64,000 nt of DNA from contig NZ_CP109327.1 in NCBI RefSeq assembly GCF_035918155.1, positions 4,960,001 through 5,024,000 on the forward strand. The letters are read 5' to 3'. Origin of the DNA: Streptomyces sp. NBC_01591 (lineage in GTDB: Bacteria; Actinomycetota; Actinomycetes; Streptomycetales; Streptomycetaceae). The translations under genes and the position numbers were made by a program. Below the pieces are notes generated by a model that worked only from the letters and a program-made list of their open reading frames with translations, made no database searches and was not told the origin of the DNA. Shown here one piece after another: positions 1 through 64,000 of this stretch (position 1 is the stretch's first letter; each line of letters begins with the position of its first letter).

Positions 1-369
1 CATCCGGTCGCCGAGCCCGGGCTCGACCTCGTCGAGGTCCCGGCGCAGTCCCGTCACGTGGCTCCGGAGGTTCGCCGTGGCCGAAACCGGCGGGTCGTCC
101 CAAAGGATCTCGCTGAACTCCGCGATGCCGATGGGCCGCCCGTACCGGAGCAGGCAAGCGGTGAGGACCGCGCGCCGGACGGGTGAGGTGACAGACATGG
201 TCCTGCCGTGGAACGAGAGCTGCCCGAGGACGCCGAAGCGCGGATCGGGGCGTTCGCCGTGGGCGCCGGGCGGTGTCGCCGGGGTGGAGCGGCCGGCCGG
301 GGCTGGTTCGTTCCCGATGGTGTGGGGAGCGGATCCGTCGGGAGGATCGGTCTGTGGGGAGCGGATCAA
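1..369 (-). CDS. SARP/AfsR-type transcriptional regulator, N-terminal part (cut by window edge)
   Basis: This is the N-terminal 123 codons of a regulator whose rest lies beyond the left edge. After a Pro-rich leader of about 45 residues the frame reads FGVLGQLSFHG, then VRRAVLTACLLRYGRP and LRSHVTGLRRDL, the beta-strand and recognition-helix pattern of the OmpR-like winged helix that opens SARP and AfsR regulators. These proteins bind repeats in antibiotic-cluster promoters. I chose the TTG at 369 because AGAGGA lies six bases upstream; in-frame GTG (384) and ATG (198) are alternatives, but ATG 198 would remove the first strands of the DNA-binding domain. Family assignment is fairly firm. Full length, any NB-ARC or TPR part, and the target are unknown. 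Confidence 0.65.
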   Translation of the reverse strand, partial: MIRSPQTDPPDGSAPHTIGNEPAPAGRSTPATPPGAHGERPDPRFGVLGQLSFHGRTMSVTSPVRRAVLTACLLRYGRPIGIAEFSEILWDDPPVSATANLRSHVTGLRRDLDEVEPGLGDRM

Positions 370-835
370 CAGGAGTCCTCTCACAGGTACGCAGTGAGGG
401 GCGTGCCGGTGGTGAGCCGCGGAACCTCTTTTGTCCGATTCTCGCCGCCGAACCGGGCAGGGAGGAGGACCCTTCGTTCGATGTCTGGCGAGATCCGGCT
501 CAAGTGCGTCATATCGTCTCCTGCTTGGTCAGGGCAGGGGGAACGCGCACAGGCGTCAGTCTTTTGTTCCCCCGTTGGAACTGCGTTCACGCTTTCAGAG
601 GGAATGAGATCCGGCTAGTAGCAGCGCGTAATTGACTTGAATCCTGCGGTTGGAAATCTTCCGATCGGGGCTACTCGGAGGTAGGATCCTCCGCTTCCGT
701 TCATGGAGGCCCGGCCGATCGGTTCCCGCCAAATCGAGGCAGCTTGCGGGCAGAAAATCATGCAAGCATGCTTGATTGTTTATTGGTCCGCTGCCATGCT
801 CCTGGGCACACCGCCACGCCCCGAGGGAGTGCACC
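370..835. other. Intergenic region between SARP gene and catabolic operon
   Basis: No gene is supported in these 466 bases. The region holds an inverted repeat with 8-bp arms (GGGGGAAC at 537-544, GTTCCCCC at 566-573). Near the right end is the 12-bp palindrome CAAGCATGCTTG at 763-774, which is likely operator DNA for the following operon. TTGACT at 633 could be a -35 box, but I see no convincing -10 partner. Confidence 0.5.
763..774. promoter_or_regulatory. Perfect 12-bp palindrome, candidate operator of the AtuA/carboxylase operon
   Basis: CAAGCATGCTTG is fully self-complementary and sits 61 bases before the first start codon of the operon that ends in a TetR regulator gene. Palindromes of this size in such a place are typical of TetR binding sites. 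That the repressor encoded at 10590 binds here is inference. Confidence 0.45.
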
Positions 836-1645
836 GTGTCCGATGCATCGGCCGTGACCGTCGCCGTACTCGACGACCTGCGTCAGGAGAGCGAGGAACT
901 CGACCGGTTGGTCGCCGGGGTGGACGCGGCCCACTGGGCGAGGCCGACCCCGGCCGAGGGGTGGACCGTCGCCCATCAGATCGCGCACCTGAACTGGACC
1001 GACGAGGTCGCCCTGATCGCCGTCACCGAACCGGACGCCTTCGCCGCCGAGGTCGAGAAGGCGCTCGCGCACCCCGAGACGTTCGTCGACGAGGCCGCCG
1101 GGGAGCTCGTCGCGCTGCTGTCGGCCGAGGGACTGCTCGTCCGGTGGCGCGAGGGCCGGGCCCGGCTGCACGAGGCCCTGGGTGCGGCCCCGCCGGGCGT
1201 GAAGTTCCCCTGGTACGGGCCGCCGATGAGCGTCGCGTCCATGGCGACCGCCCGGATCATGGAGACCTGGGCCCACGGCCAGGACATCGCCGACGCCCTC
1301 GGGGTCACCAGGACCCCCACCGCCCGGCTGCGGCACGTCGCCCGTATCGGGGTGCGGGCCCGCGACTACGCCTATCTGGTACGGGGGATCAAGGCGCCCG
1401 AGGAGGAGTTCCGGGTCGAACTCCGCGCCCCCGACGGTGAGTCGATCACCTTCGGGGCGCCGGACGCACCGCAGCGCGTCACCGGACCGCTCGTCGACTT
1501 CTGCCTCCTCGTCACCCAGCGCGCCCACCGCGACGACCTCGCCGTCCGGGCGGTCGGCCCCGACGCCGACCAGTGGCTCGGCATCGCCCAGGCCTTCGCC
1601 GGGCCCGCCGGACCGGGCCGCGCACCCCGTGGCGGCGCCGAGTGA
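836..1645 (+). CDS. TIGR03084-type metal-binding protein of the mycothiol-dependent maleylpyruvate isomerase (DinB) superfamily
   Basis: The 269-residue protein has an N-terminal four-helix DinB-like domain with the motif [16 protein letters not shown] near residues 40-55, whose histidines bind metal in this superfamily, and a conserved C-terminal domain. Members use mycothiol as cofactor or carry out unknown thiol chemistry. The start is GTG at 836, preceded by GAGGGAG at six bases; an upstream ATG in frame lacks a ribosome site. It is the first gene of the operon and its stop overlaps the next start (GTGA). Its role in acyl-CoA catabolism is not established; family members often accompany AtuA-like genes in actinomycetes. 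Confidence 0.8.
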
Positions 1646-3366
1646 CCGGGCCGGCCGCACCGCTGCGCATCGGCAACGCCTCCGGGTTCTACGGCGACCG
1701 CTTCGACGCCGTGCGCGAGATGCTCACCGACGGGCCCCTCGACGTCCTCACCGGGGACTACCTGGCCGAGCTGACCATGCTCATCCTCGGCCGGAGCAGA
1801 CTCAAGGACCCCGCGCGCGGCTACGCCACCACCTTCCTGCGCCAGCTCGAAGAGGGCCTCGGGCTCGCCCACGAGCGCGGGGTGAAGATCGTCGCCAACG
1901 CGGGCGGACTCAACCCGGCCGGACTGGCGGACGCCGTACGGGAGTTGGCCAGCAAGGTCGGCGTCCCCGTGCGCGTCGCCCATGTGGAGGGCGACAGCCT
2001 CCCCGTACCCGAGGGGTTCCTCACCGCCAACGCCTACCTCGGCGGCGCCGGGATCGCCGCCTGCCTCACCGCCGGCGCGGACATCGTCGTCACCGGGCGG
2101 GTCACCGACGCGGCCCTCGTCACCGGACCCGCCGCCGCCCGCTTCGGCTGGGGGCCCGGGGACCACGACGCGCTCGCCGGGGCCGTCGTCGCCGGACACG
2201 TCCTGGAGTGCGGCACCCAGGCCACCGGCGGGAACTACTCGTTCTTCCGGGGCCACGACCTGCGCCGGCCCGGCTTCCCCGTCGCCGAGATCCACGCCGA
2301 CGGCTCGTCCGTCATCACCAAGCACGACGGCACCGGCGGTGTCGTCGACATCGGCACCGTCACCGCCCAGCTGCTGTACGAGACCGGCGGCGCCCGGTAC
2401 GCCGGACCGGACGTCACCGCCCGGCTCGACACCGTACGGCTGACCCAGGTCGGACCCGACCGGGTCAGGATCTCGGGGGTGGGCGGCGAGGCCCCGCCGC
2501 CCACCCTCAAGGTCGGGCTGAACCGGCTCGGCGGCTGGCGCAACGAGGTCGTCTTCGTGCTCACCGGCCTCGACATCGAGGCCAAGGCCGGGCTGGTGCG
2601 GGAACAGTTCGCCGACGCGCTCGCCCGCTCCGGCGCCGAACCCGACGAGGTGCGGTGGGAGCTGTCCCGGACCGACCGGGCCGACGCCGCCACCGAGGAG
2701 AGCGCGAGCGCGCTGCTCCGGCTCGTCGTCCGCGACCGGGACCAGGAGACCGTCGGACGCGCGGTCTCCGGCGCCGCGATCGAGCTGGCGCTCGGCAGCT
2801 ACCCCGGCTTCCACGTCACCGCCCCGCCCGGCAAGGGCGCGCCGTACGGGGTGTTCGAGGCGCGGTACGTAACGGCGGGCGAGGTCCCGCATGTCGCTGT
2901 CCTCCCCGACGGACGTCGACTGAGCATGGCACCTCCCGCGACCACGCGGCCGCTCCGGGACGCCGGCGAACCGCCGCTGCCCGAACCCCTGCCGGACCCC
3001 GGGCCCACCCGGTCCGCCCCGCTCGGCCGGATCGCGGGCGCCCGCAGCGGCGACAAGGGCGGGGACGCCAACGTGGGCGTGTGGGCCGTCGGGAACGACG
3101 CCTGGCGGTGGCTGGCCCACGAACTGACCGTCGAACGGTTCCGGGAACTGCTGCCGGAGACCGCCGGCCTCACCGTCGTACGCCACCTCCTGCCGAATCT
3201 CCGCGCCCTGAACTTCGTCGTCCACGGGCTGCTCGGCGAGGGCGTCGCCGCCCAGCACCGGTTCGACCCGCAGGCCAAGGCGGTGGGGGAGTGGCTGCGC
3301 TCCCGGCACCTGCCCATCCCCGTATCGCTGCTGGAGACCGTCCACGCACCGGAGGCGAACGCATGA
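1642..3366 (+). CDS. Acyclic terpene utilization AtuA family protein (DUF1446)
   Basis: This 574-residue protein begins [17 protein letters not shown] and contains the family patterns [14 protein letters not shown] and [13 protein letters not shown]. Its C-terminal 110 residues ([16 protein letters not shown] onward) form the AtuA-like ferredoxin-fold domain, so both halves are fused in one chain. AtuA is required for citronellol/geraniol breakdown in Pseudomonas, but its reaction is not settled. The GTG at 1642 is translationally coupled to the gene before, and the stop overlaps the carboxylase beta start by four bases. Position beside a 3-methylcrotonyl/geranyl-CoA-type carboxylase suggests a step on branched acyl-CoA esters. 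Confidence 0.85.
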
Positions 3367-4970
3367 CCGTCCTGCCCACCGCGCTCGACACCGCGAGCCC
3401 CGAATACGCCGCGAACCGCACGGCCATGCTCGCGAAACTCGACGAGCTGGCCGACGCACACACCAAGGCGCAGGCGGGCGGCGGCCAGAAGTACGTGGAG
3501 CGGCACCGCTCGCGCGGCAAGCTCCTGGCCCGCGAGCGGATCGAGCTGCTGATCGACGAGGACACCCCGTTCCTGGAGCTGTCGCCGCTCGCCGCCTGGG
3601 GGAGCGAGTACGCGATCGGCGCCTCGCTCATCACCGGGATCGGGGTGATCGAGGGCGTGGAGTGCCTGATCACCGCCAACGACCCGACCGTACGCGGCGG
3701 CGCCTCCAACCCCTGGACCCTGAAGAAGGCCCTGCGGGCCAACGAGATCGCCTTCGCCAACCGACTGCCCTGCATCAGCCTCGTCGAGTCGGGCGGCGCC
3801 GACCTCCCCTCGCAGAAGGAGATCTTCATCCCCGGCGGAGCGCTGTTCCGCGACATCACCCGGCTGTCGGCGGCCGGAATCCCGACCGTCGCCGTCGTCT
3901 TCGGGAACTCGACCGCGGGCGGGGCGTACGTCCCCGGTATGTCCGACCACACCGTCATGATCAAGGAACGGTCCAAGGTCTTCCTCGGCGGACCGCCCCT
4001 GGTGAAGATGGCGACCGGCGAGGAGAGCGACGACGAATCGCTCGGCGGCGCCGAGATGCACGCCCGCACCTCCGGGCTCGCCGACCACTTCGCCGTCGAC
4101 GAGCAGGACGCGCTGCGCCAGGCCCGCCGGATCGTCGCCCGCCTCAACTGGCGCAAGGCGCACGCCGATCCGGGCCCCGCCGAACCGTCGAAGTACGACG
4201 AGGACGAGCTGATCGGCATCGTGCCCGGCGACCTGAAGGTGCCCTTCGACCCCCGCGAGGTCATCGCCCGGCTCGTCGACGGCTCCGACTTCGACGCGTT
4301 CAAACCGCTGTACGGGACCAGCCTGGTGACCGGCTGGGCGACCCTGCACGGCTACCCCGTCGGCATCCTCGCCAACGCGCAGGGGGTGCTGTTCAGCGAG
4401 GAGTCGCAGAAGGCCGCCCAGTTCATCCAGCTCGCCAACCAGCGCGACATCCCACTGGTCTTCCTGCACAACACCACCGGCTACATGGTCGGCAAGGAGT
4501 ACGAGCAGGGCGGCATCATCAAGCACGGCGCGATGATGATCAACGCGGTGTCGAACTCGAAGGTCCCGCACCTGTCCGTGCTGATGGGCGCCTCGTACGG
4601 GGCCGGGCACTACGGCATGTGCGGCAGGGCGTACGACCCGCGCTTCCTCTTCGCCTGGCCCAGCAGCAAGTCCGCAGTCATGGGGCCGCAGCAGCTCGCC
4701 GGGGTGCTCTCCATCGTGGCCCGCGCCTCCGCCGCCGCCAAGGGGCTGCCATACGACGACAAGGCTGCCGAGGCCGACGCCGGACTGCGCGCCATGGTCG
4801 AGCAGCAGATCGAGTCCGAGTCGCTGCCGATGTTCCTGTCCGGGCGGCTGTACGACGACGGGGTCATCGACCCGCGCGACACCAGGACCGTCCTCGGGAT
4901 GTGCCTGTCCGCGATCCACACCGCCCCGGTCGAAGGCGCCCGCGGCGGCTTCGGCATCTTCCGGATGTGA
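3363..4970 (+). CDS. Acyl-CoA carboxylase, carboxyltransferase (beta) subunit
   Basis: This 535-residue carboxyltransferase transfers carboxyl from carboxybiotin to an acyl-CoA. Both crotonase-fold halves are present: the N half with GIGVIEGVECLITANDPTV and SGGADLPSQKEIF, the C half with GILANAQGVLFSEESQKAAQ, a GYMVGKEYEQGG loop and GASYGAGHYGMCGRAYDPRF. Length and the latter motif fit 3-methylcrotonyl-CoA or geranyl-CoA carboxylase (MccB/AtuC) better than AccD/PccB. The start ATG overlaps the preceding stop (ATGA); the alpha subunit follows closely. The exact acyl-CoA substrate cannot be read from the sequence. Confidence 0.9.
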   Translation: MTVLPTALDTASPEYAANRTAMLAKLDELADAHTKAQAGGGQKYVERHRSRGKLLARERIELLIDEDTPFLELSPLAAWGSEYAIGASLITGIGVIEGVECLITANDPTVRGGASNPWTLKKALRANEIAFANRLPCISLVESGGADLPSQKEIFIPGGALFRDITRLSAAGIPTVAVVFGNSTAGGAYVPGMSDHTVMIKERSKVFLGGPPLVKMATGEESDDESLGGAEMHARTSGLADHFAVDEQDALRQARRIVARLNWRKAHADPGPAEPSKYDEDELIGIVPGDLKVPFDPREVIARLVDGSDFDAFKPLYGTSLVTGWATLHGYPVGILANAQGVLFSEESQKAAQFIQLANQRDIPLVFLHNTTGYMVGKEYEQGGIIKHGAMMINAVSNSKVPHLSVLMGASYGAGHYGMCGRAYDPRFLFAWPSSKSAVMGPQQLAGVLSIVARASAAAKGLPYDDKAAEADAGLRAMVEQQIESESLPMFLSGRLYDDGVIDPRDTRTVLGMCLSAIHTAPVEGARGGFGIFRM

Positions 4971-5014
4971 GGCCACGGATGACCTCGACGAACCAGACGG
5001 ACGGGAAGGCGAAG

Positions 5015-6964
5015 ATGATCTCCACACTGCTCGTGGCCAACCGGGGCGAGATCGCCTGCCGGATCTTCCGTACCTGCCGCGCGCTCGGCATCGCCACCGT
5101 CGCGGTGTACTCCGACGCGGACGCCGACGCGCTCCACGTGCGGGAGGCCGACACCGCCGTACGGCTGCCCGGTGCCGCCCCGGCCGACACCTACCTCCGC
5201 GGTGACCTCGTCGTACGCGCCGCGCTCGCGGCCGGTGCCGATGCCGTCCACCCCGGCTACGGCTTCCTCTCCGAGAACGCCGGATTCGCCCGCGCCGTGC
5301 AGGACGCCGGTCTCGTCTGGGTGGGCCCGCCGGTCAAGGCCATCGAGCTGATGGCGTCCAAGACCCGCGCCAAGGAACTGATGGCTGCCGCCGGGGTGCC
5401 GCTGCTCGCCCCCGTCGACCCGCGGAAGGCGACCGCCGAGGACCTGCCGCTGCTGCTCAAGGCGGCGGCGGGCGGCGGCGGACGCGGGATGCGGATCGTA
5501 CGCGAACTCGCCGACCTGCCCGCCGAGTTGACGGCAGCGGCCGCCGAGGCCACGGCCGCGTTCGGGGACGGCGAGGTCTTCGCGGAGCCGTACGTGGAGC
5601 GCGGCCGGCACGTCGAGGTCCAGGTCATGGCCGACGAGCACGGCGGGGTCTGGGCGCTCGGCACCCGTGACTGCTCGCTCCAGCGACGCCACCAGAAGGT
5701 CATCGAGGAAGCCCCCGCACCCGGTCTCGACGACGCGCTGCGGACCCGGCTGCACGACGCCGCCGTGGCCGCCGCGCACGCCGTCGGCTACCGGGGCGCG
5801 GGCACCGTCGAGTTCCTCCTCGCCGCCGACGGACGCCCGTACTTCCTGGAGATGAACACCCGCCTCCAGGTCGAACACCCCGTCACCGAAGCGGTCTTCG
5901 GCCTCGACCTCGTCGCCCTCCAACTGCGCATCGCCGAAGGCGAACCGCTGCCCACCACCGCACCCCCCGCACCGCACGGCCACGCCGTCGAGGCCCGCCT
6001 CTACGCCGAGGACCCCGCCCGCGACTGGCAGCCGCAGACCGGAGCACTGCACACACTCGACGTACCCGACGAACCAGGCCTCCGCCTCGACACCGGATAC
6101 ACCGGCGGCGACACCATCGGCGTCCACTACGACCCGATGCTCGCCAAGGTCATCGCCCACGCCCCCACCCGCACCGAAGCCGTACGCCTCCTCGCCCGCG
6201 CCCTGGAACGCGCCCGCATCCACGGCCCGGTCACCAACCGCGACCTGCTCGTACGGTCCCTGCGCCATCCCGACTTCCTCGCCGCCCGCCCCGACACCGG
6301 CTTCTACGACCGCCACCTCCACGCCCTCACCCCGGCCCCGGACCCGGCGGAGCCGCGCCTCGCCGCCCTGGCCGCCGCACTCGCCGACGCCGCAGCCCGG
6401 CAGCACGGCCCCGGACCGGGCCCCGCCCGCCTCGGCGCCTGGCGCAACCTCTCCTCGCAGCCCCGGACCAAGCGCTACCGCGCCGAACCCGACGGCACCG
6501 AACACGAGGCCGCCTACCGCACCACGCGCACCGGCCCCGTCCCCGAAACCGGCGAACGCGTCATCGCTGCCGGGCCCGACCGCGTCACCCTCGAAGCCGA
6601 CGGCGTCACCCGCCACTTCGACATCGCCGTCCACCGGGACAAGGCGTACGTGGACACCGCCACCGGCTCGTACGCCTTCACCGCCCTGCCCCGCTTCACC
6701 GACCCCACCGACCGGACCGAACCCGGCTCCCTGCTCGCCCCCATGCCCGGCACCGTCGTCCGCGTCGCCGACGGGCTCACCACCGGGGCGCCGGTCGCGG
6801 CCGGACAGCCACTGATCTGGCTGGAGGCGATGAAGATGGAGCACCGCATCCTCGCCCCCGCCTCCGGCACCCTCGCCGCACTCCACGCCGCACCCGGCCT
6901 CCAGGTGGAGGTCGGCGCCCTGCTCGCCGTCGTGCAAGACGTACAGGAGGAACCGAAGCAATGA
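5015..6964 (+). CDS. Acyl-CoA carboxylase, biotin carboxylase/biotin carrier (alpha) subunit
   Basis: The 649-residue subunit carboxylates its own biotin with ATP and bicarbonate. Domains in order: biotin carboxylase N-terminus (TLLVANRGEIACRIFRTC), ATP-grasp with the glycine loop AAAGGGGRGM and EMNTRLQVEHPVTE, biotin carboxylase C-domain, a BT-like linker, and a C-terminal biotinyl domain with LEAMKMEH, where Lys607 is the biotinylation site. I chose ATG 5015 because the conserved domain begins immediately and GGGAAGG lies upstream; ATG 4979 in frame is possible. The stop overlaps the next start. With the beta subunit it forms a methylcrotonyl- or geranyl-CoA-type carboxylase. Confidence 0.9.
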   Translation: MISTLLVANRGEIACRIFRTCRALGIATVAVYSDADADALHVREADTAVRLPGAAPADTYLRGDLVVRAALAAGADAVHPGYGFLSENAGFARAVQDAGLVWVGPPVKAIELMASKTRAKELMAAAGVPLLAPVDPRKATAEDLPLLLKAAAGGGGRGMRIVRELADLPAELTAAAAEATAAFGDGEVFAEPYVERGRHVEVQVMADEHGGVWALGTRDCSLQRRHQKVIEEAPAPGLDDALRTRLHDAAVAAAHAVGYRGAGTVEFLLAADGRPYFLEMNTRLQVEHPVTEAVFGLDLVALQLRIAEGEPLPTTAPPAPHGHAVEARLYAEDPARDWQPQTGALHTLDVPDEPGLRLDTGYTGGDTIGVHYDPMLAKVIAHAPTRTEAVRLLARALERARIHGPVTNRDLLVRSLRHPDFLAARPDTGFYDRHLHALTPAPDPAEPRLAALAAALADAAARQHGPGPGPARLGAWRNLSSQPRTKRYRAEPDGTEHEAAYRTTRTGPVPETGERVIAAGPDRVTLEADGVTRHFDIAVHRDKAYVDTATGSYAFTALPRFTDPTDRTEPGSLLAPMPGTVVRVADGLTTGAPVAAGQPLIWLEAMKMEHRILAPASGTLAALHAAPGLQVEVGALLAVVQDVQEEPKQ

Positions 6965-8121
6965 GCACCGTCCTCGAAACCGAAGAGCACCAGGCCCTGC
7001 GCGCCGCCGTCGCCGCACTCGGAAAGCGCTACGGACGCGACTACATGACCTCCGTCGTCCGCGACGGCGCCCACCCGCGCGAACTGTGGACCGAGGCCGC
7101 CAAGCTCGGCTACCTCGGCGTGAACCTTCCCGAGGAGTACGGCGGCGGAGGCAGCGGCATGGCCGAACTCTCCATCGTCCTGGAGGAGTTGGGCGCAGCC
7201 GGCAGCCCGCTGCTCATGATGGTCGTCTCCCCGGCGATCTGCGGCACCGTCATCGCCCGCTTCGGCACCGAAGCCCAGAAGCAGCAGTGGCTCCCCGGCC
7301 TCGCCGACGGCAGCCTCACCATGGCCTTCGGCATCACCGAACCCGACGCCGGATCCAACTCCCACCGCATCACCACCACCGCCCGCAAGGACGGCGAGGA
7401 CTGGCTGCTCACCGGCCGCAAGGTCTTCGTCTCCGGCGTCGACATCGCCGACGCCACCCTCATCGTCGGCCGCACCGAGGACGCCAGGTCCGGCAGGCTC
7501 AAGCCCTGCCTCTTCATCGTCCCCCGCGACGCCCCGGGCTTCGGCCGCTCGCAGATCGACATGGAACTCCAGGCCCCGGAGAAGCAGTTCGAGCTGGTCC
7601 TCGACGACGTACGGCTGCCCGCCGACGCGCTCGTCGGAGACGAAGACGCCGGGCTCCTCCAGCTCTTCGCCGGGCTCAACCCCGAACGCATCATGACCGC
7701 CGCGTTCGGCATCGGCATGGGCCGCTACGCACTCGCCCGCGCCGTCGAGTACGCGAAGACCCGCCAGGTCTGGAAGGACCCCATCGGCTCCCACCAGGCC
7801 ATCGCCCACCCCCTCGCCCAGGCCCACATCGAACTGGAACTGGCCCGGCTGATGATGCAGAAGGCCGCCCGGCTCTACGACGACGGCGACGACATCGGCG
7901 CGGGCGAGGCCGCCAACATGGCGAAGTACGCGGCCGGCGAAGCCTGCGTCAAGGCCGTCGACCAGGCCGTGCACACCCTCGGCGGCAACGGCCTCACGCG
8001 CGAGTACGGCCTCGCGTCCCTGATCACGGCGGCCCGCGTCGCCCGGATCGCCCCCGTCAGCCGGGAAATGATCCTGAACTACGTCTCCCACCAGTCCCTG
8101 GGGCTCCCCAAGTCGTACTGA
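6961..8121 (+). CDS. Acyl-CoA dehydrogenase
   Basis: This 386-residue FAD enzyme introduces an alpha,beta double bond into an acyl-CoA and passes electrons to ETF. The order is N-terminal helical domain, the beta-barrel motif AFGITEPDAGSNSHRI near residue 124, and a C-terminal helical domain with YAKTRQVWKDPIGSHQAI and the CoA/FAD signature VDQAVHTLGGNGLTREYGL. The start ATG overlaps the carboxylase alpha stop. In leucine- and citronellol-type pathways such a dehydrogenase makes the unsaturated substrate that the carboxylase uses, so the position is chemically sensible. Confidence 0.9.
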   Translation: MSTVLETEEHQALRAAVAALGKRYGRDYMTSVVRDGAHPRELWTEAAKLGYLGVNLPEEYGGGGSGMAELSIVLEELGAAGSPLLMMVVSPAICGTVIARFGTEAQKQQWLPGLADGSLTMAFGITEPDAGSNSHRITTTARKDGEDWLLTGRKVFVSGVDIADATLIVGRTEDARSGRLKPCLFIVPRDAPGFGRSQIDMELQAPEKQFELVLDDVRLPADALVGDEDAGLLQLFAGLNPERIMTAAFGIGMGRYALARAVEYAKTRQVWKDPIGSHQAIAHPLAQAHIELELARLMMQKAARLYDDGDDIGAGEAANMAKYAAGEACVKAVDQAVHTLGGNGLTREYGLASLITAARVARIAPVSREMILNYVSHQSLGLPKSY

Positions 8122-8171
8122 CACACGGCAGTCTGTCTCCCCACACCGCCGCCCCGAAGGGACCCACCGCC

Positions 8172-9776
8172 ATGGCGCACGTGTTCCACAGCGACTACCC
8201 CGCCGTACCGGCACTCGACCTGCCCATCCATGACGCGGTCCTGGGACAGGCCACCACCACCTACGGCGACACGGCGGCCCTGATCGACGGGACGGACGAC
8301 AGCTCCACCCTCACCTACCGGCAGCTCGACGCCTTCCACCGGAAGATCGCCGCGGCGCTCGCCGAGGCCGGGGTGCGCAAGGGCGACGTACTGGCCCTGC
8401 ACAGCCCCAACACCATCGCGTACCCGGCGGTGTTCTTCGGCGCGACCCGGGCCGGCGCCACCGTCACCACCGTCCATCCGCTGGCCACGGCGGAGGAGTT
8501 CGCCAAACAGCTCCGCGACTCCTCCGCCCGCTGGATCGTCACCGTCTCCCCGCTCCTGGGCACGGCGCGCGAGGCCGCCGGACTCGTCGGCTCCATCGAG
8601 CAGATCTTCGTCTGCGACCGGGCCGAGGGACACACCTCCGTACTCGACATGCTCGCCACCACCGCCCCCGAACCCCGCATCACCGTCGACCCCGGCGAGG
8701 ACATCGCCGCCCTGCCCTATTCCTCCGGCACCACCGGAACCCCCAAGGGCGTCATGCTCACCCACCGCTCCATGGGCACCAACCTGGAGCAGCTCCGCCC
8801 CTTCATCCCGATGGGCCCCGGCGCCCGCATCCTGGCCGTCCTGCCCTTCTTCCACATCTACGGGCTGACCGCCCTGATGAACGCCCCGCTGCGGATGGGC
8901 GCCACCGTCGTCGTACTGCCGCGCTTCGACCTCGACGAGTTCCTCGCCACGATCGAGAAGCACCGGATCACCGGCCTGTACGTGGCCCCGCCGATCGTCC
9001 TCGCACTCGCCAAGCACCCGTCGGTCGACCGGTACGACCTGTCCTCGCTGGAGTACGTCGTCAGCGCCGCCGCCCCGCTCGACGCCGCGCTCGCCGCCGC
9101 CTGCTCCCGGCGCCTGGGACTGCCGCCCGTGCGCCAGGCGTACGGCATGACGGAACTCTCGCCCGGCACCCATGTCGTCCCGCTCGCCGCCGAGAACCCG
9201 CCACCCGGCGCGGTCGGCAGGCTCCTGCCCAGTACCGAGATGCGGATCGCCTCGCTCGGCCACGACACCGAGGACGCCCCGGCCGGCACCGACGGCGAGA
9301 TCCTGATCCGTGGCCCGCAGGTGATGAAGGGCTACCTCGGCCGCCCCGAGGCCACCGCCGACATGATCGACGCCGACGGCTGGGTGCACACCGGCGACAT
9401 CGGGCACGTCGACGCCGACGGCTGGCTGTTCGTCGTCGACCGGGTGAAGGAACTGATCAAGTACAAGGGCTACCAGGTCGCCCCCGCCGAACTCGAAGCA
9501 CTCCTGCTCGGCCACGAGGCGATCGCGGACGCCGCCGTCATCGGCGTGTACGACACCGACGGCAACGAGGTCCCCAAGGCGTACGTCGTCCACCAGCCGT
9601 CCGCACCGGACCTCACGGCGGACGACGTCATGGCGTACGTCGCCGAGCGCGTCGCCCCGTACAAGAAGGTCCGGCAGCTCGAATTCATCGACGTGATCCC
9701 GCGCGCCACCTCGGGCAAGATCCTCCGCCGCGAACTGCGCGACCGGGAGAAGTCCCGCGGAACGACCACCGGCTGA
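8172..9776 (+). CDS. 4-coumarate:CoA ligase family acyl-CoA synthetase
   Basis: The 534-residue ANL-superfamily ligase activates a carboxylic acid as acyl-AMP and then forms the CoA thioester. Visible motifs are the phosphate loop YSSGTTGTPKGVMLTHRS, QAYGMTELSPGTH, GWVHTGDIGHVDADGWLF, the hinge VDRVKELIKYKGYQVAP and the C-terminal catalytic lysine in TSGKILRREL. ATG 8172 follows AAGGGA. From memory, the S. coelicolor counterpart at this locus (SCO4383) is a characterised cinnamate/4-coumarate:CoA ligase. In this operon it probably supplies the CoA ester for the dehydrogenase and carboxylase; aryl versus branched aliphatic specificity is uncertain. Confidence 0.87.
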   Translation: MAHVFHSDYPAVPALDLPIHDAVLGQATTTYGDTAALIDGTDDSSTLTYRQLDAFHRKIAAALAEAGVRKGDVLALHSPNTIAYPAVFFGATRAGATVTTVHPLATAEEFAKQLRDSSARWIVTVSPLLGTAREAAGLVGSIEQIFVCDRAEGHTSVLDMLATTAPEPRITVDPGEDIAALPYSSGTTGTPKGVMLTHRSMGTNLEQLRPFIPMGPGARILAVLPFFHIYGLTALMNAPLRMGATVVVLPRFDLDEFLATIEKHRITGLYVAPPIVLALAKHPSVDRYDLSSLEYVVSAAAPLDAALAAACSRRLGLPPVRQAYGMTELSPGTHVVPLAAENPPPGAVGRLLPSTEMRIASLGHDTEDAPAGTDGEILIRGPQVMKGYLGRPEATADMIDADGWVHTGDIGHVDADGWLFVVDRVKELIKYKGYQVAPAELEALLLGHEAIADAAVIGVYDTDGNEVPKAYVVHQPSAPDLTADDVMAYVAERVAPYKKVRQLEFIDVIPRATSGKILRRELRDREKSRGTTTG

Positions 9777-9785
9777 GCACCCACG

Positions 9786-9845
9786 AGCCGAGCACTCACG
9801 AGCCGAGGATCCACGAGCCGAGCACCCACGAGCCGAGGATCCACC
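9786..9845 (+). repeat. Four 15-bp tandem repeats between ligase and crotonase genes
   Basis: Two unit types alternate: AGCCGAGCACYCACG at 9786-9800 and 9816-9830, and AGCCGAGGATCCACS at 9801-9815 and 9831-9845. A partial fifth copy covers 9773-9785, including the ligase stop codon. The higher-order unit is therefore 30 bp. The repeat ends 19 bases before the crotonase start, just upstream of its ribosome site. Confidence 0.9.
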
Positions 9846-9864
9846 AGAAGGAGACGACCGACCC

Positions 9865-10602
9865 ATGACGGCGCTCGCCGGCCCCACCCACGACCGGGGC
9901 ATCACCACGCTCACCCTCGACTCGCCCGCCAACCGCAACGCACTCTCCGCGGCCCTGGTCGGCGAGGTCTCCGCCGCCCTGGACGCGTGCGCGGCCGACG
10001 ACACCGTACGGGCCGTCGTCCTCACCCACACCGGCAACACGTTCTGCGCGGGCGCGGACCTGACCGGACCGCCCGACCCGGCGGCCTTCGTCGCGCTGAT
10101 GCGGCAGATCGTCGCCCTGCCCAAGCCCGTCGTCGCCCGGGTCACCGGCCACGTCCGGGCGGGCGGCCTCGGCCTGCTCGGCGCCTGCGACATCTCCGTG
10201 GCCGGTCCCGAAGCCTCGTTCGCCCTCACCGAATCCCGGCTCGGCCTCGCCCCCGCAGTCATCTCCATGCCGCTGCTGCCCCGCACGGACCCGCGCGCCG
10301 CCGCCCGCTACTACCTCACCGGCGAACGCTTCGACGCCACCGAAGCCGCCCGCATCGGCCTGATCACGCTCGCCGCCGAGGAAGTGGACAAGGCACTCGT
10401 ACCCGTCCTGGACGGACTGCGCAAGGCGTCACCACAGGGGCTGGCGGCATCGAAGGAGCTGGTCACGGCTACTGTGCTGAAGAGTTTCGACCAGCATGCC
10501 GAAGACCTCATCGCCCGCTCGGCGGCCCTCTTCGCCTCCGCCGAGGCACGGGAGGGAATGACGGCCTTCCTCGAACGACGGGACCCCGCATGGGTGTTGT
10601 GA
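9865..10602 (+). CDS. Enoyl-CoA hydratase/isomerase family protein
   Basis: The 245-residue crotonase-fold protein has the oxyanion-hole segments NTFCAGADLTGP (near residue 60) and TGHVRAGGLGLLGACD (near residue 95). It would hydrate or isomerise an unsaturated acyl-CoA, the step after the dehydrogenase and carboxylase in this operon. The start is strongly marked by AGAAGGAGA. The GHVRAGG segment differs from the usual G-A-A/C-G-G-G, so the exact reaction (hydratase versus hydrolase) is open. Its 3' end overlaps the TetR gene start. Confidence 0.85.
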   Translation: MTALAGPTHDRGITTLTLDSPANRNALSAALVGEVSAALDACAADDTVRAVVLTHTGNTFCAGADLTGPPDPAAFVALMRQIVALPKPVVARVTGHVRAGGLGLLGACDISVAGPEASFALTESRLGLAPAVISMPLLPRTDPRAAARYYLTGERFDATEAARIGLITLAAEEVDKALVPVLDGLRKASPQGLAASKELVTATVLKSFDQHAEDLIARSAALFASAEAREGMTAFLERRDPAWVL

Positions 10603-11183
10603 CGCCCCCCACCGACCGGACCCCCAAGCAGGACCGCAGCCGGGCCACCCGCCGCGGACTCCTCGAAGCCGCCGTCGCCTGCCTCGCCGAACACGGCTGG
10701 GCGGGCTCCACCGTCTCCGTCGTCGCCGAACGCGCGGGCGTCTCACGGGGCGCCGCCCAGCACCACTTCCCCACCCGCGAGGACCTGTTCACCGCAGCCG
10801 TCGAATACGTCGCCGAGGAACGCTCCGCCGCCCTGCGCGCCGTCCCCGACCAGGACCGGGCCGCCGTCGTCGCCGCCCTCGTCGACCTCTACACCGGCCC
10901 GCTCTTCCGTGCCGCACTCCAGCTCTGGGTCGCCGCCTCCAACGAGGAACAGCTCCGCCCCCGCGTCACCGAACTCGAAGCCCGCGTAGGCCGCGAGACC
11001 CACCGCATCGCGGTCGGCCTCCTGCACGCCGACGAGACCCACCCCGGCGTACGGGAAACGGTCCAGGGCCTCCTCGACATGGCCCGCGGCCTGGGCCTCG
11101 CCAACGTCCTCACGGACGACACGGCCCGGCGGCGCAGGGTCGTGGCGCAGTGGGCTGCGCTGGTGGAGGACGCGCTGGGGTGA
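10590..11183 (+). CDS. TetR/AcrR family transcriptional regulator
   Basis: This 197-residue repressor has a typical N-terminal helix-turn-helix, ATRRGLLEAAVACLAEHGWA then VVAERAGVSRGAAQHHFPTR, followed by a ligand-binding domain of variable sequence. It ends the catabolic operon and overlaps the crotonase gene, so it is probably autoregulated and senses an acyl-CoA of the pathway. ATG 10590 and GTG 10599 are both usable starts; the latter overlaps the previous stop. The palindrome at 763-774 is the most likely operator. Nothing in its sequence links it to the CTGACG palindromes of the second half of the window. Confidence 0.88.
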   Translation: MGVVTPPTDRTPKQDRSRATRRGLLEAAVACLAEHGWAGSTVSVVAERAGVSRGAAQHHFPTREDLFTAAVEYVAEERSAALRAVPDQDRAAVVAALVDLYTGPLFRAALQLWVAASNEEQLRPRVTELEARVGRETHRIAVGLLHADETHPGVRETVQGLLDMARGLGLANVLTDDTARRRRVVAQWAALVEDALG

Positions 11184-11245
11184 GGGCTTCCGCTACGCCG
11201 GACCACCGATGGCGAGCGCTGGTTTCCACATGCCGGTGGCGGGAT

Positions 11246-11565
11246 TCACTTCCCGCTCCTTGCCCTCCGGAGCCAGCCGCTTTCGTAGTGCCGGAAGACG
11301 AGTTCCGTCTTGGAGTGGCCGCCCGGTGTGTGCTTGTCCAGGATCGGAACGAGCTGGTTGTAGGAGCGCGCGTACCTGCGGTGATCGGTGAGGTGCAGCA
11401 GCAGCCACACCTCGAAGCGGTGGCGTTGGCGCCGAAGAGGCCGACCACAGGGACTGCGGCCCAGTCCGTACCCAGCGGGCGGTCCGCGTCGTAGGCGGGG
11501 TGGAGCTGGAGTTCTTGCTCCTCGCGGATCGAACGATGATTGGCTACCCGGAAATTCAGCAGCAT
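11246..11565 (-). pseudogene. Fused remnant of an RloA-type AAA ATPase start and an RloB-type C-terminus
   Basis: From ATG 11565 the minus strand reads MLLNFRVANHRSIREEQEL and PVVGLFGANA, the opening and partial Walker A of OLD/RloA-type AAA ATPases. At GANA the frame breaks before the GKS of the P-loop. In another frame the sequence continues RHRFEVWLLLHLTDHRRYA and SYNQLVPILDKHTPGGHSKT, which resembles RloB-like proteins, ending in a stop at 11246. RloA and RloB are normally two adjacent genes, so most of the ATPase and the start of RloB have been deleted and the two ends joined. The assignment rests on motif memory, not a search. Confidence 0.6.
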
Positions 11566-11646
11566 GTGTATGCGATGCTGCGAGCCCAGGCCCTCAGCCC
11601 CGAAGACACCTTGGGCCTGTTGGACCGTCTGCTGGGAGAGCAATGA
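11566..11646 (+). pseudogene. Truncated C-terminal tail of a DUF5753 (Scr1-type) XRE regulator
   Basis: The plus frame reading MLRAQALSPEDTLGLLDRLL and ending at 11646 matches the usual last helix of DUF5753 helix-turn-helix proteins, which normally precede a DUF397 gene exactly as here. Its stop overlaps the DUF397 start by four bases (ATGA). Upstream of about 11566 the DNA instead encodes the RloA-like start on the other strand, so roughly 90% of the regulator is missing. The exact junction is uncertain within some 20 bases. Confidence 0.55.
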
Positions 11647-11822
11647 GCAACGCACTTGAGTGGTTCACGTCCAGCTACAGCGGTGACGAGGGCGGCGCCT
11701 GCGTCGAGGTCGCCGCGCACCCCGTCGCCGTACACGTCCGCGACTCCAAGAACCCCGAGGGCCCGGCCCTCGCGCTCCCGCCCGCCGCCTGGGCCGCTTT
11801 CACCGCACACGTGGGCCGCTGA
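11643..11822 (+). CDS. DUF397 domain-containing small protein
   Basis: The 59-residue protein has the complete DUF397 pattern: LEWFTSSYSGDEGGACVEVA, then HVRDSKNPEGPALALPPAAW. DUF397 proteins are partners of DUF5753 helix-turn-helix regulators in Streptomyces, some of which act in developmental control or toxin-antitoxin-like pairs. Here the partner gene is reduced to its last codons, so this copy has lost its cognate regulator and probably its native promoter. Translation was coupled to the lost gene. Confidence 0.85.
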   Translation: MSNALEWFTSSYSGDEGGACVEVAAHPVAVHVRDSKNPEGPALALPPAAWAAFTAHVGR

Positions 11823-11837
11823 GGAACCGGGGGAATC

Positions 11838-12425
11838 GTGGGGGACTACTTCCAGACGATCGTCGACCTCGACGCCACCGAGCGGGACGCACAGGAGCTC
11901 GGGGCCCGGGTCCTGGACTGGCTGATCGCGGACGGGATCGTGGCGGCCGAGCGCACCGACTGCGTCCTGGGCGGTGACGGATACGGTCACGCCCCCGGCC
12001 CGCACTTCACCAAGGCCGTCGATGACCCGGACCCGGTCGACCTGTGGACCAACGGGTTTCACGTCCAGACCGGCCGTACGGTCTTCGACAGTGGCCAGGG
12101 AGACGCGGGCGCGGCCACCTGCCCGCTCTGCCGGACCGAGATCCGGCTGGTCGACGAGGTGTGGGAGCCCATCGAGTCCGCCTGGGGTCCCTTCAAGGGG
12201 CGGTTCCAGGACTGGGCCGAGGACGGTGGCGAAGGGATCGTGCACTGCCCGTCCTGCGCCCGGCCGTCCGGGATCGACCGGTGGAGCTGGGAGGACGACT
12301 ACTACGCGTGCGGGCACCTCGGGTTCACGTTCTGGGGCTGGGCGGAGCTCACGTCCGACTTCACCCGGGAGATCGGCCGCAGACTGGGCGGCCACCGCAC
12401 CGTGCTCCTCGCCGGGAAGCTGTAG
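11838..12425 (+). CDS. Hypothetical protein with a Cys-rich (zinc ribbon-like) centre
   Basis: This 195-residue protein has no signal peptide or membrane segment. It contains two CPxC knuckles, CPLC near residue 95 and CPSC near residue 137, plus a further YACGHLGF, which suggests a structural zinc site. Aromatic-rich segments (WTNGFHVQTGRTVFDSG, FTFWGWAELTSDF) resemble a family of uncharacterised actinobacterial proteins, sugar-nucleotide or phage-unrelated. The GTG start at 11838 lies 16 bases after the DUF397 stop, with a weak GGGGGA ribosome site. Function is unknown. Confidence 0.7.
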   Translation: MGDYFQTIVDLDATERDAQELGARVLDWLIADGIVAAERTDCVLGGDGYGHAPGPHFTKAVDDPDPVDLWTNGFHVQTGRTVFDSGQGDAGAATCPLCRTEIRLVDEVWEPIESAWGPFKGRFQDWAEDGGEGIVHCPSCARPSGIDRWSWEDDYYACGHLGFTFWGWAELTSDFTREIGRRLGGHRTVLLAGKL

Positions 12426-12433
12426 AGCGTGGG

Positions 12434-12478
12434 CCGCGGGCCGGGCGTGCCGTCAGGGACGGGATGCCCGGCCCGCGG
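12434..12478. terminator. Bidirectional terminator with a perfect 13-bp stem
   Basis: CCGCGGGCCGGGC at 12434-12446 pairs fully with GCCCGGCCCGCGG at 12466-12478 around a 19-base loop. It lies between two convergent genes (stops at 12425 and 12495), the usual position for a shared terminator. There is no U-tract, as is common in Streptomyces. Confidence 0.8.
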
Positions 12479-12494
12479 ACACGGGAACGGCTGA

Positions 12495-13139
12495 TCAGCT
12501 GGTCCAGAGGACCGGGCTGTCGCGGTACGCGTCACCCTCCTCGAACGAGGCAACCGCGATGGGATCGGTCTTCGTGGCGCTGAGCGAGCAGGTCTCGTAC
12601 GACGCGCCCTTGGTGGTGAAGTCGCGGGGTGCCGTCTCGCTGTCGCACTTGCCCGGGAGGTCGCCGACCAGAATGACGCCTGTGGGGCCGCCGCCTTCCA
12701 GCTTGCCGCGCAGCCTCAGCGACGCGTACGACAGGTCGGTACCGCCGACGTTCTCCACCTTCATCCGGATGTAGTAGGGCGTCATGCCCTTCGCCTTGCC
12801 ACCGAATGCGGCCATGTCGGCCTCGGCGCCCTTCTCGATTGCCGTGACGGTCACGGCGACGGTGCCCTTCTTGTCGGTCCCGTACTTGAACGGCAGGACC
12901 GCTCGGTCACCGATCTTGAACTTCGTGCCCGGTGCGGCGACGTCACCACCGGCCGGAGCGGCAGCGTCGTCGCTGGGGTCCGCGGACGGGCTCTTGCTGC
13001 CCGGGTCGGACGACGCCGGGGCGGAGGCCGACGGCGAGTCCTGCGCCGATGCCGCGTCCTCGCCGTCGTTGCAGGCCGTGAGCCCGAGCGTCAGGGTGGT
13101 GAGGGCAACTGCGGAGGCGATACGTCCCTTGTGTGTCAT
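12495..13139 (-). CDS. Secreted lipoprotein with DUF4352-like immunoglobulin-fold domain
   Basis: The 214-residue precursor has a signal peptide with lipobox LTAC (Cys23), a Ser/Ala/Pro/Asp-rich linker to about residue 65 and a C-terminal domain. That domain reads GTKFKIGDRAVLPFKYG then YYIRMKVENVGGTDLSYAS, the pattern of DUF4352/telomeric-repeat-like beta sandwiches found in extracellular actinobacterial lipoproteins. Two cysteines in the C-terminal part (PGKCDSE, YETCSLS) could form a disulphide. It is anchored on the outer face of the membrane. No ligand can be inferred. Confidence 0.8.
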   Translation of the reverse strand: MTHKGRIASAVALTTLTLGLTACNDGEDAASAQDSPSASAPASSDPGSKSPSADPSDDAAAPAGGDVAAPGTKFKIGDRAVLPFKYGTDKKGTVAVTVTAIEKGAEADMAAFGGKAKGMTPYYIRMKVENVGGTDLSYASLRLRGKLEGGGPTGVILVGDLPGKCDSETAPRDFTTKGASYETCSLSATKTDPIAVASFEEGDAYRDSPVLWTS

Positions 13140-13494
13140 TTTGGCCTAACTGGCAGTGAGGGCTGCCCATACGGCAGCCGGAACGTTCAACTGGGCGAAG
13201 CGCCCGGCCATGTGACCGGACGCGCCGGCGCGGCACGACGACGGCGGTGCGTCAACGAGGCGCGCCACGACGCCATCCCAGACTGAGGCGGGAATGACAC
13301 AGACTCGCCACAGGCACGGCACAGGCACGGCACAGGGCGCGCGGCGGGTGCGGTACAGGGTGCGCGCGAGGGGTGCGGCACAGGTGCGTGACGGGCGCGG
13401 CACGGCTCGGAGGGCGTGGCTCCTGCGGCCTGCCTCGCCGAACACGGCACGGACGGGGGTGCCGCGGCGTCTCCCGTCCGTCCGGACCCGGGCC
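13140..13494. other. Gene-poor region with short repeats and possible DUF397-like debris
   Basis: No intact gene is supported. The segment 13311-13400 is rich in imperfect repeats of CTGTGCCGTGC (minus-strand view). The minus frame ending near 13146 reads LNVPAAVWAALTAS, and about 40 residues earlier IPASVWDGVVARLV. Both resemble the last helix of DUF397 proteins, so degraded DUF397 copies are possible but unproven. Confidence 0.4.
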
Positions 13495-14604
13495 TCAGTT
13501 CCCCAGATCCGCCAGCTGCTCGTACCCCGGGATCCCCCGCGGACTCCGCGTGCCCGGTCCGATGTACGTCGCCGAAGGCCGCACCAGCCGCCCCGTCCGC
13601 TTCTGCTCCAGGATGTGCGCCGACCAGCCCGCCGTACGGGCACAGGTGAACATCGACGTGAACATGTGCGCCGGAACCTCCGCGAAGTCCAGCATGATCG
13701 CCGCCCAGAATTCCACGTTCGTCGCCAGCACCCGGTCCGGGCGCCGCGCGTGCAGCTCCTCCAGTGCGGCCTTCTCCAGCGCCTGCGCCACCTCGAAGCG
13801 CGGCGCGCCCAACTCCTTGGCCGTACGCCGCAGGACCCGCGCCCGCGGGTCCTCCGCCCGGTAGACCCGGTGGCCGAAGCCCATCAGCCGCTCGCCCTTG
13901 TCCAGGGCCTTCTTCACGTACGCGGTGGCATCGCCGGTCCGCTCGATCTCCTCGATCATGCCGAGCACCCGGGACGGCGCACCACCGTGCAGCGGCCCCG
14001 ACATCGCACCCACCGCACCCGACAGCGCCGCCGCCACATCGGCGCCGGTCGACGCGATGACGCGGGCGGTGAACGTCGAGGCGTTCATGCCGTGCTCGGC
14101 GGCCGACGTCCAGTACGCGTCGACGGCCTTCACATGCTTGGGGTCCGGCTCGCCCCGCCAGCGGATCATGAACCGCTCGACCACCGACTGCGCCTTGTCG
14201 ATCTCGCTCTGCGGGACCATCGGCAGCCCCTGCCCGCGCGCCGACTGGGCGACGTACGACAGCGCCATCACGGCGGCCCGCGCCAGATCGTTGCGCGCGG
14301 TCTCCTCGTCGATGTCGAGCAGCGGCTTCAGACCCCACACCGGGGCGAGCATCGCCAGCGCGGACTGCACATCGACCCGGATGTCCCCCGAGTGCACCGG
14401 GATCGGGAACGGCTCGGCCGGCGGCAGACCGGGGTTGAACGCCCCGTCGACCAGCAGACCCCAGACGTTGCCGAACGACACATGGCCGACGAGATCCTCG
14501 ATGTCGACACCCCGGTAACGGAGCGCACCGCCTTCCTTGTCCGGTTCGGCGATCTCCGTCTCGAACGCGACGACTCCCTCTAGTCCCGGTACGAAGTCGG
14601 ACAT
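13495..14604 (-). CDS. Citrate synthase family protein (citrate synthase 2 type)
   Basis: The 369-residue protein condenses acetyl- or propionyl-CoA with a 2-oxo acid in the known family. Active-site histidines appear in GPLHGGAP and GFGHRVYR, and the small-domain segment [15 protein letters not shown] is present. At the position of the usual catalytic Asp (NVDF/NVDY) this protein has NVEF, a Glu. It begins at ATG 14604, preceded by GAGGGAG. From memory, the S. coelicolor protein at this locus (SCO4388) is a citrate synthase paralogue separate from the main citA. A role other than the TCA cycle is possible. It is divergent from pdxH. Confidence 0.85.
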
Positions 14605-14776
14605 GGCGGCTCCCTCGGTCGACGGCTCTGCGCAGGCCACAGTGGCCTGCCTCAGATACTGGCGGGTCACCCGGGGCGCGGGGAAGCGTGACATCCGGCA
14701 CAGCACCCCGAACCGGCCCCGCCCCTCCGACACCCTCCTTGCCGGGCCTGGCCTGCCGCTGCGGCAGGATGACCCC

Positions 14777-15451
14777 GTGCCCACCGCAGATTCCCCCTCC
14801 GATTCCACCACCGATCCGGCCGCGATGCGCGAGCAGTACCGCTCCGAGCGCTTCACCGAGGACACGCTGGCCGCCGACCCGATGCAGCAGTTCGCCCACT
14901 GGTTCCGGCAGGTCGCCGTCGGCGGGCTGCTCCATGAGCCCAACGCCATGGTGGTCTCCACCGCCACCCCCAAGGGCCGGCCGTCCTCGCGCACCGTGCT
15001 GCTGAAGAAGTACGACGAGCGCGGCTTCGTCTTCTTCACCAACTACGAGTCCCGCAAGGGCCGCGAACTGACCGCCAACCCGTACGTCTCGCTGCTCTTC
15101 CCCTGGCACCCGATGGCCCGCCAGGTCATCGTCACCGGCCGGGCGGACCGGACCGGCCGCGACGAGACGGCCGCCTACTTCCGCACCCGCCCGCACGGCT
15201 CCCAGCTCGGCGCCTGGGCGAGCCCCCAGTCGACGGTGATCGGCTCCCGCGACGAGCTGCTCGCCCGCTACGAGGAGCTCGCGGCCCGCTACCCCGAGGG
15301 CGAACAGGTCCCCGCGCCCCCGAACTGGGGCGGTTTCCGCGTCGTCCCCGACACGATCGAGTTCTGGCAGGGCCACGAGAACCGGCTGCACGACCGGCTG
15401 AGGTACGTACGCGAGGGCGAGCAGTGGCGCGTCGAGCGCCTGTGCCCGTAG
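14777..15451 (+). CDS. pdxH: Pyridoxamine 5'-phosphate oxidase
   Basis: This 224-residue FMN enzyme oxidises pyridoxine or pyridoxamine 5'-phosphate to pyridoxal phosphate. Family motifs are [33 protein letters not shown], the dimer/FMN segment [23 protein letters not shown] and the C-terminal [13 protein letters not shown]. Length is normal for PdxH. GTG 14777 has AGGA upstream; an internal ATG at 14825 would also keep the whole domain. It stands alone, divergent from the citrate synthase gene. Confidence 0.93.
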
Positions 15452-15488
15452 CGAATCCTTTCGGGGCAGCCCCCTGCGGGCATGCAGA

Positions 15489-15677
15489 GACCCGCAGGCT
15501 CTGGTCCCTCCTTGCGGAGGAGCCGGCCGGACTTACCGGCGAGCCTGCGGGTCGGTGACTGCTTGGGATTGGCCGACGACCGGCCTGCACTGCAAAGAGC
15601 GCGACAACGGGCGTCAGCCCGCAGCCACCTCACGAGTCCGAGAAGAAATCACTTCCGGAACACCTCCTTTCTTCGCT
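15489..15677 (-). ncRNA. Candidate small structured RNA downstream of pdxH
   Basis: On the minus strand a promoter (TTGTGC, 17 bases, TAGGCT; 15712 down to 15684) would start an RNA near 15677. The RNA would carry a full Shine-Dalgarno (15670-15661), a 12-codon ORF, a hairpin CGGGC-GCCCG (15608-15621), a hairpin GGCCG-CGGCC (15571-15585), and a three-way junction closed by the 13-bp stem GACCCGCAGGCTC/GAGCCTGCGGGTC (15489-15501 with 15541-15553). The inner arms are CCTCC-GGAGG and GCCGG-CCGGC. No minus-strand gene follows, only pdxH on the opposite strand, so this looks like a free-standing RNA. The closing structure could also terminate pdxH. Confidence 0.45.
15614..15652 (-). CDS. 12-codon leader-peptide-like ORF
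   Basis: GTG 15652 opens a frame encoding VISSRTREVAAG, with the stop at 15614 lying inside the loop of a 5-bp GC hairpin. AAAGGAGGTG, an almost complete anti-16S complement, sits eight bases upstream, and a good promoter ends about 15 bases before that. Ribosome loading here is therefore likely to be strong. Whether the peptide acts or only its translation does (as in attenuation) cannot be told. Confidence 0.35.
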   Translation of the reverse strand: MISSRTREVAAG

Positions 15678-15683
15678 GGCAGC

Positions 15684-15712
15684 AGCCTAGGAACGTCCCT
15701 GGCACCGCACAA
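15684..15712 (-). promoter_or_regulatory. Candidate sigma-70-type promoter of the small RNA
   Basis: Read on the minus strand, TTGTGC (15712-15707) and TAGGCT (15689-15684) are separated by exactly 17 bases. This is close to the consensus for the main Streptomyces sigma factor HrdB. The predicted start near 15677 leaves only a few bases before the ribosome site. Confidence 0.5.
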
Positions 15713-15822
15713 GCGAATTAATGTGCCGGTTGATTTCCGGGAAGTCGGTATGTGCTGGGTCACCTTCGCGTTCAATGGTCTGACGTGCGGAAATGCCGGA
15801 TGCGTCCTGCGGGGGGTACGGG

Positions 15823-17181
15823 ATGAGTGCGTCCACAAGCAGTGGAACGACCGAGGCGCTCGGACCCGACGAGGGACCGAAGGCGGGGCCCGGGGCCGCG
15901 TTGCTTGCCGCGTTGCTCGACGGGATGGACACCGCGCTCTGCGCGTTCGACGCGAACGGCACGATCACCCACTGGAACCGCGAGGCCGAGCGGATCCTGG
16001 GCTGGTCCGCCGAGGAGGCCGTGGGGCGGTCCGGGTTCGCCGGGTGGGCGGTGCGGCGGGCGGACGCGGGTGAGGTGCAGGGGCGGCTGATGGCGGCCAT
16101 GGACGGGCCGGGCCGCCGGGTCCATGAGTTCGCGCTGCTGCGCAAGGACGGCGGGCGGGTGCTGGTGCGGACCCAGTCGGCCGGGGTCCGGGGCGCGGAC
16201 GGCGGACCGGCCGGGGTGTACTGCGCGTTCAGCGAGGTGCATGCGCAGATCGATCTGGAGCGGTCGATCGCGCTGAGCGAGGCGCTGTTCGAGGACGCGT
16301 CCTGGGGTGTGGTGCTCGTCGACGCGGATCTGCGGCCGACGGTCGTCAACGCGCACGCGGCGCGGGCGCTGGGCGGCGGCCGTACGACGCTGCTGGGGCG
16401 CCCGCTGGGGGAGCTGATCGTGCAGGGCGTCGAGGATCTGGAGGGCGCGTTGCAGCATGTGCTCGCCGAGGGCGCACCACCGGCGCCCGCCGAGTTGTGG
16501 GTGACGCTGCGGACGGCGGAGGGGGAGCGGCGGCGTTGCTGGCGCAGTGGTTTTCTGCAGCTGGCGTCGCCGCTGGCCGAGGAGCCGGTCCCGCTGGGGG
16601 TCGGCTGGCTGTTCCAGGACGTGACGGCCGAGAAGCTGGCGGCACAGGAGGCGGACCGGATGAGGTTTAGGTCGAACCAACTGCACCGGGCCTCGCGGTC
16701 GGCGTCCGAGTGCGAGGACCCGATGGAGGCGGCGACGTCCTATCTGGACTACGCGCTCGCGGGCTTCGCCGACCATGCGCTGGTCGATCTGGTGGCGGGG
16801 GAGCGGCTGGTGCGGGTGGCGGCGACCCCGTCCGGTGAGCCCGGCCCGTGCCTGCCGGTGGCGGGCGGTTCCATTCCGTTGCGGTACGTGGCGGGGCACC
16901 CGGCCCTCCAGGCGGTGGACCGGACGGGTTCGGTGCGGGCCAGTGCGGGGGCCGGGCCCGGGGCCGGGGTGTGGGCGGCCGAGCGGCAGTGGCCGGGCGA
17001 CTCCGTGCACGCGCTGTGCGCGGTGCTGCGGAGCAGGGGGCGCACGCTGGGTGTGGTGACGTTCCTGCGCTCGGCCCACCGCGCGGCCTTCGAGCGTCCC
17101 GACGCGGCGTACGCGGAGAGCGTGGCGGTGCGGGTGGCGGCGGCGGTGGACCTGGCGCAGGTGCTGGCGCCGACGAGGTGA
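15823..17181 (+). CDS. PAS-PAS-GAF sensor protein without an output domain
   Basis: The 452-residue protein has a first PAS domain (DTALCAFDANGTITHWNREA, about residues 30-140), a second PAS domain (ASWGVVLVDADLRPTVVNAH, about 145-270) and a GAF-like domain (about 275-450). The last residues are an ordinary GAF end, VAVRVAAAVDLAQV, so no PP2C phosphatase or kinase follows, though such PAS-GAF arrangements in Streptomyces usually precede SpoIIE-type PP2C domains. It has no membrane segment. I prefer ATG 15823, with GGGGGG upstream, over an in-frame ATG at 15793. Ligand and partner are unknown. Confidence 0.75.
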   Translation: MSASTSSGTTEALGPDEGPKAGPGAALLAALLDGMDTALCAFDANGTITHWNREAERILGWSAEEAVGRSGFAGWAVRRADAGEVQGRLMAAMDGPGRRVHEFALLRKDGGRVLVRTQSAGVRGADGGPAGVYCAFSEVHAQIDLERSIALSEALFEDASWGVVLVDADLRPTVVNAHAARALGGGRTTLLGRPLGELIVQGVEDLEGALQHVLAEGAPPAPAELWVTLRTAEGERRRCWRSGFLQLASPLAEEPVPLGVGWLFQDVTAEKLAAQEADRMRFRSNQLHRASRSASECEDPMEAATSYLDYALAGFADHALVDLVAGERLVRVAATPSGEPGPCLPVAGGSIPLRYVAGHPALQAVDRTGSVRASAGAGPGAGVWAAERQWPGDSVHALCAVLRSRGRTLGVVTFLRSAHRAAFERPDAAYAESVAVRVAAAVDLAQVLAPTR

Positions 17182-17222
17182 CGGTGCGCCCTGCGGCCCG
17201 TCACCCGGTGGCTCCGGTCATC

Positions 17223-17978
17223 TCACTGCCGGTAGAAGATGCGGTCCTGGTACTCCGTCATGACGCGCCCGTTCCACTCGTGGCCGCCGTCGACGTTCCC
17301 CGACCGCAGCAACGGCGGCTCCACGCCCCGCTCCACGAGCTGTTCCGCCGCGGCGGCCATCATGGCCTGCATCAGCGCGCTGGTGACCACTGTCGACGCG
17401 GGGGCGAACGGTGCCTCGATCCCGTCGAGGGTCAGCTCCGCGTCGCCGATGGCGATCTTGCTGTCGAGCACGATGTCGCAGTGGTCCCGCAGGAAGCCGC
17501 CCGAGCCGTGCCGGGACCGGGTGCCGTCCGCGTACGCCACCGATGTCACGCCGATGACCTTCAGGCCGAGCGCCCGCGCGTTCAGTGCCATCTCCACCGG
17601 GAGCGCGTTGCGTCCGGAGAGCGAGATGATCACGAGGACGTCGCCGGCCGTGGCGGGGCTGGAGTCCAGCACGGCGCCCGCCAGTCCGTCGACCCGTTCC
17701 AGCGCGGAGCCGAGGGTCGCGGGCATGACATCGACGCCGACCGCCCCCGGTACGGCCAGCAGGTTCATCAGGGCGAGGCCGCCCGCCCGGTAGACGACGT
17801 CCTGCGCGGCGAGCGAGGAGTGCCCGGCGCCGAAGGCGAAGAGCCTGCCGCCCGCCGCGACGGTGTCGGCGATCGCGGCACCGGCGGCCGCGATGTTGCC
17901 GGACTCCTCGTCGCGTACCCGCTCCAGCAGGCCGATCGCTGCGTCGAAGAACTGGCCGGCCAGCTTGCTGTCGCTCAT
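17223..17978 (-). CDS. SIS domain protein (UPF0309 phosphosugar-binding type)
   Basis: This 251-residue protein has one sugar isomerase (SIS) domain. Motifs are GGRLFAFGAGHSSLAAQD near residue 45, VLVIISLSGRNALPVEMA and VIGVTSVAYADG, which form the phosphosugar-binding loops. Relatives include phosphoheptose isomerase and amino-sugar phosphate enzymes; the substrate is not defined. From memory it corresponds to SCO4393, next to dmdR1. A GGTCCGGACC palindrome overlaps the presumed promoter (18040-18065), suggesting control by a GntR/HutC regulator such as DasR, which would fit amino-sugar metabolism. Confidence 0.82.
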   Translation of the reverse strand: MSDSKLAGQFFDAAIGLLERVRDEESGNIAAAGAAIADTVAAGGRLFAFGAGHSSLAAQDVVYRAGGLALMNLLAVPGAVGVDVMPATLGSALERVDGLAGAVLDSSPATAGDVLVIISLSGRNALPVEMALNARALGLKVIGVTSVAYADGTRSRHGSGGFLRDHCDIVLDSKIAIGDAELTLDGIEAPFAPASTVVTSALMQAMMAAAAEQLVERGVEPPLLRSGNVDGGHEWNGRVMTEYQDRIFYRQ

Positions 17979-18039
17979 CGAGGAGGCCCTTTCCGGCGGG
18001 AGAGAGAGTGTTCACGGGTGTCCGTGCCGCGGATCACGT

Positions 18040-18055
18040 TGCGGTCCGGACCAGT
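18040..18055 (-). promoter_or_regulatory. DasR-like (dre-type) palindrome over the SIS gene promoter
   Basis: On the minus strand the 16-mer ACTGGTCCGGACCGCA closely resembles the HutC/DasR consensus ACTGGTCTAGACCAGT. It lies immediately downstream of TTGACA (18065-18060), between -35 and -10, where a bound repressor would block transcription of the SIS gene. The site was recognised by eye only. Confidence 0.45.
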
Positions 18056-18197
18056 GACCTGTCAATACCGCCCCGGCGGCTCCGCTGCACGGTGTTCGCC
18101 GGGCGCGGCACGGTTGTCGGTGGTATGCGTCAGAATTGGGTCAGGGCCAGCGCGCAGCGCTTACGACGTTTTCCTGTCACAGCATCGAGGGGCACGA

Positions 18198-18890
18198 ATG
18201 TCCGGACTGATCGACACCACGGAGATGTACCTCCGCACCATCCTCGAACTCGAAGAGGAAGGCGTGGTCCCCATGCGCGCCCGGATTGCGGAACGGCTGG
18301 ACCAGAGCGGTCCGACGGTCAGCCAGACGGTGGCGCGTATGGAGCGTGACGGGCTGGTGCAGGTCGCGGGCGACCGGCACTTGGAGCTGACCGACGAGGG
18401 GCGCCGCCTCGCGACGCGTGTGATGCGCAAGCACCGGCTCGCCGAGTGCCTGCTCGTCGATGTGATCGGTCTGGAGTGGGAGCAGGTCCACGCCGAGGCA
18501 TGCCGCTGGGAGCATGTGATGAGCGAGGCCGTGGAGCGGCGGGTGCTGGAGCTGCTGCGCCATCCGACGGAGTCGCCGTACGGGAATCCGATCCCGGGCC
18601 TGGAGGAGCTGGGCGAGAAGGCCGAGGCCGATCCCTTCCTCGACGAGGGCATGGTGAGCCTGTCGGAGCTCGACCCGGGCGCCGACGGCAAGACGGTGGT
18701 CGTGCGCCGGATCGGTGAGCCGATCCAGACGGACGCCCAGCTGATGTACACGCTGCGGCGTGCGGGTGTGCAGCCCGGCTCCGTGGTCAGCGTGACCGAG
18801 TCGCCCGGTGGCGTGCTGGTCGGCAGCAGCGGTGAGGCGGCGGAGCTGGACGCCGAGGTCGCCTCGCATGTGTTCGTGGGCAAGCGCTGA
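18198..18890 (+). CDS. dmdR1: Iron-dependent repressor of the DtxR/IdeR family
   Basis: This 230-residue Fe(II)-activated repressor controls siderophore and iron genes. The N-terminal winged helix (DTTEMYLRTILELEEEG, then SGPTVSQTVARMERDGLV) is followed by a metal-binding/dimer domain and an SH3-like C-terminus. All ancillary and primary metal ligands of DtxR fall at the standard numbers: Met10, His79, Glu83, His98, Cys102, Glu105 and His106. ATG 18198 follows GAGGGG. The gene order with the SIS gene matches S. coelicolor dmdR1 (SCO4394) from memory. For that gene an antiparallel overlapping ORF, adm, has been reported; an open minus frame also covers this gene here. Confidence 0.93.
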   Translation: MSGLIDTTEMYLRTILELEEEGVVPMRARIAERLDQSGPTVSQTVARMERDGLVQVAGDRHLELTDEGRRLATRVMRKHRLAECLLVDVIGLEWEQVHAEACRWEHVMSEAVERRVLELLRHPTESPYGNPIPGLEELGEKAEADPFLDEGMVSLSELDPGADGKTVVVRRIGEPIQTDAQLMYTLRRAGVQPGSVVSVTESPGGVLVGSSGEAAELDAEVASHVFVGKR

Positions 18891-19357
18891 CCGAGCGCCT
18901 CGCTGCCGAGCAGTACCGCTGGGTGGGCGCCCCTGGGGTGGATGCCGCTGAGGGGGCGCCCGTCCTGGCCGCGGATGATGCCGCCGGGGTGCCAGTTGGC
19001 CGGATGCCGTTGTCGGGGCGCCGCCGGGGCGTTGAAGCGTGACGTCCGCTCTCCCTTTTTCCGCCCGGAATTGCAGCGCGGGGACGGATCGCGTGCCAGG
19101 CTGTGGCTGAGGCATACCTGAGAGTGTCGGCCAACTGGTCGCGCGGTCGGGGAGGGAGCAGGCGCATGCGCCCGTCGTACTGGCGTGTCCGGCATGTCCG
19201 GCGCGTGCACCGGAAGGTGGCTGCCACGGTCCCGGCCGCCCGCGAATCGCGCGCCGGCGCCCGCAGAAGTACCCGCGAATCGCGCACCGCCGCCCGCGGA
19301 ACCGGTGCCGCCGCCCGCCGATGCGCACCGTCGCCGGCGGCTCCCCCGAAAGCAGAA

Positions 19358-19385
19358 GGCCCCGGCGCCTCGCGGCGCCGGGGCC
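19358..19385. terminator. Perfect 12-bp hairpin, probable bidirectional terminator
   Basis: GGCCCCGGCGCC at 19358-19369 and GGCGCCGGGGCC at 19374-19385 pair completely around a TCGC loop. Flanking AAAGCAG and CTGCTTT extend the stem with a few mismatches, giving a short T- or A-rich tail on each strand. It sits in the long gap after dmdR1. Confidence 0.7.
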
Positions 19386-19550
19386 GGTCCTCCCCTGCTT
19401 TGACCTGGAGCCCCGAGCTCTCAAGGTCAATCCCCACGGGCCCTCATCCCCGAGTGGCCCGCCTCCCGGAGAAGGTCTCCCCTGCACCGCCGCCATCAAT
19501 CCTTGGAGGTGGTCACTCGAACGAGCGGTGTTGAGTGGCGGAGCCGGTTT

Positions 19551-19566
19551 TCGAATACGAGTTCGA
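19551..19566. promoter_or_regulatory. LexA (SOS) box-like sequence upstream of the hydrolase gene
   Basis: TCGAATACGAGTTCGA matches the actinobacterial SOS box TCGAAC-N4-GTTCGA at 11 of 12 fixed positions, with T for C at the sixth base. It is followed directly by TAGTCT, a possible -10 box, 81 bases before the hydrolase ATG. A LexA site at a lone alpha/beta hydrolase would be unusual, so this is tentative. Confidence 0.4.
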
Positions 19567-19646
19567 TAGTCTGGCGTGACGCGACCACACGGTGATCGGG
19601 CAGTGCTCAAGCGGTGATCGAGGACCAGAAGGGGGTGCCAGGACAT

Positions 19647-20540
19647 ATGGTGCGGCGCATCGATGTGACCGGGACCGACGGCGTACGCCTAGCGGCCTGG
19701 GAGTTCGCCGACCCGCCCAAGGGGCGCGCGGAGGGCGAGCGCGCCTGCGGGGTCTTATTGCTCCACGGTCTGATGGGCCGGGCCGCGCACTGGGCCTCGA
19801 CCGCCCGCTGGCTCGCCGAGCGGCACCGGGCCGTCGGTCTCGACCAGCGCGGGCACGGCCGCAGCGACAAGCCGGCCGAAGGCCCGTACACCCGTGATGC
19901 GTACGTCGCCGACGCCGAGGCCGCGATCGAACAGCTCGGCCTCGCCCCCGTCGTCCTCGTCGGACATTCGATGGGCGCGCTGACGGCCTGGCAGCTCGCC
20001 GCGAAGCGCCCCGATCTCGTCCGGGCCCTGGTCATCTGCGACATGCGGGCCTCCGCCCTCGGCGCGGCCTCGCAGCGCGAGTGGGAGGACTGGTTCAAGA
20101 CCTGGCCGGTGCCGTTCGCGACGCTCTCCGACGTACGGAAGTGGTTCGGCGAGGACGACCCCTGGGTGGAGCGGCCCAACCCGGCCCGCGGCGAGTTCTT
20201 CGCCGAGGTGATGGCCGAGCGGGCCGACGGCTGGCGCCCCGTCTTCTCCCGCCGCCAGATGCTCCAGTCCCGCGCGACCTGGGTGTTCGACGCGCACTGG
20301 GAGGAGCTGGCGCAGGTCCGCTGCCCGACCCTGGTGCTCCGCGGCCTCGACGGCGAGCTGGGCCGGGCGGAGGCCCAGGAGATGGTCCGCGTACTGCCGC
20401 GCGGGCAGTACGCGGAGGTGGCCGACGCCGGCCATCTCGTCCACTACGACCAGCCCGAGGGCTGGCGCGCGGCGGTCGAACCCTTCCTGGAGCAGTTCGC
20501 CGAGGACCCCCAGGACGACCGCGAGCCCGTCCCGTCGTAG
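19647..20540 (+). CDS. Alpha/beta-fold hydrolase
   Basis: The 297-residue protein has the nucleophile elbow VGHSMGALTAWQ (Ser near residue 111), an oxyanion-hole segment LLLHGLMGRAAHW and the catalytic His in DAGHLVHYDQPEG near the C-terminus. GLDQRGHGRSDKPAEGPY is the typical loop after strand 4. Cytosolic esterase, lipase or C-C hydrolase activity is possible; the substrate is not defined. ATG 19647 has AGGA close upstream; GTG 19614 and 19635 are weaker alternatives. It is a single-gene unit that converges on the ABC transporter genes. Confidence 0.82.
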   Translation: MVRRIDVTGTDGVRLAAWEFADPPKGRAEGERACGVLLLHGLMGRAAHWASTARWLAERHRAVGLDQRGHGRSDKPAEGPYTRDAYVADAEAAIEQLGLAPVVLVGHSMGALTAWQLAAKRPDLVRALVICDMRASALGAASQREWEDWFKTWPVPFATLSDVRKWFGEDDPWVERPNPARGEFFAEVMAERADGWRPVFSRRQMLQSRATWVFDAHWEELAQVRCPTLVLRGLDGELGRAEAQEMVRVLPRGQYAEVADAGHLVHYDQPEGWRAAVEPFLEQFAEDPQDDREPVPS

Positions 20541-20595
20541 AGCAGCAACGCGGACAGGTCCTGCGGCGGCCGCCCTCGGAGCCTGTCGGGTGACC

Positions 20596-22248
20596 TCAGC
20601 CCTTGCTGACCGCCGCCAGGATCTCCGGGAGCCGGTTCGCCGTGCGGGGAGCGGCGAGCCGCAGCCCCGCCCAGGAGATCAGCGCCCCGTACACGGCCCC
20701 CACGGGCAGCAGCAGCCACAGCCACTGCTCCAGATCGGCGACATGGAGCCAGATCGTCACCGCGATCAGGGGCGCGCAGAGCAGCCCCGCCGCGACCATG
20801 CCGCCGAAGATCGAGATCCAGGCGAGCCCGGCCTGCCCGGGCGCCACGTTCTTGAACGCCCCGTCCTGCGGGATCGAGTACGGGAAGTTCGCCGACGCCA
20901 CCGCGCCCGTCGCCAGCATCCCGCCCAGCAGGGCGAACGACAGGCCCATGGCCTCCGGCAGGTCGCCCCAGTCGCCGAGCACCGCCGCGGTCACCACCGT
21001 CACCACGATCGTGTAGGGCAACGTGATCAGCAGCAACGCCAGGGCCCGCGCCCGCAGTTCCAGGTAGGCGTCCCGGGTGGAGGAGATCGTCAGCGACACC
21101 ATCCAGAACGCGGAGGTGTCCTGCCCGAACTGGTTGTACATCTGGATGCCGAGCATCCAGGCGGCGAAGCAGGCGAAGTAGATCGAGCCGGTGCCCTGGA
21201 GCGCGTTGAGTATCGGCACGATCAGCCCGATCGCCAGCGCCGTGGTCCAGGCGGCCTTGGTCTTCGGATCGCGCGCGATGTACCGCAGACTGCGCTCCAT
21301 CACCGTCCCGGTGCGCCCCTGGGGCAGCAGCGCGGCGAGCCCGGAGCCGCCCTTGCCGGCCTTCTCGCGGCCCGGCCCGGCGGCGGCCAGGGTCGAACCG
21401 TCCGGGGCCGTCATCAGCTTCACCAGGCTCCGCTGCCACAGCCACAGCAGCGCGATCAGCGCCACGACGGACAGCAGCAGCTGTACGAAGGCCTCTCCGT
21501 ACGAGCCCCGCGACGCCGAGTCCACCGCGCCGACCGCCGAGGCGGGCGGCAGCCAGCGCACCACGTCCGCGGCCGGGTCGAGCGCGGCGAGCCCGCCCGC
21601 CTGGCCGAGCCGCTGCGCACCGAAGTTGACGACCTGGAAGCCCACCGCGATCACCAGCCCGCTGAGCACCGCGAGATCGCGGCCCTTGCGTGAGGTCAGC
21701 AGCCGGGTGTTGGCCGTGGCTACGGCCCGTGCCAGCGCCACGCACAGCAGCAGTGTGAGCGGGGCGGCCACCACGGCGAACGCCGCGGCCGCCGCCCCGT
21801 GCGCCACCGCGAACACCGATCCGGCCGTCAGGCAGAGCGTGAACAGCGGACCGATCCCGACCAGTGAGGCCGTCAGCAGCGCGGCCACCAACGGGCGCGG
21901 CCGCAGCGGCAGCATCACCAGCCGGCTCGGGTCGAGGGTCTCGTCGCCGCTGGGGAAGAACAGCGGCATCACGGCCCAGCCGACCGCCACCACCCCCGCC
22001 AGCAGGACGACGAGGGAGTCGGTGTGGGCGTGCCCGCGCAACGCGATCAGCCCGATCAGCTGGCCCGCGGCGAACAGCAGGGTGAGGACGGCGGAGGTGA
22101 CGTACGCGGCCCGCCGGCCAGCCGACTGCCGCAGCCCGTTGCGCAGCAGGGTCAGCTTCAGCCGTACGAAGACGCCGACGAGCCCCTCGCCGCCGGCGGT
22201 GCCGACCGGTCCGGGGGCGGCCCCCAGGGGGGCGTCGAACACGCTCAT
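20596..22248 (-). CDS. ABC transporter membrane protein (export type, large permease)
   Basis: The 550-residue integral membrane protein has about twelve hydrophobic segments arranged as two blocks around a cytoplasmic loop near residues 290-320 (SLVKLMTAPDGSTL). The topology resembles ABC-2-like or PutZ-type transporters of actinobacteria, in which one long permease pairs with one ATPase. Its start overlaps the stop of the ATPase gene by four bases (ATGA), so the two are translated together. The transported molecule is unknown. Confidence 0.82.
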   Translation of the reverse strand: MSVFDAPLGAAPGPVGTAGGEGLVGVFVRLKLTLLRNGLRQSAGRRAAYVTSAVLTLLFAAGQLIGLIALRGHAHTDSLVVLLAGVVAVGWAVMPLFFPSGDETLDPSRLVMLPLRPRPLVAALLTASLVGIGPLFTLCLTAGSVFAVAHGAAAAAFAVVAAPLTLLLCVALARAVATANTRLLTSRKGRDLAVLSGLVIAVGFQVVNFGAQRLGQAGGLAALDPAADVVRWLPPASAVGAVDSASRGSYGEAFVQLLLSVVALIALLWLWQRSLVKLMTAPDGSTLAAAGPGREKAGKGGSGLAALLPQGRTGTVMERSLRYIARDPKTKAAWTTALAIGLIVPILNALQGTGSIYFACFAAWMLGIQMYNQFGQDTSAFWMVSLTISSTRDAYLELRARALALLLITLPYTIVVTVVTAAVLGDWGDLPEAMGLSFALLGGMLATGAVASANFPYSIPQDGAFKNVAPGQAGLAWISIFGGMVAAGLLCAPLIAVTIWLHVADLEQWLWLLLPVGAVYGALISWAGLRLAAPRTANRLPEILAAVSKG

Positions 22249-23075
22249 CGTCGGCCGCCCAGCCAGTCCAGGGAGTCGTCGGTGGTGCGGGAGCCCGCGC
22301 CGACGAGCTCGAGGAAGGCGTTCTGCAGCGAGGACGCGTCGCCGCGCACCTGGGCCAGGGTGCCCTGGGCCCGGATCGTGCCGGCCGCCATGACGGCCAC
22401 CCAGTCGCATAGGGACTCGACGAGCTCCATCACATGGCTGGAGAAGATGACAGTCGCCCCCGAGCGGGTGTATCGCTCGAGAACCTCGCGGATGGTCTGT
22501 GCGGAGACCGGGTCGACGCCCTCGAACGGCTCGTCCAGGAACAGCACTTCGGGGTTGTGCAGCAGCGCCGCCGCGAGCCCGATCTTCTTCCGCATGCCGG
22601 TCGAGTAGTCGACGACCAGCTTGTGCTGGGCGCCCGCGAGGTCGAGCACATCGAGGAGCTGGGTGGCCCGCTTGTCGACCTCGGCGCCCGGCAGCCCGCG
22701 CAACCTGTGGGTGTACGCGAGGAGTTCGCGCCCCGAGAGGCGCTCGAAGAGCCGCAGCCCCTCCGGGAGCACACCGATCCGGCTCTTCACCTCGACCGGG
22801 TCGCGCCACACGTCGTGGCCGGCGACCTCGACGACCCCCTGGTCGGGGCGGAGCAGTCCGGTGACCATCGACAGCGTGGTGGTCTTGCCCGCGCCGTTGG
22901 GTCCGACCAGACCGATGAACTTGCCCGCGGGCAGTTCCAGATCGATCCCGGCCACCGCGGTCTGTTCCCCGAACCGCTTCCACAGCCCCTGTACGCGAAC
23001 GGCGGGCGGCGGCATGGCCGGTCCGCCCGCCTCACCCGCCCGCGTCGCTCTGTCGGTCCCTGTTCCGTCCTGCAT
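22245..23075 (-). CDS. ABC transporter ATP-binding protein
   Basis: This 276-residue ATPase drives the permease encoded just downstream. Walker A is GPNGAGKTT (near residue 60), Walker B is VLFLDEPFEGVDP and the switch His is in FSSHVMELVE. The ABC signature is unusual, YSTGMRKKIG in place of LSGGQ, a variant common in ABC-2-type exporters. Starts at ATG 23075; an internal ATG before PPPAVRVQGLWKRFG is also possible. A two-gene operon with the permease. Confidence 0.92.
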   Translation of the reverse strand: MQDGTGTDRATRAGEAGGPAMPPPAVRVQGLWKRFGEQTAVAGIDLELPAGKFIGLVGPNGAGKTTTLSMVTGLLRPDQGVVEVAGHDVWRDPVEVKSRIGVLPEGLRLFERLSGRELLAYTHRLRGLPGAEVDKRATQLLDVLDLAGAQHKLVVDYSTGMRKKIGLAAALLHNPEVLFLDEPFEGVDPVSAQTIREVLERYTRSGATVIFSSHVMELVESLCDWVAVMAAGTIRAQGTLAQVRGDASSLQNAFLELVGAGSRTTDDSLDWLGGRR

Positions 23076-23114
23076 GATGCACTGCCTTTCGGTGGCCCCG
23101 TTTCCGGGACCACC

Positions 23115-23786
23115 CTACGAAAGGGGGCTCTGCTGACGGCGTGTTCGTGCGTCGGCCGCTTCCCTGGCGCAGGCGTAGGCGAGCGGGCTGATGAGTTCCT
23201 CCGCGTCCGGCAGCCAGCGGTTGGCGGGGGTGGGGCGGCGGGCCCACTGCACCGCTCCGAGACCGCCGACCCGGGTCGGCGGACCCGTCACGTAGTGGCC
23301 GTCGCCGCGGCCGACCAGATCGATGGCGGCGGCCCGCCAGCCCAACTTCCGCACGAGGTCGTCCGACTTGGCCGCCGCGCCCGGCAGCACGAAGAAGAAC
23401 ATCCGGCGGTCGGGGCTGCAGGTGACGGGGCCGAGGGACAGGCCCATCCGCTCCATCCGGGCCAGCGCCAGGAAACCGGCGGACTCCGGTACGTCGATCG
23501 CGTCGAAGGCGCGCCCGGTGGGCAGCAGGATCGACGCCTTCGGGTGCCTGGACCACATCCGGCGGGCCGCGGCGCCGCTTCCGGTCGCCTGGCCGGCCCA
23601 GTCCGGGCCGGTGGGATGGGCGCCGGGCGCGGCGCAGCCGGTGTCGCCGCAGGAGCATTGCTCGGCTCCCTCCACCGCCTCCAGCCAGGTGCCCGGGCAC
23701 ACGTCCCAGTGCCGCTCATCCGCGTACCGCACTGCTGCGTCGAGCGGTTGCTCGCCCCGCTGTCGGGGCACCTTCGCGGCTTCCAT
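23115..23786 (-). CDS. Bifunctional primase/polymerase (Prim-Pol) domain protein
   Basis: The protein of about 223 residues has the N-terminal archaeo-eukaryotic primase-like pattern: AVRYADERHWDVCPGTW, a Cys-rich insert with CSCGDTGCAAPGAHP, WSRHPKASILLPTG, and a late GRGDGHYVTGPPTR motif. Several such stand-alone Prim-Pol proteins occur in Streptomyces chromosomes, with unknown roles in DNA repair or replication of foreign elements. I use ATG 23786; the frame is open back to 23849 with a repeated VEEP motif, so a longer N-terminus is possible. It is monocistronic, 40 bases upstream of the ABC ATPase on the same strand. Confidence 0.7.
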   Translation of the reverse strand: MEAAKVPRQRGEQPLDAAVRYADERHWDVCPGTWLEAVEGAEQCSCGDTGCAAPGAHPTGPDWAGQATGSGAAARRMWSRHPKASILLPTGRAFDAIDVPESAGFLALARMERMGLSLGPVTCSPDRRMFFFVLPGAAAKSDDLVRKLGWRAAAIDLVGRGDGHYVTGPPTRVGGLGAVQWARRPTPANRWLPDAEELISPLAYACAREAADARTRRQQSPLS

Positions 23787-24097
23787 GACTCCGACGGGCT
23801 CTTCGACTGCGATGGGCTCTTCCACGCTCAGCACAACTACGGCCAACACCCGGGGTTACGGGCGTGACGGGTGCGGTCACGGCGTATCGATCCGGCACAC
23901 GGGGCGCATGGATGCATGGGCGGGGGCGCGCGTGAGGCGGTGCCCGGCCGGGCGGGTAGCCACATACGGGCAACCGTCGGGCAGCCGATGTGCGGGTCCG
24001 GAACGGTCGGCCTCTGTCATATGCCGACAGGAATGACAAGGAACATGACGCACGTGACGAACACGATGAATCTGTGCATTTTCCGCGTATTCGCCGG

Positions 24098-24123
24098 GCA
24101 GTGATCGGCTCAATGATCACTGC
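24098..24123. promoter_or_regulatory. Inverted repeat with 9-bp arms before the XRE regulator gene
   Basis: GCAGTGATC and GATCACTGC are perfect mirror arms separated by eight bases, ending 16 bases before the regulator ATG. The size and position suit an operator bound by the encoded regulator (autoregulation) or an RNA hairpin near the ribosome site. Confidence 0.5.
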
Positions 24124-24139
24124 GGCCTCAGGGGGAAAC

Positions 24140-25522
24140 ATGGCAGCCAGGCCTCTCGTCGCACGCCAGCCGAACGAACGGCTCCAGGCGCTCATTCAGG
24201 AAGCCGGATGCTCCAACGCCGGCCTCGCCCGCCGCGTCAACATGGTCGGCGCGGAGCGCGGGCTCGATCTGCGTTACGACAAGACGTCCGTGGCCCGTTG
24301 GCTGCGCGGACAGCAACCACGCGGCAGGGCACCGGGAATCATCGCCGAGGCGCTCGGCCGCAAGCTCGGCCGTACGGTCACGATCGACGAGATCGGGATG
24401 GCCAACGGCAAGAATCTGGCGTCCGGCGTCGGCCTGCAGTTCGCCCCGACCGTGATCGGCGCGATCGAGCAGGTCTGCGAGCTGTGGCGCAGCGATGTCG
24501 GCCGCCGCGACTTCCTGTCCGGTTCGGCGGTCGCCTCCTCCGCGCTCGTCGAACCCAGCCGCGACTGGCTGATCACCGGCGCCGACCCGCAGGTGGCACG
24601 GGCCGCCGGGGCCCGCGTCGGGATGTCGGACGTGGCGGCGGTGCGGGCGATGACGGCCGCGCTGGTCGACCTCGACCACCGGTTCGGCAGCGGACATGTG
24701 CGGCCGGTCCTGGTGCACTACCTGAACAGCGTGGTCTCCGGGCTGCTCTCCGGGGCGTACCGCGAATCGGTCGGCCGGCAGCTGTTCGCGGCGGTCGCCC
24801 GGCTCACCGAACTCGCCGGGTACATGGCGGTCGACACCGGTCAGCCGGGACTCGCCCAGCGCTACTACATCCAGGCGCTGCGCCTGGCCCAGGCGGCGGG
24901 CGACCGGGCGTACGGCGGTTATGTGCTGGCCGCCTCGATGAGCCATCTCGCCGCGCAGCTCGGCAATCCCCGGGAGATCGCCCAACTGGCCCGGGCCGCG
25001 CAGGAGGGCGCGCGCGGGCGCGTCACCCCGAGGGCGGAGGCGATGTTCTACGCGGCGGAGGCACGCGGCCACGCCCTGCTCGGCGACGCCCGCACCTGCC
25101 AGGCGGTGACGGGCCGCGCGCTGACGGCCATGGAGCAGGCCGAACCGGGCACGGGCGACGACCCCGACTGGATCGCCCACTTCGACCACGCCTATCTCGC
25201 GGACGAGTTGGCGCACTGCCACCGCGACCTCGGCCAGGCGGAGGCCGCCGCGCGCCGGGCGAAGGAGTCCCTGGCCGGCCACCCGGAGTCCCGGACCCGC
25301 CGCCGCGGCATCGGCCTGGTGCTTCTGGCCACGGCCCAGGTCCAGATGCGCGAGGTGGAGCAGGCCTGCCATACGGGCACGCGGGCGATGGAGCTGCTGG
25401 GGTCGGTGCGCTCCAGCCGGGGAGCGGAGTATCTGGACGATCTGCAGCAGCGGCTGATCCCGTACGGGGACGAGTCGGCGGTGCGCGAGTTCGGTGCTCG
25501 GCTGGAACTCCAGGCGGCCTGA
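24140..25522 (+). CDS. XRE-like regulator with TPR-type C-terminus (NsdA-like family)
   Basis: The 460-residue protein begins with a helix-turn-helix, NERLQALIQEAGCSNAGLA then KTSVARWLRGQQPRG, followed by a TAT-like motif RRDFLSGSAVASSAL in the middle (residues 117-131) that is shared by this family and is not a true signal. The C-terminal half is helical with TPR-like repeats (AQRYYIQALRLAQAAGDR, EIAQLARAAQEGARG). Similar proteins such as NsdA influence development and antibiotic production in S. coelicolor; I do not claim orthology. ATG 24140 is preceded by GGGGGAA, and an inverted repeat overlaps the leader. Confidence 0.8.
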   Translation: MAARPLVARQPNERLQALIQEAGCSNAGLARRVNMVGAERGLDLRYDKTSVARWLRGQQPRGRAPGIIAEALGRKLGRTVTIDEIGMANGKNLASGVGLQFAPTVIGAIEQVCELWRSDVGRRDFLSGSAVASSALVEPSRDWLITGADPQVARAAGARVGMSDVAAVRAMTAALVDLDHRFGSGHVRPVLVHYLNSVVSGLLSGAYRESVGRQLFAAVARLTELAGYMAVDTGQPGLAQRYYIQALRLAQAAGDRAYGGYVLAASMSHLAAQLGNPREIAQLARAAQEGARGRVTPRAEAMFYAAEARGHALLGDARTCQAVTGRALTAMEQAEPGTGDDPDWIAHFDHAYLADELAHCHRDLGQAEAAARRAKESLAGHPESRTRRRGIGLVLLATAQVQMREVEQACHTGTRAMELLGSVRSSRGAEYLDDLQQRLIPYGDESAVREFGARLELQAA

Positions 25523-25682
25523 CCCGGGTGCGCGTGAAGTCGCCCCTCAACTGCGTCTTGAGAACGCTGAGCGTTACAGCGCTTGTGAAGGGCTGGTGAG
25601 TGAGAACACACGCTTGGCGAACGGCGGCGACCACCCGATAGCGTGAGCCGACGATTCCGTAGGTTTACACGTAGGAGTCCCG

Positions 25683-27244
25683 GTGACGCAGAGCGGACAG
25701 GGTGACGAGCAGCAGCTCCCTGCTGTACGGCCCGCGCACGAAGGTGTCGTGCTGCCCGCGGGTGGCGGCGAGCCCTGGATACCAGGGGGCCCGCGGATCA
25801 GGCCGCCCCGGCGGGCGGCCAGCCGTGGGGGCAGTCCTGGGGGCCGCAGGCGGCGCACCAGGATGCCTCGCATCAGTCCCAGCCGCAGCACCTGCCCCAG
25901 GGGCACGCCCAGGGGCAGGGAGCGTACGGGCAGGGTCAGTACGGCCAGCCGCAGCCGGGGCAGGGGTACGGGCAGCCGCCCGCCCCGCAGCACGCACAGA
26001 TGCCGCAGGCCCAGCCGCTGCCGCCCGTACAGCCCCAGCAGCCGCAGCAGTTCCAGCAGCCTCTGCCGTCCCAGCAGCAGCCGCCGTACGCGCAGCAGCC
26101 CCAGCAGCAGCCGCCGCACGCCCAGCAGCCCCCGCAGTCGTTCGCGCAGCCGTTGCCGCCCGAGGCCGTGCCCGGGATGAGCACGGGCGGCGACGCGGAG
26201 GCCACGCAGTACATCGCGCCGGTGGCCGGTGGGCCCACGCCGGGCGGGCTGCCGCCGGAGAACCCCGCCGAGTCGACCCGGCTCCTCGGCCGCGCGGTGC
26301 CGCCGCAGCAGCCGCAGGCGTACCAGCAGCAGCCCGCTCCGGGCGGCGACGCCGAGGCGACCCAGTACATCCCGCCGGTCCCCGGCGGCGCCCCGTACGG
26401 CATCAGGCCCGGAACCCCGGGTGACCGGCAGCCGCCCGCCGAGTTCGACAACCTGTTCCGCAGCGACGAGCCGGCGGGCGCCACCCAGCAGATGCCCCAG
26501 TTCGACTCCAGGCAGCAGTACCAGGGCGCCCAGCAGCCCCCGCATTCTCCGCAGGCGCCGCAGCCCCCGTACCAGCCCATGGACGAGGAGCCGCAGGGGC
26601 CGCCGCGCAAGAAGCGGGCACATGTCACGCTCATCGCGGCGGTCGTGGTCGGCTGCGCCGTCGTCGGTCTCGGCGCGGGTGCGCTGATGAGCGGCGGCGA
26701 CGACAAGGGCGAGGACGACAAGCAGCCGGTCGCCGCGGCGAGTTCACCCGCCGGGGAGGAGCCCTCCACGCAGGCCGCGGCCGATCCGGCGAAGCCGCAG
26801 GCCGAGGCGCTCGACAAGCTGCTGGCGGACAGCAACAACAGCCGTGCCGCGGTCGTCGGGGCCGTCGAGAAGACCAAGAGCTGCACGGATCTGGACCAGG
26901 CCGTGACCGATCTGAAGGGCGCCGCCCAGCAGCGCCGCGATCTGGTGACCCGGCTTGAAGGGCTGTCCGTCGACAAGCTGCCGAACCACGCCCAGCTGAC
27001 CGCCTCCCTCACCAAGGCCTGGCGGGCCTCCGCCGCTGCCGACGAGCACTACGCCGCGTGGGCCGCGCAGGCCAAGAACGGCAAGAAGGTGTGCAAGCAC
27101 GGGAAGGCGCGTACGACCTCCGAGACGCAGCAGGCCACCGTGCAGAGCGGCGAGGCGAGCAAGGCGAAGCGGGAAGCGTCGGGGCTGTGGAACTCGATCG
27201 CGTCGAAGTACGGGCTGACCCGGCGGGCGGCGACGGAGCTGTGA
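25683..27244 (+). pseudogene. Pro/Gln-rich single-pass membrane protein, frameshifted near its N-terminus
   Basis: From GTG 25683 the frame reads VTQSGQGDEQQLPAVRPAHE and is then lost. A second frame continues with ADQAAPAGGQPWGQSWGP, a long Pro/Gln/Gly-rich stretch, one membrane helix (HVTLIAAVVVGCAVVGLGAG) and an external helical domain of about 170 residues containing two cysteines. One extra G in the run at 25785-25789 would join the two frames without any stop. So this is either a real frameshift or a base-calling error in a homopolymer. The cytoplasmic tail has repeats ATQYIAPV/ATQYIPPV, Thr-Gln motifs of the kind bound by FHA domains after phosphorylation. If real, translation might restart at ATG 26000. 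Confidence 0.7.
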
Positions 27245-27253
27245 CGGCCCGTC

Positions 27254-27292
27254 CCGCGGCGCCCGTCCCGCGAATCCGGGCGGGTGCCGCGG
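27254..27292. terminator. Terminator hairpin between convergent genes
   Basis: CCGCGGC (27254-27260) pairs with GCCGCGG (27286-27292), and inside it GCCCG (27261-27265) pairs with CGGGC (27277-27281), giving 12 GC pairs. It lies in the 49-base gap between convergent stops. Confidence 0.7.
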
Positions 27293-27293
27293 G

Positions 27294-28586
27294 TCAGCTC
27301 TTCGCGCTGGCGTCCGACAACGTCTTCGTGACGTCCATGAATCCCTTCCTGTCCGCGACGAGCCGTCCGTCGCGCACCACCTGAAACGTCACCCTGGTGT
27401 TGACGATCCGCGGATACGCGGATGAGCCCAGCACATCCTCGAAGCTCCAGCGCAGCACCGGGGTGAGGCCGCCGGTATCGGCCGGGGTGCCCTCGTTGAG
27501 GGCGGAGGTGAGCTTCCAGGGGGTGATCTGCGGGGAGTCGATCGCCGTCACGATCTCCTTCAGCACGGTGTACGCGATCCAGGTGGTCTGCACGCCCGTG
27601 TCGTCCGGGTCGATGCGGTTGTCGCCGAAGGCGTGCTTGCGGATCACCTGTCGCATCCCGTCCCAGCGGGCGTCGCCCGCGTCCGGGTACCAGCCGGTGA
27701 TGTAGGCCCCCTCGAACGGGCTGTTCCGGCCGCCGGTGCTGTCGATCAGCGGCTGGTCGACGCTGCCGAGCACGGAGGAGATCCGCACGCTCCCGTACGA
27801 CGGTTCGAGCCGCCGGAAGGAGTCGAAGAAGGTCTCCGTACGCTTCCCGAGCACGGCCGTCACACAGCCGTCGGACGCCCCCGCCGCCTGGAGCGCCGGC
27901 TCGGCCGCCGCGTCGTACGAAGTGGCCGACTCCGATGCCCGGATGTCGGCGGGCGCGGGCCGGCCCGCCTCGGTGAGGCCGGTCTTGAGAAGCCAGGCCT
28001 GGCCGTCGCCGCTCAGGCTGTCGGGGCGGACCACGGACACCCGCTCGCAACTGCGGGCCAGCTGCCGGGCGTTGCCCGCGAGCAGGGCCGGCTGGCCGCC
28101 GTTGACCGGGTAGGAGTTGTAGCTGCTCAACTCCTCGTCGGAAGCGCCGTATCCGCCGATGTAGGGGATTCCGGCGGCCTCCAGCGGCGGCATGAACGCC
28201 GTCCCGTGCCGGCTGTACGAGCCGACGACCGCCACCGCCTTCTCCTTGACGGCCAGCCGGGCGCAGTTCGCCGCGCCGATCGAGGTGTCCTCCTCGTCGC
28301 AGGTGACGACGCGCAGCTTGTGACCGTCCAGCCCGCCGTCGGCGTTGGCCCAGCGGGCGTAGGTGCGTGCCATGGCGGTCATGCCCGCCATGTTCACCGC
28401 GTCCGGCCCCGCGACGCCGCTGGGGGCCCACGTCACCACGGTGACGGGCTCCCTGGAGCCCCCCGTGGCCCCAGGGAGTGCGCCGCAACCGGTGACCAGC
28501 AGCGCCCCGACCGCCGCCGTACTTGTGAGGAGCTTGTAGGGGCGGGGGGAGGTGGGGCGTCGCCGTCCGGTCATGGGCATGAACAT
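27294..28586 (-). CDS. Extracellular solute-binding lipoprotein (Leu/Ile/Val-binding, type I fold)
   Basis: The 430-residue precursor has a positively charged signal peptide and lipobox VTGC (Cys near residue 34), then a periplasmic-binding type 1 fold typical of branched-chain amino-acid or amide receptors. Patterns are MARTYARWANADGGLDGHKL, VVTCDEEDTSIGAANCARLA, VVGSYSRHGTAFMPPLEAAG and EGAYITGWYPDAG. No permease or ATPase gene is adjacent, so it is either an orphan receptor or a sensor. Possible ATG starts are at 28586, 28580 and 28574. Confidence 0.82.
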   Translation of the reverse strand: MFMPMTGRRRPTSPRPYKLLTSTAAVGALLVTGCGALPGATGGSREPVTVVTWAPSGVAGPDAVNMAGMTAMARTYARWANADGGLDGHKLRVVTCDEEDTSIGAANCARLAVKEKAVAVVGSYSRHGTAFMPPLEAAGIPYIGGYGASDEELSSYNSYPVNGGQPALLAGNARQLARSCERVSVVRPDSLSGDGQAWLLKTGLTEAGRPAPADIRASESATSYDAAAEPALQAAGASDGCVTAVLGKRTETFFDSFRRLEPSYGSVRISSVLGSVDQPLIDSTGGRNSPFEGAYITGWYPDAGDARWDGMRQVIRKHAFGDNRIDPDDTGVQTTWIAYTVLKEIVTAIDSPQITPWKLTSALNEGTPADTGGLTPVLRWSFEDVLGSSAYPRIVNTRVTFQVVRDGRLVADRKGFMDVTKTLSDASAKS

Positions 28587-28691
28587 TTCCGGCCGCGGGG
28601 TAACGCCGCAGTGTGCCCCGCTCAACGCTCGGTGACATCCAGGTGAATTGCGGGGGCCGGTGCGGGGGGCGGAAAAGGGAACGTACGATCG

Positions 28692-29195
28692 ATGACCGTG
28701 CAGCAAGGTTCGGAGAACTCTTCCCGTCGCGGCCGTCGCTCCTCCACCATGGGCGGCATGCCGCTGAATGACATGCCTTGGTGGCGCTGGCGCAGCAACG
28801 TGCGCTCGGCGCTGCACATGCTCTCCGACCCCGTCTTCCACCACGAGTGCTGGCTGGCCGGCCGGGAGGGGTACGGCGACGTCACCGACGCCGTGTACCG
28901 CCTGGTCGAGGACACCTGGCTGGACAACTGGTCCGCCGAGAAGTACATCGGGACGATCTTCCGCGACACCGGCGAGGCCGCCCTCGTCGACGTCGCCGTG
29001 CTCCGGGTGCTGCGCATCATGCACCAGGTCGGCGCGGACGCCCCCGTCTCGGCGTATCTGGAGCACCACGGCTGGCCGGAGGCCGTACGGGCCGCCCGCG
29101 AGGCCCATGTGCTGCTCGCCGGCAACGACGGCGAGGACCCCGACACGCCGCCGCGCTCCCTCGACGTGCTCCGCATCATGACCAGATCGGCCTGA
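28692..29195 (+). CDS. SCO4402 family protein
   Basis: This 167-residue soluble protein is conserved across Streptomyces and I recognise it as the SCO4402 family from NMPWWRWRSN-like and CWLAGREGYGDVTDAVYRL segments, with DTWLDNWSAEKYIGTIFRD and VDVAVLRVLRIMHQVGADA. It is probably all-helical. No biochemical function is known to me. ATG 28692 follows AAAGGGAACG. It lies 28 bases upstream of purU on the same strand and supports synteny with the S. coelicolor locus. Confidence 0.8.
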   Translation: MTVQQGSENSSRRGRRSSTMGGMPLNDMPWWRWRSNVRSALHMLSDPVFHHECWLAGREGYGDVTDAVYRLVEDTWLDNWSAEKYIGTIFRDTGEAALVDVAVLRVLRIMHQVGADAPVSAYLEHHGWPEAVRAAREAHVLLAGNDGEDPDTPPRSLDVLRIMTRSA

Positions 29196-29223
29196 TGCGG
29201 GGCCGGTGTGGCACGCTACGGGG

Positions 29224-30102
29224 ATGACCGCGCCGCAGCCTGCTGAGACCGCCCCCGAGCAGTACGTCCTCACCCTCTCCTGCCCCGACAAAAAGGGCAT
29301 CGTGCACGCCGTGTCGAGCTATCTCTTCATGACCGGCTGCAATATCGAGGACAGCCAGCAGTTCGGCGACCACGACACGGGTCTGTTCTTCATGCGGGTC
29401 CACTTCTCGGCGGACGCCCCGGTGACCGTGGAGAAGCTCCGGGCCAGTTTCGCCGCGGTCGGCGACTCCTTCCGGATGGACTGGCAGATCCACCGCTCCT
29501 CGGACCGGATGCGGGTCGTGCTGATGGTCAGCAAGTTCGGGCACTGCCTCAACGACCTGCTGTTCCGTTCCCGGATCGGGGCGCTGCCGATCGAGATCGC
29601 CGCCGTCGTCTCCAACCACACGGACTTCGCCGAGCTCGTCGCCTCGTACAACGTTCCCTTCCGGCACATCCCGGTGACCAAGGAGAACAAGGCCGCCGCG
29701 GAGGCGCAGCTGCTGGAGCTGGTCCGCGAGGAGAACGTCGAGCTGGTCGTCCTCGCCCGCTACATGCAGGTCCTCTCGGACGACCTCTGCAAGCAGCTGA
29801 GCGGCCGGATCATCAACATCCACCACTCCTTCCTGCCGAGCTTCAAGGGCGCGAAGCCGTACCACCAGGCGCACGCCCGTGGTGTGAAGCTGATCGGTGC
29901 GACGGCGCACTACGTGACTGCGGACCTCGACGAGGGGCCGATCATCGAGCAGGAGGTCGAGCGGGTGGGCCACGGCGTCACGCCGGACCAGCTGGTCGCG
30001 ATCGGGCGCGATGTGGAGTGCCAGGCGCTGGCGCGGGCCGTGAAGTGGCACGCGGAGCGCCGCATCCTGCTCAACGGCCGCCGTACGGTGGTCTTCGCGT
30101 AG
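29224..30102 (+). CDS. purU: Formyltetrahydrofolate deformylase
   Basis: The 292-residue enzyme hydrolyses 10-formyl-THF to formate and THF, balancing one-carbon pools. The N-terminal ACT domain (YVLTLSCPDKKGIVHAVSSY) is followed by a formyltransferase domain with the catalytic set in IINIHHSFLPSFKGAKPYHQ and TAHYVTADLDEGPIIEQ. Length is normal for PurU. ATG 29224 has GGGG directly before it; an in-frame ATG six codons earlier is less likely. Confidence 0.95.
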   Translation: MTAPQPAETAPEQYVLTLSCPDKKGIVHAVSSYLFMTGCNIEDSQQFGDHDTGLFFMRVHFSADAPVTVEKLRASFAAVGDSFRMDWQIHRSSDRMRVVLMVSKFGHCLNDLLFRSRIGALPIEIAAVVSNHTDFAELVASYNVPFRHIPVTKENKAAAEAQLLELVREENVELVVLARYMQVLSDDLCKQLSGRIINIHHSFLPSFKGAKPYHQAHARGVKLIGATAHYVTADLDEGPIIEQEVERVGHGVTPDQLVAIGRDVECQALARAVKWHAERRILLNGRRTVVFA

Positions 30103-30112
30103 GGGCCCCAGA

Positions 30113-30142
30113 GCCTGTCCGGCGGATCAGGGTCGAACAGGC
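30113..30142. terminator. Inverted repeat between purU and the anti-sigma gene
   Basis: GCCTGT (30113-30118) and ACAGGC (30137-30142) form a 6-bp stem between convergent genes, extendable past one mismatch. A modest terminator candidate. Confidence 0.4.
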
Positions 30143-30143
30143 C

Positions 30144-31520
30144 CTACAGGCGGCTCAGCGAGGCCGCGGCGAAGAGCACGTCGCGGATCGCCTCGCGGTC
30201 CCCTTCCTGACCGGCCGCCGCCTCCACCGGTGGCACATGCCCGGCCACCAGCTGGCAGAACTCCACGCCGTCCAGCGCGACCTGCGCCACGGTGTGCGCG
30301 GGGGAGCCGAGCGCGGCCGGGGAGTCCAGCGGGATGTACCAGTCGCCGCCGCCCGAGCCCTCGACCTCCAGATGCAGCGAACGGCCCGGTGAACCGGCCG
30401 TCACCAGATGGCGGGCGGGCCCGGCAAGACCGGTCCTGCGGCGCTCGGCGAGGGCGGCGGGCAGCAGCCGGGCCGCCAGGTCGATCATCCGGTTGAGGTG
30501 GGCGGCGGACGGCGCCTCGTACGGATAGTCCACCGCTGCCGCGATGTCGCCGCCGTGCACCCAGCATTCGAAGGCCCGGTCCAGCAGGGCGTCGTGCATC
30601 GGAAGGGCGAAGTCCCCGTACGAGACGGAGAGCTCGGAGACCCCGCGGCCGGCGAAGGACACCGTACGGATGAGGGCGTGGGTCTGGTCGCGCCACGGTT
30701 CGTGGACCGCACGGGTGGGCGGCCGCCGGTCGGCGGACCAGTACTTCTCGGTACGTGCGACGGGGGAGAGCGGCCAGTCGGCGCCGCGGCCGAGGGCTCC
30801 GTCGCCGAGCGGCACTTCGAGGTCGAGGGCGGTGCCGATCAGTCCGTCGACGGTCATGAGATGGCCGATGACGCCCGCGACCGTGGTCTTGCGGTTGGCC
30901 TCCTGCTCGTTCTCGAACCACTTCAGACGCACCGGGGCGTGCCATTCCGAGCCGCCGATGTCACGGAGCAGCGCGTCGAGCCGCGCGGTCTCCGCGTCGT
31001 ACGGGGAGGCCCAGTCCGGCACCGGGATGTCGGCCGGGCGGCGGCTCAGACACGCGTCGATCACCCGCGTGCGGAGCGTCGGATCGAGGTCCAGGCTGCG
31101 GTCGGTGTGCAGCAGCCCGACCGCGTCGCGCAGCCGCAGGGCCTCGTCCGTACAGGCGGCGCACTCGGTCAGATGCGCCTCGACGGCCTCGGTCTCCTCC
31201 GCCGAGCAGGCCGCCAGGGCCCACGCGCCGAGGAGCGCCCTGAGGACGCGGTGCGCCAGCACCGGCAGGTCCGACGGGGCCGACGGGGCCGACGGGCCTG
31301 ATGGGTCAGGTGGTGCCGCGGCGGTTTCCGGTTCCGGTGTCGGCGGCTGCGGGCTCGGCCGCGGCTTCTCGGGCGGGGTCGCGGGGACGGGCGGCGGCAG
31401 GGGTACGGCGGCGAGGTCGAAGTCGTCCGCGGCGGCCCGGGGTCCCGGTATGCGCCGCGCGCCCCGTACCTCGTCGTCGCGTCCGCCGTCCTCGCGTCCG
31501 TTCGCGTCGTCGCCGGTCAC
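30144..31520 (-). CDS. Zinc-finger anti-sigma factor fused to a mycothiol-isomerase-like (MDMPI) domain
   Basis: The 458-residue protein has a disordered Pro-rich N-terminus (to about residue 85), a ZAS-type zinc finger with HLTECAACTDEALRLRD (H-x3-C-x2-C), and a DinB/MDMPI-like domain with TTVAGVIGHLMTVDG and ECWVHGGDIAAAVDYPY. The finger would hold the sigma factor encoded directly upstream, while the DinB-like part may sense thiols or metal. Its GTG start overlaps the sigma gene stop (GTGA), and the two are clearly one operon. No membrane segment is visible, so it is a cytoplasmic anti-sigma. Confidence 0.82.
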   Translation of the reverse strand: MTGDDANGREDGGRDDEVRGARRIPGPRAAADDFDLAAVPLPPPVPATPPEKPRPSPQPPTPEPETAAAPPDPSGPSAPSAPSDLPVLAHRVLRALLGAWALAACSAEETEAVEAHLTECAACTDEALRLRDAVGLLHTDRSLDLDPTLRTRVIDACLSRRPADIPVPDWASPYDAETARLDALLRDIGGSEWHAPVRLKWFENEQEANRKTTVAGVIGHLMTVDGLIGTALDLEVPLGDGALGRGADWPLSPVARTEKYWSADRRPPTRAVHEPWRDQTHALIRTVSFAGRGVSELSVSYGDFALPMHDALLDRAFECWVHGGDIAAAVDYPYEAPSAAHLNRMIDLAARLLPAALAERRRTGLAGPARHLVTAGSPGRSLHLEVEGSGGGDWYIPLDSPAALGSPAHTVAQVALDGVEFCQLVAGHVPPVEAAAGQEGDREAIRDVLFAAASLSRL

Positions 31521-32095
31521 AGGGGCCGTCCGTATCCGGGCGGCGACGTCCCTTCGAGCGGGCGGGTGTGCGCGGTGGAGAGCAGTTGCAGCCCGAGCCG
31601 GAGCCGGCGGCGGGCCTCGTCCTCGGTGACCCCGAGGTCGGCCGCGGTCTGCCGGTAGTCCCGGCGCTGGATGTACGCGAGCTCCAGTGCGGCCCGCAGC
31701 GGGGCGGGCATGGACGCGACGATGTAGTCGGCGCGGGCCGCGGCCGTGGCCCGGTGCACCCGCTCCTCCAGCCCGCTGCCGTCGTCGTCCGCGCCGTCGT
31801 CGCGGAGGCTGTCCTCCTCGCGCAGCCGCCGGACGGACTGGCGGTGCGTGAGCCGGGCCACCCAGGAACGCATCGAGCCCTGCTGGGGGTCGTACGCGTC
31901 CGGGTTCTCCCACACGTAGCCGAAGACTTCGCGGGTCACCAGGTCGGCGGCGGTCTCGTCGTCGAGCATCCGGTGGGCCTGGCTGTGCACGAGCGAGGCG
32001 AACCGGTCGTAGAGCTCGCCGAGAGCCGCCGCCTCACCGCGTGCCAGCCGCTGCTGCATCTTGCGGTCCCAGCGGGGTGGTGCGTTTCCAGCCAT
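31517..32095 (-). CDS. ECF-type RNA polymerase sigma factor
   Basis: This 192-residue sigma factor has region 2 (ALGELYDRFASLVHSQAHRM, TREVFGYVWENPDAYDP) and region 4 (MPAPLRAALELAYIQRRDYR, then QTAADLGVTEDEARRRLRLG). It directs RNA polymerase to an unknown set of promoters and is probably inhibited by the co-translated zinc-finger protein. ATG 32095 is preceded by GGGGG. From memory the S. coelicolor match is SCO4409. The usual DAED motif region reads DDETAADLVTREVF. Confidence 0.85.
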   Translation of the reverse strand: MAGNAPPRWDRKMQQRLARGEAAALGELYDRFASLVHSQAHRMLDDETAADLVTREVFGYVWENPDAYDPQQGSMRSWVARLTHRQSVRRLREEDSLRDDGADDDGSGLEERVHRATAAARADYIVASMPAPLRAALELAYIQRRDYRQTAADLGVTEDEARRRLRLGLQLLSTAHTRPLEGTSPPGYGRPL

Positions 32096-32372
32096 GCGAC
32101 CCCCAGCCCTGTTCCCCTCGTCACACCGAATGTAGTCGGCGGCGTCGAAGATGCACGTCCCTTTACGGCAAGTACGCCCCTGAAGAGGCCCGGGATGGTA
32201 GGGAATGCGGACTCGGCGCCGACGGATCGGACCTGAAGTGATCATTTCTGCCTGAATCCGGCTGTGTCCTGACAGGCCGCTCGGTGTTTCATTGGGGTGC
32301 GGCCGGGGCAGCCGCGAGAAGGAACGGAAACTTCCGGATCGTCGGAATCCCCGGAACGAGAGGGCCGGTCGC

Positions 32373-32747
32373 GTGACGCTGAGAGTGGCCGAGACTGTGC
32401 AGGGTGAATGGACCGTACTGCACATGCGCGGCGAACTGGATCTGGTGACGTCGCCCTCCGTGCGCCAGTCCGTCCACGACGCGGTCGCCGACGGCCGCCA
32501 CGATGTGGTGCTCGATCTCTCCGAGGTCCTGTTCTGCGATTCCAGCGGCGTCGGCGTACTGATCGCTTCCCGCCGCCTGATGCGTTCCTGCGGGGGCCGG
32601 CTGCGGCTGATCCTGCCGGCCCGGGGCGCGGAGGAGGGCTCCCACGTCAACCGGGTGCTCGCCGCCCTCGGCGTACGCCGGCTCTTCGACGTCTACCCCG
32701 ACTGGGACACGGCCGTCGACGGAGGGGCCCGGCCGCTCTCCGCGTGA
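32373..32747 (+). CDS. STAS-domain anti-sigma factor antagonist
   Basis: The 124-residue protein is a SpoIIAA/BldG-type anti-anti-sigma factor. The core reads LHMRGELDLVTSPSVRQSV and VVLDLSEVLFCDSSGVGVLI, with the phosphorylated Ser in DSSG near residue 58. Dephosphorylated, it would sequester an RsbW-like kinase such as the one encoded at 38922. The GTG at 32373 places the domain at the very N-terminus; the frame is open further upstream but without conserved sequence. Confidence 0.87.
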   Translation: MTLRVAETVQGEWTVLHMRGELDLVTSPSVRQSVHDAVADGRHDVVLDLSEVLFCDSSGVGVLIASRRLMRSCGGRLRLILPARGAEEGSHVNRVLAALGVRRLFDVYPDWDTAVDGGARPLSA

Positions 32748-32826
32748 GGGCGCCGATGACTGGGTTGTAACACCGGTGGAGCGCGTAAGTGACACGTGAC
32801 GCCTCCCGGCGTCGTACGCTCCCCGC

Positions 32827-33348
32827 ATGGACAGCGCAGAGTATGAGCGCAAGATCGCTTTCCGCTTCGCCGCCTTCGACCAGGACGGCAACGGATACAT
32901 CGATCGCGCGGATTTCAGTGCCGCCGCGGCCCGTTTGCTCGCCGAATTCGGTACGACGGCGCGCTGCGACAAGGGCCAGGCGCTCTACACCGGGGCCGAG
33001 GCGTTCTGGCAGGGCATGGCGGGCATCGCCGATGTCGACGGGGACCAGCGCGTCACCCGTGAGGAGTTCGTGGGCGGGGCCGTGAAACGGCTGCGCGACA
33101 ACCCGGAGCGCTTCGCGGAGATCGCCCGCCCCTTCCTGCGTGCGGCGATCGCGGTGGCGGACCGGGACGACCAGGGCACGGCGGCCGTACCCGCCGTGGA
33201 GCGGGCGCTGCGGGTGCTGGGCGCGGACGCCGCGACGGCGGAGCTCGCGGCGCGGACCCTGGACGCGGACCAGGACGGCAGGATCACGGAGGACGGTGCG
33301 GTGTCGGCGTTCGCCGACTACTTCACGGTGATCGCCCCGGACGCGTAG
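32827..33348 (+). CDS. EF-hand calcium-binding protein (CabD-like)
   Basis: This 173-residue protein is a four-EF-hand, calerythrin-like protein. Loops are DQDGNGYIDRAD (site 1), DVDGDQRVTREE (site 2), a degenerate DRDDQGTAAVPA (site 3) and DADQDGRITEDG (site 4), so three sites should bind calcium. It is cytosolic and monocistronic. A structure of the S. coelicolor relative CabD is known to me from memory, but I cannot confirm which SCO number it carries. Confidence 0.9.
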   Translation: MDSAEYERKIAFRFAAFDQDGNGYIDRADFSAAAARLLAEFGTTARCDKGQALYTGAEAFWQGMAGIADVDGDQRVTREEFVGGAVKRLRDNPERFAEIARPFLRAAIAVADRDDQGTAAVPAVERALRVLGADAATAELAARTLDADQDGRITEDGAVSAFADYFTVIAPDA

Positions 33349-33354
33349 GCACAC

Positions 33355-33381
33355 GAGGGGGCGGGGCCCGCCCCGCCCCTC
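33355..33381. terminator. GC-rich terminator between EF-hand gene and CoA ligase gene
   Basis: GAGGGGGCGGGG and CCCCGCCCCTC form an 11-bp stem with one bulged base and a 3-4 base loop, between convergent stops at 33348 and 33384. Confidence 0.7.
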
Positions 33382-33383
33382 CG

Positions 33384-34922
33384 TCAGGCGAACTGCTCCC
33401 GCAGCCGGTACTTCAGCACCTTGCGCAGGGCCTCGTTGCGCGGCAGCGCCGCCACCACCTCCAGCCGTTCCGGCAGCTTGTGCACGGAGAGCCCCTCGGC
33501 CCGCAGATACCCCGCGACCTCCGTCAGCGTCAGCGGTGCGGCGCCCACCGGCTGTTCCACGACCGCGCAGACGAGCTCGCCCCGCTCCGGGTCCGGAAGC
33601 CCGATCACCGCCGCGTCCCCGACGTCCGGGTGCTGGTGCAGCAGGTCCTCTATCTCCTTGGCGGAGATGTTCTCGCCCTTGCGGATGATGATGTCCTTCA
33701 GCCGCCCGGTGAGCACCAGATGCCCGCTCGCCCTGACGTGGCCGATATCGCCGGTGATCAGGAACCCCTCGGCGTCGAACGCCGCCGCGGACGCCGCCGG
33801 GTCCAGATAGCCCTTGCAGACCGCCTCCCCGCGCAGCCGCACCTCGCCGTCCGTGCCGTGCGGCAGCGGCTTGCCGTCCTCGTCGGTGATCCGGATCTCC
33901 ATGCCCGCGGGCGGACGCCCCTCCGTCCCGGCGAGGTGCTCCGCCGTGTCGTCGGGGGCGCCCATCGTGATCATGGGGACCTCGGTCATGCCGTACCCGT
34001 GGGTGAGCTGGACGTCCATCTCCCGTACCGCCGCGTGGTAGATCTCCGGTGGCTTCGGGGCCCCGCCGCCCGCCAGCAGCCGCAGGGTGGGGATCAGTCT
34101 CCGGTCCGGGACCTTGCGCTGTTCGGTCAGGAACATCGAGTAGAACGCCGTGGACCCGCCCGCGACCGTCACCCCGTGGCGCCGGTAGCCCTCCAGCGCG
34201 TCCGGCATCGCGAAGTGCTCGAACAGCACCGCGGGGAACCCGTACAGCAGCAGCATCACCGCGTAGTCCGGCCCGCCGACATGGGCGAACGGGAAGGCCA
34301 CCGAGCCGATGTCGTCCGCCGACAGGCGCAGCGCGTGGGCCAGGCAGGAGCCGCCCGCGATCAGGCTGCGGTCGGTGTGCAGCACCCCCTTCGGGTCGGA
34401 GGTGGTGCCCGACGTCCAGTAGATCCAGCGCACGGCCGTGCCGTCACCGGGCGGCGGCGGGAGCACCGACGGATCGCCGTCCGGCAGTGACGCGTACGCC
34501 TCGAACACCACCGGCGGCCGGTCCGTCGCCAGCCGGCCGGCCATCGCCGTGTGGTCGAAGCCCCGCCAGGTGCCCGGCACCGCGAAGAACTCCGCCTTCG
34601 ACTCGCGCAGCGCGAAGCCCACCTCGCGGTCCCGGTAGAACGGGATGACGGGCGACTGCACGGCGCCGATCCGGGTCAGCGCGAACGACAGCAGCACCGT
34701 CTCGATCCGGGTCGGCAACTGCCAGGCGACGACGCCACCCGGGCGCACGCCCATCTCCCACAGCCCGGCCGCGACCCGCTCGCCGCGGGTGCGCAGCTCG
34801 CCGAAGGTGAGCGTCCGGTCGTCCTGGATCAGGAACGGGCGGTCCGGGGTCAGACCGGCCCGGCGTTCGACGAGTTCCCAGAAGGTGCCCGATGCACCCA
34901 GGGCGTGCGCGGTCTCGTACAC
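33384..34922 (-). CDS. AMP-dependent acyl-CoA synthetase (cyclohexanecarboxylate-CoA ligase type)
   Basis: The 512-residue ANL ligase has IYWTSGTTSDPKGVLHTD as phosphate loop, LTHGYGMTEVPMITMGAP, GFLITGDIGHVRASGHL, LTGRLKDIIIRKGENIS and the C-terminal catalytic Lys region NEALRKVLKYRLRE. Sequence style recalls short/medium-chain and cyclohexanecarboxylate:CoA ligases. GTG 34922 follows AGGAG at six bases. It faces the amidohydrolase operon across a 144-base promoter region that has two CTGACG palindromes, one just 17 bases before this start. It is probably the entry enzyme of the regulon. Confidence 0.87.
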   Translation of the reverse strand: MYETAHALGASGTFWELVERRAGLTPDRPFLIQDDRTLTFGELRTRGERVAAGLWEMGVRPGGVVAWQLPTRIETVLLSFALTRIGAVQSPVIPFYRDREVGFALRESKAEFFAVPGTWRGFDHTAMAGRLATDRPPVVFEAYASLPDGDPSVLPPPPGDGTAVRWIYWTSGTTSDPKGVLHTDRSLIAGGSCLAHALRLSADDIGSVAFPFAHVGGPDYAVMLLLYGFPAVLFEHFAMPDALEGYRRHGVTVAGGSTAFYSMFLTEQRKVPDRRLIPTLRLLAGGGAPKPPEIYHAAVREMDVQLTHGYGMTEVPMITMGAPDDTAEHLAGTEGRPPAGMEIRITDEDGKPLPHGTDGEVRLRGEAVCKGYLDPAASAAAFDAEGFLITGDIGHVRASGHLVLTGRLKDIIIRKGENISAKEIEDLLHQHPDVGDAAVIGLPDPERGELVCAVVEQPVGAAPLTLTEVAGYLRAEGLSVHKLPERLEVVAALPRNEALRKVLKYRLREQFA

Positions 34923-34938
34923 GGCGAACTCCTCATAG

Positions 34939-34953
34939 CTGACGGACAGTCAG
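34939..34953. promoter_or_regulatory. Operator A of the CTGACG regulon
   Basis: CTGACGGACAGTCAG matches CTGACGNNNCGTCAG with one mismatch. It lies 17 bases upstream of the CoA ligase start, so a bound repressor would cover its promoter or ribosome site. Confidence 0.65.
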
Positions 34954-35026
34954 ATAGTGCGGAGAGCGTAGAGCGCTGCGCCTTGTCGGTCCAGGGGTGC
35001 GGGGCTAGCCTGAGTTCGACGTCAAT

Positions 35027-35041
35027 CTGACGGGTCATCAG
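35027..35041. promoter_or_regulatory. Operator B of the CTGACG regulon
   Basis: CTGACGGGTCATCAG matches the same palindrome with one mismatch in the right arm. It is 25 bases upstream of the amidohydrolase ATG and 73 bases from operator A, so each divergent transcript has its own site. Confidence 0.65.
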
Positions 35042-35066
35042 AAAAGCGCGTGCCGAAGGGGACACC

Positions 35067-36272
35067 ATGACGGAACTGCCTCGGATCGTCAGCGTCGACG
35101 ACCATGTGATCGAGCCGCCGCACCTCTTCTCGACCTGGCTGCCCGCCAAATACCGCGAGCGCGGCCCGCAGCCGCTCACCGCGGGCATCGGCGAGCTGGC
35201 GTACACGGGCGGCAAGTACGTCATCACGATGGATCCGGACGGCCCGCCCACCGACTGGTGGATCTACGAGGACCTGAAGTTCCCGTACAAGCGCAACATC
35301 GCCGCCGTCGGCTTCGACCGCGACGACATGACGCTGGAGGGGATCACCCGGGCGGAGATGCGGCCCGGCTGCTGGGACCCGGCCGAGCGGCTCAAGGACA
35401 TGGACCTCAACCACGTCGAGGCCAGCCTCTGCTTCCCGACCTTCCCGCGCTTCTGCGGCCAGACCTTCGCCGAGGCCCAGGACAAAGAGGTGGCGGTTGC
35501 GTGTGTCCGCGCCTACAACGACTGGATGGTGGAGGAGTGGTGCGGCGACAGCGGCGGCCGGCTGATCCCGCTCTGCATCATCCCGCTCTGGGACATCGAC
35601 CTGGCCGTCGCCGAGATCAGGCGGAACGCGGCGCGCGGGGTGCGGGCGGTGACCTTCTCGGAGATCCCCACCTACCTCGGGCTGCCGTCGATCCACACCG
35701 GCTACTGGGACCCGTTCTTCGCCGTCTGTCAGGAGACCGGCACGGTCGTGAACATGCACATCGGGTCCAGCTCGCAGATGCCCGCCGCGTCGCCGGACGC
35801 CCCGCCCGCCGTACAGGCCAGCCTCTCCTTCAACAACGCCATGGCCTCGATGATGGACTTCCTGTTCAGCGGGGTCCTGGTGAAGTTCCCCCGGCTGAAG
35901 CTCGCCTACAGCGAGGGCCAGATGGGCTGGATCCCGTACGCCCTGGAGCGTGCCGACGACGTCTGGGAGGAGCACCGGGCCTGGGGCGGGGTGCGCGATC
36001 TGATCCCCGAGCCGCCGTCCACGTACTACTACCGGCAGATGTTCTGCTGCTTCTTCCGCGACAGGCACGGCGTCGCCTCGCTCGACGTCGTCGGACGGGA
36101 CAACGCCACCTTCGAGACCGACTACCCGCACGTCGACTCGACCTTCCCGCACACCAAGGAGGTCGCCCTCGACCACGTCAAGGGACTGGACGACGAGACC
36201 GTCTACAAACTGATGCGCGGAAACGCGATCAGGATGCTCGGTCTCGACCTGGACATGGACCGCGAGAAGTAG
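35067..36272 (+). CDS. Amidohydrolase family protein (ACMSD-like)
   Basis: This 401-residue TIM-barrel protein belongs to amidohydrolase family 2. It has the N-terminal metal motif VDDHVIEPPHLF (here D-H in place of H-x-H), a MHIGSSSQM segment in mid-barrel, KLAYSEGQMGWIPYALERAD, and the metal-binding Asp in FETDYPHVDSTFPHTKEV. Family members decarboxylate or hydrolyse cyclic or aromatic acids; several in actinomycete steroid and acid clusters have unassigned reactions. ATG 35067 follows AAGGGGA. First gene of an operon with two acyl-CoA dehydrogenase genes. Confidence 0.85.
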   Translation: MTELPRIVSVDDHVIEPPHLFSTWLPAKYRERGPQPLTAGIGELAYTGGKYVITMDPDGPPTDWWIYEDLKFPYKRNIAAVGFDRDDMTLEGITRAEMRPGCWDPAERLKDMDLNHVEASLCFPTFPRFCGQTFAEAQDKEVAVACVRAYNDWMVEEWCGDSGGRLIPLCIIPLWDIDLAVAEIRRNAARGVRAVTFSEIPTYLGLPSIHTGYWDPFFAVCQETGTVVNMHIGSSSQMPAASPDAPPAVQASLSFNNAMASMMDFLFSGVLVKFPRLKLAYSEGQMGWIPYALERADDVWEEHRAWGGVRDLIPEPPSTYYYRQMFCCFFRDRHGVASLDVVGRDNATFETDYPHVDSTFPHTKEVALDHVKGLDDETVYKLMRGNAIRMLGLDLDMDREK

Positions 36273-36279
36273 GCGCGCG

Positions 36280-37443
36280 ATGGACCTCGCGTACACGGAG
36301 GAGGAGCAGGAGTTCCGGGCGCGGCTGCGCGAGTGGCTGGCCGCCGTGCTCCCCGGGCTGCCCGCGAAGCCCGGCCCCGACGACTGGCCGGGGCGCCGCG
36401 CGTACGACACGGCCTGGCAGCGGATGCTGTACGACGCGGGCTACGCGGGTCTGCACTGGCCCGTCGACGCGGGCGGCCGGGGCGCGACCCCGACCCAGCA
36501 CCTGATCTTCCTGGAGGAGACGGAGCGGGCCGGGGCCCCGTACGTCGGCGCGAACTTCGTCGGGCTGCTGCACGCCGGACCGACGATCGCGGCCGAGGGC
36601 ACGGCCGAGCAGCGGGCGCGCTGGCTGCCGCCGGTGCTGCGCGGCGACGAGATCTGGTGCCAGGGGTTCAGCGAACCCGACGCCGGTTCGGACCTCGCCG
36701 CGCTGCGGACCAGGGCGGTGCGCGACGGCGACCACTACGTGGTGAGCGGCAGCAAGATCTGGACCTCGCACGCGGAGGTCGCCGACTGGTGCGAGCTCCT
36801 GGTGCGTACCGACCCGGCGGCGCCCAGGCACCGCGGGATCAGCTGGCTCGCGATGGAGATGGATGCCCCGGGGGTCACCGTCCGCCCGCTGCGCACCCTC
36901 GCCGGGTCCACCGAGTTCGCCGAGATGTTCCTGGACGAGGTGCGGGTGCCGGTCTCCCACCGCGTCGGCGCGGAGAACGACGGCTGGCGGGTCACCATGG
37001 TCACCCTCTCCTTCGAGCGCGGTACGGCCTTCGTCGGCGAGGTCGTCGCCTGCCGCCGCACCCTGGACGCGCTGGCGGCCGAGGCCCGGCGCAGCGGACG
37101 CTGGGACGATCCGGTGCTGCGCCGCAGGCTGGGCAGGCTGAACGCCGAATTCCGGGCGCTGTGGCGGCTCACCCAGTGGAACGTCAGCGAGGCACAGCGG
37201 GCCGGGGGCGGCGGTGGCGTGCCCGGAACAGGCGGCTCGGTCTTCAAGCTGCGTTACTCGCACGCCCGCCAGGAGCTGTACGAGGCGGCGGCCGAGGTAC
37301 TCGGCGCGGACAGCGCGGATCTGGACCGGGAGTGGGTCCTGGACCGGCTCTCCTCGCTCTCGTACACCATCGCCGCGGGCACCTCGCAGATCCAGCGGAA
37401 CATCGTCGCCGAACGCATACTCGGCCTGCCGAAGGGGCGCTGA
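36280..37443 (+). CDS. Acyl-CoA dehydrogenase, large subunit of a probable heteromeric enzyme
   Basis: The 387-residue protein carries the FAD/substrate motif CQGFSEPDAGSDLAALRT, SKIWTSHAEVADWCELLVRT, and a C-terminal TIAAGTSQIQRNIVAERILG that supplies FAD contacts. It begins seven bases after the amidohydrolase stop and is followed at seven bases by a shorter paralogue. Such long-short pairs form alpha2-beta2 heterotetramers in actinobacterial steroid side-chain catabolism, each chain contributing part of the active site. This suggests a bulky or cyclic acyl-CoA substrate. Confidence 0.87.
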   Translation: MDLAYTEEEQEFRARLREWLAAVLPGLPAKPGPDDWPGRRAYDTAWQRMLYDAGYAGLHWPVDAGGRGATPTQHLIFLEETERAGAPYVGANFVGLLHAGPTIAAEGTAEQRARWLPPVLRGDEIWCQGFSEPDAGSDLAALRTRAVRDGDHYVVSGSKIWTSHAEVADWCELLVRTDPAAPRHRGISWLAMEMDAPGVTVRPLRTLAGSTEFAEMFLDEVRVPVSHRVGAENDGWRVTMVTLSFERGTAFVGEVVACRRTLDALAAEARRSGRWDDPVLRRRLGRLNAEFRALWRLTQWNVSEAQRAGGGGGVPGTGGSVFKLRYSHARQELYEAAAEVLGADSADLDREWVLDRLSSLSYTIAAGTSQIQRNIVAERILGLPKGR

Positions 37444-37450
37444 CGCACTC

Positions 37451-38404
37451 ATGGACTTCCAGCTCTCGGACGACCAGCGGGCCCTGCGGGCCGGGGTGCG
37501 GGAACTTCTCGCCGGGCGCTTCGGCAGGGACCGGATGCGGGCCGCGCTCGACGCCGGTACCGGCGTCGACCGGGCGCTGTGGCGGGAGCTCGGCGAAGCC
37601 GGGTTCTTCGCGCTGCGGCTGCCGGAGGCGGAGGGGGGCGTCGGTCTCGGGCTGCCCGAATCGGTCCTGCTCTTCGAGGAGGTGGGGCGTTCGCTGCTGC
37701 CGGGACCACTGATCGCCACCCACCTCGCGGCCGGCCCGGTGAAGGGCGCGGCGCAGGGCGAGGCGGTGGTCGCGGTGCTCGACGCCGGGCAGCCGGTGGC
37801 GCACCTGGGGGAGGCGGACGCGCTGCTCGTACTCGGCCCCGGAAACGCGGCGCGGGCGTCCGGCGGCACGGTGCGGGACGCCGTACGGGTACGGGACGCC
37901 GCCGATCCCGTACGTTCGATCGACCCGTTCACGCCCCTGTGGCGGGTCGCGGACCCTGTGGAGGGCGGCGAGCCGCTGCCCCGGGGCGAGCGGCTGCGCG
38001 ACGAGGGCGCCCTGCTCGCCGCCGCCGAACAGCTCGGCAGCGCCGCCCGGACGACCGAGATGGCCGTCCAACACGCCGGTGAGCGCGAACAGTTCGGATC
38101 GCCGATCGGGTCCTTCCAGGCGGTCAAACACCTGTGCGCCGGGATGCTGGTCCGCGCCGAACTGGCCCGCTGCGCCGTGTACGCGGCGGCCGTGACCGCG
38201 GACCCGGTCGAGATCGCGGGCGCCAAACTGCTGGCCGACGACGCGGCGGTCCGCAACGCCCGGGACTGCCTCCAGGTGCACGGCGGCATGGGCTTCACCT
38301 GGGAGGCAGATGTTCACCTGCACCTCAAACGGGCCTGGCTGCGGTCCGGGCAGTGGCTGGCGGCCGCTGCGGCCGAGGAGGTGCTTGCGGGGGACCTGTG
38401 CTGA
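37451..38404 (+). CDS. Short acyl-CoA dehydrogenase-like subunit
   Basis: At 317 residues this protein is about 70 shorter than a complete acyl-CoA dehydrogenase. It has the N-terminal helices (FQLSDDQRALRAGVRELLAG), a reduced middle domain lacking the usual EPDAGSD motif, and a C-terminal domain with HAGEREQFGSPIGSFQAVKH and the catalytic-base/FAD region CLQVHGGMGFTWEADVHLHL. This is the pattern of the partner subunit in heterotetrameric dehydrogenases. Seven-base spacing to the gene before supports complex formation. On its own it would probably not bind FAD well. Confidence 0.85.
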   Translation: MDFQLSDDQRALRAGVRELLAGRFGRDRMRAALDAGTGVDRALWRELGEAGFFALRLPEAEGGVGLGLPESVLLFEEVGRSLLPGPLIATHLAAGPVKGAAQGEAVVAVLDAGQPVAHLGEADALLVLGPGNAARASGGTVRDAVRVRDAADPVRSIDPFTPLWRVADPVEGGEPLPRGERLRDEGALLAAAEQLGSAARTTEMAVQHAGEREQFGSPIGSFQAVKHLCAGMLVRAELARCAVYAAAVTADPVEIAGAKLLADDAAVRNARDCLQVHGGMGFTWEADVHLHLKRAWLRSGQWLAAAAAEEVLAGDLC

Positions 38405-38921
38405 AGCCGGACGGGTTCCGTGCAGGCTTCCGGCGCCCGGCAGCGGGCGAATGCCTGGCGCACGCATGTGACAGGCAGGGGTAGGAGCCTCACGCTGCGG
38501 AGTTACGCAGTGCAGTCGGTGAGCGCGTGCCCCGGCTCACGTCCTTCACGTCATTCGTCACGGGCCGGAGTCGGCGCCGGGCTCGGGTACGCTCCGTTGG
38601 ATGCGACAGGAACTGGAACCGGATGATCCGGGTGTTGCCGGTGTGGCGACTCCGGCCCGGGAGCGGTGCCCTGCTCGCGTTCCAGGCAGAAGCGCCGGGC
38701 GTGCCCGGGAGGCGGCTCCCGCGGCCTCGATGCGCCTCTGTTCGACTCCCCGCAGCGCGCGTCGCACAGTATGCACCACGCGTACTCCTTCGCGATGGAA
38801 TATGCCCGAAGCGCTTGTTGCGGTGACTGTACGTCAACCATGCTGTCTCGTAAGGGAATCACGTTCCGTGACCCTGAGGAGGCGCGAGGCGATGTGTCCG
38901 CCGGTTCGGATGGTGTGAGCG
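38405..38921. other. Gap without a supported gene
   Basis: These 517 bases hold several open frames on both strands with no conserved motif and atypical codon use (for example an ATG frame 38601-38918 that ends just before the next gene). I see no operator or clear terminator. A promoter for the next gene should lie near its right end. Confidence 0.4.
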
Positions 38922-39461
38922 GTGCAGGTGCTTCAGGTTCAGCTGGAGGTCGGGCCGGATCCCGCGGAGGTCGGGCGGGCCCGTAGATGGGCCCGGTCGA
39001 GACTGGTCGGGTCCGGGATAAGGGACGACGAGCCGCTGGCCGAGACGCTCATCCTGCTGATCTCGGAGCTGGTCACCAATGCGGTGGTGCACACCGGGTG
39101 TCCGGCCGTGCTGCGCATGCTGTTCGGCCTGACGGGCTCGGCCGGGACCGTCCGGGTCGAGGTGGCCGACACCAGTTGTCGCCCGCCGCAGCAGCGCCAC
39201 GCGGCGGGCGAGGACACCAACGGCCGGGGCCTGGAGCTGGTCGACGGCCTCGCCGACCGCTGGGGCTGGCAGCCGGAGGGCGCGGGCAAGCGCATCTGGT
39301 GCGAGGTCGACCGGGGCGCGCCACTGATCCAGGTGCCGCTGCACTCCGGCGTGCAGGGCGTGCACGGTGTCGCGCAGGGCGTGCACGGTGTCGCGCAGGG
39401 CGCGGGGTATGCGGGCCACGATGCGCACAAGGTGTCGCAAGTCTTTACGAACCTTGCATAA
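38922..39461 (+). CDS. RsbW/SpoIIAB-like ATP-binding protein (histidine kinase-type ATPase)
   Basis: The 179-residue protein has a GHKL ATPase fold: N-box ISELVTNAVVHT, G1 box VEVADTS, and G2 region GRGLELVDGLADRWG. Proteins of this size in Streptomyces are anti-sigma or regulatory kinases that work with STAS proteins such as that at 32373. A stop codon at 38916 fixes the start at GTG 38922 or later. After the ATPase domain a tail contains two exact 21-bp repeats (39356-39397) coding for the heptad QGVHGVA and may be recently expanded. Confidence 0.8.
   Translation: MQVLQVQLEVGPDPAEVGRARRWARSRLVGSGIRDDEPLAETLILLISELVTNAVVHTGCPAVLRMLFGLTGSAGTVRVEVADTSCRPPQQRHAAGEDTNGRGLELVDGLADRWGWQPEGAGKRIWCEVDRGAPLIQVPLHSGVQGVHGVAQGVHGVAQGAGYAGHDAHKVSQVFTNLA
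39356..39397 (+). repeat. Two exact 21-bp tandem repeats inside the ATPase gene tail
   Basis: GGGCGTGCACGGTGTCGCGC plus A occurs at 39356-39376 and again at 39377-39397, with part of a third copy on each side. The unit is a multiple of three, so copy changes keep the frame. Confidence 0.9.
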
Positions 39462-39487
39462 AGGTTGAAGCAGTTGCTCCCGGCGAA

Positions 39488-40414
39488 TCAGAGGATGGCG
39501 ACCGGCGCGACCGGGGTGCCGGTCGCGCCGACGAACGGTTCCGGCATGGCGGAGAGCAGGAAGGCGTACCGCTTCTCCTCCGCACAGGCTGTGGACAGCG
39601 CTTCCAGGTTCCAGTTCTGGCCCTGCAGCATGCCCATCTCGACCAGGTCCAGCGCGTGCACCCCCAGCCACAGATCGTCGATCTCCGGCGGGAAGATCTC
39701 GAAGGTCAGGGTGTCGTTGGCGACCGCCGCCACATCGCGCGCGCGGAACCACTCGGGCGTCCGGATCGACAGGCCGGGCGACGGATAGCCGTACGCGTGC
39801 TTGTCGCCCGCCAGACAGATCTGCACCTGCCCGGTCCGTACGAGCACGATGTCACCGGACCGGACCCGTACCCCCGCCAGTTCCTCGGCCGCTTCCAGGT
39901 CCTCGGGGATGACGGCGTGGTCGCCGGGCAGCCGGTCCACACCTCGTGCGCGCGCCACGTCGAGCAGCACCCCGCGCGAGACGATGTGCGGCGCCTTGTC
40001 GATCCCGCTGAACTGCGCGCCGCCGTGTGCGGTGATCGTCGTGGCCGGGCGGCCGTTGTAGATCTTTCCCGAGTGCGAGGCATGGGTGAGGGCGTCCCAG
40101 TGGGTGGCCGTCTGCAGGCTCAGGACCGCCGTGTCGTCGCTGGTGGCGACGGTGCCGGGGCCGAAGAGTTCCTGGTTGATCTGGACCATGGTGTGCAGCG
40201 GATTGATCCGCCCGGGGATCAGCCCGCTCTGCACGCCGTCCTGCTGGAGGGGGAGTGCGAGCGGGATCCGCAGACCGGTGCGGACGGTGGCGGCCGCCTC
40301 GCGCACGACGGCGTCGGTGATCAGGTTGAGCGTCCCGATCTCGTCGTCGGCGCCCCAGCGGCCCCAGTTGTTGACCCGCTTGGCGATGTCGTGGAACTCG
40401 GCCGGCAGTGACAT
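39488..40414 (-). CDS. Cyclase family protein (kynurenine formamidase-like metal hydrolase)
   Basis: The 308-residue protein has the metal-binding motif ATHWDALTHASH (variant of H-x-G-T-H-x-D-x-P-x-H), the opening NWGRWGADDEIGTLNLITD, and GDIVLVRTGQVQICLAG. Relatives hydrolyse formamides, lactones or isatin, or open rings. ATG 40414 is preceded by AGGAGG. It is divergent from the SDR operon with the CTAACG/CGTCAG operator between them, so it belongs to the same regulon. It could open a ring or lactone produced by the dehydrogenases. Confidence 0.87.
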   Translation of the reverse strand: MSLPAEFHDIAKRVNNWGRWGADDEIGTLNLITDAVVREAAATVRTGLRIPLALPLQQDGVQSGLIPGRINPLHTMVQINQELFGPGTVATSDDTAVLSLQTATHWDALTHASHSGKIYNGRPATTITAHGGAQFSGIDKAPHIVSRGVLLDVARARGVDRLPGDHAVIPEDLEAAEELAGVRVRSGDIVLVRTGQVQICLAGDKHAYGYPSPGLSIRTPEWFRARDVAAVANDTLTFEIFPPEIDDLWLGVHALDLVEMGMLQGQNWNLEALSTACAEEKRYAFLLSAMPEPFVGATGTPVAPVAIL

Positions 40415-40460
40415 GGCGCCTCCTGGGGCTTGTGCTCGTGGACCTGATGGCACATAAAAT

Positions 40461-40475
40461 CTAACGGTCCGTCAG
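40461..40475. promoter_or_regulatory. Operator C of the CTGACG regulon
   Basis: CTAACGGTCCGTCAG fits CTGACGNNNCGTCAG with one mismatch. It sits in the 83-base gap between divergent cyclase and SDR genes, 22 bases before the SDR ATG. Confidence 0.65.
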
Positions 40476-40497
40476 AAACCGCGGGAAGGGGCCGGGC

Positions 40498-41412
40498 ATG
40501 GGGAACTTCTTGGCAGGCAAGGTGGTGGCCGTGACGGGTGCCGGTCGCGGCATCGGGCGGGCGGTCGCGCTCGCGGCGGCGGCCGAGGGGGCGAGGGTCG
40601 TCGTCAACGACTACGGCGTCTCCGTCGAGGGCGGCGAGCCGAGCAGCGAGGTGGCCGAGTCGGTCGTCAAGGAGATCGAGGCGGCGGGCGGCGAGGCGGT
40701 GGCGGTCGCCGACGACATCTCCACGATGGCGGGCGGCCAGCGGATCGTGGACACGGCGCTCGCGCGGTTCGGGCGGATCGACGGGGTCGTCTGCGTGGCC
40801 GGGATCCTGCGGGAGCGGATGCTGTTCAACATGTCCGAGGAGGAGTGGGACCCGGTGGTCGCCACCCACCTCAAGGGCACCTTCACCGTCTTCCGGGCCG
40901 CGTCGGCGGTGATGCGCAAGCAGGAGGGCGGCGGCACGCTGATCGGCTTCACCAGCGGCAACCACCAGGGCAGCGTCGCCCAGGCCAACTACAGCGCCGC
41001 GAAGGGCGGGATCATCTCGCTGGTACGGAGCGCGGCGCTCGGCCTGCACAAGTACGGCGTCACGGCGAACGCCGTCGCCCCGGTCGCCCGTACCCGGATG
41101 TCCGCCAACGTGCCCATGGAGCTCAAGGAGATCGGCGAGCCGGAGGACGTGGCGGCGCTCGTCGTCTACCTGCTCAGCGAACGGGCCCGCGAGGAGAAGA
41201 TCACCGGCCAGGTGTACACGGTCGCGGGGCCGAAGATCGCGGTCTGGGCCCAGCCGAGGGAGCTGCGGGCCGGGTACGTCGAGGGGGCCTGGACCCCGGA
41301 ACGGATCGCGGACTTCCTGCCGGGGACGGTGGGCACGGACCCGATGCCGATGCTGGCGCGACTGGAGGAGATGGCCGCGGCGGCCGCGGCGAAGGCCCGG
41401 CCGAACGCGTGA
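40498..41412 (+). CDS. Short-chain dehydrogenase/reductase
   Basis: The 304-residue enzyme has the Rossmann nucleotide motif VTGAGRGIGRAVALA at the start, DDISTMAGGQRIVDTAL, and the catalytic Tyr-x3-Lys in QANYSAAKGGIIS. Length and the C-terminal extension after GQVYTVAGPKIAVWAQPREL resemble 3-oxoacyl-CoA or multifunctional MaoC-type partners of beta-oxidation (FabG/HSD17B4-like). It would oxidise a 3-hydroxyacyl-CoA to the 3-oxo form with NAD. First gene of an operon SDR, acyl-CoA dehydrogenase, Zn-alcohol dehydrogenase. Confidence 0.88.
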   Translation: MGNFLAGKVVAVTGAGRGIGRAVALAAAAEGARVVVNDYGVSVEGGEPSSEVAESVVKEIEAAGGEAVAVADDISTMAGGQRIVDTALARFGRIDGVVCVAGILRERMLFNMSEEEWDPVVATHLKGTFTVFRAASAVMRKQEGGGTLIGFTSGNHQGSVAQANYSAAKGGIISLVRSAALGLHKYGVTANAVAPVARTRMSANVPMELKEIGEPEDVAALVVYLLSERAREEKITGQVYTVAGPKIAVWAQPRELRAGYVEGAWTPERIADFLPGTVGTDPMPMLARLEEMAAAAAAKARPNA

Positions 41413-41474
41413 GATCCCGCCGGGGCTCCGCCCCGGACCGGCTTGATGGTGAGCCGCAACAGCAGGAGGCACCC

Positions 41475-42671
41475 GTGGACTTCAGCTTCGGCCCCGACGA
41501 CACCGCGTTCCGCGAGGAAGCGCGCGCCTGGCTGGCGGCGCACCTGGTCGGCGCGTACGCGGCGGCGGCCGGCACCGGCGGCCCCGGCAGCGAGCACGAG
41601 GGAGTCGCGGTCCGCCGCGCCTGGGAGCGCGAACTCGGCCGCGACGGCTGGATCGGCCTCGGCTGGGACAACCACGGCGCCGGCCACGGCAACCGCCGCG
41701 CGAGCCTCACCCAGCAGGTCGTCTGGGCCGAGGAGTACGCCCGCGCCGACGCCCCCGCCCGGGTCGGCCACATCGGCGAGAACCTCCTCGCCCCGACCCT
41801 GATCGCCTACGGCAGCGACGAACAGCAGCGCCGCTTCCTGCCCGCCGTGGCACGCGGCGACGCGCTCTGGTGCCAGGGATACAGCGAGCCGGACGCCGGA
41901 TCGGACCTCGCCGCGGTGCGCACGGCGGCCGTGCCCGACCGGAGCCGCGGCGGCCACCGAGTGACCGGGCAGAAGATCTGGACGTCACTCGCGAAGGAGG
42001 CCGACTGGTGCTTCGTGCTGGCCCGTACGGGGCCCGGCTCCAGCCGCCACCACGGCCTGTCCTTCCTGCTCGTACCGATGGACCAGCCCGGCAGGATCGA
42101 GGTCCGGCCGATCCGTCAGATGTCGGGGACCAGCGAGTTCAACGAGGTCTTCTTCGACGGGGCGCACGCCGAGGAGTGCGTCGGCGGCGAGGGCAACGGC
42201 TGGACGGTTGCCATGGGGCTGCTGGCCCTGGAGCGCGGCGTCTCCACGCTCGTCCAGCAGATCGGCTTCGCCGCCGAACTCGGCCGGGTGGTCCGGGCGG
42301 CCGTCGACAGCGGCGCCGTCACCGACCCGGTCCTGCGCGAACGCCTCGTACGGCAGTGGGCCCAGCTGCGGACCATGCGCTGGAACGCCCTGCGCACCCT
42401 CGGCTCCACGGGCGACCCCGGCGCGCCCAGTGTGGCGAAACTGCTCTGGGGCGGCTGGCACCAGCGCCTGGGCGAGCTGGCCGTGCAGGTCAGGGGCGCG
42501 GCGGCGGCCGTCGGCCCGGACGACTGGTCGGCGAAGGCACCGTACGGACTCGACGAGGCACAGCGCCTGTTCCTGTTCACCCGGTCCGACACCATCTACG
42601 GCGGCTCGGACGAGATCCAGCGGAACATCATCGCCGAGCGGGTGCTCGGCCTACCGAGGGAGCCGAGATGA
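41475..42671 (+). CDS. Acyl-CoA dehydrogenase
   Basis: This 398-residue dehydrogenase carries CQGYSEPDAGSDLAAVRT, QKIWTSLAKEADWCFVLART, a substrate-pocket segment EVRPIRQMSGTSEFNEVFFD, and the C-terminal SDTIYGGSDEIQRNIIAERV. The GTG at 41475 follows CAGGAGG. It overlaps the next gene start by four bases. It is similar in style to the dehydrogenase at 36280 and may act one round later or on a related ester. Confidence 0.88.
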   Translation: MDFSFGPDDTAFREEARAWLAAHLVGAYAAAAGTGGPGSEHEGVAVRRAWERELGRDGWIGLGWDNHGAGHGNRRASLTQQVVWAEEYARADAPARVGHIGENLLAPTLIAYGSDEQQRRFLPAVARGDALWCQGYSEPDAGSDLAAVRTAAVPDRSRGGHRVTGQKIWTSLAKEADWCFVLARTGPGSSRHHGLSFLLVPMDQPGRIEVRPIRQMSGTSEFNEVFFDGAHAEECVGGEGNGWTVAMGLLALERGVSTLVQQIGFAAELGRVVRAAVDSGAVTDPVLRERLVRQWAQLRTMRWNALRTLGSTGDPGAPSVAKLLWGGWHQRLGELAVQVRGAAAAVGPDDWSAKAPYGLDEAQRLFLFTRSDTIYGGSDEIQRNIIAERVLGLPREPR

Positions 42672-43717
42672 GAGGCGTCGTCTTCGACGGCAAGCGGACC
42701 GAGGTCGTCGACGATCTGGAGATACGCGATCCGGGCCCCGGCGAGGTGCTGGTGGCGGTGGCCGCGGCGGGGCTGTGCCACAGCGACCTCTCGGTGATCG
42801 ACGGGACGATCCCGTTCCCGTCGCCGGTGGTGCTCGGACACGAGGGTGCGGGCGTGGTCGAGGCGGTCGGCGCGGGTGTCGCCCATGTGGCGCCCGGCGA
42901 CCACGTCTCGCTGTCCACGCTGGCCAACTGCGGGGCGTGCGCCCAGTGCGACCGGGGGCGCCCGACCATGTGCCGCAAGGCGATCGGGATGCCGGGGCAG
43001 CCGTTCGCGCGGCGCGGGAAGCCGCTGTACCAGTTCGCGTCCAACTCGGCCTTCGCCGAACGGACCCTGGTCAAGGCCGTGCAGGCGGTGAAAATCCCGG
43101 CGGACATCCCGCTGACCTCCGCGGCCCTGATCGGCTGCGGGGTGCTGACGGGAGTCGGAGCCGTACTCAACCGGGCGAAGGTCGACCGGGGCGACTCGGT
43201 CGTGGTGATCGGTACCGGCGGCATCGGGCTCAACGTGATCCAGGGCGCCCGGATCGCGGGCGCGCTGACGATCGTCGCCGTCGACGCCAACCCGGCGAAG
43301 GAGGCGGCGGCCCGGCAGTTCGGCGCGACGCACTTCCTGACGTCGGCGGACGGTGTGCGGGACATCCTGCCCGGCGGCGCCGACCACGCCTTCGAGTGCG
43401 TGGGCCGTACGGAACTGATCCGGACCGCGATCGACCTGCTGGACCGGCACGGCCAGGCGATCCTGCTGGGCGTCCCGGCGGCGACGGCGGAGGCGTCGTT
43501 CCTCGTCTCGGCGATGTACCTGGACAAGTCGATCCTGGGCTGCCGGTACGGCTCCTCGCGACCGCAGCGGGACATCGCGCTCTACGCGGAGCTGTACCGG
43601 GAGGGCCGGCTGCTCCTGGACGAACTCGTCACCACCACCTACCCGGTGGAGGACTTCGCCAAGGCGGCGGACGACGCGCACCACGGCCGGGTGGCGCGGG
43701 GGGTGCTGGTGTTCTGA
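42668..43717 (+). CDS. Zinc-dependent alcohol dehydrogenase (class III-like)
   Basis: The 349-residue protein has the catalytic zinc ligands in AGLCHSDLSVIDG and VLGHEGAGVVEAVGAG, the structural zinc lobe CGACAQCDRGRPTMC and the coenzyme motif VIGTGGIGLNVIQGARIAGA. It oxidises a primary or secondary alcohol with NAD(P). Sequence style resembles the Rxyl_3153 and mycothiol-dependent branch of the class III group. Coupled to the preceding dehydrogenase (ATGA overlap), it is part of the operon under operator C. Confidence 0.9.
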   Translation: MRGVVFDGKRTEVVDDLEIRDPGPGEVLVAVAAAGLCHSDLSVIDGTIPFPSPVVLGHEGAGVVEAVGAGVAHVAPGDHVSLSTLANCGACAQCDRGRPTMCRKAIGMPGQPFARRGKPLYQFASNSAFAERTLVKAVQAVKIPADIPLTSAALIGCGVLTGVGAVLNRAKVDRGDSVVVIGTGGIGLNVIQGARIAGALTIVAVDANPAKEAAARQFGATHFLTSADGVRDILPGGADHAFECVGRTELIRTAIDLLDRHGQAILLGVPAATAEASFLVSAMYLDKSILGCRYGSSRPQRDIALYAELYREGRLLLDELVTTTYPVEDFAKAADDAHHGRVARGVLVF

Positions 43718-43729
43718 GCGCGCGGCCTT

Positions 43730-44713
43730 TCACACCCGACCGGCGCGAAACGTGCGCCGGTACACCGTCGGGGACACCCCCAGCGCCGTCTGGAGATGCT
43801 GCCGCAGCGACGTGGGCGTCCCGAAGCCCGCGTCCCGTGCCACCTGGTCGATCGACAGGTCCGTCGACTCCAGCAGGTGACGGGCCCGTTCGACCCGCTG
43901 CCGGGTCAGCCACTGGACGGGGCTGACCCCGACCTCCTCCCGGAACCGGCGGGTGAAGGTCCGCACGCTCATCGACTCCTGCTGCGCCATGTCGCGCAGC
44001 AGGATCGGCCGCTCCAGCCGCCCGAGCGCCCAGGTGCGTGCCGTGGTCGTGGTCGCGAACTGTGCGTCGGGCACGGGGCGTTGGATGTACTGCGCCTGCC
44101 CGCCGTCCCGGTGCGGGGGTACGACGGTGCGGCGGGCGACGTCATTGGCGACGGCGGTGCCGTGGTCGCGGCGCACGATGTGCAGGCAGAGGTCGATTCC
44201 GGCGGCGACCCCGGCGGAGGTCAGGACGTCCCCGTCGTCGATGAACAGGACGTCCGGGTCGACCCGGACCTCGGGGAAGAGCTGCTGGAAGTGGTCGGCG
44301 TGCCACCAGTGGGTGGTGGCGGGGCGCCCGTCGAGATATCCGGCGGCGGCCAGCACATAGCTGCCCGTGCAGATGGAGACCATCCGGGTCCCGGGCCTGA
44401 TGTGGGCGAACGCGGCGGCCAGCTCGTCGGTGAGCCTGCCCTCCGTGTAGACGGGGCCGAGTTCGTAACTGGTGGGGATCACCACCGTGTCGGCGGTGGC
44501 CAGGGTTTCGGGGCCGCGCTCGACGGTGATCGTGAAGTCCGCGTCGGTACGGACCGGGCCCGGCGGGCGGATCGAGCAGGTCACGACTTCGTACAGACTG
44601 CGGCCCTCGTTGTGCGGCTCGGTACCGAACGAGCGGCCGAAGATCCGCTGGGGGATGCCCAGTTCGAAGGGGAGCAGCCCGTCGAGGGCGAGGACGGCGA
44701 TGCGGTGCGGCAT
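43730..44713 (-). CDS. GlxA family AraC-type transcriptional activator
   Basis: The 327-residue regulator has an N-terminal DJ-1/PfpI-like domain with the nucleophile-elbow remnant SICTGSYVLAAAGYLDG (Cys near residue 114), and a C-terminal AraC helix-turn-helix: SVRTFTRRFREEVGVSPVQ then IDQVARDAGFGTPTSLRQHL. ATG 44713 follows AAGGGAG. It is divergent from an MFS exporter gene, with 58 bases between them, and probably controls it. Typical ligands of the family are nitrogen compounds or unknown. Confidence 0.9.
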   Translation of the reverse strand: MPHRIAVLALDGLLPFELGIPQRIFGRSFGTEPHNEGRSLYEVVTCSIRPPGPVRTDADFTITVERGPETLATADTVVIPTSYELGPVYTEGRLTDELAAAFAHIRPGTRMVSICTGSYVLAAAGYLDGRPATTHWWHADHFQQLFPEVRVDPDVLFIDDGDVLTSAGVAAGIDLCLHIVRRDHGTAVANDVARRTVVPPHRDGGQAQYIQRPVPDAQFATTTTARTWALGRLERPILLRDMAQQESMSVRTFTRRFREEVGVSPVQWLTRQRVERARHLLESTDLSIDQVARDAGFGTPTSLRQHLQTALGVSPTVYRRTFRAGRV

Positions 44714-44734
44714 TGGCGGACTCCCTTCACCCCT

Positions 44735-44750
44735 AGTGGTATAGACCTCA
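44735..44750. promoter_or_regulatory. DasR/GntR-like palindrome before the MFS gene
   Basis: AGTGGTATAGACCTCA agrees with the dre-type consensus AGTGGTCTAGACCACT at most positions (core GGT-TAGACC). It lies in the short gap between divergent AraC and MFS genes. It could equally be the -10 region (TATAGA) of the AraC gene or MFS promoter. Confidence 0.3.
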
Positions 44751-44771
44751 AGCCTGATACATGTCACTCCT

Positions 44772-46133
44772 GTGAAGGAAAAGTCAGCGGAACACCCGCG
44801 CATTCCCGCCGCCGCGCGCGATGGTGCGCAGCCTCTTCTGCCCAGTTCCACCGGTGTGCGCCCGAGGGGCGAGGGCCTGGGTGGCGGACTCGGCGACGGC
44901 CTGGGCGAGGGTCTGGGCGCCGGCCTCGGCGACGGTCGGCCGGAGGGGCTCTGGAACCGTAACTTCCGGCTCTTCTTCGTCGCCCGCACCGCCGCGCTCT
45001 TCGGTGACGGCATGATCCCGGTGGCGCTCACCGCGGGTCTGCTGGGGGCCGGCCGGCCGCACTCCTCCGTGGGCTTCGCGCTCGCGGCCTGGATGGGGCC
45101 GCTGGCGCTCTTCGTGCTCTTCGGCGGCGTACTGGCGGACCGGTTCACCCCCCGCCGGATGATGATCATCGCGGATGCGCTGCGGCTGGTCGGGGCCTCG
45201 GTGCTGGCCTTCTCCTTCACCACCGGGAACCCGCCGCTGTGGGCGGTGTACACGCTGAGCGCGGTGGCCGGGGTGGGCGCCGCGCTCTTCCAGCCGGGCG
45301 TCGCCTCGACCGTGCCCCGGGTCTCCTCCGACGTGCAGCGGGCCAACGCGGTGCTGAGGGTCTCCGAGGCGCTGATGACCATGGCGGGCCCGGCCTTCGC
45401 GGGCATGCTCGTCGGGCTGGCCAGCGCCGGAGCGGTCTACGCGGCGAACGCGGCGACGTTCGCCGTCTCCGGCATCTGCCTCTTCCTGCTGCGGCTCGCA
45501 CCGGCCCCCTCGGACGACGCGCACCGCGGCGGCTTCGTCGCCGAACTGGTCGACGGGTGGCGGGAGTTCCGGGCCCGCAGCTGGCTGTGGGGGGTGATCG
45601 CGATCTGGACGGTGTACGGCTTCACGGTGCTCGGCCCGATGCTGCCGCTCACCGCGGTAGAGGTCACCGAGGCGCACGGCTCGGGGACGTACGGCGTGAT
45701 GATGGCGGTGAACGGCGCGGGCAGCGTCGTCGGCGGGCTGCTCGCCCTGCGCCTGAGACCCCGCCGCCCGCTCGCGGCGGGGGCCGTCGCGCTGACCGGG
45801 GTCTGTGTGAACCTGCTGGTGCTGGGCCTCGGGCTGCCGGTGCCCGCGCTCGGGGCGGGGCAGTTCGTGGCGGGTGCGGCGTTCGCGTTCTGGCTGGTGA
45901 TGTGGTCGACGACGGTCCAGACCCATGTGCCGCCCGAGGCGCTGAACCGCCTGCACGCGTACGACGTGGCGGGCTCGTTGCTGATGCTGGCGGCGGGCCG
46001 GGCGCTGGCGGGACCGGTCGCGGACGAGGTGGGCGCGCCCGAGGTGCTGCTGGCCGGAGCGGTGATCAACATGGTGGCGGTGGCGGCGCTGTTGGTGGCC
46101 CGGCCGATCAGCCGGCTGGAGCGGATCGCATGA
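44772..46133 (+). CDS. Major facilitator superfamily exporter
   Basis: This 453-residue protein starts with a hydrophilic tail containing a Gly-rich tetrapeptide repeat (GLGGGLGDGLGEGLGAGLGD), followed by about twelve membrane helices from residue 62 on. RNFRLFFVARTAALFGDGMI and the A-motif FGGVLADRFTPRRMMII are typical of the MFS_3/enterobactin-exporter (EntS-like) family. It probably exports a small molecule. GTG 44772 is 58 bases from the divergent AraC gene. The DUF2809 gene overlaps its stop. Confidence 0.87.
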   Translation: MKEKSAEHPRIPAAARDGAQPLLPSSTGVRPRGEGLGGGLGDGLGEGLGAGLGDGRPEGLWNRNFRLFFVARTAALFGDGMIPVALTAGLLGAGRPHSSVGFALAAWMGPLALFVLFGGVLADRFTPRRMMIIADALRLVGASVLAFSFTTGNPPLWAVYTLSAVAGVGAALFQPGVASTVPRVSSDVQRANAVLRVSEALMTMAGPAFAGMLVGLASAGAVYAANAATFAVSGICLFLLRLAPAPSDDAHRGGFVAELVDGWREFRARSWLWGVIAIWTVYGFTVLGPMLPLTAVEVTEAHGSGTYGVMMAVNGAGSVVGGLLALRLRPRRPLAAGAVALTGVCVNLLVLGLGLPVPALGAGQFVAGAAFAFWLVMWSTTVQTHVPPEALNRLHAYDVAGSLLMLAAGRALAGPVADEVGAPEVLLAGAVINMVAVAALLVARPISRLERIA

Positions 46134-46567
46134 CCGGGGGCGGGGGGCCGGCGGCAGTGTCCCGGACCGCCCCGCGCGCCCGTGCGGTCGCGGCCGGGGC
46201 CGCGGTGCTGACCGTACTCGCCGGGCTCGGGGTCAGGGCCTTCATGGACGGCGACCTCGCCAAGTACGCCGGGGACGCGCTCTACACCGTGCTGATCTGC
46301 GCCCTGGTCGCCGTGCTCGCGCCCGGCGCCCGGCCGGTCGTCAAGGCCGGGACGGCGCTGGCGTTCAGCTGGGCGGTGGAGCTGCTGCAACTGACCGGGG
46401 TGCCCGCGGACCTCTCCCGCCACAGCGCGGTGGCGCGGCTGGTGCTCGGCTCGACCTTCAACGCGCCCGATCTGTTCTGGTACGCGGTGGGGGCGGGGTT
46501 CGCCTGGGCGGTGACGGCCCTGGCTACTTCTGACGGCTGCGTTCCTCGGACTTCTGCATCTCGATGA
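46130..46567 (+). CDS. DUF2809 family membrane protein
   Basis: The 145-residue protein has four predicted membrane helices (AVAAGAAVLTVLAGLGVRAF, YAGDALYTVLICALVAVLAP, AGTALAFSWAVELLQLTG, FWYAVGAGFAWAVTALA) and the DUF2809 signature DLAKYAGDALYT with WAVELLQ. Its ATG overlaps the MFS stop (ATGA). The last 14 codons lie opposite the end of the convergent gene at 46524. Function is unknown; homologues are integral membrane proteins. Confidence 0.82.
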   Translation: MTGGGGPAAVSRTAPRARAVAAGAAVLTVLAGLGVRAFMDGDLAKYAGDALYTVLICALVAVLAPGARPVVKAGTALAFSWAVELLQLTGVPADLSRHSAVARLVLGSTFNAPDLFWYAVGAGFAWAVTALATSDGCVPRTSASR

Positions 46568-46856
46568 CCTCGAAGACATGGGCGCTGGTCTGCCTGCGCA
46601 CACTGCCGGCGACCAGCAGCCCCGCACCGAGGACGGACAGGGGTGCGGAGATCCCCAGGAGGGTCAGCTGCTTCGGTACGTCGGTGTCCACCTCGCACAT
46701 CGACGACATGGTGCGGTGGCAGTACATGTCCTGATCCTCCGCCAGCAGGAAGCCCAGCCAGACCCACAGGGCACACGCGATGAGCAGCAGCACGACGCCC
46801 CAGGTCTGCATCAGCGCGGAGCGGTGGTGGAAGTGCTGGCGTGCTGCCCACTGCAT
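46524..46856 (-). CDS. Small membrane protein with two helices
   Basis: This 110-residue protein has two hydrophobic segments (TWGVVLLLIACALWVWLGFL and LGISAPLSVLGAGLLVAGSV) separated by an external loop with two cysteines (MYCHRTMSSMCEVD) that may form a disulphide. The C-terminus is charged. ATG 46856 follows GGGGGA. Its last 44 bases overlap the convergent DUF2809 gene. Function is unknown. Confidence 0.65.
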   Translation of the reverse strand: MQWAARQHFHHRSALMQTWGVVLLLIACALWVWLGFLLAEDQDMYCHRTMSSMCEVDTDVPKQLTLLGISAPLSVLGAGLLVAGSVRRQTSAHVFEVIEMQKSEERSRQK

Positions 46857-47029
46857 GGAATCCCCCGGTTCGGTGCGCGACGAGGCCGGCGGGCCCGACC
46901 CGTCGGCCGACTGGCGATCGTACGCGCATACGGGCCCGTTCGTTCGGGCCCGCGGGCGACGATCCCGGTGGCCCGATTCCTGCGAAGGGTGTCCCTCCGG
47001 CCACTCGTGAGCGGGTGCGCCGCGGCCTG

Positions 47030-48376
47030 ATGCTGAGTGACGTGACCCAGACAACCGAAAGCGCCGCCCGGAACGACGACCGGCAGGCCACCACCCCGGC
47101 AGCCTCCGGGCGCCCCTCCCGCCGTCGTGTTCACCGCGCCTGGATCGTCGCCGCCGTCACCTTCGTGACGATCATCGGCGGCGCCGCCTTCAACTCCCTC
47201 CCCGGACTCCTCATCGAGCCGCTCAACGCGCGGTTCGGCTGGTCGCGCGGGGAGATCGGTCTCGCCGTCTCCATCGACATGGCGCTGTACGGGCTCACCG
47301 CACCGTTCGCCGCCGCGCTGATGGACCGCTTCGGCATCCGCCGGGTCGTCGTGGTCGCCCTCACCACCGTGGCGACCGGGGCGCTGGCCAGCGTATGGAT
47401 GACGGCCTCCTGGCAGCTGATGCTCTACTGGGGTCTGCTCGTCGGCCTCGGCACCGGCTCCATGGCGCTGTCGTTCTCGGCCACGGTCACCAACCGCTGG
47501 TTCGTGGCCCGGCGCGGCCTGGTCACCGGCATCCTCACCGCGGCGGGCGCCTCCGGCCAGCTGGTCTTCCTGCCGCTGTGCGCCTGGATCGTCGAGGAAC
47601 ACGGCTGGCGCCCCGCCTCGGTGACGGTGGCGCTGGCGGCCCTGGTCGTCGTCCCGTTCGTCTGGCTCCTGCTCCGCGACCACCCGGCCGATGTGGGCCT
47701 CGCCCCGTACGGCGGCAGCTACGTGGAGAAGCCCGCGCCCGCGCGCGGGGCGGCGAGGCGGACCGTGCGCGTACTGGCCGACGCGGCGCGCACCGGACCG
47801 TTCTGGCTGCTGGCCGGTACCTTCGCGATCTGCGGGGCCTCGACCAACGGCCTGATCCGTACGCACTTCGTGCCCTCGGCCCACGACCACCACATGCCCA
47901 TCACCGCCGCGGCCTCGCTGCTCGCCGTCATCGGGGTCTTCGACATCATCGGCACCGTCTTCTCCGGCTGGCTCACCGACCGCTTCGACGCCCGGCGGCT
48001 CCTCGCCGTCTACTACGCGCTGCGCGGGGTCTCGCTGCTCTTCCTGCCGATGCTGCTGGCGCCGACGGTGCATCCGCCGATGGTGTTCTTCATCGTCTTC
48101 TACGGCCTGGACTGGGTCGCCACCGTCCCGCCGACGCTGGCCCTGTGCCGCGAGCAGTACGGCGAGGACAGCGCCATCGTCTTCGGCTGGGTGCTGGCCT
48201 CCCACCAGGTGGGCGCGGCGCTGGTGGCGTTCCTGGGCGGGGTGGCGCGCGATGCGTTCGGTTCGTACGACGTGGTCTGGTACGCGTCCGGGGCGCTGTG
48301 CGCGATGGCGGCGCTGATGGCGCTGGTGATCCGACGGGTCCGGGAGCCTTCGGACGCCGTCGTCGGACTCGGCTGA
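47030..48376 (+). CDS. Major facilitator superfamily transporter (monocarboxylate/oxalate-formate type)
   Basis: The 448-residue protein has twelve membrane helices after a 35-residue soluble tail. GGAAFNSLPGLLIEPLNARF, WSRGEIGLAVSIDMALYG and FAAALMDRFGIRRVVVVALT are typical of the OFA/monocarboxylate transporter group, which take up or antiport organic acids. This makes it a candidate uptake system for the acids used by nearby catabolic operons, but no CTGACG operator precedes it. ATG 47030 and GTG 47042 are both possible starts. Confidence 0.85.
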   Translation: MLSDVTQTTESAARNDDRQATTPAASGRPSRRRVHRAWIVAAVTFVTIIGGAAFNSLPGLLIEPLNARFGWSRGEIGLAVSIDMALYGLTAPFAAALMDRFGIRRVVVVALTTVATGALASVWMTASWQLMLYWGLLVGLGTGSMALSFSATVTNRWFVARRGLVTGILTAAGASGQLVFLPLCAWIVEEHGWRPASVTVALAALVVVPFVWLLLRDHPADVGLAPYGGSYVEKPAPARGAARRTVRVLADAARTGPFWLLAGTFAICGASTNGLIRTHFVPSAHDHHMPITAAASLLAVIGVFDIIGTVFSGWLTDRFDARRLLAVYYALRGVSLLFLPMLLAPTVHPPMVFFIVFYGLDWVATVPPTLALCREQYGEDSAIVFGWVLASHQVGAALVAFLGGVARDAFGSYDVVWYASGALCAMAALMALVIRRVREPSDAVVGLG

Positions 48377-48397
48377 CGGCGCCCGGAGCCCGGCGCT

Positions 48398-49141
48398 TCA
48401 GGCCGACGAGCTGTCGGCGGAAAGGTGCTGGGCGACGGCCAGGAAGACGTGCAGGTTCGCGATGTCGCTGACCGCGGCGCTGCACCGGCGGCCGGAGCCG
48501 CCGGTCCCCATGGCGTTGACCCAGCCCGCTGACACTTGGATCTCCTGGATGCCGGACCAGGGGAGGTGGCCCTTCCCCCGGGCGGTCAGGCCGGTGCGGG
48601 AGAGCGAGAATTCCCCGAAGTTGACCGTCTCGCCCGCCAGGATCGATTCCAGGACCGCCGGGCCCTGCGCCTGGAGGACGGCCTGCTGCATATGGGGTCC
48701 CCAGGTCTCGGGGCCCTCGTAGAAGTGCGTGATCCTCGCGTGGTCCCGGCCCGGGCCCACTGCGGAGTAGACGTACTCGGTGGTCGACGGGATGCCGTTG
48801 ATGATCTTCTGGGTGATGTCCTGGTAGAGCCGTACGGAGTCCCAGCGGATGACGACCCTGCCGTCGCCGGACTCCGGGTGCACGATCAGTCCGTTCTCGA
48901 ACAGGTGGAGACGCTTGGCGGCCTGTTTCCGGCTGAAGTCCGGATACCGGCGCAGCCACCAGAAGTACAGCAGGCCGGGTATCACGAGCATCGCCAAGAG
49001 GTGGATCATCATGAAGATGTAGAGGACGAAGATCGCCTTGTTCAGGCGCTTGGGGGTGAACGTGCCTTGCAGGGCGCCAAGTTGGTGGGTGGCGGCCAGT
49101 TCGGCGGCCTCGGGCGACAGGGTGTTCGGTGCTGCTGCCAT
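48398..49141 (-). CDS. DUF6585 family membrane-associated protein
   Basis: The 247-residue protein has one membrane hairpin (AIFVLYIFMMIHLLAMLVIP then LLYFWWLRR) after a 35-residue N-terminus. The cytoplasmic domain has a PH-like pattern: LHLFENGLIVHPESGDGRVV, WDSVRLYQDITQKI and GKGHLPWSGIQEIQVSAGWV. These match a family annotated DUF6585 in Streptomyces. ATG 49141 is divergent from a LysR gene 90 bases away. Function is unknown. Confidence 0.75.
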   Translation of the reverse strand: MAAAPNTLSPEAAELAATHQLGALQGTFTPKRLNKAIFVLYIFMMIHLLAMLVIPGLLYFWWLRRYPDFSRKQAAKRLHLFENGLIVHPESGDGRVVIRWDSVRLYQDITQKIINGIPSTTEYVYSAVGPGRDHARITHFYEGPETWGPHMQQAVLQAQGPAVLESILAGETVNFGEFSLSRTGLTARGKGHLPWSGIQEIQVSAGWVNAMGTGGSGRRCSAAVSDIANLHVFLAVAQHLSADSSSA

Positions 49142-49231
49142 GGACGTGTCCCTCGTCTCGAAGCTCGCGAACTCGCCTTGAAACTAGGGCCGGACGAGGC
49201 ATTCCACCAGCGACTAGATTGCATGTGAGCC

Positions 49232-50131
49232 ATGACTGGGGGGAATGTGTTCGAGATCGACGCGCTGCGTCTGCTGGTGACGGTGGCCGAAGCCGGATCG
49301 TTCACGAAGGCCGCGGCCCGGCTCGACTACACGCAGTCGGCGGTGTCCCGGCGCATCGCCTCGCTGGAGAAGGAGTCGGGCGGGCCGCTCTTCGAACGGC
49401 TCGCCCGGGGCGTACGGCTGAATCCGGCCGGCCACGCGCTGCACCGGCACGCGGTGGAAGTGCTCGCGCGGCTGGTGAGCGCGGAACACGAGATGGCCGT
49501 GATCCGTGCCGGGCGGGGCGGGCGGCTGCGGGTGGGGGCGTTCGCCACGGCCAATGTCTCGTTGGTGCCCGCCGCGCTGCGGGCGTTCGCCCGGGCAAGA
49601 CCGGATGTCGAGGTCGTCGCGGTCGAGGGCCGGACCGGTGAGTCGATGCGGCGCCTGGCGGACGGGGCGCTCGACCTGGCCGTGGTCAGCGACTACCCGT
49701 CCGGTCTGCCGCCGGTCGACGCCGTCACGACCGAGGTGCTGCTGGCGGACGAGCTGTTCGTCGTCCTCCCCCGCGACCACCGCCTGGCCGGATCCGGGAC
49801 GATCGATCTGCGCGAACTGCGCGACGAGACCTGGCTCCAGGACGTCTCCACCGACCGGCCCATGATGCTCGCCGAGGTCTGCGGCCGGGCCGGCTTCCGG
49901 CCGAAGCGGATCACCAGGATCGCCGAGTGGACCGGCAAGTTCGGCTATGCGGCCGCCGGGCTGGGGGTGGCGCTGGTGCCCTCGCTGGCCGCCTGGGCGG
50001 TCCCCGCCGAACTCGCCGTCTGCCGGCTCGGCGACCTCGCCCCGCGCCGGACCGTACATGTGGCGCTGCCCGCCGACCCGCTCCCGGCGGCACTGGAACT
50101 ACGGGATCTGCTGCGTGAGGCGGCCGGCTGA
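49232..50131 (+). CDS. LysR family transcriptional regulator
   Basis: This 299-residue regulator has the LysR helix-turn-helix (ALRLLVTVAEAGSFTKAAAR, YTQSAVSRRIASLEKESGGP) and a type 2 periplasmic-binding effector domain (LRVGAFATANVSLVPAALRA, LDLAVVSDYPSG). LysR proteins usually control the divergent gene, here the DUF6585 protein, and themselves. ATG 49232 lacks a clear ribosome site; GTG 49247 may be used instead. The effector is unknown. Confidence 0.9.
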   Translation: MTGGNVFEIDALRLLVTVAEAGSFTKAAARLDYTQSAVSRRIASLEKESGGPLFERLARGVRLNPAGHALHRHAVEVLARLVSAEHEMAVIRAGRGGRLRVGAFATANVSLVPAALRAFARARPDVEVVAVEGRTGESMRRLADGALDLAVVSDYPSGLPPVDAVTTEVLLADELFVVLPRDHRLAGSGTIDLRELRDETWLQDVSTDRPMMLAEVCGRAGFRPKRITRIAEWTGKFGYAAAGLGVALVPSLAAWAVPAELAVCRLGDLAPRRTVHVALPADPLPAALELRDLLREAAG

Positions 50132-50169
50132 AAGGTCGACCGGCGTGCCGACCTGCCCGCGGCGTGCGC

Positions 50170-50799
50170 TCAGCCGTCGAGCGGCCCGAACCGCCCGAAC
50201 GTCCCCCGGTGGAACAGCAGCGGATCGGACCCGTCCACCGCGCCCATCGCTTCCACCCGGCCGACGACGATCAGATGGTCACCCCCGGTGTGGACGGCCT
50301 GGATGCGGCAGTCGATCCAGGCCGGTACGGAGTCCAGCAGCGGCGATCCGGTCGCCGGGGCGGCCTCGTACGCCACCCCCGCGAACTTGTCCGAGCCGCT
50401 CACCGCGAAGCTCCGGCACAGTGCGCCCTGGTCCGCGCCGAGGATGTTGACGCAGAAGGCCCCGGCGCGCGCGATGCGCGGCCAGGTCGTCGACGTACGG
50501 GCGACCATGAACGTGATCAGCGGCGGGTCGAGGGAGAGCGAGGCGAACGACTGGCAGGCGAAGCCCGCCGGGCCCTGTACGTCGTCCGGGGCGTGTGCGG
50601 TGACGACGGTGACGCCGCTGGCGAAATGCCCCAGTACGCGGCGGAATTCGCCCGGGTCGACGGGTGGCCGCTCACCGTCGGCGACCGCTCGCAGTTCGGG
50701 GCGCGGCAGCGGATCGACCGGCGCCGGCCCTGCGGTCGTGGCGGCGCCGACGGACCTGAGGTACCGGACGGCGATGGCGGCCATGCCTGCGTGTCCCAT
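50170..50799 (-). CDS. Flavin reductase family protein (monooxygenase reductase component)
   Basis: The protein of about 209 residues has the FMN-binding split-barrel domain: FRRVLGHFASGVTVVTAHAP, GFACQSFASLSLDPPLITFM, AFCVNILGADQGALCRSFA and a late GGDHLIVVGRVEAM. Such reductases supply reduced flavin to two-component monooxygenases, for example HsaB in steroid ring opening. Operator D lies 17 bases before ATG 50799, so it belongs to the CTGACG regulon. No oxygenase partner of the acyl-CoA dehydrogenase type is adjacent. ATG 50784 and GTG 50802 are alternative starts. Confidence 0.85.
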   Translation of the reverse strand: MGHAGMAAIAVRYLRSVGAATTAGPAPVDPLPRPELRAVADGERPPVDPGEFRRVLGHFASGVTVVTAHAPDDVQGPAGFACQSFASLSLDPPLITFMVARTSTTWPRIARAGAFCVNILGADQGALCRSFAVSGSDKFAGVAYEAAPATGSPLLDSVPAWIDCRIQAVHTGGDHLIVVGRVEAMGAVDGSDPLLFHRGTFGRFGPLDG

Positions 50800-50815
50800 C
50801 ACCCTTCGATTAGAG

Positions 50816-50830
50816 CTGACGGTACGTCAG
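50816..50830. promoter_or_regulatory. Operator D of the CTGACG regulon
   Basis: CTGACGGTACGTCAG is a perfect match to CTGACGNNNCGTCAG and a perfect palindrome. It lies between the flavin reductase gene and the remains of a divergent SDR start. Confidence 0.72.
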
Positions 50831-50855
50831 ATGGGAAGGCTCGGGAGGAGGCGGT

Positions 50856-50954
50856 TTGGACCTGCCTGTGCGCGGCAAGGTACGTGGCATTGCATGGAAC
50901 CAGGTGACCGCGAGCAAGGCTGAGAGGTGTGGAGGCCGCGGCCGCGTAGTTCCC
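50856..50954 (+). pseudogene. Possible remnant of an SDR gene start
   Basis: After a strong ribosome site (GGGAGGAGG at 50843-50851) a TTG opens the frame LDLPVRGKV, a typical first stretch of SDR enzymes, which would continue ALVTGASRGIG. Here it continues RGIAWNQVTASKAE and then runs into a terminator hairpin. The likely explanation is deletion of the rest of a gene that was divergent from the flavin reductase under operator D. Only about nine residues support this. Confidence 0.35.
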
Positions 50955-50988
50955 GGGCCCACCCCCGACGATCGTCAGGGGTGGGCCC
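50955..50988. terminator. Perfect 11-bp hairpin upstream of the PAP2 gene
   Basis: GGGCCCACCCC (50955-50965) and GGGGTGGGCCC (50978-50988) pair fully around a 12-base loop. It would end transcripts coming from operator D before they enter the PAP2 gene, supporting the idea that a plus-strand transcription unit once existed here. Confidence 0.7.
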
Positions 50989-51038
50989 TGCCGTTCGGCC
51001 CGGGTCCGCCGCTCCCGCCGCTTCTAGGTTCACGTCCC

Positions 51039-52034
51039 ATGAGACGAGAAACCGGAAGCAGAACCCGCAGGACCGGACGGCCGCTGCTCGCCTGCGTCGT
51101 ACTTGGCTCGGGCGCGGCAGCCGTCGTGGGGCTCGCCCCGGGCGGGTTGGGCACGGCCGACGCGGTGGAGGTGACGGGCGGTGCCTCGGCGTCGATGTAC
51201 CGCTCGGTGACCGGGGCGGTGGCCGACGCGCCCTCCTGGACGGGACCGTTGCTGGAAGCGGCCACCGACGGCACCCTGGTGGTCCTCGGCCTGCTGCTGG
51301 TGTGGGCCTGGTGGAGCGCCGTACGCCGTGGGGACACCCGGATGTCCGCCGGTACCGTACTCACCGGCATCGGCACCGTGGCGGCGTACGCCGTCAGCGA
51401 GGCGGCGAAGCTGGTGGTGGACGAGGAGCGCCCCTGTCGGGCTCTGCGCTCCATCGCGGAGACGGCCGCCGAGTGCCCGCCGCCCGGCGACTGGTCCTTC
51501 CCGAGCAACCACGCCACCCTGGCGGCCGGCCTCGCGGTGGGCCTGGCCGTGCTGCGCCCGCGCCTCGCCGCCGTCACCCTGCCGGTGGCCGGGGCGGCGG
51601 CCCTGCTGCGGGTCATGGTGGGGGCGCACTACCCGCACGACGTGCTGGCCGGTGCGGTGCTCGGGGCCTCGGTGGTGGCGGCCGTGCTGCTCGCGTTCCT
51701 GCCGCTCGCCCGGACCGCGGCGTCAGCGCTCGGGAGGCGGCTGCGCGGGCGCGACGATCCCGGCCTCGTGGGCGACGACGGCCGCGGCGGCCCGGTTGTC
51801 CACGCCCAGCCGGGCCAGGATGGAGCTCACATGCGCCTTGACCGTCCCTTCCACCACATGGAGCCGCCGGGCGATCTGGCCGTTGGACAGCCCGCTGCCG
51901 AGGAAGGCCAGTACGTCGCGTTCCCGGCCGGTGAGCGCACCGACCCGTTCCCGGGCGGCGGTGCGGCGGCCGGCCAGAGCACCCGCGCCCGTCGCCGAGA
52001 GATGGGCAACGACCCGAGCCGCGACCCTCGGTGA
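51039..52034 (+). CDS. PAP2-type phosphatase with an abnormal C-terminal extension
   Basis: The PAP2 domain occupies residues 1-230: five to six membrane helices with KLVVDEERPCRAL, the motif WSFPSNHATLAAGLAVG and GAHYPHDVLAGAVLGA, the three phosphatase motifs KxxxxxxRP, PSNH and Sx5Hx3D-like. It would dephosphorylate lipid or isoprenoid phosphates on the outer side of the membrane. The normal end should be near residue 230, but the frame runs on for about 100 residues opposite the response regulator gene. The tail looks like antisense translation, so the natural stop codon seems lost. Confidence 0.78.
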   Translation: MRRETGSRTRRTGRPLLACVVLGSGAAAVVGLAPGGLGTADAVEVTGGASASMYRSVTGAVADAPSWTGPLLEAATDGTLVVLGLLLVWAWWSAVRRGDTRMSAGTVLTGIGTVAAYAVSEAAKLVVDEERPCRALRSIAETAAECPPPGDWSFPSNHATLAAGLAVGLAVLRPRLAAVTLPVAGAAALLRVMVGAHYPHDVLAGAVLGASVVAAVLLAFLPLARTAASALGRRLRGRDDPGLVGDDGRGGPVVHAQPGQDGAHMRLDRPFHHMEPPGDLAVGQPAAEEGQYVAFPAGERTDPFPGGGAAAGQSTRARRREMGNDPSRDPR

Positions 52035-52409
52035 CAGATAGGCGGCCCCGTCGGCCACCGCGCGGACCCCCGCGATCAGCTCCTCGGGCTCGCCCGACTT
52101 GATCAGGAAACCGGCGGCGCCGCCTCCGAGCGCCTGGAGGATGTAGTCGTCCTCACCGAAGGTCGTGAGCATCACGACCCCCGTCTCCGGCACGGTGCGA
52201 CGGATCTCGGCCGCCGCCTCGATGCCGTTCATGCCGGGCATCCGGATGTCGAGCACGGCGACGGCCGGGCGGTGGCCGCGTACCAGCTCGACGGCGTCGT
52301 GCCCGTCGGCGGCCTCGGCGACGACGTCGATGTCCGGGTCGGTGGACAGCACGGAGCGCACCCCCGCGCGGATCATCGGCTCGTCGTCGGCGATCAGCAC
52401 CCGGATCAC
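51723..52409 (-). CDS. NarL/LuxR-type response regulator
   Basis: The protein of 228 residues has a receiver domain (VIRVLIADDEPMIRAGVRSV, phosphorylated Asp in VAVLDIRMPGMNG, conserved Thr in VVMLTTFGE, Lys in FLIKSGEPEEL) and a C-terminal LuxR helix-turn-helix (LTGRERDVLAFLGSGLSNGQ, VVEGTVKAHVSSILARLGVD). It pairs with the histidine kinase encoded just upstream. GTG 52409 puts the domain at the start; GTG 52442 is an alternative eight bases from the kinase stop. Its whole 3' third lies opposite the extended PAP2 frame. Confidence 0.92.
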   Translation of the reverse strand: MIRVLIADDEPMIRAGVRSVLSTDPDIDVVAEAADGHDAVELVRGHRPAVAVLDIRMPGMNGIEAAAEIRRTVPETGVVMLTTFGEDDYILQALGGGAAGFLIKSGEPEELIAGVRAVADGAAYLSPRVAARVVAHLSATGAGALAGRRTAARERVGALTGRERDVLAFLGSGLSNGQIARRLHVVEGTVKAHVSSILARLGVDNRAAAAVVAHEAGIVAPAQPPPER

Positions 52410-52449
52410 CGGCCGCTCACCGCCCTGGGGTCTTTCGCGCACGTCGGAC

Positions 52450-53877
52450 TCATGGGGTCAGCGCCTCCTTGGACATCAGCCGGCCGTCCCGGAAGCAGAG
52501 CCGGTAGGCGTCCCCGGACCGGTCGTCGAAGCGGTCCGCCGTCATCGCGTAGTACGCGCATGTGATGCCCTCTCCCTTCGGCTCCCCGGCCACCATCGGC
52601 CGCTGCCTGGTTTCGCGGTCGGGCAGCAGCCGTCCGACCGACTCCCGATCCTGTCCCACCCGCAGCCGGGCGTAGTCGCCCGGGTCCAGTACGGACTGCC
52701 GGGCCGAGCGGATGTCCCAGGCCATCAGGGCGGCACTCAGTCCCGCCCAGGCCACCAGGGGCAGCACGACCGCGACGGCCAGTGCCCGGCGGGCCCGGCT
52801 GCGGGCGTGCCGGTGTTCCGGGGGCAGGACCAGGGGAGCGGTCCGGGAAGGCGCCCGGGGTACGGCGGGCGGGGTGTGCGGGATCCGCGCGGTGACCGCG
52901 AAGCCGCCCCCGTACGGGCCGTACGCGAATTCACCACCCGTCAGCCGCACCCGTTCGTCGAGCCCGATCAGTCCCCGCCCGGTGCCCGGGACGTCCTCGG
53001 CGCGCGCCGGTGCGGGCGCGGGCCCGTTCGCCACCCGGACCGTCGTCTCCTCGGCCGCATGCGTCACCCGCACGTCCACCCGCGCCTGCGGCGCGTGCTT
53101 GGCCGCGTTGGTCAGGGCCTCCTGGACCACCCGGTGGGCGGCCCGCGCGGCCGACGGGGGCATGGCTGCGGCGTCCCCCTCGACCCGCAGGCCGACCGCG
53201 AGCCCGGCGGCCGCGGCCTCCTCGACCAGCCGGGGAATGCCGGTGCCGGACGGCTGCGGCGGCTCGTCGCCCGCCTCCTCGCGCAGCAGGCCGATCACCT
53301 CGCCGAGCCGCTCCACCGAGGCGGCCGCCCGGGCCCGGATCTCCCCGGCGGCGGCCCGGTGCGCCTCGTCGAGGCCGGGGGCCAGCTTGAGGGCGCCGGC
53401 CGACAGGGCGATGAGGCTGAGGTCGTGCCCGAGGACGTCGTGCATGTCCTGGGCGATCCGGGCCCGTTCGCGGGACCGTGCCTGCTCGGCGACGAGCCGC
53501 TGTTCGCGCTCCAGCCGGCCCGCCCGCTCCCAGCCCGCCCGGACGAGCTCCTGGTACTGGCGCCAGAAGCGCCCGGCGAACCACGGCAGCATCGCGGCCA
53601 CCGCCACCACCGCGACGAACCGCCCCGCCATCAGCAGCCAGGAGGGCACCAGGGCCACCGCCACCACTCCGCCGGCCACCACCGCGACGAGCACGAGGAC
53701 CGTGGGCCCGGTCCGTCCCGGCTCCCGCCCCGCGAAGAACGCCGCCGCGGCCGCGGGCAGGGCCCACCACAGACTGACCGCGCTCAGCCCGACACAGACC
53801 GCCGCGCCGACGGTCAGAAGACTCCCCGGGGCGACGACGGCCCGCCGGACCGCACCGCTGATCATCACTCTGTCCAC
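52450..53877 (-). CDS. NarL-family sensor histidine kinase with an extra C-terminal domain
   Basis: The 475-residue kinase has about four N-terminal membrane helices (to residue 105), a HisKA_3 dimerisation region with RIAQDMHDVLGHDLSLIAL (phosphorylated His), and the HATPase boxes EALTNAAKHA and GTGRGLIGLDERV. After the ATPase domain there is a further membrane helix (ALAVAVVLPLVAWAGLSAAL) and a short domain ending with a cysteine pair (GITCAYYAM, YRLCFRDGRL). This extension is not part of standard NarL kinases and places a second sensing module outside the cell. Starts at GTG 53877 or ATG 53865. Confidence 0.9.
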   Translation of the reverse strand: MDRVMISGAVRRAVVAPGSLLTVGAAVCVGLSAVSLWWALPAAAAAFFAGREPGRTGPTVLVLVAVVAGGVVAVALVPSWLLMAGRFVAVVAVAAMLPWFAGRFWRQYQELVRAGWERAGRLEREQRLVAEQARSRERARIAQDMHDVLGHDLSLIALSAGALKLAPGLDEAHRAAAGEIRARAAASVERLGEVIGLLREEAGDEPPQPSGTGIPRLVEEAAAAGLAVGLRVEGDAAAMPPSAARAAHRVVQEALTNAAKHAPQARVDVRVTHAAEETTVRVANGPAPAPARAEDVPGTGRGLIGLDERVRLTGGEFAYGPYGGGFAVTARIPHTPPAVPRAPSRTAPLVLPPEHRHARSRARRALAVAVVLPLVAWAGLSAALMAWDIRSARQSVLDPGDYARLRVGQDRESVGRLLPDRETRQRPMVAGEPKGEGITCAYYAMTADRFDDRSGDAYRLCFRDGRLMSKEALTP

Positions 53878-53977
53878 CCGGACGACCGTACGCAGCCGAG
53901 AAGCGCCCCGACACTGCCGAAAGTCACCGTTGCCAATCGCCTGGCGCGGGGCACGCGGGCTCGGCTAGGGTCTTTGA

Positions 53978-53999
53978 CGAGACGGAGCGTTCCGTCTCG
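53978..53999. promoter_or_regulatory. TetR-type operator with 9-bp arms before the SDR gene
   Basis: CGAGACGGA and TCCGTCTCG are perfect mirror arms around GCGT. The site lies 63 bases before the SDR start and overlaps a possible -35 box (TTGACG). The AGACGG-CCGTCT form is common among TetR repressor sites that control neighbouring SDR or efflux genes. No TetR gene is adjacent. Confidence 0.6.
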
Positions 54000-54061
54000 C
54001 TGGAGAGGGAGAACCGCCGTGGCGAACGCGGCGTTCCCCATGGACGAAGGAGCGGGATTCT

Positions 54062-54883
54062 GTGCCGAGCGCCAGGACTTGGTTCATCACCGGTGCGTCC
54101 CGCGGCCTGGGGCGCGCCTTCACCGAGGCCGCCCTGTCCGCCGGGGAGCGGGTCGTGGCAGCCGCCCGCGATATCGGTCCGCTCGCCGATCTGGCGGAGA
54201 AGTACCCGGACGGACTCCTGCGGCTCTCCCTGGACGTCTCCGACCGCCGAGCCGTGTTCGAGACCGTGGAACGGGCGGCGGCGGCCTTCGACGGCCTCGA
54301 CGTCGTGGTCAACAACGCCGGCGGCCTGCTGTACGGCATGGTCGAGGAGGCCACCGAGAAGCAGATCCGGGACCACCTCGACGTCAACTTCTTCGGCGCC
54401 GTCTGGGTCGCCCAGGCCGTGATCCCCCACCTGCGCGCGCGGGGCTCCGGGCGCCTCCTCCAGATCACCTCGATGGGCAGCGGCGGCGGCATGGCCTCCG
54501 TCGGGTTCTACGGGGCCGGGAAGGCAGCGCTCGACTCGGTCAGCGAGGCACTGGCGATGGAGGTCGAGCAGTTCGGGATCAAGGTCACCATCGTCCAGAT
54601 GGGCGGCTATGCCACGGGCCTGTTCACCTCCGGCACCACGGAGACCGCACCCGACCCCGCCTACGACGAGCTGCGCACCCGGCTCACGGAGATGTGGGGC
54701 GACTACGCGGGCCCGGACCCGAGCGAGGCGGCCCCCGCGCTCCTGAAACTGGCCGAACTGCCGGACCCGCCGCAACGCCTGATCCTCGGCGACAAGTCGT
54801 TCGACGCCGTCCTGGAGATGGACCGGGCCCGCGAGGAGCAGTACCGCGCCTGGGAATCCCTCAGCCGCATGGCCCCGGGGTGA
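54062..54883 (+). CDS. Short-chain dehydrogenase/reductase
   Basis: This 273-residue classical SDR has the nucleotide motif FITGASRGLGRAFTEAALSA, the structural NNAGGLLYG, ITSMGSGGGMASVGFYGAGK holding the catalytic Ser, Tyr and Lys, and a conserved QMGGYATGLF after strand 6. It belongs to the large group that reduces or oxidises small carbonyl compounds. GTG 54062 follows AAGGAG. It differs in operator type from the CTGACG regulon and is probably controlled by another TetR repressor at 53978. Confidence 0.88.
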   Translation: MPSARTWFITGASRGLGRAFTEAALSAGERVVAAARDIGPLADLAEKYPDGLLRLSLDVSDRRAVFETVERAAAAFDGLDVVVNNAGGLLYGMVEEATEKQIRDHLDVNFFGAVWVAQAVIPHLRARGSGRLLQITSMGSGGGMASVGFYGAGKAALDSVSEALAMEVEQFGIKVTIVQMGGYATGLFTSGTTETAPDPAYDELRTRLTEMWGDYAGPDPSEAAPALLKLAELPDPPQRLILGDKSFDAVLEMDRAREEQYRAWESLSRMAPG

Positions 54884-54962
54884 GCGTGAGCGGCTGTGAC
54901 CGTGTCTGGTCACGGGCCGCTACTCTGAGTCGTCGGACCGGCTGAGCGGGAGGAGACATCGA

Positions 54963-55526
54963 ATGACCAGTGCGCACGACTACAGCCAGGGCATCGATTC
55001 CGAACGCGCTCTGAAGTTCGCGGTGCAGCGGATCCGCGGAGACCGCGCCCAGATCATCGAAGGGATCATCGAGCCCGTGACGCCGACCTGGGACCACGAA
55101 CGGGCGGCCCGAGTCGTCCGTCGGCAGATCGAGGACCGCGTGGACGAACTCGGCTGCGTCGAGGGCTCGGGCAACCTGGACCTGCCCGGTTCGTCGAACT
55201 GGTACGTCCCCGACATCGCCGTCGTGCCCGAGGAGCTGGCGAAGGGCGGCGGCGCCCTGCTCCCCGATCAGACCCTGCTCGTAGTGGAGGTCACCTCGGA
55301 GTCGAACGCGGAGACCGACCGCGTCGTGAAGCGGCGACGCTACGCCGAGTACCGCGCCCCGCTGTACCTCCTCGTCGACCGGATCGAGGGCAGCGTGACC
55401 CTGTTCTCCGAGCCCGGCCACCTGGGCTACACCCACGTGGACGGCCCGCACCCGTTCGGTGCGGTTCTGAGGCTGCCGCATCCGTTCGACCTGGACCTGC
55501 ACACCAACGGCCTGTCACCCGCGTGA
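54963..55526 (+). CDS. Uma2 family protein (PD-(D/E)XK nuclease fold)
   Basis: The 187-residue protein matches the Uma2 family, which is expanded in Streptomyces and cyanobacteria. The nuclease core is visible as YVPDIAVVP (Asp), LLVVEVTSES (Glu and the usual Lys replaced) and KRRRYAEYRAPLYLLVD. Members are predicted restriction-like endonucleases, but the biology is unknown. A second, internally deleted Uma2 gene occurs at 59316. ATG 54963 follows GGGAGGAG. Confidence 0.85.
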   Translation: MTSAHDYSQGIDSERALKFAVQRIRGDRAQIIEGIIEPVTPTWDHERAARVVRRQIEDRVDELGCVEGSGNLDLPGSSNWYVPDIAVVPEELAKGGGALLPDQTLLVVEVTSESNAETDRVVKRRRYAEYRAPLYLLVDRIEGSVTLFSEPGHLGYTHVDGPHPFGAVLRLPHPFDLDLHTNGLSPA

Positions 55527-55539
55527 CCGCCCGAAGAAC

Positions 55540-56379
55540 CTAGACCCCCCGGTACTTCGGCACTCGTCGCTCCACGAAGCTCGCCACGCCCTCATTGGCG
55601 TCCTGTGTCGTCATGTTGATCTCCTGGGCCATGGCCTCGGCGGCGAAGGCCGTCGGCCGGTCGGCATCCATCGACGCGTTGACGAGCTGCTTGGTCAGGG
55701 CGATCGCACGGGTCGGCCCCTCGGCCAGCCGCTGCGCCCACGACCGCGCCGTCGCCGCCAACTCCCCGTCCGGTACGACGCGGTTGACCAGTCCCAGGCG
55801 TTCCGCCTCCGCCGCCGGCAGCGAGTCCCCGAAGAACATCAGCTCCTTGGCGCGCTGCGGGCCGATCAGCCGCGGCAGCAGATACGCACCGCCGCCGTCG
55901 GGCACGAGACCACGGCGTACGAACACCTCGATGAACTTCGCCGATTCGGCGGCCAGCACCAGATCGCAGGCGAACGCGAGATGGGCGCCGATACCGGCCG
56001 CCGTGCCGTTGACGGCCGCGACGACGGGCTTCTCGCAGTCCAGGACCGCGGCGATCAGACGCTGCGCGCCGAGCCGGATCGTACGGGCCACATCGCCCGG
56101 CACCCGCTCGCCGGTCGCCGGGGCACCGCGCAGGTCGGCGCCCGCGCAGAAACCGCGGCCGGTGGCGGTGAGGACGACGGCCCGGACCGCCGGGTCTGCG
56201 GAGGCCTCGGCGAGCAGGCCGATGAGGCGGTCCCGCTGCTCCCAGGTGACGGCGTTCATCGCTTCGGGACGGTTGAGCGTGATCCAGGAGACGCCGTTGT
56301 CAGTGGTGTGGAGTACCAATGAATGGAGCGGGTCGGCGGACTCGACGGACTCGGTGATGTCTTCGGGGGAGGACGGCAT
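55540..56379 (-). CDS. Enoyl-CoA hydratase/isomerase family protein
   Basis: The 279-residue crotonase has the oxyanion-hole motifs GRGFCAGADLRGAP and NGTAAGIGAHLAFACD, and the catalytic-Glu region FVRRGLVPDGGGAYLLPRLI, where Asp/Gly replace one of the two glutamates of classic hydratases. ATG 56379 follows CAGGAGC. It lies 82 bases downstream of the acyl-CoA synthetase gene on the same strand and should be co-transcribed from operators E and F. Isomerase or ring-hydrolase activity is possible as well as hydration. Confidence 0.88.
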   Translation of the reverse strand: MPSSPEDITESVESADPLHSLVLHTTDNGVSWITLNRPEAMNAVTWEQRDRLIGLLAEASADPAVRAVVLTATGRGFCAGADLRGAPATGERVPGDVARTIRLGAQRLIAAVLDCEKPVVAAVNGTAAGIGAHLAFACDLVLAAESAKFIEVFVRRGLVPDGGGAYLLPRLIGPQRAKELMFFGDSLPAAEAERLGLVNRVVPDGELAATARSWAQRLAEGPTRAIALTKQLVNASMDADRPTAFAAEAMAQEINMTTQDANEGVASFVERRVPKYRGV

Positions 56380-56461
56380 GGGACAGCTCCTGGGTGGACG
56401 CGGTGGTGGACGCGGTGATGGGCACGATGGCGAGCGATTCGGGCGATGGCGGTGCGACCGG

Positions 56462-58693
56462 TCAGCGGCAGACGGCGAGCGCGTCCAGCGCCACCGCGCC
56501 CTGCCCCCGCCCGAGCACCATCAGCGGGTTGATGTCCAGCTCGGCGAGGTCGTCGCCCAGTTCCAGCGCCATCCGCTGTACCCGCAGCACGACCTCCACG
56601 AGCGCGTCCACATCCACCGGCGGACCGCCGCGTACGCCCTCCAGCAGGGCCCGGCCGCGCAGTTCGCCCAGCATCGACCGCGCCTGGTCCTCGCCGAACG
56701 GCGGCACCCGCACCGCCGCGTCGTGCAGCACCTCGACCAGCACACCGCCGAGCCCGACCGTCACCGTCGGCCCGAACAGCGCGTCCTGCGTGACGCCGAC
56801 CATCATCTCGACGCCCCGCTCGACCATCTGGCAGACCAGGATCCCGTCCAGCTCGATGCCCTCGAACCGCGCGATGTCGGTCAGCTCGCGGTACGCGTCC
56901 CGCACCTGGCTCGCGGAGGTGAGCCCGACCTTGACCAGGCCCAGTTCGGTCTTGTGGGCGAGCCGGGCGCCCGACGCCTTCATGACCACCGGGTAGCCGA
57001 CCAGCGCCGCGGCCCGGACGGACGCCGCGGCGCTGGTCACCAACTGCTCGCGCGGTACGCGGATTCCGTACGCCCGCAGCAGCTGCTTCGCCGCGTGCTC
57101 GCTCAGCTGCTGGCCCGGACGCATCAGTGCCTGCGCCTTGCGGAACGAGGGCGAAGGCGTGCGGGGCGCCTCGTCGAAGGGGGAGCGGTAGGAAGCGGCG
57201 AACCGGTGGTGGTCCAGGTAGGCCTTCACGGCGGTGATGCAGTTGCCGAAGGTACGGAAGGTGGCGACGCGGGACGAGCCGAGCAGCGTCGTGCGGTACG
57301 CCTCCTCCGTACCGACGGGCGAGCCCCACACCACGCACACCAGCTTGTCCGTGGTCTCCGCCGCGTCCACCAGGTCCTGTGCGAGCTTGTCGCTCATCGG
57401 GGGGAAGGGGCCGGTGATCGGACAGATCAGCACCCCGACGTCGGGGTCGGCGAGTATCGCGTCGATGATCTTCCGGCCGCGCCAGTCGCCGACCGGATGG
57501 CCGCCGTTGTCGACCGGGTTCGCCACGTTCAGATAGCCGGGAATCCACTCGTGCAGCTCGCGCTGCTTCGCCTCGGACAGGGTGGGCAGGCTCAGCCCCG
57601 CGCCGGTCGCCAGGTCCGAGAAGTGCGCGCCCGTGCCGCCCGAGATCGAATACACGACGACCCCTTCGGCCTGCGGCTTCCGTGCCCGCGCGAGCAGGGC
57701 CGCGGTGTCCTGGAGTTCGTCGAGCCCGTCCACCCGGATCACACCGAACTGCCGCATCGCCGCGTCCACCACCTGGTCGGCGCCGGTCAGCTTGCCGGTG
57801 TGTGACGCGGCCATCCTGGCCCCCGTCTCCGTACGCCCCACCTTGACCGCCACGACCGGAACCCCGGCCCGCGCCGCCCGGTCCGCGGCCAGCAGAAAGG
57901 AGCGCCCGTCCTTGAGTCCCTCCACGTAGCAGGCGATGGCCCCGACCTCGGGCCGCTGCGAGAAGTACGAGATGAAGTCGGCGGTCTCCAGATCCGCCTC
58001 GTTGCCCGTGGGTGCCCAGTGCGAGAGCCGTACACCCAGCTCCTGAAGGGTGTAGACGGGGCGGCCCTGGTGGCCGGACTGGGTGATCAGCGCGATGGCC
58101 GGCCCGTCCAGATCGTCCCGGAACCTCTCGAAGGCGTTGAGGTTGGTGTTCGGCCCGAGCAGCCGCAGCCCGGACCGTTCCACCGCCGCGGCCAGCCGCG
58201 CCTGGGCGGCGGCGCCCTCCTCACCGGTCTCGGCGAATCCGGAGGCGAAGGCGACGGCGAACCGCACCTTGGCCTGCGCGAGTTCCTCGATCACCGGGAG
58301 CGGATCGCCGACCAGCAGCACAGCCAGATCGACCTGTTCGGGCAGTTCGGCGACGGAAGGGGAACAGGCCCGCCCGAACACGGACTCCCGGGTGGGATGC
58401 ACGGGATACAGCCGCGCCCCGACCCGCTCGGCCCAGCCGATCAGCTGTCGGGTGATGCCGGTGTTGGGCCGCCCCTCGGTGTCGGACGCGCCGATGACGG
58501 CCACGGACCCGGGCCGGAAGAACCGGTCCAGATCCGGCACGGCCGCGTGCAGCGGCCGGCCGCTGACGTCCAGGACGCACTCCGTGGCGGCATCGACCGT
58601 CATGCTGTGGACGGCGGCATGCGGCTCTTCGCCGCAGGCCACCACCCTGGCGCGGAAGTCGGTGGTGAGGGTGCCGTGAGTCGATCCAAGCAT
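56462..58693 (-). CDS. Acetate-CoA ligase (ADP-forming)-type acyl-CoA synthetase, fused subunits
   Basis: The 743-residue protein fuses the alpha and beta parts of NDP-forming acyl-CoA synthetases. In order: CoA-binding Rossmann domain (FFRPGSVAVIGASDTEGRPN), succinyl-CoA-ligase-like flavodoxin domain with GPAIALITQSGHQGRPV, a second such domain with YSISGGTGAHFSDLA, and a C-terminal ATP-grasp (GYPVVMKASGARLAHKTELG, LDINPLMVLGRGQGAVALD). It interconverts an acyl-CoA and its acid with ADP/ATP. Two CTGACG operators lie 58 and 82 bases before ATG 58693. It forms an operon with the crotonase gene downstream. Confidence 0.87.
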   Translation of the reverse strand: MLGSTHGTLTTDFRARVVACGEEPHAAVHSMTVDAATECVLDVSGRPLHAAVPDLDRFFRPGSVAVIGASDTEGRPNTGITRQLIGWAERVGARLYPVHPTRESVFGRACSPSVAELPEQVDLAVLLVGDPLPVIEELAQAKVRFAVAFASGFAETGEEGAAAQARLAAAVERSGLRLLGPNTNLNAFERFRDDLDGPAIALITQSGHQGRPVYTLQELGVRLSHWAPTGNEADLETADFISYFSQRPEVGAIACYVEGLKDGRSFLLAADRAARAGVPVVAVKVGRTETGARMAASHTGKLTGADQVVDAAMRQFGVIRVDGLDELQDTAALLARARKPQAEGVVVYSISGGTGAHFSDLATGAGLSLPTLSEAKQRELHEWIPGYLNVANPVDNGGHPVGDWRGRKIIDAILADPDVGVLICPITGPFPPMSDKLAQDLVDAAETTDKLVCVVWGSPVGTEEAYRTTLLGSSRVATFRTFGNCITAVKAYLDHHRFAASYRSPFDEAPRTPSPSFRKAQALMRPGQQLSEHAAKQLLRAYGIRVPREQLVTSAAASVRAAALVGYPVVMKASGARLAHKTELGLVKVGLTSASQVRDAYRELTDIARFEGIELDGILVCQMVERGVEMMVGVTQDALFGPTVTVGLGGVLVEVLHDAAVRVPPFGEDQARSMLGELRGRALLEGVRGGPPVDVDALVEVVLRVQRMALELGDDLAELDINPLMVLGRGQGAVALDALAVCR

Positions 58694-58750
58694 CGTTCCG
58701 CCCACTCCTGGTCGGGGTCCGTCGGGTGATCGTGCCCGGCCAGCCCAAAG

Positions 58751-58765
58751 CTGACGCTCTGTCAG
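58751..58765. promoter_or_regulatory. Operator E of the CTGACG regulon
   Basis: CTGACGCTCTGTCAG matches CTGACGNNNCGTCAG with one mismatch, 58 bases upstream of the acyl-CoA synthetase start. Confidence 0.65.
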
Positions 58766-58774
58766 GTTACTGAA

Positions 58775-58789
58775 CTGACGGCGCGTCAG
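58775..58789. promoter_or_regulatory. Operator F of the CTGACG regulon
   Basis: CTGACGGCGCGTCAG is a perfect match. It starts 24 bases from the start of operator E, slightly more than two helical turns, so two repressor dimers could bind on nearly the same face of the DNA. Confidence 0.72.
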
Positions 58790-58795
58790 GAATGG

Positions 58796-59266
58796 GTGTG
58801 CAGGCAAAGGCTGAGAGAGGGAGTGCGGCGGCGGCCGGGGCCGTACAACTTCCGGGTGATCTTGAACGTCCAACGGTCGGGCCGGAGACACCGGCCGTCG
58901 TTCGCCATCGCCGCCGGTCTCCTGGCAGACCTGCGACGCCACGAGCCCCGGCTGTTGCTCGGCGAGGAGGACATCCGCCGACTGGCCCCCGCCGTCGCCG
59001 CCTGGTTCGAACGCGACGCTCACCCCGATGCCGTACGCCGCACCCTCGTCGCTGACCTGCCCGAATCGCTGACACGCCCGGCGGGCCTCCTCGCCCACCG
59101 CCTCAGGGCGCTCCTGCCGCCACCACTGCCCACCACGGCCCCGGCTGAGGAAGCCGCGCCGTGCCGTGACCCTCTCCAGAACTGCGACGGCTGCGACCGG
59201 GCCTTCCGGGCTCCGGAGCCCGGCCACTGCCGCGAGTGCCGAACCGACCTGAAGGAGGCCGCCTAG
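58796..59266 (+). pseudogene. 5'-truncated helix-turn-helix protein remnant
   Basis: The frame ends with a well-preserved domain: FAIAAGLLADLRRHEPRLLL, EDIRRLAPAVAAWFERDAHP, RPAGLLAHRLRALLPPPLP, and a Cys-rich tail NCDGCDRAFRAPEPGHCREC. This is the C-terminal half of a family of Streptomyces helix-turn-helix proteins of about 250 residues, recognised from memory. The N-terminal DNA-binding half is missing; upstream sequence already belongs to the synthetase promoter. The frame is open from GTG 58796, but there is no good ribosome site. Confidence 0.5.
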
Positions 59267-59315
59267 CATGAACGTGACGACCCTTGCCCCCAGGCACAGA
59301 CGAGGAGCGCACGCC

Positions 59316-59582
59316 ATGGCCAACGCCCCGGACCACGCACAGCGGGATTCGCTCCACTACCGGGCCATGCGCGACATCATCGAGCAGATGCAGGACGACG
59401 TTCCCGGAAAGTTCGAGATCACCAAAGAAGGGATCGTGCACGACATGATGGCTCCGGGGCGTCCCCACGAGACGACGCCGGACGGCCCGCGCTACGCGAT
59501 CCGCAAGGACTTCGTGTACGGCGAGGACGTCACCATCGGTGAGTGGACGATCTCGACCGACGGGCTGCCGCTGTACGCCTGA
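59316..59582 (+). pseudogene. Uma2 family gene with an internal in-frame deletion
   Basis: The 88-residue product joins the normal N-terminus of a Streptomyces Uma2 protein (YRAMRDIIEQMQDDVPGKFE, EGIVHDMMAPGRPHE) directly to its normal C-terminus (TPDGPRYAIRKDFVYGEDVT, then GEWTISTDGLPLY). The catalytic middle of about 90-100 residues, with the PD and E-x-K motifs, is missing. The reading frame stays open, so a small protein could still be made, but it cannot be a nuclease. ATG 59316 follows GAGGAG. The assignment is by comparison with remembered family members. Confidence 0.65.
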
Positions 59583-59612
59583 TGCCCACGGGCAGGCCCG
59601 CCCCGCGCGGTA

Positions 59613-60800
59613 TCAGCCCCGGCGTGCCAGCCGCTTCGCGATCTTCCTCGCGTCCAGGGCCAGTTCGCGCAGCATGCCGCTGATCGGGTTGGTGAAGCCG
59701 GTGAAGTACAGGCCGGGGGCCTGCTTGGGGGTGCGGGCGCCGTGGACCACCGGCCGGCCCCGGGCGTCCAGTACGTCGAGGTGGCCGACCAGGCCCTCCA
59801 GGGCGCGCCGGTAGCCGGTCGCCGCGATCACCGCGTCCGGGTTGATCCGCTCGCCGCCGGCCAGCACCACCGCGTCCCCGTCGAACGACTCGACGGCCGC
59901 CACCGGCACCACCCGGCCGCGCTTCACCGCGTCGATCAGCCCCACGTCCTGCACCGGGATCGCGCCGTCCTTGACCCGTGAGTACAGACCGGTGTCCGGA
60001 CGGGGGAGGCCCTGCGCGGTGAGGTCGGGCACGGCAGCCCTGGCCATCAGGCGCCCGGCCCGGTCGACCAGCCGGACCGGCAGCCTGCGTACCAGGATGC
60101 CGGTCAACTGCGCGGGCCAGCCCGCCGTCGAGCGGCGCACGATGTGCGGCACGGTGCGCACGGCGATCCGGACCCGGGACGCCCCACCCTCGACCAGGTC
60201 GACGGCGATCTCCGCGCCCGTGTTGCCGATGCCGACGACCAGGACGTCCTTGCCCGCATACGGGGCGGGGTTGCGGTAGTCGGAGGCGTGGACCAGATCG
60301 CCGGTGAAGGTGTCGAGGCCGGACCAGTCGGGGATGCGCGGGGTGTGGTTGAAGCCGGTGGCGACGACGACCGCCCGGCCGGTCAGCACCCGGCCGCCGG
60401 TCGCGGTCAACTGCCAGCTCCTGCCGTCCGGGGCGCGGTCGATCCGGGACACCTCGACGCCCGTCACCACCTCCAGCTCATGGTGCTCGGCGTACTTGTC
60501 CAGATAGCGCACCACATCGTCCCTGGACACCCAGCGCCCGAACCGGCGCGGCATCGCGAGCCCCGGCAGCGCGGACCGGCTCCGGGTCGTGTGGAGGTGC
60601 AGCCGGTCGTAGTGGCGGCGCCAGGACGCGCCCACGTTCCCGGACTTCTCCAGCACGACCGCCCGTACGCCCTGCTCGCGCAGGGCCGCCGCGGCGGCGA
60701 GGCCGCCCGGACCGCCACCGATGACGTATACGGGCCGGTCCTCGGTGAGGTCGCTCGGGGCCGATATGGGGATACCGGCGGTAAGTGCACTGTCGGACAT
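59613..60800 (-). CDS. FAD-dependent monooxygenase (class B, FMO/BVMO-like)
   Basis: The 395-residue flavoprotein has the FAD motif VYVIGGGPGGLAAAAALREQ, the FMO signature FTGDLVHASDY (F-x-G-x3-H-x3-Y) and the NADPH motif VLVVGIGNTGAEIAVDL. It is of the short YUC/FMO type and could oxygenate a ketone (Baeyer-Villiger) or a heteroatom. Its promoter region is shared with the divergent DoxX gene and contains operator G, 157 bases upstream. Ketone-to-ester oxidation would fit the catabolic gene set; this is inference. Confidence 0.87.
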   Translation of the reverse strand: MSDSALTAGIPISAPSDLTEDRPVYVIGGGPGGLAAAAALREQGVRAVVLEKSGNVGASWRRHYDRLHLHTTRSRSALPGLAMPRRFGRWVSRDDVVRYLDKYAEHHELEVVTGVEVSRIDRAPDGRSWQLTATGGRVLTGRAVVVATGFNHTPRIPDWSGLDTFTGDLVHASDYRNPAPYAGKDVLVVGIGNTGAEIAVDLVEGGASRVRIAVRTVPHIVRRSTAGWPAQLTGILVRRLPVRLVDRAGRLMARAAVPDLTAQGLPRPDTGLYSRVKDGAIPVQDVGLIDAVKRGRVVPVAAVESFDGDAVVLAGGERINPDAVIAATGYRRALEGLVGHLDVLDARGRPVVHGARTPKQAPGLYFTGFTNPISGMLRELALDARKIAKRLARRG

Positions 60801-60956
60801 GGTTCGGAGCGTAATCGCGCCCCCGGTTGATGGGTCTCGGTCAAGACCGGAATCGATTGCGAATTGATCACGGGTGTGCGCTTTTCGTTCGCCTCGCGGC
60901 CGCCTCTTGCGCACTCCTTGCACGCCTCTTGCGCGACTCGCCTGCCATCGGGTGAA

Positions 60957-60971
60957 CTGACGTACCGTCAG
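60957..60971. promoter_or_regulatory. Operator G of the CTGACG regulon
   Basis: CTGACGTACCGTCAG is a perfect match. It lies in the 202-base divergent region between the monooxygenase and DoxX genes, 32 bases before the DoxX ATG. Confidence 0.72.
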
Positions 60972-61002
60972 ATTCAGTGAACGGGAGGCCACGGGAGGCC
61001 CC

Positions 61003-61455
61003 ATGCAGACGATCTGGCTCGGCGGAGCCGAGTGGCTCGCCGTTCTCCGGATAGGCCTCGGCCTGTGGTGGCTGGAGAGCTGGCGGCACAAGGACAAGAA
61101 GGGCTGGTTCGAGCGCGGTACGGGCATCGCCTGGGCCGCCGACGTCGCGGGCAAGCACCGGTGGGCGGCCGTACGTACCGGATTCCGGCGGATCGTCGCT
61201 CCGCGCCCCAAGGTCATGGCCTACGTCGTCGTGTACGCCGAACTCGCTCTGGGGCTCGGCCTGGTCGCCGGATTCCTCACCCCCGTCGCACTGGCCGCGG
61301 GGCTCCTCCTCAACCTTCTCTATCTCGTGCTGATGATCCACGACTGGGCCGAGCAGGGGCAGAACGCGATGATGGCGCTCATCTCGCTCGTCGCGCTGTT
61401 CGCGATGTCCTGGCAGACCTGGTCCCTCGACGAAGCGATCGGACTTTTCCTGTGA
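61003..61455 (+). CDS. DoxX family membrane protein
   Basis: This 150-residue protein has four membrane helices and the DoxX/TQO-small-subunit-like pattern (AVLRIGLGLWWLESWRHKDK, YAELALGLGLVAGFLTPVAL, LLLNLLYLVLMIHDWAEQGQ). DoxX proteins relate to thiosulfate:quinone oxidoreductase and MmpL-associated redox complexes, but most are uncharacterised. Its stop overlaps the DUF35 gene start, and operator G sits directly upstream. The charged segment HKDKKGWFERG faces the cytoplasm or periplasm as an amphipathic insert. Confidence 0.85.
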   Translation: MQTIWLGGAEWLAVLRIGLGLWWLESWRHKDKKGWFERGTGIAWAADVAGKHRWAAVRTGFRRIVAPRPKVMAYVVVYAELALGLGLVAGFLTPVALAAGLLLNLLYLVLMIHDWAEQGQNAMMALISLVALFAMSWQTWSLDEAIGLFL

Positions 61456-61871
61456 CCGCGTCCGCCGTACGTTTCGACCTCCCCGAGCCCGACGCCTTCA
61501 CCCGCCCGTACTGGGACGCCGCCGACCGGGGGCAGTTGCTGCTGCGCCGCTGCGCAGCCTGCGGGCGCGCGCACCACTACCCGCGCGAGTTCTGCCCGCA
61601 CTGCTGGAGCGAGGACGTCACCTGGGAGCGGGCGAGCGGGGACGCCACGCTCTACACCTGGTCCGTCGTCCACCGCAACGACCTGCCGCCGTTCGGCATC
61701 CGCGTCCCGTACGTCGCCGCCGTGGTCGACCTGGCGGAGGGGCCGCGGATGATGACGGAGATCGTGGGGTGCGAGGAGTCCGCTCTCGCCATCGGCATGG
61801 CGCTGCGGGTGGCCTTCCGGCGGGAGGAGGGGGCGGAGGCCGTTCCGGTCTTCCACCCCGGAGACTGCTGA
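61452..61871 (+). CDS. Zn-ribbon/OB-fold protein (DUF35)
   Basis: The 139-residue protein has a rubredoxin-like zinc ribbon (CAACGRAHHYPREFCPHC) followed by an OB-fold (GDATLYTWSVVHRNDLPPFG, VVDLAEGPRMMTEIVG). DUF35 proteins bind CoA esters and form complexes with lipid-transfer-type thiolases or aldolases (for example Ltp2-ChsH2) in steroid side-chain breakdown. Here no thiolase or Ltp gene is adjacent, so the partner must be encoded elsewhere. GTG 61452 overlaps the DoxX stop (GTGA). Confidence 0.88.
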   Translation: MTASAVRFDLPEPDAFTRPYWDAADRGQLLLRRCAACGRAHHYPREFCPHCWSEDVTWERASGDATLYTWSVVHRNDLPPFGIRVPYVAAVVDLAEGPRMMTEIVGCEESALAIGMALRVAFRREEGAEAVPVFHPGDC

Positions 61872-61896
61872 GCGCGCTGCGCCGGACAGGCCCGCC

Positions 61897-62601
61897 CTAC
61901 TTCTTCCGCTGTGCGGGACCGAGAGCGGGCGGCCACTGGTCGACCTCTGCGGGGCCGGAATCGCCGTCCTTCCACTCGGGGTCGTAGGCACAGGGCACGG
62001 AGGCACCGCCGGTGAAGTATTCACGGTCCTGGTACCAGGTGAAGGACATCCGCTCGGACCCGTCGTCCCGCTGGACGTACAGGTCCCAGGTCTTGCTCTT
62101 CCCGCCCTCGCGGTAGGACGTGACCTTCCAGCCGTCGTCCTTGAGCTGTCGGTGCAGTCGGCGGAGGCCGGAGACGGCCTGGCTCGCGGGCACGTGGTCC
62201 AGCGCCCAGCGGTGGCTCATCCGATAGGCGCCGTCGACGGTCTTGTCCTCCAGCCCGAGCAGACCCCCGTCGTAGCAGTAGCCGGAGCTCAGTGTGTTCT
62301 CCGTGCTGACGCCGATGTCCTCGACCCCCGGCTCCACGGTGCGCTTGAACCCCATGAGGTCGTACACCTCCTGGGAACGCTGGAAGGCACGGTCCGCCAT
62401 CTCCTCGGGTGCGACCCGGGGCATGTCCGTCGACCCGGACAAGAACCATGCGAGCAGGACGACCAGAGCGACAACGGGTACGACGAGGAGCGTGACGCAG
62501 CCGCATCCGAGGGCCCCGAGAACGGAAGAGGGGGACCTGGACCCGGTCGGGGCGGGAACAGGATCGGGGGCGGTGTCGGTGGGTGCGGTCTCCTCGGGCA
62601 T
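61897..62601 (-). CDS. Single-pass membrane protein of unknown function
   Basis: The 234-residue protein has a disordered N-terminus, one membrane helix (CVTLLVVPVVALVVLLAWFL) and an external domain with a cysteine pair (SSGYCYDGG, SVPCAYDPEW). The external part reads like an alpha/beta domain with WALDHVPASQAVSGLRRLHR and a final YFTGGASVPC. No family is recognised. It is monocistronic, convergent with the DUF35 gene. Confidence 0.7.
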   Translation of the reverse strand: MPEETAPTDTAPDPVPAPTGSRSPSSVLGALGCGCVTLLVVPVVALVVLLAWFLSGSTDMPRVAPEEMADRAFQRSQEVYDLMGFKRTVEPGVEDIGVSTENTLSSGYCYDGGLLGLEDKTVDGAYRMSHRWALDHVPASQAVSGLRRLHRQLKDDGWKVTSYREGGKSKTWDLYVQRDDGSERMSFTWYQDREYFTGGASVPCAYDPEWKDGDSGPAEVDQWPPALGPAQRKK

Positions 62602-62714
62602 ACGGGGGACGGTATGCCGTCGGCGGAGGGCGCTGGATGGGCGCGTTCACCCGCAAGGAGTAGGTATGCGTACTCAGTTGATCCGCACCGGGTGCAGGTG
62701 CGGATCGGCGCGGC

Positions 62715-63302
62715 TCAGGGCTCGATGCCGCGCAGTTTGCGGCGTTCGCGGAAGTTCGGGTGGCGGACGACCACACCGCCCATGCCGCAGGAGCCCGTCA
62801 GCCGGAGGAGCGGGGCGCCGGGAGTTTTCTTGTCCGTGGTCTTGTCCTTCAGGCCGCCGAGGCCGTGGTCCAGGCTGTCGGTGTGTACGGTCCAGCCCTC
62901 CGGGATCACGATCTTCACCCCGGCCATCTCGCCGCGCACTTCCAGCGAGATCTCGCGCAGCCGGCATTCGGCGCGGGTGAAGTCGATCCTGACGCCGCCG
63001 ATGCCGCCCTGGGCGCGTATCACCGGAGGCACCTTCCAGACGCCCGAGCGCGTCACGCCGTGCATGCCGCCCTTGAGGACCAGCGGCTCGCCCGTGGCCA
63101 CCTCGATGGGGACCAGGTCCTCGGTGAGGGGCGCGAGTTCGGCATAGGTCTTGGCGGACAGCGCCTGCCCGAGCCGGGTGTCCAGCTCGTCCATGTCGAT
63201 GCGGCCCTCGGCCGCCGCCTCCCGCAACTGCTCGACCACCGCCTCGCGATCGGCATCCGAAGCGCGCATACGGTGGGCGGAACGGGCGGGCTCAGCAGTC
63301 AT
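62715..63302 (-). CDS. DUF1707 domain protein
   Basis: The 195-residue protein starts with a DUF1707/SHOCT-like helical domain (MRASDADREAVVEQLREAAA, GRIDMDELDTRLGQALSAKT), followed by a beta-rich LiaF-like C-terminal domain (SGVWKVPPVIRAQGGIGGVR, VIPEGWTVHTDSLDHGLGGL). It has no membrane helix. Such proteins occur near envelope-stress genes, in agreement with the PspAB gene upstream on the same strand. Function is unknown. Confidence 0.82.
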   Translation of the reverse strand: MTAEPARSAHRMRASDADREAVVEQLREAAAEGRIDMDELDTRLGQALSAKTYAELAPLTEDLVPIEVATGEPLVLKGGMHGVTRSGVWKVPPVIRAQGGIGGVRIDFTRAECRLREISLEVRGEMAGVKIVIPEGWTVHTDSLDHGLGGLKDKTTDKKTPGAPLLRLTGSCGMGGVVVRHPNFRERRKLRGIEP

Positions 63303-63359
63303 GGAAGCGATGATACGGGCGGGTACGCCGCCGGGCCCCCTGTCATCGGGCTCCCCGCG

Positions 63360-63944
63360 TCACAGCCCCGGCGCCCCCCACACCGGGAACCACCGGGCCA
63401 GGTCCTTCTCCATGCGCAGGTCGTCCCCGAGTACCGCCCTGACCTGCAACTCCAACTGGTTGTCCCGCCTCTCGGCGCCGCCGGGCACCGGGGCGAACGG
63501 GTAGAACGTGCCGCGCTTGTAGAGGTAGACCAGGGCCAGCGGACGGTCCCGCTCGTCCCGGAAGCCGATCAGGGAGCAGAGCAGGTGCGGGCCGAACCCG
63601 CCGTCCTGGAGCAGGGTGTTGACCGCGTGCAGGTCGTTGACCAGGGCGGCGGTGTCGTCGGCCGGACGGCGGGAGAGCAGCCAGGTGTAGCCGTACGTGT
63701 CCTGGCTGAACTCCACCGGGATGCCGCCGCGGCCGGTGTCGGCGTCGAGCAGTTCGCGTACGTCCTGCTGGAGGCGGGCGAAGGCGCCGCCCTCGACGCC
63801 CGCGAAGCAGACCGAGCCGAGACCGGTGGGTGTGAAGCCCGCGCCCGCCTGGAGGGTGAGGGCGGCGGAGGGTACGGCGAAGAGCTGGTCGAGGTCGGGG
63901 CGGACCGGCTTGCTGCGGCCGAGGATGGTGTCGAGAAGACCCAT
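63360..63944 (-). CDS. pspAB: PspA-associated protein PspAB
   Basis: This 194-residue protein begins MGLLDTILGRSKPVRPDLDQ and contains AGFTPTGLGSVCFAGVEGG, FSQDTYGYTWLLSRRP and KRGTFYPFAPVPGGAERRDN, which I recognise as the PspAB family. PspAB is encoded with PspA-like ESCRT-III proteins and HtpX proteases and is thought to act in membrane-stress response. ATG 63944 follows AAGGAACG. GGGCGTTCCTT is repeated three times in the 50 bases upstream. Neighbouring psp genes may lie beyond the right edge. Confidence 0.85.
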   Translation of the reverse strand: MGLLDTILGRSKPVRPDLDQLFAVPSAALTLQAGAGFTPTGLGSVCFAGVEGGAFARLQQDVRELLDADTGRGGIPVEFSQDTYGYTWLLSRRPADDTAALVNDLHAVNTLLQDGGFGPHLLCSLIGFRDERDRPLALVYLYKRGTFYPFAPVPGGAERRDNQLELQVRAVLGDDLRMEKDLARWFPVWGAPGL

Positions 63945-63996
63945 GGGCGTTCCTTCGGGCGTTCCTTGCGGACGGGAGGGCGTTCCTTGCGTCCCC
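63945..63996. repeat. Three copies of GGGCGTTCCTT at the window edge
   Basis: The 11-base unit occurs at about 63946, 63957 and 63978 (plus-strand view). The first copy supplies the ribosome site AAGGAACG of the PspAB gene. This may be a small slippage expansion. Confidence 0.7.
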
Positions 63997-64000
63997 TGCG

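Follow-up and report, generated by a model that had tools for sequence, protein, structure and literature searches.

A conserved palindrome and a PF19352 TetR-family protein as the probable core of a catabolic regulon in Streptomyces sp. NBC_01591

In the 64,000-nt stretch of DNA from Streptomyces sp. NBC_01591 analysed here (the window), copies of a 15-base palindrome lie in front of genes of apparently catabolic function, raising the question of whether they form one regulon and, if so, which protein reads them. A motif scan located the seven predicted copies at 34939, 35027, 40461, 50816, 58751, 58775 and 60957, those at 50816, 58775 and 60957 being perfect and the other four having one mismatch each. 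These are exactly the sites present in the window at ≤1 mismatch; 100 dinucleotide shuffles gave a mean of 0.47 and a maximum of 3, with none reaching seven. At ≤2 mismatches there was no clear excess in the window (13 sites against a shuffle mean of 8.24, with 11 of 100 shuffles reaching 13), and two-mismatch sites were used solely at the start of the regulator gene described below and in promoters of relatives. The pattern has the extended form ATCTGACG-NNN-CGTCAGAT, and the reversed pattern served as control.

All seven sites, which are given no strand, are intergenic according to our own gene calls, and each has one or more start codons at a distance of 16-81 bp, in agreement with the promoter location originally proposed, and the catabolic character of the adjoining genes was also borne out. 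Site 34939..34953 (CTGACGGACAGTCAG) is 16 bp upstream of a gene on the minus strand for an acyl-CoA ligase of the AMP-binding type (33384..34922; NCBIfam matches under curated cut-offs). Site 35027..35041 (CTGACGGGTCATCAG) is 25 bp upstream of a run of plus-strand genes identified by domain search, coding for an Amidohydro_2 protein (35067..36272), an acyl-CoA dehydrogenase (36280..37443) and a further acyl-CoA dehydrogenase, IpdE2-like under the cut-off (37451..38404). Between a cyclase-family protein (PF04199; 39488..40414, minus strand) and an SDR oxidoreductase assigned by profile match (40498..41412, plus strand) is site 40461..40475 (CTAACGGTCCGTCAG), the latter gene being followed on its strand by those of an acyl-CoA dehydrogenase (41475..42671) and a Zn-dependent alcohol dehydrogenase (42668..43717), these two and the cyclase being assigned by domain search.

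Site 50816..50830 lies 16 bp upstream of a gene for an HsaB-like flavin reductase (50170..50799, minus strand; 193 bits against a cut-off of 230). Sites 58751..58765 and 58775..58789 are 9 bp apart, the former 57 bp upstream of an ADP-forming acyl-CoA synthetase gene (56462..58693, minus strand; domain search), downstream of which is a gene call (55540..56379, minus strand) labelled a putative crotonase in the original prediction. Site 60957..60971 lies between the genes of a flavin-dependent, FMO-like monooxygenase (59613..60800, minus strand) and a plus-strand operon for a DoxX-like membrane protein (61003..61455; 22.8 bits against a cut-off of 23.6) and a ChsH2-type OB-fold/zinc-ribbon protein (61452..61871), the monooxygenase and the OB-fold protein being assigned by domain search. 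The DoxX-like gene is close to this site; the monooxygenase start is 156 bp away.

The island continues for 21 kb beyond the window with four further promoter sites, giving eleven in total from window position 34939 to extended coordinate 84979. Although the regulator gene had been expected elsewhere, a candidate is found only 6.6 kb beyond the window; approximately 1.9 kb separates the near end of this gene from the site at extended position 68675. It codes for a 215-aa TetR protein (G000:C1:5030573-5031220, minus strand; L077:6573-7220) with an N-terminal TetR_N helix-turn-helix (PF00440, 26.7 bits against a cut-off of 24) and a helical ligand/dimer domain (PF19352, E-value 5e-74), and its structure model (pLDDT 90.8) has the TetR fold. 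The earlier guess of a TetR-type regulator is supported by a degenerate site lying over the start codon of this gene. In the strain itself this self-site has two mismatches and sits in a stretch that is generally conserved in Streptomyces. A self-site of ≤2 mismatches is present in 128 of 129 Streptomyces loci (two genome sets, possibly with species in common), in 8/10 loci of genus g3 of family f3 and in 0/4 of its genera g4/g5; the site has three mismatches in all four of the latter and in the other two g3 loci. The regulator gene is present in 37/37 genomes of genus g1, with 73-100% identity. From sequence, the PF19352 TetR protein is probably the reader of the palindromes, and the set is best filed as a well conserved and new TetR catabolic regulon; neither a description of it nor the exact motif strings turned up among the literature matches listed, whose coverage is mostly without subscription journals and bioRxiv, so that an earlier report is possible.

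For three of the window genes, sites recur in front of their relatives, as the original prediction required. A site of ≤1 mismatch was found at 30/30 amidohydrolase loci (sampled from 36 matches, 18 being close orthologs and 12 belonging to a paralog at extended 85006), at 27/27 SDR loci (all 27 matches) and at 22/30 flavin-reductase loci (sampled from 35 matches), the last comprising 17/18 close and 5/12 distant relatives. At ≤2 mismatches, the reversed control also matched 8/27, 1/30 and 0/30 of the SDR, amidohydrolase and flavin-reductase loci, respectively. Of the close amidohydrolase promoters, 15/18 have another site (≤1 mismatch) in a distal position. Individual one-mismatch forms are retained across relatives while the spacer is variable and the flanks are free: the CATCAG half-site form of site 35027 is kept in 13/18 close orthologous promoters and the form CTAACGGNCCGTCAG of site 40461 in 18/18 SDR promoters of genus g1. 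The sites upstream of the acyl-CoA synthetase ortholog (58751/58775) also recur in named Streptomyces, as does site 60957 at orthologous positions. The surroundings of the TetR gene in 80 named Streptomyces contain 258 sites, compared with 9 for the reversed control; 246 of the 258 precede a called gene by ≤300 bp, 9 are intragenic only and 3 are neither. It should be mentioned that the genomes compared are related and hence not independent. The high fixed-base conservation in an alignment of chosen sites is biased because only sites of ≤1 mismatch were entered and duplicate rows removed; the orthologous-promoter counts were relied on instead.

Across the entire genome the signal is more dilute: at ≤1 mismatch the motif matches 121 times and the reversed pattern 62 times, and perfect matches number 10 and 4, respectively. 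Eight of the ten perfect sites are upstream of a called gene, one is within an NRPS-like gene and one is intergenic, and this distribution together with the near twofold excess makes the motif alone a weak predictor outside the island. In one relative, 13 of 30 perfect sites examined are intragenic. As to whether sites occur in genes or beside unrelated genes, those of the island are upstream as predicted, whereas about half of the dispersed one-mismatch matches look like background. After removal of intragenic sites, relatives (E≤1e-25) that adjoin a site were found in other genome sets for 24 of 69 own-genome entries, some of these being only 32-42% identical within large superfamilies.

TetR relatives also accompany the palindrome in other families. 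In families f14 and f16 they are 45-51% identical, have a site at their own start in 7/7 genomes examined and are adjoined by echA20/ipdAB-like steroid-ring genes, with a site at the echA20-like promoter in 6/7 genomes. Here an SDR-like/echA20-like gene pair bears the site and is followed by CoA-transferase genes. In one genome (G086, L350), one CoA-transferase subunit matches 6co6 A (E-value 3e-95) and the other 6co6 B (E-value 6e-73), and a FabK-like protein is present, as for IpdC, itself reported as FabK-like (PMC5380842). Two genomes with 43% identical TetR relatives (G072 and G081) have zero palindrome copies. Family f15, whose TetR relative has the recognition segment in common, has 109-218 perfect 15-mer copies per genome. 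Of the first 30 of 100 listed copies in G063 (135 in all), 15 are intragenic, 7 convergent, 5 co-directional, 2 divergent and 1 at an edge; under a looser scheme, 9/30 are ≤300 bp upstream of a gene. With half of these copies intragenic, f15 was set aside as a separate phenomenon rather than an enormous regulon.

The sites, their positions and conservation, the self-site and the co-occurrence with the regulator can be read from the DNA. Very probably the palindrome is the operator of this one TetR-family protein, which would control the island and dispersed promoters as a repressor released by a pathway intermediate. We infer that the TetR dimer would bind the eleven island promoter sites and further dispersed catabolic promoters, as well as the site over its own start codon, where it would regulate itself. 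With the substrate absent it would repress; its release from DNA would be brought about by an intermediate of the pathway, probably some ring-containing acid in the form of its CoA thioester, and CoA ligases, acyl-CoA dehydrogenases, thiolases, flavin enzymes and amidohydrolases would be induced jointly.

The palindrome might instead be an operator class used by several different TetR proteins, each with some of the sites and with no single regulon, which we consider quite unlikely. This would suit the many sites outside the island, the free spacer and a second TetR-like gene preceded at 14 bp by a one-mismatch site (C1:4855847). In family f20, moreover, copy numbers overlap between genomes with a listed ortholog (1-6) and those lacking one (0-5). 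The preferred reading is also weakened by the two-mismatch self-site, by G072 and G081 without copies, by the copy-rich family f15, by the intragenic position of the sole perfect copy in the ortholog-bearing G106 of f20, and by G200, where 10 copies occur although no ortholog is listed (the genome is 68% complete, and few candidates were scored per genome). On the other hand, relatives without a listed ortholog are near background in site number, f20 excepted, and in three f20 genomes of this kind (G122, G192 and G212) none of nine perfect sites precedes a clearly catabolic gene. The recurrence of the site beside relatives of the same genes in other genome sets, some at superfamily level only, also argues for one reader. 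That this reader is a LysR-like protein of the island, named by eye and encoded at 49232-50131, 685 bp from site 50816, is highly improbable, given that the TetR gene has kept its self-site and accompanies the sites in other families.

The f15 genomes, with their copy number and intragenic and convergent copies, would fit an RNA hairpin, terminator or HIP1-like genomic repeat rather than an operator; for Streptomyces this is barely credible, as the sites precede the same genes with spacer and flanks free and, of the 121 in the strain's own genome, only 9 lie between convergent genes. An activating TetR, or one acting in both senses, is unlikely, though for two of the island sites the closest start codon is 57 and 81 bp away. 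The other 9 of the 11 are only 4-39 bp away, and the best promoter-like hexamers, weak matches for which no background was computed, end 11 bp (CoA ligase) and 15 bp (amidohydrolase) before the site and directly at the SDR site. KstR2 is described as repressing with motif-to-start distances of 22-82 bp (PMC3068626).

With repression by the single TetR protein as the preferred reading, this catabolic island now has a candidate regulator and operator as well as a list of targets. If TetR represses, removal of one small gene should turn the whole island on, which would make its substrate and products directly discoverable. More tentatively, in actinomycetes that do not belong to the mycolic-acid group the PF19352 TetR lineage may generally control how steroid- or terpenoid-like rings are degraded through CoA-dependent steps, holding the place of KstR2, including at ipdAB/echA20-like genes in two families, with the Streptomyces network (luciferase-like, flavin, amidohydrolase and acyl-CoA enzymes) possibly serving a polycyclic substrate. 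That relatives of the regulator are linked with steroid-ring-like genes in other families points to a broad area of actinomycete carbon metabolism that has been overlooked.

Among known regulators, EthR of Mycobacterium tuberculosis is approximately 18-20% identical to the TetR protein, whose predicted structure matches its fold. EthR is paired with a Baeyer-Villiger/FMO gene; the FMO-like gene here (59613-60800) has a site 156 bp upstream and is approximately 10 kb from the TetR gene. The EthR operator presumably differs from the palindrome. Neither KstR nor KstR2 was spotted in the fold searches (50 matches listed for each), which has no bearing either way. We take the regulator, operator and gene set of KstR to differ from those of the Streptomyces regulon. 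KstR controls a large TetR catabolic regulon (PMC1995591), that of the cholesterol side chain and rings A/B. The actinobacterial repressor MftR, the mycofactocin regulator, has long-chain acyl-CoA as inducer but a 27-bp operator of unrelated sequence at one promoter region (PMC8728441); further literature for comparison is found in PMC3388012, PMC7807495 and PMC9782250. The KstR2 regulon of mycobacteria and rhodococci, for steroid ring C/D and HIP catabolism (PMC3068626), is similar in its autoregulated TetR protein, its short palindrome in divergent catabolic promoters and its acyl-CoA genes. However, the operator is CTGACGNNNCGTCAG here and AnCAAGnnCTTGnT for KstR2 (PMC3068626), and eleven island promoter sites, with dispersed ones in addition, compare with three for KstR2. 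Inspection of the island gene calls of Streptomyces sp. NBC_01591 by eye brought no ipdAB-like gene to notice; ipdAB/ipdC/echA20-like genes with the operator, a feature of the KstR2 regulon, are found in the f14/f16 relatives (one genome, G086), where the site at the echA20-like promoter resembles that described for KstR2 at the Rv3549c-Rv3550 promoter (PMC3068626).

All seven copies of the 15-bp palindrome are present in the window where they had been read by eye, and at up to one mismatch they lie far above chance, as 100 shuffles gave a mean of 0.47 and a largest count of 3. Independent gene calls place each in intergenic DNA upstream of a catabolic gene, as claimed, and with domain searches these are a CoA ligase gene (site 34939), Amidohydro_2/acyl-CoA dehydrogenase genes (35027), cyclase and SDR/dehydrogenase genes (40461), an HsaB-like flavin reductase gene (50816), an ADP-forming acyl-CoA synthetase gene (58751, 58775), and DoxX/OB-fold genes with an FMO-like monooxygenase gene (60957). 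The window covers C1:4960001-5024000, and the 40 kb adjoining it has four further promoter sites (window numbering extended), namely 68548 (thiolase), 68675 (acyl-CoA dehydrogenase), 78868 (thiolase/CoA ligase) and 84979 (second amidohydrolase). An additional match at 94205 is within a called gene.

The original prediction had placed a repressor, probably TetR-type, elsewhere, and a candidate TetR-type regulator gene with its own motif was found. The 215-aa protein P0001 (C1:5030573-5031220; PF00440 and PF19352 by domain search) has its start codon within CTGACGGCATGACAG, a site with two mismatches. A site with up to two mismatches occurs at the TetR start in 128 of 129 Streptomyces loci, 8 of 10 f3-g3 loci and all 7 f14/f16 genomes examined, the last in a different sequence context, and with three mismatches in all four f3-g4/g5 loci; the reversed control gave 0 in all four locus groups compared. 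Around the best 80 of 494 named Streptomyces TetR loci, picked by protein alone, there are 258 sites in 1.39 Mb versus 9 for the control. A called gene starts within 300 bp downstream of 246 of these sites; of the others, 9 are within genes and 3 are neither.

Promoters of related genes retain sites at up to one mismatch for the amidohydrolase (30/30 loci, two paralogs), the SDR (27/27) and the flavin reductase (22/30; 17/18 close, 5/12 distant), with the reversed control, scored at a looser two mismatches, giving 1, 8 and 0 loci respectively. Particular one-mismatch deviations persist while the spacer varies: all 18 SDR promoters of genus g1 keep CTAACG, and of the 18 promoters of close amidohydrolase genes 13 keep a CATCAG half. 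Aligned sites tend toward extra AT on either side, a trend biased by anchoring.

Promoter placement holds less well across the 10.25-Mb source genome, where 46 of 121 sites at up to one mismatch are within genes and the others are co-directional (39), divergent (26), convergent (9) or at an edge (1). The reversed pattern gives 62 such matches, and 4 perfect ones versus 10. Of 30 perfect sites examined among 32 in genome G014, 13 are upstream of a gene, 13 within genes and 4 neither. Given these control counts and genic sites, the motif by itself overpredicts. Domain searches identify luciferase-like, SDR, MaoC and P450 proteins among the neighbours of other promoter sites (C1:2764126, 2769614, 2782612, 2814580, 3269757, 3788537, 3823430-3825399 and 4517817), where acyl-CoA dehydrogenase-, thiolase- and CoA-ligase-like genes were also recognised by eye.

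A perfect and a one-mismatch copy (C1:550289, 553463) sit within a single 2247-aa gene, NRPS-like by eye. At C1:4855847, a one-mismatch site lies 14 bp upstream of a different TetR-like gene (194 aa) with a P450-like gene (396 aa) on its other side, both by eye. The chromosome contig (C1) and the 1.27-Mb contig (C2) carry one identical pair of one-mismatch sites near each of their ends, at distances of about 58 and 64 kb, which suggests that they share terminal inverted repeats 64 kb or more in length. By eye, a second cluster at window 836-11183 has carboxylase-like and acyl-CoA-dehydrogenase-like genes and ends in another TetR-like gene (10599-11183); the motif is absent from it at up to one mismatch. 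Also by eye, the stretch at window-extended -9700 to -3100 resembles a ribosomal-peptide cluster, in which a pair of short leader-peptide-like genes precedes large genes of modification- and transporter-like type.

Among 61 genomes, perfect copies number 2-32 in the 51 that have a TetR ortholog (one partial; identities 61-100%) and 0-2 in the 10 that lack one. Across the class, 35 of 197 genomes have a TetR relative at E<=1e-30, with 1-20 copies in family f1, 6-14 in f16, 1-6 in f20, 3 in f14 and 109-218 in f15; two of the 35, G072 and G081, have no copy. Genomes with no listed relative (162) carry 0-5, except G200 with 10 (68% complete); as only some candidates were scored per genome, orthologs may be missed. 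Without a listed ortholog, 4/5 f16 genomes have 0-1 copies, and f20 genomes have 0-5, overlapping the range of ortholog-bearing ones. The f20 genome G202 belongs to g68, the genus of three ortholog-bearing f20 genomes, and by eye 2 of its 5 sites precede luciferase-like/aldehyde-dehydrogenase-like and amidohydrolase-like genes. G122, G192 and G212 have nine sites together, and no clearly catabolic gene follows any of them; the sole perfect site of ortholog-bearing G106 is within a gene. In the f15 genomes (G063, G085, G103, G119, G135), the 109-218 copies of perfect CTGACGNNNCGTCAG, with 0-1 control matches, may represent a HIP1-like repeat or a palindrome linked to methylation; half of 30 examined in G063 lie within genes and several overlap convergent gene ends.

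The finding of a predicted regulon is real, with better support than the original prediction could draw on, and the literature searches made found no name or description for it. The predicted regulon is new, well conserved and of a known kind. In f3-g3 the genes flanking the TetR gene are, by eye, SDR-like on one side and CoA-ligase-like on the other. Degenerate sites occur at the TetR start and upstream of the ligase-like gene, and in most loci the gene after the latter is preceded by a site with 0-1 mismatches; in G038, 6 of 9 perfect sites are no more than 22 kb from the TetR gene. In f14/f16 the TetR gene adjoins an SDR-like/echA20-like pair, and in G086 the next genes encode two CoA-transferase subunits, which match chains A and B of 6co6 (IpdAB), and a FabK-like protein. 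IpdC is described as FabK-like in PMC5380842. Since this gene set adjoins the TetR gene, while the mycobacterial ipdAB/ipdC/echA20-type set is under KstR2 control through another motif according to PMC3068626, one idea is that a PF19352 TetR may have replaced KstR2 as its regulator in f14/f16. Among known systems KstR2 would be a close counterpart in the genes controlled, and its operator differs from the palindrome described here.
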